From a virus, in IMG/VR virus record IMGVR_UViG_3300005747_000206, positions 1 to 30,351 of that record: a stretch of 30,351 nt of DNA. The stretch is one strand, 5' to 3'. The notes beneath the pieces were generated by a model. The model had not been told where the DNA came from. It was given only the letters and a program-made list of their open reading frames with translations, and searched no databases. Shown piece by piece: positions 1 to 30,351 of the stretch (its first letter is position 1; each line of letters begins with the position of its first letter). Made by a program: the position numbers and the translations under genes.

Positions 1-1
1 T

Positions 2-1321
2 TTAGACTCCGTTTTAGAGTTTAATATGTCTACTGCGTGGGTTCCTCCCGCGACGACTACAAATGCCGATGTCACGCAATCTACAGCAAGCCAAACAACC
101 AACGTAGAATCTATGAGATGGGCAGATGGTGGTACAAAATTATACCTCACTAACTACTCAGGGAATGTCGCGAGATACAACGCTGGTAGCGCGTACAGCA
201 TTAGCTCGCTCACACTTCAAACATCTAACACGTTCACTAAAATTTTAGCCAACGGCAACACCCACCAAGGGTCGCACTTTAACAACCAAATATCCAATAC
301 CTTTGATGTCGTAAACACTAGTGCGTATGTGCCTAGCATTGCCGCTGTCTCAGCAGACACGATGTATGTAGCCATTTGCGATAAAGAAGAGCGAAAGCAT
401 TTCCCTTTAGAAATGATCTCTATAGAGATGACAACGAATTGGGATGAGGAAACGCTACAAGTAAACCCAACAACAATGAGAGGTCTTTGGAGGGCGGGGC
501 AAACGAGTGGAGCAGAATTTGTTGGCTTTGACTTTATGGAGCAACTACGTACCGGAAACAGCGTTTACAAAGAAGTCGGCGAACGGCTTTACACGATAAG
601 CGAGGGCGGGACGATCAAACAGTTTCATTTAAGCGCGCCCTTTGCTCTGGTTGGTTACGGCGGGACACCTTTCCAAAGCGCAAACATTAGTAGCATTACT
701 GGCACTAGCTTGCGCGATCTGTGGGTTCGCCCTAACGGGCAAGATTTCTATGTGGTGACGCCAACATCAGTGCTACGGCTTAGAGCGTCTACATTCACAG
801 ATGTTACGACTTTAGCGCTTAGTCAAACTTTCACGCATGGTTTTACTTCAACCGCAGATCCCTGTTTTTTGTGGGTTTCAGCAGATGGCAGAAAAGTGGC
901 CGTTGCTGGGTCTTTAAATGCCTTTGGATTCGTTGGTGATTTGCGTGTCTGGACTCTCAGTAGTCCTTTTAGCCTATCCACTGCAAGCCTTACATATTCT
1001 GTCAATATGGGTGCTGGCGGTGATCCTTGCGCGATGGCGTGGAGTCCAGATGGTACGCGCCTAATCTGGGCGTCGCATGATGCCCAAAATGATCGCATTA
1101 TCGTGGATGAGTATGAGCTAAGTACGGCATGGAACGCCGCAACCAAAGGCTCCGCTAGAGAGGCAAGCAAGATACAGCTTACAAGAGATGGGGTTAACGG
1201 TAGCAAAATGCGGTGGAACACTGGCGCTTTAGGTGGCTCTAACGCAGGCATGGGCGGCAGGAGCCTAATTGTTAGCGGCGGCCAAGAACAGGCTTGCCTT
1301 TACACAATGACAACTTACTAG
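2..1321 (+). CDS. Virion protein with beta-propeller-like repeats, 5' end outside window
   Basis: Probable tail-associated protein built of repeated propeller-type blades. Recurrent segments pair a 'DG(T/R)' turn with a following 'LSTA' strand: WADGGTKLYL near the start, SADGRKVAVAG in the middle, SPDGTRLIWAS near the end. The first ATG (position 26) is probably not the start. The frame stays open to the left edge, and the preceding codons read VLEFN before MSTAW, matching VDEYELSTAW near the C-terminus, so a blade is cut by the window edge. No Shine-Dalgarno precedes position 26. At least 439 residues are visible. It heads a run of same-strand tail genes. Propeller repeats are seen directly; a role in the distal tail or receptor binding is inferred from position. 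Confidence 0.75.
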   Translation, partial: LDSVLEFNMSTAWVPPATTTNADVTQSTASQTTNVESMRWADGGTKLYLTNYSGNVARYNAGSAYSISSLTLQTSNTFTKILANGNTHQGSHFNNQISNTFDVVNTSAYVPSIAAVSADTMYVAICDKEERKHFPLEMISIEMTTNWDEETLQVNPTTMRGLWRAGQTSGAEFVGFDFMEQLRTGNSVYKEVGERLYTISEGGTIKQFHLSAPFALVGYGGTPFQSANISSITGTSLRDLWVRPNGQDFYVVTPTSVLRLRASTFTDVTTLALSQTFTHGFTSTADPCFLWVSADGRKVAVAGSLNAFGFVGDLRVWTLSSPFSLSTASLTYSVNMGAGGDPCAMAWSPDGTRLIWASHDAQNDRIIVDEYELSTAWNAATKGSAREASKIQLTRDGVNGSKMRWNTGALGGSNAGMGGRSLIVSGGQEQACLYTMTTY

Positions 1322-1330
1322 GAACTCGCT

Positions 1331-1861
1331 ATGGGCGTGTATGCAAAAGTAGAAGATGGCGCGGTTGTTCAATACCCTTATGACCTTTATACGTTAAGGC
1401 AGGACAACCCTAATACATCATTTCCAGGCGGGATGACTGCGGAGCAGTATGCGGAATGGGATATGGTTCCTGTCACGGTAGACCCAGAGCCAGAATTTGA
1501 CGGTGTTTATAAGGAACTGGAAGCCGTAGGGCCGACTCTCATAGACGGCGTTTGGACTCTAGGGTGGTCTGTCGTAGACCGCGATCCAGAGGATGTGCAG
1601 GAAACCATAGAGGCCCAAAGGCAGGGCATGAAATGCAGTATGCGGCAAGCTAGATTGGCCTTGCTACAACAGGGCTTGTTAGCGAGTGTAGATGCGGCAA
1701 TTGCAGGCTTGCCAGAAGGTGAAAAAGAAGCCGCTGAAATCCAGTGGGAATATGGCTCTGAAGTAGAGCGACTGTCTCCCCTTGTTGTAGGTCTTATGCC
1801 TGCACTGGGAATGACAGAAGAAGAGATTGATGATTTGTTTGTGTTAGCTGGGACGTTGTAA
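1331..1861 (+). CDS. Tail-fibre-associated / assembly-like protein (176 aa)
   Basis: The N-terminus (about residues 1-50: 'YAKVEDGAVVQYPYDLYTLRQDNPNTSF') matches a common phage family encoded next to tail fibre genes. The C-terminal part ('RQARLALLQQGLL' through 'EIQWEYGSEVERLSPLV') is a helical module found in tail-fibre-linked proteins. Start chosen at 1331, preceded by TAGGAA and a 6-base spacer, 9 bases after the preceding stop. Likely made with the propeller protein as adhesin plus assembly partner. Membership in the fibre-neighbour family is recalled from sequence style; the chaperone role is inferred. Confidence 0.7.
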   Translation: MGVYAKVEDGAVVQYPYDLYTLRQDNPNTSFPGGMTAEQYAEWDMVPVTVDPEPEFDGVYKELEAVGPTLIDGVWTLGWSVVDRDPEDVQETIEAQRQGMKCSMRQARLALLQQGLLASVDAAIAGLPEGEKEAAEIQWEYGSEVERLSPLVVGLMPALGMTEEEIDDLFVLAGTL

Positions 1862-1891
1862 GTAAGGCTTTTAAATCCAAGGAGAGGAAAA

Positions 1892-2041
1892 ATGGCAGAA
1901 GAAACAATCACTATTGATGGTGTTGAGCATGACATAGATTCGTTGTCCGACGAGTCAAAGTACATGATCAGCCAGATCCAAGATCTTCAGAAGAAAGCGG
2001 CATCACTGCGTTTTTCTTTAGATCAGTTAACCGTGGCGTAG
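1892..2041 (+). CDS. Small conserved phage protein, DUF6447-like (49 aa)
   Basis: A 49-residue acidic protein whose start TITIDGVEHDIDSLSDESK matches a small phage family usually seen near tail genes in marine phages (pattern: IDG, short spacer, LSDE, K). The remainder is one predicted helix, perhaps coiled coil. It has a strong ribosome site (AAGGAG, 7 bases before ATG) and lies 30 bases after the previous stop. Function unknown. Confidence 0.75.
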   Translation: MAEETITIDGVEHDIDSLSDESKYMISQIQDLQKKAASLRFSLDQLTVA

Positions 2042-2097
2042 GATGTGTTCACTAAAAATTTAGTTGATTCTCTAAAGGGAGATGATCAGGAGGCGGC

Positions 2098-2352
2098 ATG
2101 AACCCAACTGTGCGCTACATATTTAATGTATTGGCAGCGATCAGTCAGCTGGTTAACGCTGTTATTGGTGGTCATCCAAATATGACGCTGAGCGCACGAG
2201 CCTACTGCAATCAGGGGGTGTCAGGGTGGCACGTAGTACACAAGCTAATAAATACCCTGTTTTTTTGGCAGCATGATCACTGCAAGCAATCCTGGGAGCA
2301 GGATGAGAAATTTTGCGAAGCTCTATGCTGCGACAAAGATGCAGATCTGTAG
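2098..2352 (+). CDS. Small phage membrane-associated protein, possible lysis-region gene (84 aa)
   Basis: The N-terminus (about residues 1-25, NPTVRYIFNVLAAISQLVNAVIGG) is hydrophobic and could span or lie on the inner membrane. It is followed by 'HPNMTLSARAY', a histidine- and cysteine-containing stretch with 'DHCKQSWEQD', and a Cys-rich end (EALCCDKD). The pattern of hydrophobic start, GGHP, SARAY and DHC recurs in small phage proteins often beside holin or endolysin genes. Ribosome site AGGAGG is only 4 bases before ATG. The palindrome at 2367 follows 14 bases after its stop. Family resemblance is from memory; lysis function is inferred from the neighbour. Confidence 0.65.
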   Translation: MNPTVRYIFNVLAAISQLVNAVIGGHPNMTLSARAYCNQGVSGWHVVHKLINTLFFWQHDHCKQSWEQDEKFCEALCCDKDADL

Positions 2353-2366
2353 CTTTGTCTGGTAAA

Positions 2367-2381
2367 ATTAGCGGAACTAAT
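2367..2381. promoter_or_regulatory. Operator-like palindrome ATTAG-N5-CTAAT (site 1)
   Basis: Exact copy with central bases CGGAA, in the 62-base gap before the 66-residue membrane protein, 33 bases upstream of its ATG. A possible promoter overlaps it: TTGTCT, 17-base spacer, TAATAC, with the right half-site forming part of the -10. It is the only copy in the rightward structural module, suggesting the same regulator controls a putative lysis gene. Confidence 0.7.
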
Positions 2382-2414
2382 ACACGGAACGTATTACGAA
2401 AAGGCGGTTTGATA

Positions 2415-2615
2415 ATGGAAGACAAAAAATACTGGGAGGCGCTTAACCGAATCATGACTCATGAAGCAATGTGTGAGGAGCGTTCTAAGACCATCTTTAC
2501 TCGCCTAGAGAATATCGAAGCCCAGCTTGCGGGTATAAACAAGAACATGTTTGTGCTCGGCGTAACTTTGGTCAGTGGCATGGCGGGCGTAATTGTTACT
2601 TTGCTTACTCGGTAA
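2415..2615 (+). CDS. Holin-like (XhlA-type) coiled-coil plus single TM protein (66 aa)
   Basis: Residues 1-43 form an amphipathic, probably coiled-coil region (EERSKTIFTRLENIEAQLAGINKN). Residues about 44-64 are one transmembrane segment (MFVLGVTLVSGMAGVIVTLLT) with a single trailing Arg. This architecture matches XhlA-type accessory holins. An upstream in-frame ATG at 2313 would add 34 residues overlapping the previous gene and the palindrome; the start at 2415, with AAGG upstream, is preferred. No endolysin is visible in this window, so a lysis role is inferred from architecture alone. Confidence 0.65.
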   Translation: MEDKKYWEALNRIMTHEAMCEERSKTIFTRLENIEAQLAGINKNMFVLGVTLVSGMAGVIVTLLTR

Positions 2616-2622
2616 TTAATAA

Positions 2623-4410
2623 ATGGCTTACTTTAAGAGAGACAAGTTCAGCGGTATCGCGCCCGGTGTGGCACCAAATCTACTGGCTGAGCAGTTTGGG
2701 CAGATCGCAGAGAACATTGACTTTGAGTCAGGCTCTTTGGTGCCAATTAAAAAAGAAGGCTCGGTAGAACACACGTTCACTTCCTCGGGGGCTTTAGTTC
2801 TCTCGTTCTATTACTACGAAAACAGCGTTACTAATCGATGGCTGCAGTTTAACTCAGCTAACGTCAATGTAATTGAAGGCCCCATACCTGGCGATACATA
2901 TGAGCGTATCTATTGGACAGGAGAAGCCTTTCCAAAAATGAGCGTGCAGACAGTCATTGAGGGTGATGGCTCGGCACCTTTCCCTGAGTCGTCATGGCGG
3001 CTAGGGGTTCCGGCTGCAGAAGATATGGGTTCCGTGACGCTAACCGGCACTCTCGATGATACCGTTACTGCCGAGGACGTGTCATATGTATACACGTTTG
3101 TGACTGCTTATGGCGAAGAAGGGCCGCCTAGCTCTCCGACTGATGCGGTTGAGGCTACCATTGGCCCAAGCAAGCAGTCCGCAGGTTTTAGCATTCCTAA
3201 CTATGGCGGCGTGTCTAGCTCTATAAATTTCTCGCGGAAGCGGATATATCGATCAAACACCGGCTCTACTAGCACGACGTTTCAATTTGTCGACGACGTG
3301 CCTTATGCTCAGACTAGTTACACAGATTCGAAAGACGCGGCAACCTTACAAGAAGTTTTACCGTCTGCTACCTGGATAGGTCCACCAGATGATAATACCT
3401 CGTTATATCCCGATGGGCCGCTGAAGGGGCTGACGGCGGTAGCCAATGGCGTTTTTGCTGGCTTCACTGGCAAGCGCCTTTGTCTAAGTGAGCCATATTT
3501 GCCGCACGCTTGGCCTATCTCTTACCGGATTACTTTAGAGGAAGACATTGTAGCTATAGGTGCTACCGCTAATGGAGTGGTTTGTTTAACAAAGGGTAAG
3601 CCTTATTTCGTGACCGGCGTAGACCCTAGTGCAATGAGCGCGCTACAAATAGACCTAGCGCAAGCATGCGTTAATCGGGACTCAGTCGTGGACATGGGCG
3701 AGTACATTTTGTACGCGAGCCCAGACGGCTTGTGCGCTATCTATAGTACGGAGGGGCGCGTTGTTACTAAGGGATTAATTTCTCCCGCTCAGTGGCGCGA
3801 TGATTTTGCACCTACTGCGATAAAAGCTTTTAAGCACGAAGGCACATACGTTGCATTTTATGACGATGGCTCCGATCACAAAGGCTGGGTCTATGATCCT
3901 CGTGCAGACGAGGCCGCTATTTCTACAATTAGCACTGAAAATACTGTCTATGCTGCTTGGCCGGATAGTGAAAGCGGAGAGTTATATATACTTGACGCTC
4001 AAGGCTCGACGGCGAGCAGGCGTGTGCGAAAGTATCGAGGGGCTGCTTCGACAAACAAGTTGCGCTGGAAATCAAAAAAGCTAGTTATGCCAGAGCCCAC
4101 AAGTATGGCGTGGGTCGGAGTGTATGCGGACAGTTACCCTGCTCCTGCTGGAGCAAATTATACCGACGTGTTGCGCCTTAGAGTTTGGGCCGACAGTACT
4201 CTCATAGCCGACTATTACTTACACAGCAGCGGCAGCGCGTATATTTTGTCGCCTACTACGCCCAGCACAGCGTCCAGCGCTAGTTTGCACGAGCCAATTA
4301 TGAGATTACCGGCTGTTACCGCACGTCAGTGGGAGGCGCAGGTTGAGTCGCAGCACCCTGTTCGAGAGCTCTGTCTTGCTCAAACAATGGATGAGATTAA
4401 ACAAGCATGA
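2623..4410 (+). CDS. Phage tail structural protein (595 aa)
   Basis: Large virion protein with alternating beta segments and repeated short 'DG' and 'G-x-Y' turns. The central block (about residues 275-385: 'FAGFTGKRLCLSEPYLPHAW', then 'TANGVVCLTKGKPYFVTG' and 'YILYASPDGLCAIY') is a recognisable conserved phage module near distal tail genes. Residues about 135-180 resemble an Ig/FN3-like strand set ('VSYVYTFVTAYGEEGPPSSP'). The stop overlaps the next gene's start (ATGA), implying coupled translation. Structural role follows from conservation and position; the exact tail component cannot be set by reading. Confidence 0.75.
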   Translation: MAYFKRDKFSGIAPGVAPNLLAEQFGQIAENIDFESGSLVPIKKEGSVEHTFTSSGALVLSFYYYENSVTNRWLQFNSANVNVIEGPIPGDTYERIYWTGEAFPKMSVQTVIEGDGSAPFPESSWRLGVPAAEDMGSVTLTGTLDDTVTAEDVSYVYTFVTAYGEEGPPSSPTDAVEATIGPSKQSAGFSIPNYGGVSSSINFSRKRIYRSNTGSTSTTFQFVDDVPYAQTSYTDSKDAATLQEVLPSATWIGPPDDNTSLYPDGPLKGLTAVANGVFAGFTGKRLCLSEPYLPHAWPISYRITLEEDIVAIGATANGVVCLTKGKPYFVTGVDPSAMSALQIDLAQACVNRDSVVDMGEYILYASPDGLCAIYSTEGRVVTKGLISPAQWRDDFAPTAIKAFKHEGTYVAFYDDGSDHKGWVYDPRADEAAISTISTENTVYAAWPDSESGELYILDAQGSTASRRVRKYRGAASTNKLRWKSKKLVMPEPTSMAWVGVYADSYPAPAGANYTDVLRLRVWADSTLIADYYLHSSGSAYILSPTTPSTASSASLHEPIMRLPAVTARQWEAQVESQHPVRELCLAQTMDEIKQA

Positions 4411-6686
4411 CAGACGGTCGTCGTAAGCCGCGGACTAACTATCCCACAAAAGTACCCGGTATCCCCAAGCCGCCTGCAGACGCGTCGCCGTCTCTACAAA
4501 AGTATCTTACTAGTCTGTCTGAAGCGCTTGAAATTAGACTCGGTCGAAAAGGCGACACTCGTGACCGAGCTATTACGCTGCGCGAGTTAATAGACAGCGG
4601 CTTAGCAGTTGATTTGCTAAATCGCCCTTACGACCCAAATAATCCGGGCTCTGATTTTGACCCGCCACCGACTACGGGCGGAACTGATCAGACGCCTACC
4701 GCTCCGACTGGTTTTTCTGTTATCGCTGGCTTATCGAGTGCTGGTTTATTTTGGGATTATCCTGGCGACCAATATCGCGGACACAGTTTTACTGAGTTAT
4801 TCAGAAACTCAACTAATAATATCGCTACGGCTGTTTTAATAGGCTCTTCGCCTGGGAGTGCTTACACCGACTATGTCGGTACGGTAACAACTGATACAAA
4901 TTATTATTACTGGGCAAGACACGTCAATACAGACGGTATAAGAGGCCCGTTTCACGCAAATGCCGGTTTAGAAGTGACCTTTGCGCCAAACATAAATTTT
5001 TTGCTCGACGTGCTGGATAACTCTATAACAAGCTCTCAGTTGGTGCAGAGTTTACGAGACCCAATTTCAAACTTGCCTACTGATACAAACCAGTCGTTTG
5101 TTGATGTAGAGGAAGACGTGAGTGACCTTGGGGCGCAGTACTCTGTAAAGATTCAAACTAATTTTAACGGCGGGACTTATGTATCTGGGTATGGCTTGTC
5201 AAGTGAGCTTGTGGACGATACGCCTACCTCGTCTTTTGTAGTTGCTGCAGATCGCTTTGCTATTATAAACCCTGCAACATATAACGTCGGTCAAACAAAC
5301 AACCTATCTGCTAATTACTTACCATTTCAGGTAGAAACTAACTCTCGGAATATAACGCTAGACAGTGGCGAAGTCGTAAACATTCCTGCGGGGGTGTACA
5401 TACGCGACTTGTTTGTTAGTAAGGCGAAAATACTCGATCTGATTGCGGGTAGCGTTACTGCTGACTTTGTTCTGGCGTCTACTTTTATCCGTGCACCGGC
5501 AATACATGGTGGCACGTTTAACATTGGTTCTTTCAGCACAAACGGCAGTAGTGATCCCACTAATTGGACTGTTACAGGCAATAACCGGCAGAGTAATTTT
5601 TCTGTAGACGCTAACGGCATCATGCACTGTGAATCGGCTGAGCTAAAAGGCATCACAGTTAAGGCGAGCGACGACACGATTCTTTTAGATGCTGGCGGGG
5701 TTCGCACCTCAGAGGCTAACAATTACATTTATAACGCCCACTTCAATGATGGGATTGCAGGCTGGACTACCAATGGGTCGCTAGGCTCTACAGTAGTTTT
5801 CGGCTATGACTCATCAGAAGGCAAATACTATGTGCAGTGTTCGTCAGGGATTTTTGTTGAATCTGATTTGACGTTCCCTATTAACACTGATGAGCCACTT
5901 TATCTTTTTGGCGAAAACTCAGGGTCAGGCGCATATTATGGTTTAGTGCAATACACCAGCATAGGCGGTGAACTTGGAAAGTTTTTAACGGGAGGCAACG
6001 TAAGCCCTAGCTTTGGCTCATCTATTGCCTATCGCATTGGGAAAATAGACCCAGATTCTGGGTACATTAAAGCTCGTTTGCGTATAGGATCGTCCTCCGG
6101 AACCGCAAAGCATTATTTTGCAGGCGTGTCACATACGCCGCCCGTGCTAGATCCTGCTTATGCATCTACATTTATACGAAATGCTTCTATTGGCACAGCC
6201 CAAATTGGGACGCTGTACGTCACAGATTTAACGGGTGATGTAAACACTATTGAGACATTTAACAGTTCGGCCTTTGTCATAACAGGCCCAACGAGCGCGG
6301 GATATAGAGATATGTTTTCCGTAATCTGTCCTCAAAATAGCGAGTCTGCGATATACCATGAGGCGACCATTAATGGCGCTTTTTCGGCTGTGTATGCCAC
6401 AGATACTGCAGAGCTAAAAATTGTATGGCAGGCTAGAAATAGCAGGGATCAAGTAAACGGCACTTTTGGAACCGCTAACACTGCCAGCTTGATGAAACAC
6501 AAAACATCAGAAAGCGGCAGTTCTTGGGCTATTTTGGCATTTGGAGCAGGCACAGGCACAACGCACAACGTGGACGTTAAATTCACTATTCAAATTAAAA
6601 TGTATGACAATGGTGGGTTTGGGAGCACAAACCAACAAAGAAGCTCTACAGGTAAATATAGCGGCTCTACAATAGGCGTTGTCTAA
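4407..6686 (+). CDS. Tail tip / host-specificity protein with FN3 and DUF1983 (759 aa)
   Basis: Order: Pro-rich N-terminus with a short helical region (1-65); a linker rich in Pro, Gly and Thr (70-95); an FN3-like domain (about 98-190, 'APTGFSVIAG' to 'YYYWARHVN'); a DUF1983-like region (about 235-290, 'YSVKIQTNFNGGTYVSGYGL' then 'SSFVVAADRFAI') as in the C-terminal part of lambda-J-type tail proteins; then beta-rich, probably trimeric receptor-contacting sequence. The N-terminal J domains are missing, so this resembles a split J or separate fibre. It overlaps the previous gene by 4 bases, and its stop TAA shares a base with the next ATG. Confidence 0.8.
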   Translation: MTDGRRKPRTNYPTKVPGIPKPPADASPSLQKYLTSLSEALEIRLGRKGDTRDRAITLRELIDSGLAVDLLNRPYDPNNPGSDFDPPPTTGGTDQTPTAPTGFSVIAGLSSAGLFWDYPGDQYRGHSFTELFRNSTNNIATAVLIGSSPGSAYTDYVGTVTTDTNYYYWARHVNTDGIRGPFHANAGLEVTFAPNINFLLDVLDNSITSSQLVQSLRDPISNLPTDTNQSFVDVEEDVSDLGAQYSVKIQTNFNGGTYVSGYGLSSELVDDTPTSSFVVAADRFAIINPATYNVGQTNNLSANYLPFQVETNSRNITLDSGEVVNIPAGVYIRDLFVSKAKILDLIAGSVTADFVLASTFIRAPAIHGGTFNIGSFSTNGSSDPTNWTVTGNNRQSNFSVDANGIMHCESAELKGITVKASDDTILLDAGGVRTSEANNYIYNAHFNDGIAGWTTNGSLGSTVVFGYDSSEGKYYVQCSSGIFVESDLTFPINTDEPLYLFGENSGSGAYYGLVQYTSIGGELGKFLTGGNVSPSFGSSIAYRIGKIDPDSGYIKARLRIGSSSGTAKHYFAGVSHTPPVLDPAYASTFIRNASIGTAQIGTLYVTDLTGDVNTIETFNSSAFVITGPTSAGYRDMFSVICPQNSESAIYHEATINGAFSAVYATDTAELKIVWQARNSRDQVNGTFGTANTASLMKHKTSESGSSWAILAFGAGTGTTHNVDVKFTIQIKMYDNGGFGSTNQQRSSTGKYSGSTIGVV

Positions 6687-7213
6687 TGGATAAATATATT
6701 TGGATAAACGAGGATGGAGAGCCAGAAGGCACGCCGCAGACATGGCGGCAAAGCGGGCCTCCTGCTGATTGGGTGCTTTGGGACGATTCCGTACAGCCAG
6801 ATGATGACAGCTTAATCTGGGAGCCTGTTTATTTTGAAGATGAAAACGTGGCAAGGCTTGTCAGCCGTTTTGACGTAGCTCACGCGCAGGGGCAAAAATG
6901 GCAGTCAATTAAAATGGCTAGGGACGCTCTAGAATTTAGTACGTTCAATTGGGGCGGCTACACCTTCCAATGTAACGAAGTGTCTCAAAGGCGCATACAG
7001 GGCGCAGTTCAGTTAGCCGCACTCGACACCAATGTCGTTATGGATTGGACTTTGTCAGATAACTCCAGTCAGACGTTCAACGCCACAGAATTACAGCAGA
7101 TCGGGCAGGCTTTAGGGGCGCATGTAAACGCCTGTCACGTCAAAGCGCGCGGTTTACGCGCAGCGATAGACGCTGCTACAACTGAAACAGAACTTGACGC
7201 AATTAATTGGTAG
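6686..7213 (+). CDS. DUF4376 tail-associated protein (175 aa)
   Basis: Residues about 70-175 match the DUF4376 pattern: 'KWQSIKMARDALE', 'FNWGGYTFQ', 'SQRRIQGAVQLAA', 'WTLSDNS', 'LGAHVNACHVKARGLRAAID', ending 'TETELDAINW'. The acidic N-terminus (1-65) is variable. DUF4376 modules commonly end phage fibre-associated proteins next to the fibre gene. Start codon overlaps the stop of the tail-tip gene (TAATG), so translation is probably coupled. Biochemical function unknown. Confidence 0.85.
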   Translation: MDKYIWINEDGEPEGTPQTWRQSGPPADWVLWDDSVQPDDDSLIWEPVYFEDENVARLVSRFDVAHAQGQKWQSIKMARDALEFSTFNWGGYTFQCNEVSQRRIQGAVQLAALDTNVVMDWTLSDNSSQTFNATELQQIGQALGAHVNACHVKARGLRAAIDAATTETELDAINW

Positions 7214-7223
7214 GGAGCACGCT

Positions 7224-7310
7224 ATGCACAAGGGTAAGAAATGTATGATTAATGCGAAGCCTGGCAAGAAGCAAAAGCCTGGGAAGAAAAAGAAAAAGTC
7301 TGCTTATTAA
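7224..7310 (+). CDS. Lys-rich mini-protein (28 aa)
   Basis: A 28-codon ORF with a good ribosome site (GGGAG, 6 bases before ATG), 10 bases after the DUF4376 stop. The product is extremely basic (13 Lys in 28 residues, with PGKK repeats), contains one Cys and ends SAY. Similar tiny Lys-rich proteins occur at the ends of phage tail operons. Nucleic-acid binding would fit the charge but is a guess. Confidence 0.55.
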   Translation: MHKGKKCMINAKPGKKQKPGKKKKKSAY

Positions 7311-7313
7311 ATT

Positions 7314-7349
7314 TGGCACAGTTTCTGGCACAGTTTCTGGCACAGTTCA
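7314..7349 (+). repeat. attP arm-like direct repeats, TGGCACAG x3 (12-bp period)
   Basis: TGGCACAG begins at 7314, 7326 and 7338, spaced exactly 12 bases. Same-orientation copies recur at 7530 and 7541 on the other side of the putative core. Direct repeats flanking a core upstream of int are typical of integrase arm-type sites. Assignment to Int binding is inferred. Confidence 0.65.
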
Positions 7350-7398
7350 TGCAGTAGCATGCAGTAATATGCAGTAATTCAATATGTACCATGCAGTA
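7349..7398 (+). repeat. ATGCAGTA direct repeats x4
   Basis: ATGCAGTA occurs at 7349, 7359, 7369 and 7391; the first three are spaced 10 bases (one helical turn). Related AGCAGTA/AGTAG words continue to 7415. Helical phasing beside arm-like repeats suggests sites for a directionality factor, perhaps the excisionase-like protein at 8594-8803, or an accessory protein. Confidence 0.55.
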
Positions 7399-7408
7399 CT
7401 AAGTAGCA

Positions 7409-7435
7409 GTAAGTAGTTGTAAAACAACAACTTAC
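7409..7435. repeat. Imperfect inverted repeat left of att core
   Basis: Twelve-base arms (7409-7420 and 7424-7435) with one mismatch and an AAA centre, ending 5 bases before the tRNA-like core. No T-run follows, so it is not a typical terminator. It could be a core-proximal recombinase site or a structural element of attP. Confidence 0.5.
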
Positions 7436-7440
7436 GGCAA

Positions 7441-7460
7441 GATTCCGACCCGAGCCTCCA
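7441..7460 (+). other. Candidate attP core resembling tRNA 3' end
   Basis: The 20 bases read like the last part of a tRNA gene: GATT as the end of a T-loop, CCGAC as the 3' T-stem, CCGAGCC as the 3' acceptor strand, T as discriminator base, then CCA. U73 with ...GCCTCCA would fit tRNA-Cys (or Gly). No tRNA body precedes it, as expected if the phage keeps only the 3' end to restore the gene on integration. It sits 104 bases before int, between repeated arm-like sites. Confidence 0.55.
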
Positions 7461-7489
7461 TCAAAAATGGCACTTGTAAGTGACTGTTT

Positions 7490-7519
7490 TTGTTGATCTT
7501 AAAAAATCTCTGGTGTAAT
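7490..7519 (+). promoter_or_regulatory. Possible int promoter
   Basis: TTGTTG at 7490-7495, an 18-base spacer, then TGTAAT at 7514-7519 (5 of 6 matches to the sigma-70 -10). The start codon is 45 bases downstream. TGGCACAC copies at 7530 and 7541 lie in the predicted initial transcribed region, so bound integrase could repress its own gene. The -35 is weak. Confidence 0.35.
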
Positions 7520-7529
7520 TTCTGAGCTG

Positions 7530-7548
7530 TGGCACACTTTTGGCACAG
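7530..7548 (+). repeat. Right-arm TGGCACA repeats x2
   Basis: TGGCACAC at 7530 and TGGCACAG at 7541, 11 bases apart and in the same orientation as the left-arm copies. They lie between the core and the int start codon. Confidence 0.55.
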
Positions 7549-7563
7549 TTTAGGAGCGCTAAG

Positions 7564-8610
7564 ATGGCGAACATTCAGAAGAGAGGTGATAAGTGGCGAG
7601 CGCAAGTCCGCAAGGCCGGACATCCATCCATCACCAAGACGTTTGCTACCAAAACCGAAGCCCGTCAGTGGGCGAAGCGGACAGAAGCGGACATTGAGTC
7701 CGGCGCTTTGCTGGCACGCAAACAGAGATCCGAAAAGAAGACGACGTTCGGTCATCTGATCGATCGCTACATCAAAGAAGTCCATCCCCTTAACAATTTT
7801 TGCGAGTCCAAAATTTCTACTTATCGGTTGACGCAACGCGAAATTGGTCACTACAAGTTGCATGAGATTACAGTAGAGAAAGTGTTGGAGTACGGTCGTC
7901 AACGTAGGTTGGGAACAGACGACAAGAAGGGTGTTGCACGAAGCACGCTTAATACTCAGCTTCAATATATGGCGGAGCTCGTCGAGTTTGCTCGCATATC
8001 ATGGGGCATGCCTTTTGAAACAAACCCCGTGAGAGACGCGCGCTACGCTCTCGCAAAGATGAAGTTGGTAGGCCCTAGCCGCAAGCGTTCACGTAGGCTT
8101 GCCTCTGGTGAGTACGAAAAGCTCATGGAAGCAGCCAAAGGGCACTGGATCTCACACTTCATTGTTATTGCCGTTCACAATGCTATGCGTCTTGCCGAGA
8201 TCCATCGGCAGACCTGGGAAGACGTGGACTTTGAGAATCGCACGCTTACCATTCGTGATCGTAAAGATCCGCAAGAGAAAGAAGGCAACGATGAAACAAT
8301 CCCCATGCTCCATGAGACATGGTCCCTGCTTCATGGTCTATGGCTATGCAGCAAGCAGCGAGGAAGAGTCTTCTGCCAGGTTGCTACTGCGGGCGCTGTG
8401 TCAGATAAGTTTGCAGATGTAGCGCAGTTAGCGGGCTTTGGGGATTTGCACTTTCACGATCTTCGGCACGAAGCGTGCAGTCGTTTGTTTGAACAAAAGT
8501 TAACGATAGAGCAAGTAGCGCTGGTGTCCGGCCATAAATCTTGGGACACACTTAAACGCTACACTCAACTAAAGCCTGGGCAAGTTCTTGCTGCTATAGA
8601 GGGTAATTAG
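7564..8610 (+). CDS. int: Tyrosine-family site-specific integrase (348 aa)
   Basis: Catalyses phage integration by strand exchange through a phosphotyrosine. An N-terminal arm-binding region (about 1-55, 'GDKWRAQVRKAGHPSITKTF') is followed by an SAM-like core-binding domain (about 60-165) and a catalytic domain. Visible catalytic residues: Arg209 (AMRLAEI), Lys233 region, His298 and Arg301 (HDLRH), His324 (SGHKSW) and Tyr333 (LKRYTQL), so it looks active. The start at 7564 has AGGAG 7 bases upstream; an upstream in-frame TTG at 7540 lies inside an arm-like repeat and is not preferred. Its 3' end overlaps the convergent excisionase-like gene by 17 bases. Likely autoregulated through the repeats before it. 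Confidence 0.95.
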   Translation: MANIQKRGDKWRAQVRKAGHPSITKTFATKTEARQWAKRTEADIESGALLARKQRSEKKTTFGHLIDRYIKEVHPLNNFCESKISTYRLTQREIGHYKLHEITVEKVLEYGRQRRLGTDDKKGVARSTLNTQLQYMAELVEFARISWGMPFETNPVRDARYALAKMKLVGPSRKRSRRLASGEYEKLMEAAKGHWISHFIVIAVHNAMRLAEIHRQTWEDVDFENRTLTIRDRKDPQEKEGNDETIPMLHETWSLLHGLWLCSKQRGRVFCQVATAGAVSDKFADVAQLAGFGDLHFHDLRHEACSRLFEQKLTIEQVALVSGHKSWDTLKRYTQLKPGQVLAAIEGN

Positions 8611-8803
8611 TTATTTTAGACTCTAAGAACGCCGCGACTTCTGGAGTAGGGAACAGGTATTTCTTCCCGTGTTTAATGTGCGGGAGATCTAATTTGCCCC
8701 GGTTTATTTGACTGTAAACCGACCTAGTCTCTACTTTTAACAAGGTAGCAATTTCTGGGAGGTCCATAAACGGACCATACCTTTCTATTAACAAGTCTTC
8801 CAT
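8594..8803 (-). CDS. Excisionase-like helix-turn-helix protein (69 aa)
   Basis: A MerR/HTH_17-type small DNA-binding protein: 'MDLPEIATLLKVETRSVYSQINRGKLDLPHIKHGKKYLFPTPEV' has the helix-turn-helix and wing pattern of AlpA/Xis proteins. Ribosome site GGAGG is 7 bases before ATG. It is last in the leftward operon and converges on int with a 17-base tail-to-tail overlap, so int and this gene can oppose each other transcriptionally. Role as recombination directionality factor is inferred from family and position. Confidence 0.75.
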   Translation of the reverse strand: MEDLLIERYGPFMDLPEIATLLKVETRSVYSQINRGKLDLPHIKHGKKYLFPTPEVAAFLESKITNYPL

Positions 8804-9018
8804 AGTACGGCCTCCACCAGCGCTCTTGCTTCAGAAGTCCAAGTGTTTAAATCGCCGCGAGAGAATTCACCTTTTACGACGAGACTCGGAAGGCATTTTT
8901 TTGAAGTCCACGGTTTGTTTCTAGTTTCAAGGTTGAGGCGAGACCAAACTCGCCCAATCTCCTCCCGGCAAAAATTCCAGATGCCTGTCCAGCACCTATG
9001 TCTGTGTAGATTTTTCAT
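8788..9018 (-). CDS. Hypothetical protein, Trp/Arg-rich (76 aa)
   Basis: Not recognised. Basic and rich in Trp (six) and Arg, with three Cys. The start has AAGGAG 10 bases upstream and overlaps the end of the DUF3310 gene by 23 bases; the stop overlaps the excisionase-like start by 16 bases. The ribosome site and tight packing support a real gene. Confidence 0.6.
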   Translation of the reverse strand: MKNLHRHRCWTGIWNFCREEIGRVWSRLNLETRNKPWTSKKCLPSLVVKGEFSRGDLNTWTSEARALVEAVLWKTC

Positions 9019-9244
9019 TTTGCTCGTGCTCCTTCATAGAGGTTGTTAATTGATTTAAGTACCACTGGGCTTTTTTCAGATCTTCTAAGGGTTTGCCTTT
9101 GTAACGAAATCTCCAAAGGTATTTTAGGCAGTTGCCTTTGCAATACCCTTGGAATTCGATGGGGGACATAGATGCTTCGATTGCAGTAATGCATTCGACG
9201 CTTCCAGTATTGTAATGAGGGGGGTTTTCAACTGCATCTGACAC
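8996..9244 (-). CDS. DUF3310 family phage protein (82 aa)
   Basis: Shows the DUF3310 pattern: 'NPPHYNTGSVECITAIEA', then 'FQGYCKGNCLKYLWRFRYKG' and 'LEDLKKAQWYLNQL'. This small all-helical family is widespread in phages and often lies near nucleotide-metabolism genes; biochemical function unknown. Start is GTG at 9244, with GAGGT about 10 bases upstream. The operator-like palindrome at 9268-9282 lies 23 bases before the start, so this gene opens its own regulated unit with the 76-residue and excisionase-like genes. Confidence 0.85.
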   Translation of the reverse strand: MSDAVENPPHYNTGSVECITAIEASMSPIEFQGYCKGNCLKYLWRFRYKGKPLEDLKKAQWYLNQLTTSMKEHEQNEKSTQT

Positions 9245-9267
9245 TGCTATTGCTACCTCATGTAGTC

Positions 9268-9282
9268 ATTAGACCAGCTAAT
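9268..9282. promoter_or_regulatory. Operator-like palindrome ATTAG-N5-CTAAT (site 2)
   Basis: Exact copy in the 89-base gap between the repressor stop and the DUF3310 start. Read leftward, a weak TTGCAC, 17-base spacer, CATTAT pair precedes and touches it. It would control the DUF3310, 76-residue and excisionase-like genes immediately downstream of the repressor. Confidence 0.75.
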
Positions 9283-9333
9283 AATGATACATAGAAAAGC
9301 TTAGTGCAAGGGTTTTACAACACTGTGAAAAAA

Positions 9334-9921
9334 TTAATTAATGACGTAAGTGAGTAGTGGCATCAGCTTGGCTTCTAGCTCTTTGTCAGGCGGGCATTCA
9401 CTAATTTTTACTACTTCAAGCGGGTCGCTGTTTTTACGTTTGATCACGTAGAATTCTGGTATACGACCTGCCGTTAGGCGGGGGTTTTTTAGTTTAAACA
9501 TGTTTGAACACAGCGTCATTTGACCTGCAAAACCTATTGGTCGTAAGTCTTTTTCTAGTCGTATAGCGCAGATTGCTTTGTAGTTCTCTTCAGCTATAGT
9601 CGTTACGATGCGACGTCTGTACGCTATTTCTTTAAAATTAGAGGGGGTTCTAGGATGAATATACAGCACTGGCACGCGAATGCGATTAGCCTCTACAGGG
9701 CTATAAGTGGGGTCAATTTCAAGGGGGTCAACTTCAAGAAAATTTGCTAGCTTTGCCACAGCATCAGGGTGTAAATCAGTTATGTTATTAAGGTATTGGC
9801 TGAACGCTCCCTGCGTCCATCCTAATTTTTCTGCGGCTTGGGCTTGAGTTATTTCTAAGTGGTGTTTTTTGTTTTCCCAAATCCTACGCAAGTTTATTAC
9901 CGCTTTCGGCAACGTGTTCAT
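9334..9921 (-). CDS. XRE/Cro-CI family transcriptional repressor (195 aa)
   Basis: N-terminal helix-turn-helix (about residues 23-70): 'EITQAQAAEKLGWTQGAFSQYL', recognition helix about 36-45, then the conserved 'LHPDAVAKLANFLEVDP'. The C-terminal 120 residues show no clear Ser/Lys pair of the LexA/S24 autoprotease, so SOS-type self-cleavage is not apparent. AGGAGG lies 8 bases before ATG. The gene overlaps the VRR-NUC gene by 38 bases and is transcribed with the early genes rather than divergently. Best candidate for the protein that reads the seven ATTAG-N5-CTAAT sites, one of which lies just after its stop. It could be a Cro-like or late regulator instead. Confidence 0.8.
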   Translation of the reverse strand: MNTLPKAVINLRRIWENKKHHLEITQAQAAEKLGWTQGAFSQYLNNITDLHPDAVAKLANFLEVDPLEIDPTYSPVEANRIRVPVLYIHPRTPSNFKEIAYRRRIVTTIAEENYKAICAIRLEKDLRPIGFAGQMTLCSNMFKLKNPRLTAGRIPEFYVIKRKNSDPLEVVKISECPPDKELEAKLMPLLTYVIN

Positions 9922-10321
9922 GTATACATCCTCCTGACATACATGTTGTTTCTATATGCTTGGCAACGTGTTTAAAAGGCATACCTCGCTTTATTAAGTC
10001 GCCTCTGTTGATAGGGCTAAGGAGTAAGCTAGGGTCGATTACTGTGGCCTGTCGTTCCCAGCCAACTATTAGTCCGGTTAATTGTCCGTTGTTTTGCATT
10101 TTTGTCAACCATATTCGTTGTAGTTCTGACGTGCCAAAGGTGACAATCGTGCTTTGCCGCTTAGGAAGTTGTATGTATTTATACTCAATCCATAGGGAAC
10201 CGGCGGGTCCACAATAGAAAGCGTCAGGAACGCCGCCGGTATATGTATCATGGATTTTCCATCGATACAGTTCAGCTGGAAGGTGCCGATGCACGGCTTT
10301 TATGAAGCCGTGCTCGTTCAC
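9884..10321 (-). CDS. VRR-NUC domain nuclease (145 aa)
   Basis: Small PD-(D/E)XK nuclease of the VRR-NUC type found in phages beside helicases: 'TGGVPDAFYCGPAGSLWIEYKYI' carries the G-x-PD (Asp33) and E46-x-K48 active-site motifs. A Cys/His-containing tail (TTCMSGGCIHEH) could bind metal. Starts at GTG (10321), 6 bases after the preceding stop, with no strong ribosome site, so coupling is likely. Probably processes branched or damaged DNA with the SNF2-type helicase and the Cas4-like nuclease. Confidence 0.85.
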   Translation of the reverse strand: MNEHGFIKAVHRHLPAELYRWKIHDTYTGGVPDAFYCGPAGSLWIEYKYIQLPKRQSTIVTFGTSELQRIWLTKMQNNGQLTGLIVGWERQATVIDPSLLLSPINRGDLIKRGMPFKHVAKHIETTCMSGGCIHEHVAESGNKLA

Positions 10322-10327
10322 ACAAGC

Positions 10328-11017
10328 TTATTTATCAAACGGTGTATTTGCATACTGCTCGTAAATAGCTATTGCGCTTTCGTAGTCCTCTTTTGTAGCC
10401 CAGCCTGCTTTGTCGATCTGGATGTTTTGGTATCCAGAGCCGCCTGTTGCTTTAGATGCCACAACCACTGACTTTACGTCCCACACAGTGGCAAAGCGAT
10501 CGCCGCCGATGTTACGAAGGTTGGTGTTCCAGAGCTTAGAGATCTTAGCTTTGCTTTTGTTTAGATGGAACATGACAGGTTGCTCAGCTAGTTTGCCTGT
10601 TTTGGCATCCTTCATTAGCACCATATGCGCGTGGTTCTCAAAGATCTCATAGTTATCTTTGTTGGCATCTTCGCTGCTGGCTAAGTGCTCGTGAGCTTGT
10701 GCTTCCGTCTCGAAATGGTACGCACGATAGTCAGAGACTTGCGCGCCGAAGGAGGGCTTTACTGTCCAGTAACACAAGACGGTAATGTTGAGGCAGGTGA
10801 ATCCTTTCTCAAACCGCTCTCCAGTAACGATGTTGCGGAAGTCACCCGGTCGCCAGTCACCATCGCCTTCTGCCACTACTTTTGACATGGGGTGGATCTG
10901 TACAACTTGTGGGATGATGATGTTGTTACCAACATTCTCGTTACCGCGGCCAATACCCTCAAAAGTGTCTTTGAGGTGAGCTGGGATCTTGTCTGAAATA
11001 ATTGCCATATCGTTCAT
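10328..11017 (-). CDS. Conserved phage protein, possibly ssDNA-binding (229 aa)
   Basis: A beta-rich protein with aromatic residues around residues 75-110 ('FTCLNITVLCYWTVKPSFGAQV', 'YRAYHFETEA') and a Lys/Trp segment ('FHLNKSKAKISKLWNTNLR'). The N-terminus has a Gly/Asn-rich stretch (EGIGRGNENVGNN). Position between nuclease and helicase genes, together with an OB-fold-like look, suggests a single-stranded DNA-binding or recombination mediator, but no diagnostic motif confirms it. The ribosome site AGGAAA is 7 bases upstream of the first ATG. Confidence 0.6.
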   Translation of the reverse strand: MNDMAIISDKIPAHLKDTFEGIGRGNENVGNNIIIPQVVQIHPMSKVVAEGDGDWRPGDFRNIVTGERFEKGFTCLNITVLCYWTVKPSFGAQVSDYRAYHFETEAQAHEHLASSEDANKDNYEIFENHAHMVLMKDAKTGKLAEQPVMFHLNKSKAKISKLWNTNLRNIGGDRFATVWDVKSVVVASKATGGSGYQNIQIDKAGWATKEDYESAIAIYEQYANTPFDK

Positions 11018-11038
11018 GTTTAAGTTTCCTATTTTCTA

Positions 11039-11404
11039 TTAAGTAATTCGCATTAATATTTTGCGAAGGTCGCGTTGCTCCACACCAGGTATATCAACGC
11101 CTAGAGCCCACAGTTCTCTGCATGCGATACTCGATAAACGACGTTGCATAATTTCGAAGTTCTTAGTTTCACTAAGCCAATCGAAAAACTTGTCCCAGTC
11201 AACGACAGTCGGCACAGTCTCTTCTTTGATGGAGACGGATGCGGCGTCATTGGCTGCTTTGGTTTGACCTGTATCGTCTAGCGTTGAGACAAGCCTGTAG
11301 TCCAGATCACTTTTTTCTTGATTGAGTTCTTTTAGGCGCGTGTTGATTTCGTCTATGGCTTTTTTATTAGCGACGCGCTCTTCAATGAGTTCACCTAAAT
11401 TCAT
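11039..11404 (-). CDS. Conserved coiled-coil phage protein (121 aa)
   Basis: N-terminal coiled coil (about 1-40, 'IEERVANKKAIDEINTRLKELNQEK') and a conserved C-terminal module ('VVDWDKFFDWLSETKNFEIM', 'RRLSSIACRELWALG', 'IPGVEQRDLRKILMRI') seen in small proteins of phage replication clusters. The start overlaps the helicase stop by 4 bases (ATGA) and has AAGGAA upstream. Likely a helicase or replisome partner by position; mechanism unknown. Confidence 0.7.
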   Translation of the reverse strand: MNLGELIEERVANKKAIDEINTRLKELNQEKSDLDYRLVSTLDDTGQTKAANDAASVSIKEETVPTVVDWDKFFDWLSETKNFEIMQRRLSSIACRELWALGVDIPGVEQRDLRKILMRIT

Positions 11405-12750
11405 GCTGTTTTCCTTAGTTCGTTTAGCCTGTTTAGTACGTTGAGTAGGTCTTCCATCCGCCCAAGTTTTGTTTGCAGCTTTTCGTAAACGTCGGGCTCC
11501 CAGGTATTGCGAGCTGCAATTTGAATAACCTCGGTCTTGTTGGTCTGACCGGCGCGGTAGATCCGTCGATTAAATTGCTGGTAGTGCTCAGCGTTGTAAG
11601 TGGGGGACGCCCAGATAACTGATGTGGCTCGGGTTAGAGTAAGACCGTGTCCGGCGGATTGTGGGTGCGCGAACACAACTTGCAGCTGACCAGATTGCAT
11701 ATGGTCAACAATGTCTTTGCGTTTGTTGGCGGGAGTGCTGCCATCAATGAATGCGTACTTGATGCCAGCTTTGTCAACGAGCTCTGTTAGCTTTTCGCGC
11801 TCATGCCGCCAGTTGAATGCAACTAGCGAGTGGTCGCGTGCTTGTATTAGGTCTAGCACTAGCTGGTATCGTGCATCATGAACCACGAGAGCTGCACCAT
11901 TGTCATCGTAAACAGCGCCAGAACAGAGCTGTAGGAGCTTTTTAACCTTGGCACCAGCATGGATAGCGTTAACTGTACCTTTGCCGGTATACAGCACTGA
12001 GTCCTCTGCTAGCGTGTTGTATTGCTCTAGTATCTTTGGTGGCAGATCGACAAGCATGGTGTGGACTGACTGCTCTGGCATGTCTAAACACTTTTCAAGC
12101 TGATATCGCACGTTGATATCTTTAATGGCTGCAGCAACCATCTCTTGTGCTTCAGGCTTGTCTTGCCATACGTTGGCGAAACCATTGAATATTGGGCTGC
12201 ACACTTCGTTACGAAACGCAAAGAAGCGATGTCCTAAGCGCTCGCCACCGTCTACAAGGAAAGTGGGGTGCCATATATCTAGTATGGTGTTGCTGTTAGG
12301 TGTGCCAGACATTGCGATGCGGTATTCGAACTTATTAGCAAGCTTAGCCATAGCTTTGCTGCGCTGGCTGTCTTTGTTTTTGAACGCAGTAAACTCGTCA
12401 ATACATAGAGTGTCGAAGCCATCGAGTAGATGGTCGTTTTTAATTAGCCATTTAACGGCGTCATGATTTGTAATGACAATGTCTACGTCTTCTTTGAACG
12501 CCTGTGCTCGATTGCGGGCGTATGCGAGCGTGTACTTTAGGTTTGGCTGGAACTTTGTGCAGTCGTCTCCCCAACTGGCTCCGAGAATACTGAGGGGTGC
12601 GATGACGAGAAGCTTACCTTCACGCCGTTTAGCGTAAGCGTCGAGTACAGAGCGTGTTTTGCCTGTGCCTGGATCACTTGTGACGAGAACTCTGGGGTTA
12701 TTGAGGATGAACTGTGTGGTTGCGTCTTGATGCTCAAACGGTTTTTGCAT
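11401..12750 (-). CDS. SNF2/SF2-type DNA helicase-translocase (449 aa)
   Basis: ATP-driven DNA translocase. Walker A 'SDPGTGKTRSV' (about 25-35); motif Ia 'LLVIAPLSILGASW'; DExx-type motif II 'LCIDEF' (115-120); motif III 'AMSGTPNSN' (146-154); C-terminal RecA domain with 'FIDGST', 'FAHPQSAGHGLTL' and motif VI 'QFNRRIYRAGQTNKTEV', typical of the SNF2 group. Length matches compact phage versions. In phages this helicase often accompanies VRR-NUC and PolA and acts in replication fork remodelling or recombination. The ribosome site is weak (GAGAAA region). Confidence 0.9.
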   Translation of the reverse strand: MQKPFEHQDATTQFILNNPRVLVTSDPGTGKTRSVLDAYAKRREGKLLVIAPLSILGASWGDDCTKFQPNLKYTLAYARNRAQAFKEDVDIVITNHDAVKWLIKNDHLLDGFDTLCIDEFTAFKNKDSQRSKAMAKLANKFEYRIAMSGTPNSNTILDIWHPTFLVDGGERLGHRFFAFRNEVCSPIFNGFANVWQDKPEAQEMVAAAIKDINVRYQLEKCLDMPEQSVHTMLVDLPPKILEQYNTLAEDSVLYTGKGTVNAIHAGAKVKKLLQLCSGAVYDDNGAALVVHDARYQLVLDLIQARDHSLVAFNWRHEREKLTELVDKAGIKYAFIDGSTPANKRKDIVDHMQSGQLQVVFAHPQSAGHGLTLTRATSVIWASPTYNAEHYQQFNRRIYRAGQTNKTEVIQIAARNTWEPDVYEKLQTKLGRMEDLLNVLNRLNELRKTA

Positions 12751-12766
12751 GTTTTATTTCTCATGT

Positions 12767-12931
12767 TTATTTTCCAATTACTTTCAATGTTTTTTCAGGC
12801 ATTTCGACAATGACTTGTTCGGGGTCAGGGTCTTCGCCATCGATGTATTCGTCAGCAGGAGTTAGTTTTAAAAGGAGAGTGCGGCCATCCCATTCGTAGT
12901 CATCGAGGTGAAGCTCGACTTTGATCCGCAT
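12767..12931 (-). CDS. Small acidic protein (54 aa)
   Basis: Unrecognised 54-residue product: 'MRIKVELHLDDYEWDGRTLL' then an acidic loop (DEYIDGEDPDPEQ) and 'VIVEMPEKTLKVIGK'. Alternating beta strands suggest a small beta sheet. Excellent ribosome site (AGGAGG, 4 bases before ATG) and an operator-like palindrome 21 bases upstream. It is the first gene of the unit that includes the SNF2-type helicase, which follows after 16 bases. Possibly an inhibitor or helicase cofactor; unknown. Confidence 0.75.
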   Translation of the reverse strand: MRIKVELHLDDYEWDGRTLLLKLTPADEYIDGEDPDPEQVIVEMPEKTLKVIGK

Positions 12932-12952
12932 GTGTCCTCCTGACGGTTATGT

Positions 12953-12967
12953 ATTAGCCAGACTAAT
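12953..12967. promoter_or_regulatory. Operator-like palindrome ATTAG-N5-CTAAT (site 3)
   Basis: Exact copy in the 37-base gap between the GP88-like gene's stop and the 54-residue gene, 21 bases before that start. With the flanking T and A it forms a 17-bp palindrome. It would govern the unit from the 54-residue gene through helicase, 229-residue protein and VRR-NUC to the repressor itself, making the repressor possibly autoregulated from a distance. Confidence 0.75.
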
Positions 12968-12968
12968 A

Positions 12969-13667
12969 CTAGTGCTCGAAAAATACAACTGTTTTGTCCT
13001 GAGATTCCCAACAAATAGTGCATTCTGAGCAGCTATTTAAGCGTCCTGTTTGTTCAGGACAGGGTGTATCTGTTCTGCCAAAGGTGTAGTCATCAGGTCT
13101 TCCTTTGACGACTCGCGTACTAAAAAAAGTAGAAGTATCATCTGAAAAGCGAACACGGCATTTCTCCTCGTATTTACGGTTCATTCGGACTATGGCGTAA
13201 CCAGTTTCAGTAAAAGATCTTTGATGCGTGTAGCCATAGATGTTTAACGGTTTGTACTTTTTAAGCATGCTGCGCCACCAGCCGACGTATTCAGTGCTGT
13301 AAAAGTCACCTAGCACATGCAGCCGGATCACGAAGCCTGTCTCATGCTTCATGGCGAGAGAGGCTATTTGTTGTTCTAACATTGGATAGAAGTCTGGATG
13401 AGTATGGTCATAGCGCAGCGCAAATGGCATGTTGTTGCCATAACAGTTGTCCCATTGTTCACAGTGAGTAGGGCAGGAGTTGCGCTCTTCTAAGGTCAAT
13501 GCGTACATAGGATGACCTTTCCATTTTCCTTTGGTTATCTTGTTACCCAGTTTTTTGTTGTTTCTGCCCGGTTTTAGCATGTTTAGCGCGGGCAGCTTGA
13601 CGCTTTTTAAGTATCTTGTTCTCGATAGGCTGTTTGGTAACTTTAGCTTCTCGGCAGTTGATGTCAT
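12969..13667 (-). CDS. GP88-family phage protein (232 aa)
   Basis: Matches the phage 'gene 88 protein' family: 'KLGNKITKGKWKGHPMYAL' followed by 'TLEERNSCPTHCEQWDNCYG' and 'NNMPFALRYD', then 'VIRLHVLGDFYSTEYVGWW'. Cys65, Cys69 and Cys75, plus a C-terminal cluster (PCPEQTGRLNSCSECTIC), could bind a metal or Fe-S cluster. Function of the family is not established. The ribosome site AAGGAA lies 7 bases before ATG inside the upstream 105-residue ORF, which it overlaps by 125 bases. Confidence 0.85.
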   Translation of the reverse strand: MTSTAEKLKLPNSLSRTRYLKSVKLPALNMLKPGRNNKKLGNKITKGKWKGHPMYALTLEERNSCPTHCEQWDNCYGNNMPFALRYDHTHPDFYPMLEQQIASLAMKHETGFVIRLHVLGDFYSTEYVGWWRSMLKKYKPLNIYGYTHQRSFTETGYAIVRMNRKYEEKCRVRFSDDTSTFFSTRVVKGRPDDYTFGRTDTPCPEQTGRLNSCSECTICWESQDKTVVFFEH

Positions 13668-13860
13668 TACAGATTTCCTTTGCTAATTCAGTTTTGATTT
13701 TTCGATCATATTTGCCAACAACTTTTATATGTCCTGGCTTGAGTTTGTAGGTTGACCAGAAGGCGGCTTCTGGTGGGTCTGTTGCGAGTTCATACTCGAT
13801 GTGTGTTCCGTCTGCTCTGACGAAGAAGCATTCGGTGACTCGTCCTTTGCTGTTGAGCAT
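13543..13860 (-). CDS. Hypothetical protein with basic tail (105 aa)
   Basis: Unrecognised. The first 60 residues look like a compact beta-containing domain ('VTECFFVRADGTHIEYELA', 'YKLKPGHIKVVGKYDRKI'). The last 40 are strongly basic ('ILKKRQAARAKHAKTGQ') and are encoded in the overlap with the GP88-like gene. A purine-rich stretch (GAGAGAAG) precedes ATG. The non-overlapping part fills an otherwise empty interval, which supports it. Confidence 0.6.
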   Translation of the reverse strand: MLNSKGRVTECFFVRADGTHIEYELATDPPEAAFWSTYKLKPGHIKVVGKYDRKIKTELAKEICNDINCREAKVTKQPIENKILKKRQAARAKHAKTGQKQQKTG

Positions 13861-13940
13861 TGTGCTTCTCTCTTTTTTTGTATGGCTTTAATAAATAAAA
13901 ATATTTCTATCGCGGTTAATAAACGTGAAAGCCAAATCAT
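13725..13940 (-). CDS. Possible small membrane protein overlapping the next gene (71 aa)
   Basis: The start codon overlaps the stop of the upstream 56-residue membrane protein (ATGA) after an AGAGAG stretch. The first 20 residues are hydrophobic (IWLSRLLTAIEIFLFIKAI) and lie in sequence no other gene uses. The last two thirds are Ser/Gln-rich and may simply be the alternative frame of the 105-residue gene. Real coding is uncertain. Confidence 0.35.
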   Translation of the reverse strand: MIWLSRLLTAIEIFLFIKAIQKKREAQCSTAKDESPNASSSEQTEHTSSMNSQQTHQKPPSGQPTNSSQDI

Positions 13941-14107
13941 TCGTCTCTCTCTAGTTGCAAACCAATTACAACGACTAGCGCCACGAGAAAAAAGATTGGT
14001 AATACAAAGGTGGTGACGCTTATAAACATTAGATAGATGCTGTAAAAGAGCACAAAGGAGCAGGCAGCTATGCCAACGTATTGCAGTGTTTTAATTAGTT
14101 TTTTCAT
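13937..14107 (-). CDS. Small two-segment membrane protein (56 aa)
   Basis: Starts MKKLIKTLQY, then two hydrophobic spans (about 11-31 and 33-50) and a charged end (QLERDE). The start at 14107 has GAGG 5 bases upstream and lies after the terminator at 14121-14147; a longer reading frame starting at 14203 would translate through the terminator stem and is rejected. Function unknown; superinfection exclusion or holin-like roles are possible given the lipoprotein gene next door. Confidence 0.65.
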   Translation of the reverse strand: MKKLIKTLQYVGIAACSFVLFYSIYLMFISVTTFVLPIFFLVALVVVIGLQLERDE

Positions 14108-14120
14108 AAAAACCTCACAT

Positions 14121-14147
14121 AAAAAAAGACCCCGCCGAAGCGAGGTC
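14121..14147 (-). terminator. Rho-independent terminator after lipoprotein gene
   Basis: On the minus strand, an 8-bp GC-rich stem (14128-14135 with 14140-14147, one G-U pair in that RNA) with a TTCG loop, followed by seven T (14121-14127). The wobble is a pair only in minus-strand RNA, which fixes the direction. It lies 28 bases after the lipoprotein stop. Confidence 0.9.
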
Positions 14148-14174
14148 AATAGGAGTGACCCAATGGGCCTGGTG

Positions 14175-15047
14175 TTAGTTACATGTAATAGTCTGGGATC
14201 CATCTGCGGCGGTAGTAGCCGAGCAGGTAACCATCGTGTTTAAGATGCTTTGTAGTGAGGACTGGTACTGAGTCCACACGTTGCTGTAAAGATCGTTGTT
14301 GTCAGCATCCACTGCTATTAAGGCATCCAATCCTTCGAGGCTTACTGTCTCCATGCCATCAATCCCCGCAGTGCCGAGATTGACCAGACCAGTGAAGCCA
14401 GCTGCACCCAAGTTTGTCAGGTTGTTCATGCCGGTGACGCCAAGCTGACCAGCCGTGTTTAGACCAATCGTGGAGATGGCGACATTGGAATCGAAGCCAG
14501 CCGTGCCTAGATCGACCGCTCCGTCGATACCAGCTGTGCCCAACGAGACCATGCCGTTAACAAAAGGTGTGTAGTCCACATTGCCCATTGCAGTCATGCC
14601 TGCCGTGGCAACGTCACCAGTGATCTGGTTAGAAGAAACGAATGAGCCGTATAGCGCTTGTTGATTAGCCGATTCTGCAGAGATGCGTGCAAGATCAACC
14701 TGAGAGTTGTATTTCGCCATCGTTTTGGTGGAATCAGTCTGCATCCACATCATTCCGAGGTTACTTATAGGCGCAGCTAATATTGATGCCCACTGAAAAG
14801 CCTGTGACTGTTGTGGTATCGGTGTAATAGTAGGTGTTTGTGTAAGTGCGAGTGCCATAACCGCGGCGCTTGCTGCTTGCCCATCACCAGCAGAAGCTAT
14901 TGCTGACAAAGCGTCGAACTTAGCTTGCGAAGCAGCAGCGTTTGCCTTGGCAGCGGTTTCGACTGCTTGGTAGTACTCAGTATTGCTTGACGCACATCCT
15001 GATATTAGTAGCGTTGCTGCAATTCCAGCTAATACTTTGCGGTTCAT
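14175..15047 (-). CDS. Phage-encoded lipoprotein with glycine-rich repeats (290 aa)
   Basis: Signal peptide with lipobox: MNRKVLAGIAATLLISGCAS, cleavage expected before Cys18. Ala-rich helical region (about 25-70). The central region (about 150-235) has degenerate repeats of 8-12 residues built on 'LGTAGIDG' and 'LGAAGFTG' (six or more copies). The C-terminus is Ser/Thr-rich and ends in Cys-Asn. Ribosome site GGAGG is 6 bases before ATG, and a strong terminator follows. The product should sit in the outer or inner membrane facing the periplasm. Phage lipoproteins of this kind are known as superinfection-exclusion or lysogenic-conversion factors; that role is inferred. It sits oddly within the replication module. 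Confidence 0.85.
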   Translation of the reverse strand: MNRKVLAGIAATLLISGCASSNTEYYQAVETAAKANAAASQAKFDALSAIASAGDGQAASAAVMALALTQTPTITPIPQQSQAFQWASILAAPISNLGMMWMQTDSTKTMAKYNSQVDLARISAESANQQALYGSFVSSNQITGDVATAGMTAMGNVDYTPFVNGMVSLGTAGIDGAVDLGTAGFDSNVAISTIGLNTAGQLGVTGMNNLTNLGAAGFTGLVNLGTAGIDGMETVSLEGLDALIAVDADNNDLYSNVWTQYQSSLQSILNTMVTCSATTAADGSQTITCN

Positions 15048-15062
15048 GGCTAACCTCCGTTG

Positions 15063-15830
15063 TTAGCTAATACCCCATTCACACTCGGGGTTGTCGCCTT
15101 TTCTATAGGAGCACCATCGGCATGCCGATTTTGAGGGCGATGGCTCAAAGTCGAATTCACTTGTCATGCGAGTCGCGCGAGCGTGGAAGCCAGGAAGAAA
15201 CTGTGTTGCTTCTGCTCTCGTAAAGGTTTTAACAGTTGTTTCACCTTTGTCTAAGTACCACAACTCAGTTTGTACAAACTCAATTGATGGGTATCTGACA
15301 AAAGTAGCAATGGCATAAAGCAAAGCCTGCTGGCTATGACCAATTTCATTGCCCCATTTTTTGCCAGTTTTGTAGTCGATAACTCGTGCGCTTTGTTCGT
15401 CTTCTCTTACTAAAGCGTCGAGCTTAATGCGAGCCCATGTCCTGCTTTCCATCCAGCCGCATATTTCCCATTCCTCTGTGAAAGCCCAGTCACCTTCGAG
15501 TTCTACTTTTGCTTCAGCAAACAATGCCCGTAGAGTTTTAAAGTCGTCTTTAAACTTTTCTAAGTTACTCGGGAATTCACCTAACGTGCCGTTTACATAA
15601 TCTTCAGCTTCTTGGTGTATTTGCGTGCCTCGATCCGCGGCAGGGCTAGAAGGCTCTTTAATTTTTTTGACCCGCGATAGAAACGTGCGGTAAGGGCATT
15701 CTTCAAATACTTTGAGTGCTGAGTATGACCACGCACGGACAGGGCCGAGCGGTGGCTTATCCGACATAATTTTGTCAGCGTCGGGGCGAGTCGATTGTGT
15801 AATAGCAACGGTCATATTGTATTCCGACAT
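15063..15830 (-). CDS. Cas4/RecB-like PD-(D/E)XK nuclease with Fe-S cysteines (255 aa)
   Basis: RecB-family nuclease: 'WSYSALKVFEECPYRTFL' at the start of the fold, G68-x-x-x-H72, Asp138 in 'KLDAL', 'VIDYKTGKK' (Asp152-x-Lys154) and 'SQQALLYA'. Cys45 with Cys237, Cys240 and Cys250 match the four-cysteine Fe-S arrangement of Cas4/AddB-type nucleases. Likely an exonuclease for recombination or host DNA processing. No ribosome site precedes ATG 15830; the palindrome at 15841 ends only 10 bases upstream, so the mRNA may be almost leaderless, or initiation may use ATG 15815, which has a GGA upstream. Confidence 0.85.
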   Translation of the reverse strand: MSEYNMTVAITQSTRPDADKIMSDKPPLGPVRAWSYSALKVFEECPYRTFLSRVKKIKEPSSPAADRGTQIHQEAEDYVNGTLGEFPSNLEKFKDDFKTLRALFAEAKVELEGDWAFTEEWEICGWMESRTWARIKLDALVREDEQSARVIDYKTGKKWGNEIGHSQQALLYAIATFVRYPSIEFVQTELWYLDKGETTVKTFTRAEATQFLPGFHARATRMTSEFDFEPSPSKSACRWCSYRKGDNPECEWGIS

Positions 15831-15840
15831 AATGTCAGCT

Positions 15841-15855
15841 ATTAGTCTAACTAAT
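15841..15855. promoter_or_regulatory. Operator-like palindrome ATTAG-N5-CTAAT (site 4)
   Basis: Exact copy covering the stop codon of the primase-helicase gene, 10 bases before the nuclease ATG. The extended TAATTAG context gives overlapping half-sites. The right half-site read leftward gives TAATAG as a possible -10, 8 bases before the start codon. Confidence 0.75.
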
Positions 15856-18349
15856 TAGCACGGGTACGCAAGAGCGCATTGTCTTCATTAGTAAAATAAG
15901 CCTTAATAATCGACTGTAATTGCATTTGATTAGCCTTCCAATCTACAACCACGCCTCGAATAGGGTGTGCGTCTCGGCCTGCATCAGCTGCTCGTTTGCG
16001 TTGCACAGATACACGGTTTCTTGTTAGTCGCTTTTTGAAATCAATTGGTGACAGGGGAGGGCGTGCTTCAGTCAGTACGTTGAATACAACTCGTAATGCG
16101 TCAGTAGGGATGATGCTATAGTTTTTACTGTGAGCATCTGCAACCCAGCTTTTAACAAAGCGCTGCGCTGCATCGATTTCCCCTGAGTTCATAACATTTG
16201 TAATGCGTATATCTAATACATCGTTGAACCAGTCTAATGACCCTTCGCGCAGCGCTTGGCAAAACTCTTCGAATACGCTGAGCGATGCAGTTTTCATGAG
16301 TCGTTTTGCTTCGTTGTCTACTGGCATTCGCACAAGAGATTCGTTGTAAGCAAAAGTCTCTAGTGCTCCAGCAAAATGCAGCAATTCTTTTGGGATGTTT
16401 TTAAACTCCGATACTATTTCTGGGTGCTTATCTAATAGTTTCTCTTCTTGTCGCGGCGCGATGTTGTATCGTCTATCGCCGGGCTCAATGCGAATTGCGT
16501 CTACATGGTTCGTTAAAAATATAAAGCTGGTGTAGTTTGGAACTTCAACTTGATTTGATCGCATGCGTCGAATTGTTACTGACGGCTCGGTGATTTGATT
16601 CTTTAGCTTGTTTGCAACCTTTTGTGCAGCTGTGCTGCTTGCCATATGAAACTCATCTACTACACATACTAATGCGCGCTGGAGGTATGAGTTAAATTGT
16701 TCCTCAAGGTTTTCTAAAGTTTTGACAGGAGCCTGTTCTTCACCAAACAAAGGACGAAGTACTTGATAAGCAAACACGCCTTTGCCGGTGCCAGGCACTC
16801 CGCTTAGCACCCACGCAGTTTTTGCTTTTTCTTTGGTTTGGTAGATGTAAGCAAGCCAGTTGAAGAAGCGTTCAACTTCTTGCTGTCCGTCCCCAAGAAT
16901 GTGTCGCATAAGTTTAAAAATCGTAGGGCACTTGTTTTCTATTGTTGTCACATAACCAAGCTCAATAGGAGCTTCAGGTGTGATGGCGTTGTTCATGTAC
17001 ATTGTGCGTTTAAATGTGTTGATGCGGTAAGGCATCGTAGATAGATCGACGGTCGGCCCAGTGTTTGTTGGATCAAACGACATATCTGCATCCGGTACAA
17101 AGTCTGGGGCAGGGCGGCCATGCGTTCTCATGAAGTCTTCAATTGACTGTCGCGATGTAGGTTTCAGCACTTCAAACTCAGTTATGTTTGGGTTATAGAT
17201 ACCGTTCCAATACGTGTCAGTATTGAAGTCTCGAAAGACAACTGGATATTCAGGGCGGCCTTCTTTTTCCATCTCGTGAGCAAAGGTGTCAAAGATTGAC
17301 TGATAGAAATCGCTATCGGCTTGTTCGATGAGAAATATTGGTTCGCCTTTAAAGTTGTGCATATAGATGGGATTATCGAGATTGAACCAATACGCTTTGC
17401 TGTCTCCGCCGTTTATGTTGCAGCGGATGTACGGCGTGTTAGTCGTGTCTGCAATTACAATAGACATGCGGTCTGGGTTTAACAGCACTTCTTGGGGTTG
17501 CCGATCGATGTCCATTACTTTGATTTTTTCTGTAACTTTTTTAAGCCCGCTGGTCTCTCGAAGCTTGTTCTTGATGACTTGGCTTTTTTCATAAACTTGT
17601 TGAGGACTGAGATTTGCAACAAGCGCAGCAAGCTGCAGCTGATCGTGTTGTTTGCTGACTAATACAATGCGATCGTTCGCGCTGTTAAACGGGTCGTTCT
17701 TATTGTCGGTAAAGGTTGGGGGCGCAATAAAGATAAGCTTGCTGTTGTCGGCTACTGATATATCAAGTGGGTATTTTAAAGACTGTCCGTTGACGCTTAG
17801 CTCCAACTGGTCTGCAAATAACGTAGTCGTATAGTTGACGTGTTGTAGCCAAAGCTTGATTGTTTTGGCGGCTAGCGGTACATCAAGCATCATAATTATA
17901 TGCATGCTTATTGCGTCGTTTTTAAATCCAATACTTGATGATGCTTGCGCTATGTAGCTTACGTTGTGCAACTCAGCTGGCATGCATCTCATTAATGCTT
18001 CAGCTATTTGCTCGAACTTTTTACTGTCGATATTCCAGTAAGGCGCAAAGCTGCTGCCAGGAATTTTTATCCCGTCGAAGTCTAGAACCAATAGTCCACT
18101 TGGCGATGCTTTGTCGCTCGCGCCTGCTCGGCTTTCTTCTACTAGTTCTCGTTTTAGATTGCCTTTGAGTAAACAGTTTCCAATAGCTGCGTTATCAACA
18201 ACCGAGCTGAAGAGCTCATCTATTGATGCTACGTTGTATTGATATGAGTTTACTTTTTTGACATGTGGGTAAGGAGTAAATTTATTTTCACCGTCGTAGT
18301 GTTTGCTCAGTCTAAGGCCGTTAGCGGCCCCAAGATAAGTAACCTTCAT
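15851..18349 (-). CDS. Primase-helicase: AEP-like domain plus D5/SF3 helicase (832 aa)
   Basis: Replicative primase-helicase. The N-terminal part resembles an archaeo-eukaryotic-type primase: 'LLVLDFDG' (Asp90-x-Asp92) and 'SMHIIMML' (His150). The C-terminal SF3/VirE-like helicase has Walker A 'GVPGTGKG' (517-524), Walker B 'VCVVDEF' (Asp565, Glu566), sensor Asn614 (FLTNHVD) and Arg626/627 (GDRRYN). A D5-like linker lies between (about 400-510). The start is ATG 18349; no other ATG exists for more than 100 residues. No good ribosome site is present and the palindrome ends 7 bases upstream. Works with PolA at 18554-20371. Confidence 0.9.
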   Translation of the reverse strand: MKVTYLGAANGLRLSKHYDGENKFTPYPHVKKVNSYQYNVASIDELFSSVVDNAAIGNCLLKGNLKRELVEESRAGASDKASPSGLLVLDFDGIKIPGSSFAPYWNIDSKKFEQIAEALMRCMPAELHNVSYIAQASSSIGFKNDAISMHIIMMLDVPLAAKTIKLWLQHVNYTTTLFADQLELSVNGQSLKYPLDISVADNSKLIFIAPPTFTDNKNDPFNSANDRIVLVSKQHDQLQLAALVANLSPQQVYEKSQVIKNKLRETSGLKKVTEKIKVMDIDRQPQEVLLNPDRMSIVIADTTNTPYIRCNINGGDSKAYWFNLDNPIYMHNFKGEPIFLIEQADSDFYQSIFDTFAHEMEKEGRPEYPVVFRDFNTDTYWNGIYNPNITEFEVLKPTSRQSIEDFMRTHGRPAPDFVPDADMSFDPTNTGPTVDLSTMPYRINTFKRTMYMNNAITPEAPIELGYVTTIENKCPTIFKLMRHILGDGQQEVERFFNWLAYIYQTKEKAKTAWVLSGVPGTGKGVFAYQVLRPLFGEEQAPVKTLENLEEQFNSYLQRALVCVVDEFHMASSTAAQKVANKLKNQITEPSVTIRRMRSNQVEVPNYTSFIFLTNHVDAIRIEPGDRRYNIAPRQEEKLLDKHPEIVSEFKNIPKELLHFAGALETFAYNESLVRMPVDNEAKRLMKTASLSVFEEFCQALREGSLDWFNDVLDIRITNVMNSGEIDAAQRFVKSWVADAHSKNYSIIPTDALRVVFNVLTEARPPLSPIDFKKRLTRNRVSVQRKRAADAGRDAHPIRGVVVDWKANQMQLQSIIKAYFTNEDNALLRTRAN

Positions 18350-18356
18350 AGTTTAA

Positions 18357-18371
18357 ATTAGTCCCGCTAAT
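18357..18371. promoter_or_regulatory. Operator-like palindrome ATTAG-N5-CTAAT (site 5)
   Basis: Exact copy in the 26-base gap between csrA and the primase-helicase, 7 bases from that gene's ATG. Read as RNA, it could form a 5-bp hairpin with a CGGGA loop containing a GGA, which the neighbouring CsrA could bind; other copies lack GGA, so a DNA operator is the better reading. Confidence 0.75.
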
Positions 18372-18375
18372 ATGG

Positions 18376-18552
18376 TTAGGCAGACTTTTTTTCCCGAGGC
18401 TCTCGGGTTATTTCTACATTAGGGTCTGCTTCGAATACGATTCTGACTTGGTTTCGGTCTATTCGACCTACTGTGACGGTAGCGACATGCTCACCGTCTT
18501 TTGAAAGGGTGACTTTATCGTTGACTTTCCTTGTCAATACGAGTCGCGACAT
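18376..18552 (-). CDS. csrA: CsrA/RsmA-family RNA-binding regulator (58 aa)
   Basis: Post-transcriptional regulator that binds GGA motifs in mRNA leaders. Sequence shows the CsrA core: 'LVLTRKVNDKV' (first strand), 'ATVTVGRIDRNQVRIVFEAD' (compare GxxGNQVRIGxxAP) and 'VEITREPREK' (compare VxVHREE), with the RNA-contact Arg at residue 50. Length 58, close to the family's 60-65. A three-residue insertion (SKDGEH region) lies between strands 1 and 2. Start is 1 base after the PolA stop (TGA-T-ATG) with no ribosome site of its own, so it is translationally coupled to the polymerase. Could remodel host translation or time phage early mRNAs. Confidence 0.85.
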   Translation of the reverse strand: MSRLVLTRKVNDKVTLSKDGEHVATVTVGRIDRNQVRIVFEADPNVEITREPREKKSA

Positions 18553-18553
18553 A

Positions 18554-20371
18554 TCATTTACTGTAGTTATGAGCGTATCCCCCTTCGGCGTCTAGCGGCA
18601 AGTCCTTTGCCCAGTTTGGGGGTGTACACAAGATATCAATTATGGAATTCATTGTAGCATCAGGGTTGGTATTTGGGGCAACTATTACTACTTCATCGTG
18701 GACAGTTAATGCAACTTGGCCTTCGGCTAATTCGTTTTTTAGCTTCAGCATTGCATCTGTAATTACGATTCTGGACAGGGCTTGGACGACGTTCTCGGTC
18801 AGTCTTCCGCCGTAAGTCTTCTCTCTTCCGTTTCTGCCTGTATATACTAATTCTCCCCCTTCGTTTTTTAAGTCCATATATTTCAATGACATAGCGTTTG
18901 GAAGAATTATTTCATTGTTTGTAAATTGCAGTACTGAATAATCTAAAGTAGCTCTTTGCTGCAGCCCCATAGCTAAAAAGTTTTCAAGGCGCTTCCAAAG
19001 GATCGGAATTTTATAGTAGGACTGTCTGTATTTTGTGACTACACCGGCAGCCTGGCTGTCAGAAAATTGTAGCGACGGACCTGCTGCTCCGGCGGCTAGT
19101 GTTGCTTGGAACTTCTTTGCGCCCATGCCATAACCAAGACCGAGGATTGCAGTCTTACCTACAAACCGTTCGGTAGGGTGTTCCTTCTTATTAATAGGCT
19201 TGTTGTAAACAGTTGCAGCAAAGTTGCTGTAGATGTCTTCGCCGTGGGCAAACTGCGCTAATAGATCGTCTTGTCCAGCAAGCCATGCGAGCATGCGAGC
19301 TTCGATGTTGCTCAGGTCAGCGACATAAACAAGGTGGCCATCTGGGGCAATTAAAGACTTACGAAGTTCACTACCTCTAGGTAAGTTCTGCAAGTTGAGC
19401 TTGTCTGTGCCTCCAAATCTGCCTGTGTGAGCTGCGTAATATCGCAGCGGCGCGGGCAGGGTATCAGTAACAGGATCAGCTGCAGCCAGGAAGCGCGTTG
19501 CTCTTGTCTCGTTTATTCTAGATTTAACTGCTACTCGACCAGCCCATACGTGTTTGTGCTCTGGATACATTGCACACATCTGTTTCCAACCCGCATCGTT
19601 CTTGCCTAATGCAGGTATTACTTTGCCTGTGGTTGGGCTTACTTTAGTGGGCGCAGTGATATCAAGATCTTCTTTGATTGCAGCAGTAAACTTTTGGTTC
19701 GAGGCAAGTACCTTCCTGCAATAGCCACTGTTGCTGATTGCTGTTTCACCAGCCATGACTTCTGTTTCATGGTACAGAGTCAGCCGTTCCCTATCTATTT
19801 TTAGGACTGGCTCGCAGAACATGGTCGTTGTCAGATGTATGAGATCTAACTCGCTTTGCGGGTATCCCTCTATTAGCTGTTTGTAGATCGCATAGGTCAG
19901 CGCAACGTCTTGCCTGCAGTAACCAGCTATTTCTTCTTCTATATCGGGGGGTAAGTCGTATATGCCTTTGGCGTTGACGAGTTCGGTGCCTTTTCGCATA
20001 GTCTCGTCGTTCGGAAAGCAGCGCTCGCTTGTAGCTCTCAACGAAGCGGTCTGACCGGGCCACCAGCCGCGGGCCATAGCTGCTGTGTCGTAGTAATACG
20101 CAGGTTTTATTTTGTAATATTGGGTCAATATGAAGCCATCAAACGGAGTGTTGTGGCATAGCAGGGCAGTGTTATCCCAGTCAAACTCTGCAAGCGCAGC
20201 TTCAACTTCGTCTTCGGGCACCCAGTACGGTTCGTCTGCGTCTACTTGGAGGCCGACACCCCACACTTTAAACATGGGATGTCTGATGTATTCCATCGTA
20301 GAGATCTTTTGTAATGAAACTTGTGTGTCGTAGTAAGTCTCAAAATCAAGAGTCAGGAGCGTCTTGCTCAC
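18554..20371 (-). CDS. Family A DNA polymerase with 3'-5' exonuclease (605 aa)
   Basis: Replicative polymerase. DEDDy exonuclease: 'DFET' (9-12), 'HNTPFD' (73-78) and 'YCRQD' (151-155). Polymerase motif A 'DLSNIEAR' (Asp352), motif B Arg402-x3-Lys406-x7-Tyr414 (RFVGKTAILGLGYG), motif C 'VHDE' (His558-Asp559-Glu560). The residue equivalent to E. coli Pol I Phe762 is Leu410. No 5'-nuclease domain, as in T7-like enzymes. Start chosen as GTG 20371, preceded by GAGGT with a 7-base spacer and immediately before 'SKTLLTLDFET'; a longer frame from 20434 would add 21 residues inside the upstream gene. Followed directly by csrA. Confidence 0.93.
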   Translation of the reverse strand: MSKTLLTLDFETYYDTQVSLQKISTMEYIRHPMFKVWGVGLQVDADEPYWVPEDEVEAALAEFDWDNTALLCHNTPFDGFILTQYYKIKPAYYYDTAAMARGWWPGQTASLRATSERCFPNDETMRKGTELVNAKGIYDLPPDIEEEIAGYCRQDVALTYAIYKQLIEGYPQSELDLIHLTTTMFCEPVLKIDRERLTLYHETEVMAGETAISNSGYCRKVLASNQKFTAAIKEDLDITAPTKVSPTTGKVIPALGKNDAGWKQMCAMYPEHKHVWAGRVAVKSRINETRATRFLAAADPVTDTLPAPLRYYAAHTGRFGGTDKLNLQNLPRGSELRKSLIAPDGHLVYVADLSNIEARMLAWLAGQDDLLAQFAHGEDIYSNFAATVYNKPINKKEHPTERFVGKTAILGLGYGMGAKKFQATLAAGAAGPSLQFSDSQAAGVVTKYRQSYYKIPILWKRLENFLAMGLQQRATLDYSVLQFTNNEIILPNAMSLKYMDLKNEGGELVYTGRNGREKTYGGRLTENVVQALSRIVITDAMLKLKNELAEGQVALTVHDEVVIVAPNTNPDATMNSIIDILCTPPNWAKDLPLDAEGGYAHNYSK

Positions 20372-20549
20372 TTTTTTTACCTCGTATTTTGCGCGGTATA
20401 AATTGAACTGCCGCTTCGTCCCAAGCACTGGCATGCTTTGGCATTTTTTTAATTTTTCCGCCGCGCTCTAAAAACTCTTTTGTTTCTTGTTTGATACGCA
20501 TGCGATCTAAGATGTTTTGTTTAATTGGTTGCGTTGTTTTTCCACTCAT
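20346..20549 (-). CDS. Small basic protein before PolA (67 aa)
   Basis: Unrecognised, Lys/Arg-rich: 'KTTQPIKQNILDRMRIKQET', 'LERGGKIKKMP', 'FIPRKIRGKK'. ATG 20549 (or GTG 20552) overlaps the end of the upstream 113-residue gene; the stop overlaps the PolA start by 26 bases. No clear ribosome site, so coupled translation is likely. Basic character suits nucleic-acid binding. Confidence 0.65.
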   Translation of the reverse strand: MSGKTTQPIKQNILDRMRIKQETKEFLERGGKIKKMPKHASAWDEAAVQFIPRKIRGKKSEQDAPDS

Positions 20550-20862
20550 CACTGAACACTTTTAGTCCTGCTATTAGTGGATAATCGTCTGACAAATGAA
20601 TCCATCTAATGCTGTTGCGGTCACAGCTTTGTAAAAGAGAGGCGAATGCATACGACGCTCCTTCTCTTACCAGCTCTCCTAATTGGTCAACGTCTTCTTT
20701 TGGGACTTCTACCCAAGCTGTTTTGCTGTAAGGAAAATTAGGTGATACACGAGCCCAATCGATTGGAGATATATGTTTTTTGTTTACTTCGATTAGGGTC
20801 GTGAGTGCTTGCTTGAAGTCTTTATGTAGCGTCATGCTGAATAGCCAATCGTTGGTCAGCAT
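20521..20862 (-). CDS. Hypothetical protein (113 aa)
   Basis: Unrecognised mixed alpha/beta protein ('DFKQALTTLIEVNKKHIS', 'KTAWVEVPKEDVDQLGELV', 'IRWIHLSDDYPLIAGL'). The start ATG is only 4 bases from the palindrome at 20867 and has no ribosome site. If the right half-site serves as a -10, the mRNA would be leaderless; a later ATG at 20835 is the alternative. It heads the unit containing PolA and csrA. Confidence 0.65.
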   Translation of the reverse strand: MLTNDWLFSMTLHKDFKQALTTLIEVNKKHISPIDWARVSPNFPYSKTAWVEVPKEDVDQLGELVREGASYAFASLLQSCDRNSIRWIHLSDDYPLIAGLKVFSDEWKNNATN

Positions 20863-20866
20863 TGAT

Positions 20867-20881
20867 ATTAGCGCGGCTAAT
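20867..20881. promoter_or_regulatory. Operator-like palindrome ATTAG-N5-CTAAT (site 6)
   Basis: Exact copy in the 22-base gap between the VWA gene stop and the 113-residue gene. A promoter-like pair surrounds it on the minus strand: TTGCAA, exactly 17 bases, TAATAT, with the operator filling the spacer and half of the -10. This is the most convincing operator-over-promoter arrangement of the set and would control polymerase and CsrA synthesis. Confidence 0.8.
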
Positions 20882-20884
20882 TAA

Positions 20885-22003
20885 TCATTGCAACAAATAA
20901 GTTGTTTGACCCCAAGGGGCGGCTTGGTTGGCGTCTGTTGAAACCCACAAGACAGGGTAATTTGGCTCTGGGGGATAGTCGTCACAGGGAGCTAAGTCGG
21001 TGAAAAACACCATGCCTTCGGGATCTACATCGTGTTGTTCTACCCAGTCAAAGACAGGCTGAAACAGCGTGCCGCCACCACCGCCTACATTTAAGATTTC
21101 AGTAGTCAGTTCTTGATCTTTGTCTACGTCTACGATTCGGGTCTCGTCAACTTGTGTGTCACATTGGATAAACACCATGCGCTCTGGTCTGAGATCGTCA
21201 TGAATAGCACAAACTTCTGCCAAGAATTTGTGAATCTGGTTGTGCGTTGAGCCTGATGTATCCATGACAATGACATATGTGCCGGGTGACTCGCTGTGCA
21301 TTGATGGAAAATACTCGTCTTCGCTGATGTAAGCACGGTGGGGTCGACGCCAAGTAAAGTCATCTTTGCTGTTGCCAGTAAAGAAGGGCCATAGGTATTG
21401 TCTGAAATCGATTTGTGCTTTTTCTAGTTTATCAATAAGACGCTCGACGCCGCCTGGCAGTTTGCCTGCTGCTTTAGCAACTTCAGCTGCTTGTTGCACG
21501 GCCAGATCCCACGATACTTCGAGTCCTGAACCGGAGTCTGCGTCAACAGCAGCTTCACCTGCGTCATTGACCAAGCCCCAAATACAAGGCTCTGAGTCTT
21601 CGTCAATTTGTTCGTAGATTGCTTCGGCTGTCATGTCACGATATTGTTCGTCGTGTAGGCCACCCTCGGGCAGAATGAAACCCGTATCTAAAAGAAACAA
21701 GTTGATTGCGTGATCGGCTGCGATGTTCCACTGCATAGGATCGCGTTCTTGTCGTCGTGTCATATGGTGACTGACACAGTGCATGACTTCGTGTGCAATG
21801 TTACCCTGTAGCTGCATGTCGGTTAGTTTGTTTACAAAATTAGCGTTGAAGTCTAAGTGAGTACCGTCTGTTGCAGCTGTTTTGATGTCATCGCGTATAC
21901 GTACTTTTAGCTTGAGACTCAGTACGCCGAAGAACGGCTCGTTGAGGATAAGCTGCGAACGTGCCGAAGTGACACGCTGCATGGTTAATGATTCATGTTC
22001 CAT
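20885..22003 (-). CDS. HExxH metallopeptidase-like plus VWA domain protein (372 aa)
   Basis: Resembles the DUF2201 architecture. The N-terminal domain has a zincin motif 'IAHEVMHCVSHHMTRR' (His71, Glu72, His75), with Asp97 (AADHAINL) a possible third ligand. The C-terminal VWA domain has an intact MIDAS: Asp248-x-Ser250-x-Ser252 (VIVMDTSGST), Thr312 (GGGGGT) and Asp336 (FFTDL). An acidic linker lies between (130-165). VWA proteins of this type act with MoxR AAA+ ATPases, and one is encoded two genes upstream. Likely assembles a metal-dependent chaperone or protease machine; substrate unknown. The first codons overlap a degenerate CATG heptad cassette; ATG 21982 is an alternative start. Confidence 0.85.
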   Translation of the reverse strand: MEHESLTMQRVTSARSQLILNEPFFGVLSLKLKVRIRDDIKTAATDGTHLDFNANFVNKLTDMQLQGNIAHEVMHCVSHHMTRRQERDPMQWNIAADHAINLFLLDTGFILPEGGLHDEQYRDMTAEAIYEQIDEDSEPCIWGLVNDAGEAAVDADSGSGLEVSWDLAVQQAAEVAKAAGKLPGGVERLIDKLEKAQIDFRQYLWPFFTGNSKDDFTWRRPHRAYISEDEYFPSMHSESPGTYVIVMDTSGSTHNQIHKFLAEVCAIHDDLRPERMVFIQCDTQVDETRIVDVDKDQELTTEILNVGGGGGTLFQPVFDWVEQHDVDPEGMVFFTDLAPCDDYPPEPNYPVLWVSTDANQAAPWGQTTYLLQ

Positions 22004-22005
22004 GA

Positions 22006-22671
22006 TTAAGCTACCAGTTTGGATGTGAGTACAACTCGATTGATGAGGTCACCATCAACTTTTGCAATTTCACGACGTTCACGAGCCTGAGACGCGCGTG
22101 TGACTTTCTTGTGCATCTCACGGAGTAAGTCGTCGTCTACAAATTCTTTCATTGAGGGTTGTGCTTCGAGTAACTGTTTGAGTGTGTTACAGCTGTCAAG
22201 CAGGTTTCTGATTTGCGTTCGGTAGTTTTGTTCGTCAGTTTCGGCTTGCTTGCGTTTTTCAGCAACTGCTTTGACTTTGTCTGCTATGGTAAGGCGTTGC
22301 ACCGTAGACAAATGTAGGGTGTTTAAGTCTAGGTTATGACAGTTATAGCCGCCGTCTATGTAGGATTCTCGGGTTGTTGGTAAGTCCAAGTAAATGTGGT
22401 CGTTTTCTCCTGCGTAGCCTGTGATACGGATCTTATCTCCTTTGAACAAATGTGTAAGCGAGCCTCGATGGAGAAAATCTTCAAGGCAGATGCAGTGTTC
22501 TGCTATAAGGTATGAAAAAGCTTGATGTGTTGGGTGGTCAATGACGCCTCTCCATATTTCTTCGAGGGTTTCGTTGTCTAAATTTTCTTCGGTGGTAGTA
22601 GCGTGATATGCTTTTTGTGCAGCTTTGAATATTTTATATCGTAGGTCTTTTCCTAATCTTACTGATGCCAT
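22006..22671 (-). CDS. Unknown middle gene of the MoxR-VWA cassette (221 aa)
   Basis: Unrecognised. The N-terminal half is globular ('LGKDLRYKIFKAAQKAYHAT', 'GDKIRITGYAGENDHIYLDL'). The C-terminal half (about 130-200) is helical and probably coiled coil ('KVKAVAEKRKQAETDEQNYR'). Start chosen at 22671, with AAGGAG 6 bases upstream; a longer frame begins inside the ATPase gene. Ends 2 bases before the VWA gene start, so the three genes are tightly coupled. It may link the ATPase to the VWA protein. Confidence 0.75.
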   Translation of the reverse strand: MASVRLGKDLRYKIFKAAQKAYHATTTEENLDNETLEEIWRGVIDHPTHQAFSYLIAEHCICLEDFLHRGSLTHLFKGDKIRITGYAGENDHIYLDLPTTRESYIDGGYNCHNLDLNTLHLSTVQRLTIADKVKAVAEKRKQAETDEQNYRTQIRNLLDSCNTLKQLLEAQPSMKEFVDDDLLREMHKKVTRASQARERREIAKVDGDLINRVVLTSKLVA

Positions 22672-22681
22672 GTTGTTCTCC

Positions 22682-23683
22682 TTAGAAGATAACTGAAGCG
22701 TTGTCGGTGATGTATTGCTGTACTGCTTGTTCGGTGGCAAGCGTGCGGTCTTTACCTAATATGTCTTTGACTGCTACGACTTGATACTCAGCAGGCAAAC
22801 GACGCAGGTAAGTCATGATGGGCTTGATATCTTGCTGACTTGCACGAGCTGACAAAGCGCCTGCTACTGCATACAACGTACTAGGTGAGTCAGGCACACG
22901 AACACTGCCAGGACTGCGAATGATCTGATCAATGTCAGGTAGCTCGTGGTAAATTTTGCGGAAGCTTAAGTACTCGCCTGCTGCACCGTCGCCCACACAT
23001 GACGCAACGTCATAGAAGCCGTCGTCATCGATGAATGGCAGTGCTTCGTTTACAAATGACCAAGTGCGGGGTGTCGGAAATGCATAATCTTGTGTATCAA
23101 TGTCATGCAACAAGTTAGGTCGGTAACGCAGGAACGCCGGAATTGATGGGTCCATACCGATTTGGTGTGCGTGAGCGCAGAAGTCATCAATGTGTGGGTC
23201 CATTACATAGTGGCGGAACCTGCTTTTTACTGCGGTTGTCATCTCTACTGCACCAGCACGATCGAAACTGCGGTTGCCTGCTGCAATAATGATTGTGTTT
23301 GGCGGTAACTCGTAAGTACCGATGCGTTTACATAACAAAAGCTGCAGCAGTGCGTTTTGCGTAGCTTTTGGTGCGTGTGTTAAATCGTCAATAAACAGCA
23401 GCACTGTTCCCTGGTAGCTTGCGTCTGGGTAGTCTTCTGGCACGCCGTATTTTGTGCGGTACGTGCCGTCTTGTTGTTCGACAACTTTGAGACCACCGCG
23501 AACATCGACTGGATCGAATAAGTTTGCGCGGATCTCAAACACCTTGGCGTTGAATTGGTTGCCAAGCTGGTAAACGATCTCGGACTTACCGATGCCAGGC
23601 GCACCCCAGATCATAGTGCCTTGACCGGATTTAGCTGCTTTAGCTGCTTGTTTAGCAAGATCAGCTGGGCGGATTGTTCTCAT
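22682..23683 (-). CDS. MoxR-like AAA+ ATPase (333 aa)
   Basis: AAA+ ATPase of the MoxR/dynein-like clade. Walker A 'WGAPGIGKSE' (27-34), 'DVRGGLK' after the first conserved block, Walker B 'VLLFIDDLTHAP' (96-100), sensor 1 'IIIAAGNRS' (Asn137), Arg finger 'VKSRFRHY' (Arg155/157), then a helical lid. Such ATPases remodel protein complexes with VWA partners. Ribosome site AGGAG upstream. Its first codons overlap the end of the 64-residue gene by 23 bases. In phages MoxR-VWA pairs are rare enough that a dedicated role, such as host protein remodelling or defence, is plausible. Confidence 0.9.
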   Translation of the reverse strand: MRTIRPADLAKQAAKAAKSGQGTMIWGAPGIGKSEIVYQLGNQFNAKVFEIRANLFDPVDVRGGLKVVEQQDGTYRTKYGVPEDYPDASYQGTVLLFIDDLTHAPKATQNALLQLLLCKRIGTYELPPNTIIIAAGNRSFDRAGAVEMTTAVKSRFRHYVMDPHIDDFCAHAHQIGMDPSIPAFLRYRPNLLHDIDTQDYAFPTPRTWSFVNEALPFIDDDGFYDVASCVGDGAAGEYLSFRKIYHELPDIDQIIRSPGSVRVPDSPSTLYAVAGALSARASQQDIKPIMTYLRRLPAEYQVVAVKDILGKDRTLATEQAVQQYITDNASVIF

Positions 23684-23855
23684 ATGTATCTCCTCTTGAG
23701 AATTGCTCGTTAGATAGAACGGATAGAACCTGCGTGAGCTCCGCAGGGTCTACTTGAATCATGTCTCGTGGTTCATGGTCCGTGGCTGTGTGCATCATGT
23801 GATGCTGCAGATGTGCCAGGCACCACTGAATTGCTTCTTGGCGGGTTTTAATCAT
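23661..23855 (-). CDS. Small hypothetical protein, His/Met-rich (64 aa)
   Basis: Unrecognised. His-rich middle (LAHLQHHMMHTATDHEPRD) encoded by a decayed heptad repeat (23760-23784), then an acidic helical end. Start has GGAGG 4 bases upstream and overlaps the previous stop (ATGA). Confidence 0.6.
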   Translation of the reverse strand: MIKTRQEAIQWCLAHLQHHMMHTATDHEPRDMIQVDPAELTQVLSVLSNEQFSRGDTYENNPPS

Positions 23856-24052
23856 GCGACCTCCATGTTGTCTGGTGCATGCTTCATGTGTTGTTGTTGT
23901 CGCTCTTCGTCGATGACCGATTCAAAGCACCATTTGTGATACAGCATGAGGTCAGTGCTAGGGGATATGTCGATGTCGTCGGGAGCGTCTTCAGGCCATA
24001 CAGCTAAGTCTTCATCAGAGAAAATGCCGTCAGAGCACCATTCGCATTTCAT
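23852..24052 (-). CDS. Small protein with N-terminal CxxC (66 aa)
   Basis: Begins MKCEWCSDGIFSDED; the CxxC and a later HKWCFE could bind zinc. Asp-rich centre. The C-terminus (QHMKHAPDNMEVA) is encoded by CATG heptads. Ribosome site GGAGG is 4 bases before ATG; ATGA overlaps at both ends. Function unknown. Confidence 0.65.
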   Translation of the reverse strand: MKCEWCSDGIFSDEDLAVWPEDAPDDIDISPSTDLMLYHKWCFESVIDEERQQQHMKHAPDNMEVA

Positions 24053-24243
24053 ATGTCCTCCTCGATCGGCTCGTCTGCTAGATAGTTTGAGTCGTTTAAA
24101 ACTTCAGGGCGGTAGGTTGCCAGTTTGGCTTTGACGCATTTTGGACAGACGCGACATAAGTAAATCCCGCGTGCGTCATACTCTTCCCAGCTGTAGTCAA
24201 CATCTGGGTCCTGATTGCACATGTGATATGCAAGCTCGCTCAT
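24049..24243 (-). CDS. Putative zinc-binding phage protein (64 aa)
   Basis: Contains 'YDARGIYLCRVCPKCVKAKL' followed by 'YRPEVLNDSNY' and an acidic end, a pattern common in small phage proteins. The C-x-x-C-x-x-C cluster suggests a zinc ribbon. Ribosome site AAGGAG is 10 bases before ATG. The start overlaps the 33-residue gene's stop (ATGA). Confidence 0.75.
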   Translation of the reverse strand: MSELAYHMCNQDPDVDYSWEEYDARGIYLCRVCPKCVKAKLATYRPEVLNDSNYLADEPIEEDI

Positions 24244-24341
24244 AACGCTATTGCTCCTTCATAAATAATTATTAGTGAATAAAATAGCCCAACTAATATG
24301 AGTGCTAATACGTGTTCAGGTATATCTGTTAGACGCTTCAC
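24240..24341 (-). CDS. Putative single-TM mini-protein (33 aa)
   Basis: A 33-codon ORF starting at GTG, which overlaps the upstream stop (GTGA), and ending in a TGA that overlaps the next start (ATGA). The product is KRLTDIPEH plus one transmembrane segment (VLALILVGLFYSLIIIY) and EGAIAL. It exactly bridges what would otherwise be a 94-base gap. No strong ribosome site; coupling from the upstream gene would be required. Confidence 0.5.
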   Translation of the reverse strand: MKRLTDIPEHVLALILVGLFYSLIIIYEGAIAL

Positions 24342-24613
24342 TGGAGCGTTAAGCTTTTGCAGCTGTTCTCTAAAGAATCAGTCATTGCATAAGCGCGCGC
24401 TTCTTCAATGCCAAACGTGCATGCTTCTAAGACAGCAACCGCTGCTGCTGACTTGTCTTCTTCGCAATAGAAGTACATTGATGCGCCCATGTGGCACAAA
24501 GCAGCGCCTATTACTGGGCCGATGTCGTTTGCATCTCGGTTTTCCCAAAGCTCTTCAACAGCAGCTCGAAGCTTGTCTGTTACGGTGTCTAATACTTCTT
24601 GATCAATAGCCAT
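24338..24613 (-). CDS. Hypothetical helical protein (91 aa)
   Basis: Unrecognised, probably all-helical: 'DQEVLDTVTDKLRAAVEELW', 'GPVIGAALCHMGASMYFY', 'AVAVLEACTFGIEEARAYA'. Start chosen at ATG 24613, overlapping the previous stop by 11 bases; the open frame extends upstream to 24811, but that part is antiparallel low-complexity reading of another gene. Confidence 0.65.
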   Translation of the reverse strand: MAIDQEVLDTVTDKLRAAVEELWENRDANDIGPVIGAALCHMGASMYFYCEEDKSAAAVAVLEACTFGIEEARAYAMTDSLENSCKSLTLQ

Positions 24614-24869
24614 GGCTTTTGCTCTCGTAGTCGTTAGGTTCGTTAGGGTCGGGGTCTGGAGCACGCTCGCTGCGATAAGCGTCGAAGCAGTCTTCTTCTT
24701 CGTGCTCTGCATACGGACCAGTTTTGTCATGCCAGTGGGAATAGTCGTTGAGTGGGTCGTCCGTGATTGAGCACGGCATGCGACCGTCTGATAGGTCAAG
24801 CTGCATGGCATATGCCTCGTTGATTTCTTTGATTTGCTGGAGCAGTTGTTTAGCTATGTCATTCGTCAT
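24603..24869 (-). CDS. Acidic hypothetical protein (88 aa)
   Basis: Unrecognised. N-terminal helix (DIAKQLLQQIKEINEAYAMQ) and a strongly acidic, Pro/Tyr-rich end (RAPDPDPNEPNDYESK). Start ATG 24869 has GGGAG 10 bases upstream and overlaps the preceding stop (ATGA). High acidity resembles DNA-mimic or inhibitor proteins, without further support. Confidence 0.6.
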   Translation of the reverse strand: MTNDIAKQLLQQIKEINEAYAMQLDLSDGRMPCSITDDPLNDYSHWHDKTGPYAEHEEEDCFDAYRSERAPDPDPNEPNDYESKSHGY

Positions 24870-25228
24870 TGCGGCAGCTCTCCCATGATTTCTTCGCACC
24901 ACTCATGAGCTGAGTAGTCTTGAATAACTATTAGTGGGTCGTCTTCTGAACCGTTGTTGTAGATCAGATTGAAGACGCCAGAGATCTTTCCGTCTTTGTG
25001 CAGCACAATTACGTCGTCATCACCTGCTGCAAGCGCAGCAAAAATTTCACGCTTGTCAGGGCCTGGGCCGTACATGCGTTCGGAGTCCATCGAGAGGACG
25101 CCTCCGCAACGCACTTCAACAGCGAAACCGCGTTTAAGGATGCCCTCTATTAATGCTTCAAGAACGGGGCGCTCCCATATCGGTGGGTAGTCAGGGCTAG
25201 GCCAGAGGGCCTGCGCTTCACTGCTCAT
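24866..25228 (-). CDS. Hypothetical protein (120 aa)
   Basis: Unrecognised alpha/beta protein ('RPVLEALIEGILKRGFAVEV', 'IFAALAAGDDDVIVLHKDGK', 'GVFNLIYNNGSEDDPLIVIQ'). Start at 25228 has AGGAG 7 bases before it; a longer frame from 25267 is less likely. ATGA overlaps link it to both neighbours. Confidence 0.65.
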   Translation of the reverse strand: MSSEAQALWPSPDYPPIWERPVLEALIEGILKRGFAVEVRCGGVLSMDSERMYGPGPDKREIFAALAAGDDDVIVLHKDGKISGVFNLIYNNGSEDDPLIVIQDYSAHEWCEEIMGELPQ

Positions 25229-25446
25229 GACGCCACTCCTATGTATGGGTCTGTTATGACTTCCCACTTAGCATCTCGTGTTTCAACAAGCTCCCAATCC
25301 CCGTCTAAACTGGCAATGTCGTAGACCATGTCAGTTATGTATTCTTCGTACATTGGGTTTTTATCGGTTAGCCAATCTGGTACTCGGATAAGTACGTCAG
25401 CGTCTTGAATTACTGTTCGTTCGGCTTTAACGCGGATCGTTTTCAT
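25225..25446 (-). CDS. Small beta-type hypothetical protein (73 aa)
   Basis: Unrecognised. 'KTIRVKAERTVIQDADVLIR' followed by 'WLTDKNPMYEEYITDMVYDI' suggests a small alpha/beta fold like those in some phage host-takeover proteins. AAGGTG precedes the start; coupled by ATGA to the membrane protein upstream. Confidence 0.6.
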   Translation of the reverse strand: MKTIRVKAERTVIQDADVLIRVPDWLTDKNPMYEEYITDMVYDIASLDGDWELVETRDAKWEVITDPYIGVAS

Positions 25447-25748
25447 GACGCCACACCTTGTGGCTCATGCACGCGCCAGCCCATTTTGCGGTAGGGAAAC
25501 TTGTCAGTTTTGATTACGCCGAATGACTCATGTCGCATGGTGCGCTTCATGAGGAAGAGCATGACGCTGACAATCAAGCCAGCAAAAAGTGCTGCCATCA
25601 TGCCGCTGAACGTGCCTGCAAGTAGGAACATAAGCAGCACGGTGACGAACAAGTCGACGTAGATGTCATAGTTAATGATGCGTCGCACGCCAAATTTGAA
25701 TAGAAGGAACAGCAAGCCTGCTGCTGCTATAAGTCCAGCTAATATCAT
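25443..25748 (-). CDS. Conserved phage membrane protein (101 aa)
   Basis: Hydrophobic segments at about 1-18 (ILAGLIAAAGLLFLLFKFG), 28-45 (IYVDLFVTVLLMFLLAG) and 48-66 (SGMMAALFAGLIVSVMLFLM), then a basic cytoplasmic tail. The 'LFKFGVRRIINYDIYVDL' and 'LAGTFSGMMAAL' pattern recurs in small early membrane proteins of phages. Ribosome site AAGGAG is 6 bases before ATG. Role unknown; membrane anchoring of replication or exclusion is possible. Confidence 0.75.
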   Translation of the reverse strand: MILAGLIAAAGLLFLLFKFGVRRIINYDIYVDLFVTVLLMFLLAGTFSGMMAALFAGLIVSVMLFLMKRTMRHESFGVIKTDKFPYRKMGWRVHEPQGVAS

Positions 25749-25751
25749 AAG

Positions 25752-25937
25752 TCACTCCTTGATTGGTTTAGTGCTTAGGAAGTCCACCAGGACATCTCGT
25801 TTTAGCTTAGTGCTGTTGCACAGCTCACTCAGTAGCTTCTCAACAGCAGGTCTGTTTTCTGCACGGATGCACGATTCGATGTGTGCTGCTGCCATATCTG
25901 TCAGCTTGGTCCATGGGTTGTGGTTAAGATCAGTCAT
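25752..25937 (-). CDS. Small helical hypothetical protein (61 aa)
   Basis: Unrecognised helical protein ('MAAAHIESCIRAENRPAVEK', 'LVDFLSTKPIKE'). AAGGA lies 7 bases before ATG. Overlaps the upstream gene by 8 bases. Confidence 0.6.
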   Translation of the reverse strand: MTDLNHNPWTKLTDMAAAHIESCIRAENRPAVEKLLSELCNSTKLKRDVLVDFLSTKPIKE

Positions 25938-26142
25938 TTAGCGGTCCTTCTTGTGTGTCGTCGAAATCTAAAGCTGCGAACCACTCATCGTTGTCGTCTA
26001 AGTCAGCCATTCTCGAAAGAAGCCGCCGACGTATGTGGTTAATTAGCTGCAGCTTGCTGCGGTTGTTGTTGATGCTGTCGTAAGGGTCTTCGGTGTCGTG
26101 TTCGACAGTGAAAGCAAGGACTGCTATAGAGTTATATGTCAT
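25930..26142 (-). CDS. Small acidic hypothetical protein (70 aa)
   Basis: Unrecognised. Helical middle 'SKLQLINHIRRRLLSRMADL' and an acidic end (DDNDEWFAALDFDDTQEG). GGGAG lies upstream of ATG; overlaps the preceding gene's stop by 11 bases. Confidence 0.6.
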   Translation of the reverse strand: MTYNSIAVLAFTVEHDTEDPYDSINNNRSKLQLINHIRRRLLSRMADLDDNDEWFAALDFDDTQEGPLND

Positions 26143-26440
26143 ACATAGGACTCCCGTAGATGAATGCGGTACTTGGTGTCAGTTCCTCTGGCATGGGGCA
26201 TGGTGGGCGATACATGACCCATGGTTTACCAAGCCAGCGGTTGTAGAGGGGGCGGGTGTACACCGTAGATCGATTGTCTTTTATGAAGCTAACGAGCTTG
26301 CGTTGGTTACACAGAACTCGGCACGCGTCCCTCACTTCGTTGGTGCTCACTTTGAAGCGTTGTGCAACGGTACTTGCGTCGAAAGAGTCGCCAGCACGGT
26401 ACAGGTGCATGTCTACTATTCGTTCTTTTAAACTAGTCAC
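26132..26440 (-). CDS. Possible winged-helix DNA-binding protein (102 aa)
   Basis: Residues about 18-55 ('DSFDASTVAQRFKVSTNEVR' then 'DACRVLCNQRKLVSF') look like a helix-turn-helix followed by a wing, as in small phage regulators. The remainder is Pro/Tyr-rich. The start is GTG 26440, with GAGG 12 bases upstream. It could be an early transcription regulator and a second candidate reader of the repeated palindromes. Confidence 0.6.
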   Translation of the reverse strand: MTSLKERIVDMHLYRAGDSFDASTVAQRFKVSTNEVRDACRVLCNQRKLVSFIKDNRSTVYTRPLYNRWLGKPWVMYRPPCPMPEELTPSTAFIYGSPMYDI

Positions 26441-26690
26441 GGTAAGCTACTTCCTCAAAGTAAGTGTTGTCGTCGTGCTTTTCTCGGGTACAGGTGTAAC
26501 CGAGTAGGTTCACGTAGTGGCGGGGTGGGCCATAGCACCAGATGCTATGTACATTTGGGTCGTCTGAGTCTGCGTCAACTACAGACCAGATCTGATTGCG
26601 GTTGAAACCTGCAGCCATAGCAGCGTCGACACTGTTGAATAGGTCGCCGTACTCGTCGCGGATTTCCTCGAAGGGGAAGTCTTGGTTCAT
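26433..26690 (-). CDS. Conserved small phage protein (85 aa)
   Basis: 'AGFNRNQIWSVVDADSDD' and 'YGPPRHYVNLLGYTCTREKH' followed by TYFEE form a pattern found in small phage early proteins. Function unknown. Its start overlaps the upstream stop (ATGA). Confidence 0.65.
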   Translation of the reverse strand: MNQDFPFEEIRDEYGDLFNSVDAAMAAGFNRNQIWSVVDADSDDPNVHSIWCYGPPRHYVNLLGYTCTREKHDDNTYFEEVAYRD

Positions 26691-26884
26691 TTGTCCGTGT
26701 CCTGATTAGTCTGAGGCACGATGGTTAAGACCACTTCTTCAGCAGTGTTTAGGGCTTCTGTTGCTAACTGCATGCTCTCTTGTGCTTCGATCAGAGTTTT
26801 CTGTTGGGCAACAAGTAGTTCTTTGAGCTCGTCTGCTGCTTCGAATTCGATGATGAATCCGTCTTCTTCGTCTTCATGCCTCAT
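26687..26884 (-). CDS. Acidic coiled-coil protein (65 aa)
   Basis: Acidic N-terminus (RHEDEEDG) then a continuous helix likely to form a coiled coil ('LKELLVAQQKTLIEAQESMQ', 'ATEALNTAEEVV'). AGGAG upstream. First codons contain two CATG heptads (CATGAGG, CATGAAG). Confidence 0.6.
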   Translation of the reverse strand: MRHEDEEDGFIIEFEAADELKELLVAQQKTLIEAQESMQLATEALNTAEEVVLTIVPQTNQDTDK

Positions 26885-27069
26885 GTTTCCTCTCCTTCTG
26901 TGTACTCAACTTGAATGCTAAAACCTAAAGCGCACGGACTGGTTATGCCTTTCTCTTCAAGCCAGTCGAGGCACAGCTCGGAAATCCAATCGATGTCTTT
27001 GTTGCTGTAGAAATGGCTTCCGATGGTGCTTGTTTTGGTGCCGTCAAAATGTCCTATGCCTGGTTCCAT
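26881..27069 (-). CDS. Small hypothetical protein (62 aa)
   Basis: Unrecognised. 'DIDWISELCLDWLEEKGITS' is helical; the end is acidic. Its start is the final ATG of the CATG-heptad cassette at 27067-27091, with GGAG 8 bases upstream. Confidence 0.6.
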   Translation of the reverse strand: MEPGIGHFDGTKTSTIGSHFYSNKDIDWISELCLDWLEEKGITSPCALGFSIQVEYTEGEET

Positions 27070-27091
27070 GTCTCATGCTCCATGGTTCATG
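27067..27091 (-). repeat. CATG-heptad junction cassette, copy 1
   Basis: On the minus strand: CATGAAC, CATGGAG, CATGAGA, CATG (25 bp, period 7). The 347-residue gene stops at the third-heptad TGA (27073-27075) and the 62-residue gene starts at the final ATG, with the second heptad supplying the ribosome site. Confidence 0.8.
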
Positions 27092-28116
27092 ATTTCTTCA
27101 AGGGGCTGCACCAAGCGATAGATGTTTCCTTCGTAGTTCACTTGCTTTGGACCAACGAAACTTGGTTTGCAGTAGATCTTCTGTAAGTACTGGGGGTGAT
27201 GCCTGTAGCGGGGATGCCGCAACGTTTTCCAGTGGCCACGTCTGCGATGTGGTTTAGGCGAAGCATGCGTGCCTCCGCCTCCCTGGTTGCGTTGCGTCGT
27301 TGGCATCCTGTCCAGCAACAGCAATCGTGGGCCAGTACTTGATGCCCACAATCTGTTTCTGTTCAGGGTTGGTTGTTTGTTTAAAGATTTTTCTGGCACG
27401 ACTTCGACGGGGTGCCGATCGCCGTACTTGCAATACAGCATGAGCTGCATAGCTAAACAGACTGATGCACTTGCCCATTGTCCGAGGCTTGTAGCGTCGC
27501 TCCAGAACTCTGCTAGGTCTTCTTTGTTGCTAGGTTTTGTTTGATAAACGTCTTCTAGCCAGCGCAGTTGTTCGACCCCCATTGCAGTGAAGTGCATGGA
27601 CTGGTCTGTAAGCAGTTCCTCTTCAATTAGACCGTCTTTGATACGGATACCACCGGTCCAAACAAGAATATTTGAGGCTGCTTTACCCGACAGAGTGCTT
27701 AGGTTGCGATGCCAGTTGCGGTGCGATGATAATTTCATGGGTCCGGTGGGCATGTTCCAGTGTGTGTCCGCCTCAAGAAGCAACAAAACTGTCAGCTCTT
27801 GTGGATTAGTTGGATTAACTGAAATGTGCGTCCATACCAAAGCTTTTGGGTAGTAAACGCCGTTGTAATTTAGTTCTCTGCGCACGCAGAAAATAAAGTC
27901 TTGATAGATCCACTCGGCTGGAGATAAATACTTGAGCTCAAAGGGGTTGATTGATTCTTCTTCGGATGGATTTAAGAAGGGCTGTAAACCCATGTCCTTA
28001 TCAGCAAACCAGAGCAACGGCTGCGTTGCCGCCTTAGCAATCTGCTTTGGGAGCTTTTTGCTTTTCCGATACTGCTTGAGCGTAGATTTGAGTATGTGAG
28101 AGTCAGGTCTGATCAT
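27073..28116 (-). CDS. Conserved phage protein with basic C-terminal module (347 aa)
   Basis: The N-terminal half is mixed alpha/beta ('PAEWIYQDFIFCVRRELNY', 'ALVWTHISVNP'). The C-terminal 'GGGGTHASPKPHRRRGHWKT' followed by 'LRHPRYRHHPQYLQKIYCKP' and 'SFVGP' is a conserved His/Arg-rich module in several phage proteins and looks suited to nucleic-acid contact. Its first ATG is the last ATG of a heptad cassette and its last codons (MNHGA) are encoded by the next cassette. Function not known; the largest gene of the small-gene block. Confidence 0.75.
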   Translation of the reverse strand: MIRPDSHILKSTLKQYRKSKKLPKQIAKAATQPLLWFADKDMGLQPFLNPSEEESINPFELKYLSPAEWIYQDFIFCVRRELNYNGVYYPKALVWTHISVNPTNPQELTVLLLLEADTHWNMPTGPMKLSSHRNWHRNLSTLSGKAASNILVWTGGIRIKDGLIEEELLTDQSMHFTAMGVEQLRWLEDVYQTKPSNKEDLAEFWSDATSLGQWASASVCLAMQLMLYCKYGDRHPVEVVPEKSLNKQPTLNRNRLWASSTGPRLLLLDRMPTTQRNQGGGGTHASPKPHRRRGHWKTLRHPRYRHHPQYLQKIYCKPSFVGPKQVNYEGNIYRLVQPLEEIMNHGA

Positions 28117-28138
28117 GTCTCATGCCTCATGGTTCATG
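28114..28138 (-). repeat. CATG-heptad junction cassette, copy 2 (archetype)
   Basis: Minus strand: CATGAAC, CATGAGG, CATGAGA, CATG. TGA occurs at offsets 3, 10 and 17, that is, in all three frames; GAGG is followed by a 7-base spacer and ATG. The 56-residue gene stops in the first heptad and the 347-residue gene starts at the last ATG. Confidence 0.85.
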
Positions 28139-28304
28139 TTTGAGAGTTAAATCGTTTGCCTCGGTGTTGCTCTAAGTTGGCTAAGTAACCTTTGTAGGTC
28201 TGGATTTTGCGAGCTCGTTCTGGGCAACTTGCGTTTTTGGTTTCAAGGAGCTTGATTTCTTCTTGAATTTCACTGATGAAATCACCAAGTTTTTTATGTG
28301 CCAT
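28134..28304 (-). CDS. Small coiled-coil protein (56 aa)
   Basis: Reads MAHKKLGDFISEIQEEIKLL, then ETKNASCPERARKIQTYKGY and a basic end; helical, probably coiled coil. GAGG lies 8 bases before ATG. Stop is the TGA of the first heptad of the cassette at 28114-28138. Function unknown. Confidence 0.7.
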   Translation of the reverse strand: MAHKKLGDFISEIQEEIKLLETKNASCPERARKIQTYKGYLANLEQHRGKRFNSQT

Positions 28305-28317
28305 ATCTAGTCCTCGT

Positions 28318-28494
28318 TCATGTCTCGTTTGTAGTTATCCCAAGGTGATCAAGAGCCGCGTCGTAGAGACGCGTTGCTACATTCATGTCCAGATCAAACT
28401 CGTACTCAAAGTTCAGAGTGGGGTCGAGTAAGTTTGTGCGCTCTGCGTTGTCGACCCACTCAATCATTTCTTGTGTGAGTTCTTCCTCTGTCAT
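28318..28494 (-). CDS. Small acidic protein (58 aa)
   Basis: Reads MTEEELTQEMIEWVDNAERT, then NLLDPTLNFEYEFDLDMNVA and a helical end. Starts at the final ATG of the heptad cassette at 28492-28515 with GAGG upstream; stops in another CATGA. Function unknown. Confidence 0.7.
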   Translation of the reverse strand: MTEEELTQEMIEWVDNAERTNLLDPTLNFEYEFDLDMNVATRLYDAALDHLGITTNET

Positions 28495-28515
28495 GTCTCA
28501 TGCCTCATGGTTCAG
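28492..28515 (-). repeat. CATG-heptad junction cassette, copy 3
   Basis: Identical to copy 2 except that its first CATG has become (C)TG: CTGAAC, CATGAGG, CATGAGA, CATG. The 77-residue gene stops at its first TGA; the 58-residue gene starts at its last ATG. Confidence 0.8.
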
Positions 28516-28745
28516 TAGATTTTTTCTATGCACTTAAATTGGTAGAGGCCGTTTACCTCAAAGGCAGAGGCTGTAAGCATGGTTGCGTTCCAGTTCTTGC
28601 CGCTAACGCTGTAGTTAATTGATAAGTTTTTGAAGTGACTTGAGATGTGGCACACCACATCGTCTACGTCGTCCATGGAAGCGCTGGGATCTAAGTCAAG
28701 TACGACTTGCTCGTTTATGTCTGGAATATCGACTGTTAATCTCAT
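28512..28745 (-). CDS. Small hypothetical protein (77 aa)
   Basis: Unrecognised. 'RLTVDIPDINEQVVLDLDPS' and a Ser/Asn-rich middle suggest a small alpha/beta domain. Begins 28 bases after the terminator at 28773-28805. GAGG is about 14 bases upstream of ATG. Confidence 0.6.
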   Translation of the reverse strand: MRLTVDIPDINEQVVLDLDPSASMDDVDDVVCHISSHFKNLSINYSVSGKNWNATMLTASAFEVNGLYQFKCIEKIY

Positions 28746-28772
28746 GGCACGCTGAGTCCTCTTTGGGTTAAG

Positions 28773-28805
28773 AAAAAAAACCCGATGCCAACGAGTGGCA
28801 CCGGG
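28773..28805 (-). terminator. Strong rho-independent terminator after the 221-aa gene
   Basis: Minus-strand 10-bp stem (28796-28805 with 28781-28790, one G-U pair), 5-base loop, then eight T (28773-28780). It lies 13 bases after the stop at 28818, so the 221-residue gene has its own operator-like site and its own terminator. Confidence 0.92.
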
Positions 28806-28817
28806 GTGGAGTAACTA

Positions 28818-29483
28818 CTAAGCGGCAAGACGTGCTTCCAATGCCGCGGCTCGGTTAGCCATGAAGCCAGCAAGCTGAGTCTTGGCGTCAGACGCTTTGA
28901 GCTCGTCGACAATCTCCTGCATGACGAGCATGGCGCTGTCGTAGGTGTCAGCTGGTGTGGCGTTGACCCACGTTTCGGTCTGCTTGTCGAGGCTGGACGG
29001 GTTGAAGAACAACAGGTCGATGTCGAACGCTTGTCCGTCGATGCCAAGCTCGGTCATGATCAGAGTCTGCGTGGTGAACAGCAGTTCGTAGTCAGACTGA
29101 ACAGCTTCTTTGATGCGCTCGCGAGGCATGTCGGTCTCAACGTCGTCGATTGCAGACTGTGCAAGATCGACACCGTAGATGCCGCCTGACTCTTGCTCCT
29201 GCTTCTCAGCACGTTCTAGAGCGATGTTGAGCTTGCGGGCGTTCCACATGACACGGTCCATGAGGTTCTGGAAAAAACCAAGGACAGCGAATGTGTGGAA
29301 AGGTGCTTCGTCTTCTGATGAGTGGCACTCGAAACAGGCTTTGGCTAGCGCTACGTCGATTGAAGTGCCGTCGTTGGTGAAGGCAGACACGTAGTTGGCT
29401 AGGTTGGTGAAGTGGCTGTTAGTCTTGCCAGCACACAGCTTGTTGATAGCACCGGGGATGAATGATTCGGTCATGTTGTTCAT
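28818..29483 (-). CDS. Hypothetical protein in a monocistronic early unit (221 aa)
   Basis: Unrecognised, acidic and mostly helical ('IDVALAKACFECHSSEDEAP', 'VMWNARKLNIALERAEKQEQ', 'ASDAKTQLAGFMANRAAALE'). Contains one C-x-x-C... no: a single CFEC pair (about residues 50-53) that could bind metal. AAGGAA lies 6 bases before ATG. Preceded by a palindrome and followed by a strong terminator, so it is expressed as a separate regulated unit, often a sign of a high-level early product. Function unknown. Confidence 0.7.
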   Translation of the reverse strand: MNNMTESFIPGAINKLCAGKTNSHFTNLANYVSAFTNDGTSIDVALAKACFECHSSEDEAPFHTFAVLGFFQNLMDRVMWNARKLNIALERAEKQEQESGGIYGVDLAQSAIDDVETDMPRERIKEAVQSDYELLFTTQTLIMTELGIDGQAFDIDLLFFNPSSLDKQTETWVNATPADTYDSAMLVMQEIVDELKASDAKTQLAGFMANRAAALEARLAA

Positions 29484-29508
29484 AGCGTATTCCTTACGTT
29501 GAAGTTAG

Positions 29509-29523
29509 ATTAGTACTGCTAAT
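29509..29523. promoter_or_regulatory. Operator-like palindrome ATTAG-N5-CTAAT (site 7)
   Basis: Exact copy 25 bases before the 221-residue gene. A weak promoter overlaps on the minus strand: TTGCTT, 17 bases, TAATCT, the operator filling spacer and -10 as at sites 1 and 6. Confidence 0.75.
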
Positions 29524-29539
29524 AATGCAAAGCAACAGA

Positions 29540-29761
29540 TCATGCGGTAGTAAACGCATCAAGTTGCTTACTTTTAATGGGCGGCTGCGAGGAACGAGTG
29601 GCCGTGACGGGAACCTCACTCCCATCGTCGGTAATGTGCGTTGCCCACGCTTTGTTTCCGTGGAGTTCGTGGTGGACCATAAGATCCCACTCTGCTTCTT
29701 TGAGAGTAGGTCGTTTCATGACGTGTACATCGTTGTCATGGATGAAGTAGACGTGATACAT
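29540..29761 (-). CDS. Small hypothetical protein (73 aa)
   Basis: Unrecognised. 'YHVYFIHDNDVHVMKRPTLK' followed by 'EAEWDLMVHHELHGNKAWAT' suggests a small alpha/beta fold. GGAG lies 8 bases before ATG inside a partial CATG-heptad junction (GGAG, CATGAAC, CATG). The upstream gene ends in the same CATGA. Confidence 0.65.
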   Translation of the reverse strand: MYHVYFIHDNDVHVMKRPTLKEAEWDLMVHHELHGNKAWATHITDDGSEVPVTATRSSQPPIKSKQLDAFTTA

Positions 29762-29764
29762 GGT

Positions 29765-29959
29765 TCATGCTCCAGATTCAGGGTCGATGAATAGAAAGCC
29801 TTCCATCTCTTCGATACCGTCTAGCGACTCTGAGATGTCAAACATGGCGGCAGTGATGCAAGTAAGTAACAGCTCGCCAGGGTTCTCCTTGGCAAATGTC
29901 CAGAGTTCACGACCTAGAAACTTGGCTGTGTTGATGGTTGGTTGGATGTGTCGTTGCAT
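29765..29959 (-). CDS. First early gene, small hypothetical protein (64 aa)
   Basis: Reads MQRHIQPTINTAKFLGRELW then 'NPGELLLTCITAAMFDIS' and an acidic end; one possible membrane-interacting helix (LLLTCITAAMF). Start at 29959, with AGGAG 9 bases upstream; the open frame continues upstream through non-coding sequence, which is rejected. First leftward gene after the repeat-rich control region. Confidence 0.6.
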   Translation of the reverse strand: MQRHIQPTINTAKFLGRELWTFAKENPGELLLTCITAAMFDISESLDGIEEMEGFLFIDPESGA

Positions 29960-29988
29960 GGTGTATGTCTCCTGATTCATGTTGCATG
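29957..29988 (-). repeat. Degenerate CATG-heptad cassette
   Basis: Minus strand: CATGCAA, CATGAAT, CAGGAGA, CATACAC, CATG. The CATG phase is kept over 28 bases although two units have mutated; the third unit provides the AGGAG ribosome site of the first early gene. Confidence 0.6.
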
Positions 29989-30037
29989 ATGCGAAATTAG
30001 TTGCAATTTGGTAATACCCACACAAAAAGTGCGGGAA

Positions 30038-30130
30038 TGTGTGCCAGAAACAGCAAATGTGTGCCACCTGTGTGCCAGGTTGTGTGCCACCAAATTTGGC
30101 TTACCTACGCCGTTTGTGCCATGTGTGCCA
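30038..30130 (+). repeat. Iteron-like cluster, TGTGCCA x6
   Basis: TGTGTGCCA at 30038, 30058, 30069, 30081 and 30122, plus TGTGCCA at 30115, all in one orientation. They lie immediately upstream of the leftward early genes. Confidence 0.85.
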
Positions 30131-30205
30131 GTTTTAGTAATTTAAGTTCAAATATAAGAATAAAAATAAAAGAGGTGTGTGTATGTGTAACTGAAGTCGA
30201 AAAGG
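30131..30205. other. AT-rich spacer between opposed repeat clusters
   Basis: About 75 bases, strongly A/T-rich at 30131-30170 with purine runs, between repeats pointing toward it from both sides. The layout resembles a DNA-unwinding element of an iteron-type origin. No gene is visible. Confidence 0.45.
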
Positions 30206-30343
30206 TGGCACACATGGCACACATTTCGACTATTTAGGTGTAAAAGCTATGTAAAACAGTGTGTTACGAAGATTTCTAGGTGGCACACAAGGTGGCACAC
30301 AAGGTGGCACACACTGGCACACACTGGCACACACTGGCACACA
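30206..30343 (-). repeat. Iteron-like cluster, TGGCACACA x8 (opposite orientation)
   Basis: TGGCACACA at 30206, 30215, 30281, 30293, 30305, 30315, 30325 and 30335; spacings 9, then 12, 12, 10, 10, 10. The first pair is enclosed by a perfect 7-bp inverted repeat (GTCGAAA at 30196 and TTTCGAC at 30224). The cluster runs to within 8 bases of the window's end and may continue. Confidence 0.85.
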
Positions 30344-30351
30344 CCCTGTCT

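Follow-up and report, generated by a model that had tools for sequence, protein, structure and literature searches.

To our knowledge, few cultured phages have a documented repressor regulon of the dispersed type. In Streptomyces phage phiC31, one repressor reads symmetric sites dispersed near promoters. Coliphage P1 encodes a single repressor, C1, whose ~22 operators are scattered across its genome (PMC8546580), and Bacillus phage SPbeta keeps lysogeny through the master repressor MrpR (YopR), which binds a 15-bp element, SPBRE, repeated at the promoters of roughly ten of its genes (PMC10516654). Mycobacteriophage L5 and its cluster A relatives possess many dispersed sites, and the repressor and site motifs co-diverge among related phages (PMC6550527, PMC9283540).

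Here, we analyzed a 30,351-bp stretch of viral DNA (the window), comprising IMG/VR record IMGVR_UViG_3300005747_000206, which is classed as 'linear' and is therefore likely a fragment. The phage is uncultured and probably temperate. The window encodes a tyrosine integrase (7540-8610, plus strand; PF00589, 1e-21), a marker of temperate lifestyle, a 69-aa excisionase-like HTH_17 protein (8594-8803, minus strand; PF12728, 2e-9) and a csrA homologue (18376-18552); from the integrase, excisionase-like and repressor genes, we infer lysogeny. No near-identical phages were found in GenBank, and a host search among genome contigs returned only distant polymerase matches. The cultured relatives phiA008 and KPP25 lack the motif described below. 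Our main reading, to which we assign a probability of roughly 84%, is that the palindromic sites in the window form a dispersed, promoter-blocking regulon of one phage repressor, a 195-aa XRE protein, with a probable role in lysogeny.

Results

Seven exact copies of ATTAG-N5-CTAAT are present in the window, the same number and positions as listed in an earlier note on this DNA. In 200 first-order Markov simulations of the window, exact copies averaged 0.04 and never exceeded 1, and among 21,504 possible combinations of 5-base half-site and spacer, this motif alone exceeds three copies, ruling out a chance origin. The backwards pattern has no match in the window or in any relative. Analysis of 113 dereplicated sites revealed a full operator of 17 bp, TATTAG-Y-N3-R-CTAATA; the mostly A/T flanks proposed earlier are present, and the site so extended also includes a Y...R preference in the spacer. 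Three further copies with one mismatch, at 10068, 24283 and 25729, occupy the same places in relatives. Neither these copies nor the spacer preference was recorded in the earlier note.

Each exact copy precedes a gene, at a distance of 4-33 bp from the start codon as had been claimed. Operator 1 (ATTAGCGGAACTAAT, 2367-2381) lies 33 bp upstream of a 66-aa gene (2415-2615, plus strand), is overlapped by promoter-like TTGTCT (2355-2360)-N17-TAATAC (2378-2383), and is kept in three relatives (G001, G002 and G003). Operator 2 (ATTAGACCAGCTAAT, 9268-9282) is positioned 23 bp upstream of a DUF3310 gene (8996-9244, minus strand); no clear promoter register is seen there in the window, and an equivalent precedes DUF3310 in many relatives, with two copies in G003. 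Operator 3 (ATTAGCCAGACTAAT, 12953-12967), 21 bp upstream of a 54-aa gene that opens the helicase operon ending in XRE, coincides with a putative promoter TCGAGC (12974-12979)-N17-TAATAC (12951-12956) and has equivalents before the 54-aa/helicase genes in most relatives. Operator 4 (ATTAGTCTAACTAAT, 15841-15855) lies 10 bp upstream of a Cas4-like (PDDEXK_1) nuclease gene (15063-15830, minus strand), overlaps a predicted promoter TTGCGT (15866-15871)-N16-TAGACT (15844-15849), and is the copy that, in agreement with the earlier note, extends over a stop codon, here that of the primase-helicase gene; of 80 loci, most have an equivalent operator before their Cas4-like gene.

Operator 5 (ATTAGTCCCGCTAAT, 18357-18371), 7 bp upstream of the primase-helicase gene (15851-18349, minus strand), is associated with a weak -35 element (CTGCCT-N17-TAATTT). 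The promoter overlap is clearest at operator 6 (ATTAGCGCGGCTAAT, 20867-20881), where TTGCAA (20888-20893)-N17-TAATAT (20865-20870) spans the site 4 bp upstream of a 113-aa gene, itself upstream of polymerase/csrA. Operator 7 (ATTAGTACTGCTAAT, 29509-29523) lies 25 bp upstream of a 221-aa gene (28818-29483, minus strand), with TTGCTT (29530-29535)-N17-TAATCT (29507-29512) as its candidate promoter. The weak operator ATTAGTCCGGTTAAT (10068-10082) falls within a 145-aa gene, ~150 bp before the XRE gene begins, with its half-sites unchanged and its spacer altered in G001 and G002, and is possibly an autoregulatory site. The other two weak operators are AATAGCCCAACTAAT (24283-24297), ~40 bp upstream of a 64-aa gene (24049-24243, minus strand) and kept in G002, G007 and G010, and ATAAGTCCAGCTAAT (25729-25743), which overlaps the start of a 101-aa gene (25443-25748, minus strand) and is a perfect copy in G002-G005.

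The operators appear to overlap sigma70-like promoters. Across the 113 sites, TTG is most frequent at exactly -19 bp from the operator centre (31/113 versus 4/113 on the mirror strand, p=5e-7), and A at +8 with T at +9 complete a TAATAT -10 hexamer, which falls on the downstream half-site or, in the Cas4 unit, on the spacer.

Conservation at the same positions in relatives, proposed earlier as a check, is borne out: operators recur upstream of orthologous genes (Cas4, helicase/54-aa, DUF3310, primase-helicase, 113-aa, 221-aa and 101-aa), with 284 distinct site contexts across relatives and 6-15 exact copies in most of the larger relatives, near-complete ones included. Substitutions at orthologous sites affect 6 of 270 half-site positions, compared with 36 of 135 in spacers (p=1.6e-13) and 107 of 759 in flanks (p=2.7e-9). 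The sites are not limited to intergenic DNA, a correction to the earlier description: in relatives, the polymerase gene contains one, and some others run across start codons. In that polymerase gene, the peptide I-S-x-[A/P]-N is written with operator codons in 26/26 distinct relatives, where codon use predicts 0.9%. The degenerate family operator TANTAS-N5-STANTA has 291 copies, against 2-18 for reversed or re-spaced controls. The same symmetric switch seems to sit on the promoter of gene after gene in the window phage and dozens of relatives.

The XRE protein (9334-9921, minus strand) comprises a lambda-cI-like HTH (residues ~6-70, recognition helix WTQGAFSQYLNN) and a beta-rich C-terminal domain. 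HTH_3 is above cut-off in the window protein (4e-7) and matched in 62/62 relatives, the best PDB profile match is lambda cI (3kz3, 6e-9), and the structure and profile matches include the lambda cI operator complex. AlphaFold modeling with 15 sequences left the C-terminal domain at a pLDDT of 58, whereas the AF2 model from 62 sequences reached 89.5. The best full-length Foldseek match of this model is the lambda-186 hybrid repressor 7jvt (TM 0.46); the modeled C-terminal domain resembles phage 186 CI, although this C-terminal match is weak overall (14% identity, rmsd 7 Å). Peptidase_S24 has no match in any of the 62 members at E<=0.01, and no Ser or Lys is among the invariant columns of the C-terminal part, as a self-cleaving repressor dyad would need. 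Nothing in the GenBank phage set matches the protein, and the scan of window proteins revealed no second protein of Cro/C1 type. The operator geometry (17 bp, odd centre, TA at -8,-7) fits a lambda-cI-type reader, in line with the earlier proposal of a homodimeric HTH protein on a symmetric site, and the sites are almost certainly read by one lambda-type repressor, for which the XRE protein is the best candidate; many scattered switches would then share a single control protein.

Among 36 large records, 26 encode XRE; 23 of these carry exact sites, and two more are variant-palindrome relatives. Sites persist in relatives that share only HTH residues ~7-72 with the window XRE. A sister clade without ATTAG sites (XRE protein WKQSNFSHYIAN) differs in its recognition helix and, at an unchanged register, possesses TAGTAS-N5-STACTA; this co-change is one event on the tree and so is not statistically independent evidence. 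Gly38 to Ser was rejected as the single switch residue of the recognition helix, since WTQSA helices also accompany ATTAG sites. Residue 45 (YLN versus YLT/YIA/YLV) sets the variant clade apart better, with too few independent pairs on the tree, and operator changes number 8 on the XRE tree versus 10 on the Cas4 tree, which is not decisive. G047 encodes XRE and lacks exact ATTAG sites; L201, its locus, has only four degenerate ones. The degenerate operator occurs at 2-5 sites each in loci L201, L203, L219 and L224, where a de novo motif search revealed no clear new dyad, and is absent from loci L143 (G020) and L133 (G026).

Discussion

One phage-specific site, in seven exact and three weak conserved copies, stands at many separate transcription units. 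An XRE homodimer would bind the 17-bp TATTAGY-N3-RCTAATA through its lambda-cI-type helix-turn-helix. At most units, the 3' half-site would double as part of the -10 hexamer (TTGnnn-N17-TAATAT), and in the Cas4 unit, a TATACT-like -10 would be formed by spacer plus half-site. Repressor on the DNA would keep RNA polymerase off each of ~7-15 promoters, with joint silencing of the replication, nuclease, lysis-region and accessory units. XRE, last in an operon with the same operator on its promoter, should also repress itself, and the lack of a recognizable Peptidase_S24 domain together with the 186 CI-like fold makes release by an antirepressor likelier than self-cleavage. Site identity, orthologous conservation, promoter overlap and co-occurrence with XRE are features of the family's sequences, from which we infer binding and repression by XRE.

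In the window and the relatives examined, XRE is the final, co-directional gene of the helicase operon and would therefore be made with the replication genes, shutting them off by feedback. The same sites and reader could thus serve a temporal, Cro-like regulator that lowers early genes in the lytic cycle, as the lack of a divergent cI/cro pair would allow. However, sites also stand upstream of lysis-region and accessory genes, and among the large records, 24 of 26 that have XRE also encode a tyrosine integrase, against none of the 10 that do not, tying XRE to a temperate lifestyle; we regard the Cro-like role as rather unlikely.

Alternatively, the sites could be read by a transcription factor of the host or by a different phage protein, with XRE merely co-occurring. 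Two near-complete relatives of ~56 kb, G006 and G022, have neither XRE nor integrase, yet retain four and three exact sites, and helix and operator changed together only once on the tree. One site differs between G006 and G022 by a half-site mutation, which fits, though does not prove, recent loss of XRE. Operator differences between related phages, however, track the XRE clade, the motif is absent from distant relatives and from cultured relatives without XRE, and the half-site and geometry suit a lambda-cI-type protein, XRE being the sole Cro/C1-type protein in the window scan. Another reader is therefore improbable, and XRE remains our preferred one.

The earlier note likened the sites to mycobacteriophage stoperators, but with a symmetric site; they are better described as putative promoter operators, overlapping -35/-10 elements. 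A repressor mainly stopping elongating polymerase, as for L5, would accommodate copies within or at the ends of genes, such as the one in the polymerase gene of relatives and the one at 10068, but most copies sit on promoter-like sequences in a fixed register. Sites in L5 are asymmetric, and their orientation matters (PMC9283540), whereas the window sites are symmetric and mostly on promoter-like sequences, unlike the L5 pattern of asymmetric, transcription-oriented sites away from promoters, rendering this explanation highly improbable. An RNA-level element, i.e., a terminator or a leader hairpin for the phage CsrA homologue, is scarcely credible: the repeats can pair and lie near start codons, but the stem has only five A/T-rich pairs, the loops are unconserved and mostly lack GGA, some sites lie inside genes, and the -10 on the 3' half-site puts the repeat upstream of the predicted transcription start.

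Under the promoter-blocking regulon, a broader history can be drawn tentatively, at slightly below even odds. An uncultured temperate clade would be run by a lambda-type repressor with a single symmetric operator in the -10 of nearly every early promoter. Specificity would have shifted together with the recognition helix, from TATTAG through mixed TAATAC/TAGTAC hybrids to TAGTAG/TAGTAC, and lytic derivatives would have lost the repressor, starting site loss, providing a natural series for an immunity shift across many operators.

The regulon recurs across publicly available viral metagenomes, whereas the GenBank phage set searched contains no near relative. Because the operator is readable from sequence alone, one can predict how lysogeny is controlled in many uncultured phages, with TANTAS-N5-STANTA on a promoter as an annotation rule for phages that no database annotates. 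The joint change of operator and recognition helix offers a testable case for an old question, namely how a many-operator repressor shifts specificity without losing control.

The layout is of a known kind, and this family of it appears undescribed. The repressor and site sequence of phiC31 probably differ from those of the window phage. P1 C1 is likewise a single repressor with dispersed operators; P1 operators, however, are 17-bp asymmetric sequences (ATTGCTCTAATAAATTT), and C1 works with the partners Lxc and Coi. SPBRE was also found first in silico, but MrpR has a tyrosine recombinase fold, whereas XRE has a lambda-type HTH. L5 combines 13-bp asymmetric sites with a monomeric reader and a proposed elongation stop, in contrast to symmetric 17-bp sites on promoters here. 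Lambda cI shares the DNA-binding-domain profile (6e-9) and a 17-bp odd-centred operator; unlike lambda, whose operators are grouped in a single switch region flanked by the divergent cI and cro genes, the window phage has a one-directional XRE operon and single operators scattered before many genes over 27 kb.

Genome context

The window is a linear IMG/VR record of 30,351 bp, probably a fragment of a longer genome, and a search of the GenBank phage collection with it returned no near relative. An integrase gene (7540-8610, +) precedes a block from 9 kb onward in which the minus strand holds most genes: an excisionase-like HTH_17 protein, DUF3310, the helix-turn-helix protein XRE195, a 145-aa gene, a Pam3 gp34-like protein, helicase, Cas4-like PDDEXK nuclease, primase-helicase, csrA-like gene, DNA polymerase, a VWA/MoxR pair and small genes. 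The 58-aa CsrA-like protein (PF02599; 18376-18552, -) lies between polymerase and primase-helicase, and its gene adjoins polymerase in relatives too, such as record G006. A DUF2201 VWA-like/metallopeptidase-like protein and a MoxR-type AAA ATPase, close neighbours amid the replication genes (20885-23683, -), also occur in G006 and other relatives.

Candidate operator sites and their conservation

All seven exact ATTAG-N5-CTAAT palindromes listed in the earlier note (2367, 9268, 12953, 15841, 18357, 20867 and 29509) were recovered, and its claim of an excess over chance holds: in Markov simulations of the window the expected number of exact copies is 0.04, and every other half-site/spacer combination reaches at most three. 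Among relatives collected via polymerase, XRE and Cas4-like proteins, exact sites occur in 20/39 records of a first set and 26/36 larger records of a second, with the backwards control pattern at zero in all records of both. The sites precede the same genes there, the conservation that the earlier note had proposed checking: Cas4-like nuclease, helicase or its 54-aa leader gene, DUF3310, primase-helicase, the 113-aa, 221-aa and 101-aa genes, and a 66-aa lysis-region gene. Aligned to the window, relatives carry substitutions at 6/270 half-site, 36/135 spacer and 107/759 flank positions, and three one-mismatch window sites (10068, 24283 and 25729) are all kept. There are 291 copies of the degenerate operator TANTAS-N5-STANTA in the family loci, which total 1.36 Mb, versus 2 copies of the reversed pattern and 11-18 of other spacings. 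A short dyad, CCATG-N10-CATGG, also recurs, with three copies in the window and several relatives (G002, L161, L162).

Many relatives carry an additional site inside the polymerase gene, ~120 bp before csrA. The peptide I-S-x-[A/P]-N is encoded there by exact operator codons in 26/26 distinct sequences, which share kinship and hence are not 26 independent trials; polymerase codon use predicts this spelling in 0.9%. Operator DNA within the gene thus appears to be under selection.

Overlap with predicted promoters

When oriented by downstream gene, 113 dereplicated sites yielded the consensus T-ATTAG-Y-N3-R-CTAAT-A. At exactly -19 from the centre TTG is over-represented (31/113, mirror strand 4; p=5e-7). 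With A+8/T+9, the hexamer 17 bp further downstream reads TAATAT, so the 3' half-site would belong to a -10 element in this main register. The clearest promoter-like overlap in the window is at 20867 (TTGCAA-N17-TAATAT), joined by 2367 (TTGTCT-N17-TAATAC) and 29509 (TTGCTT-N17-TAATCT); these assignments are consensus matches rather than mapped promoters. A second register applies to Cas4-type sites, where spacer and half-site together make up a TATACT-like -10; the window DUF3310 site fits neither register clearly.

The candidate reader

The window proteins scanned included a single Cro/C1-type protein, XRE195 (9334-9921, -). By profile it matches the DNA-binding domain of lambda cI, and its structure model, built from 62 relatives (pLDDT 89.5), has the lambda-186 hybrid repressor as best PDB match, with moderate overall predicted similarity (TM 0.46). 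No XRE family member matches Peptidase_S24, and the protein lacks the defining features of a self-cleaving repressor.

Among the 36 larger records, XRE is present in 26, which include all 24 with integrase; 23/26 carry exact sites. The remaining three are G025 and G020, which belong to relatives with variant palindromes, and G047, whose locus L201 carries four degenerate sites. Polymerase relatives at ~41% identity have neither XRE nor the ATTAG-N5-CTAAT motif. In a sister clade, half-sites become TAGTAG or TAGTAC in the same register, and recognition helices WTQSAFSHYLTE, WTQSAFSHYLVN or WKQSNFSHYIAN replace W[ST]QGA...YLN. The switch occupies one branch of the Cas4 tree; it is consistent with XRE as reader but counts as one event. 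Hybrid or mixed half-sites occur in several further genomes.

Records G006 and G022 are 98% alike and near complete; both lack XRE and integrase but retain exact sites, four in G006 and three in G022. A second reader could serve these sites; the site at the Cas4-like gene reads ATTAG in G006 and ATTGG in G022, a difference that decay of sites following loss of the repressor would produce. Both records (L107-L109, L117-L119) probably derive from the temperate clade as lytic forms and could help to date operator decay.

Different palindromes occur in other loci. (C)TAACA-N2-TGTTA(G) is present at 8-14 copies per locus in L028, L035, L047, L056 and L080, several of the ~41% polymerase relatives, frequently no more than some tens of bases from a gene start. 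Since the whole records checked contain no XRE homologue, this set seems to be another regulon or leader element, unrelated to the first. ATTGC-N7-GCAAT and GCAAT-N13-ATTGC are abundant in L221, L222 and L204 (up to 16 copies per locus).

Proposed mechanism and known systems

A dispersed repressor regulon is the best-supported reading. The sequence data establish the sites, their conservation, their overlap with promoter-like sequence and their association with XRE. An XRE homodimer would bind promoter-embedded operators and exclude RNA polymerase at many units simultaneously, its own operon included, making it autoregulated; it may act in lysogeny, with induction presumably via an antirepressor rather than self-cleavage.

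Conserved inverted repeats are also found in phiC31, to which the regulon can be likened. The system lacks the features that define a lambda switch, in line with the earlier note; the note's parallel with mycobacteriophage stoperators stands for the dispersed sites and the symmetry difference, and fails for the defining stoperator features. L5 offers a partial resemblance, with dispersed but asymmetric operators and stoperators (PMC6550527, PMC9283540). P1 C1 works similarly through 22 dispersed operators, again asymmetric (PMC8546580), as does SPbeta MrpR, whose 15-bp element sits in the promoters of some ten genes (PMC10516654). The present system would stand alongside these dispersed phage repressor regulons, set apart by a lambda-type candidate reader paired with symmetric operators that lie singly on promoters.
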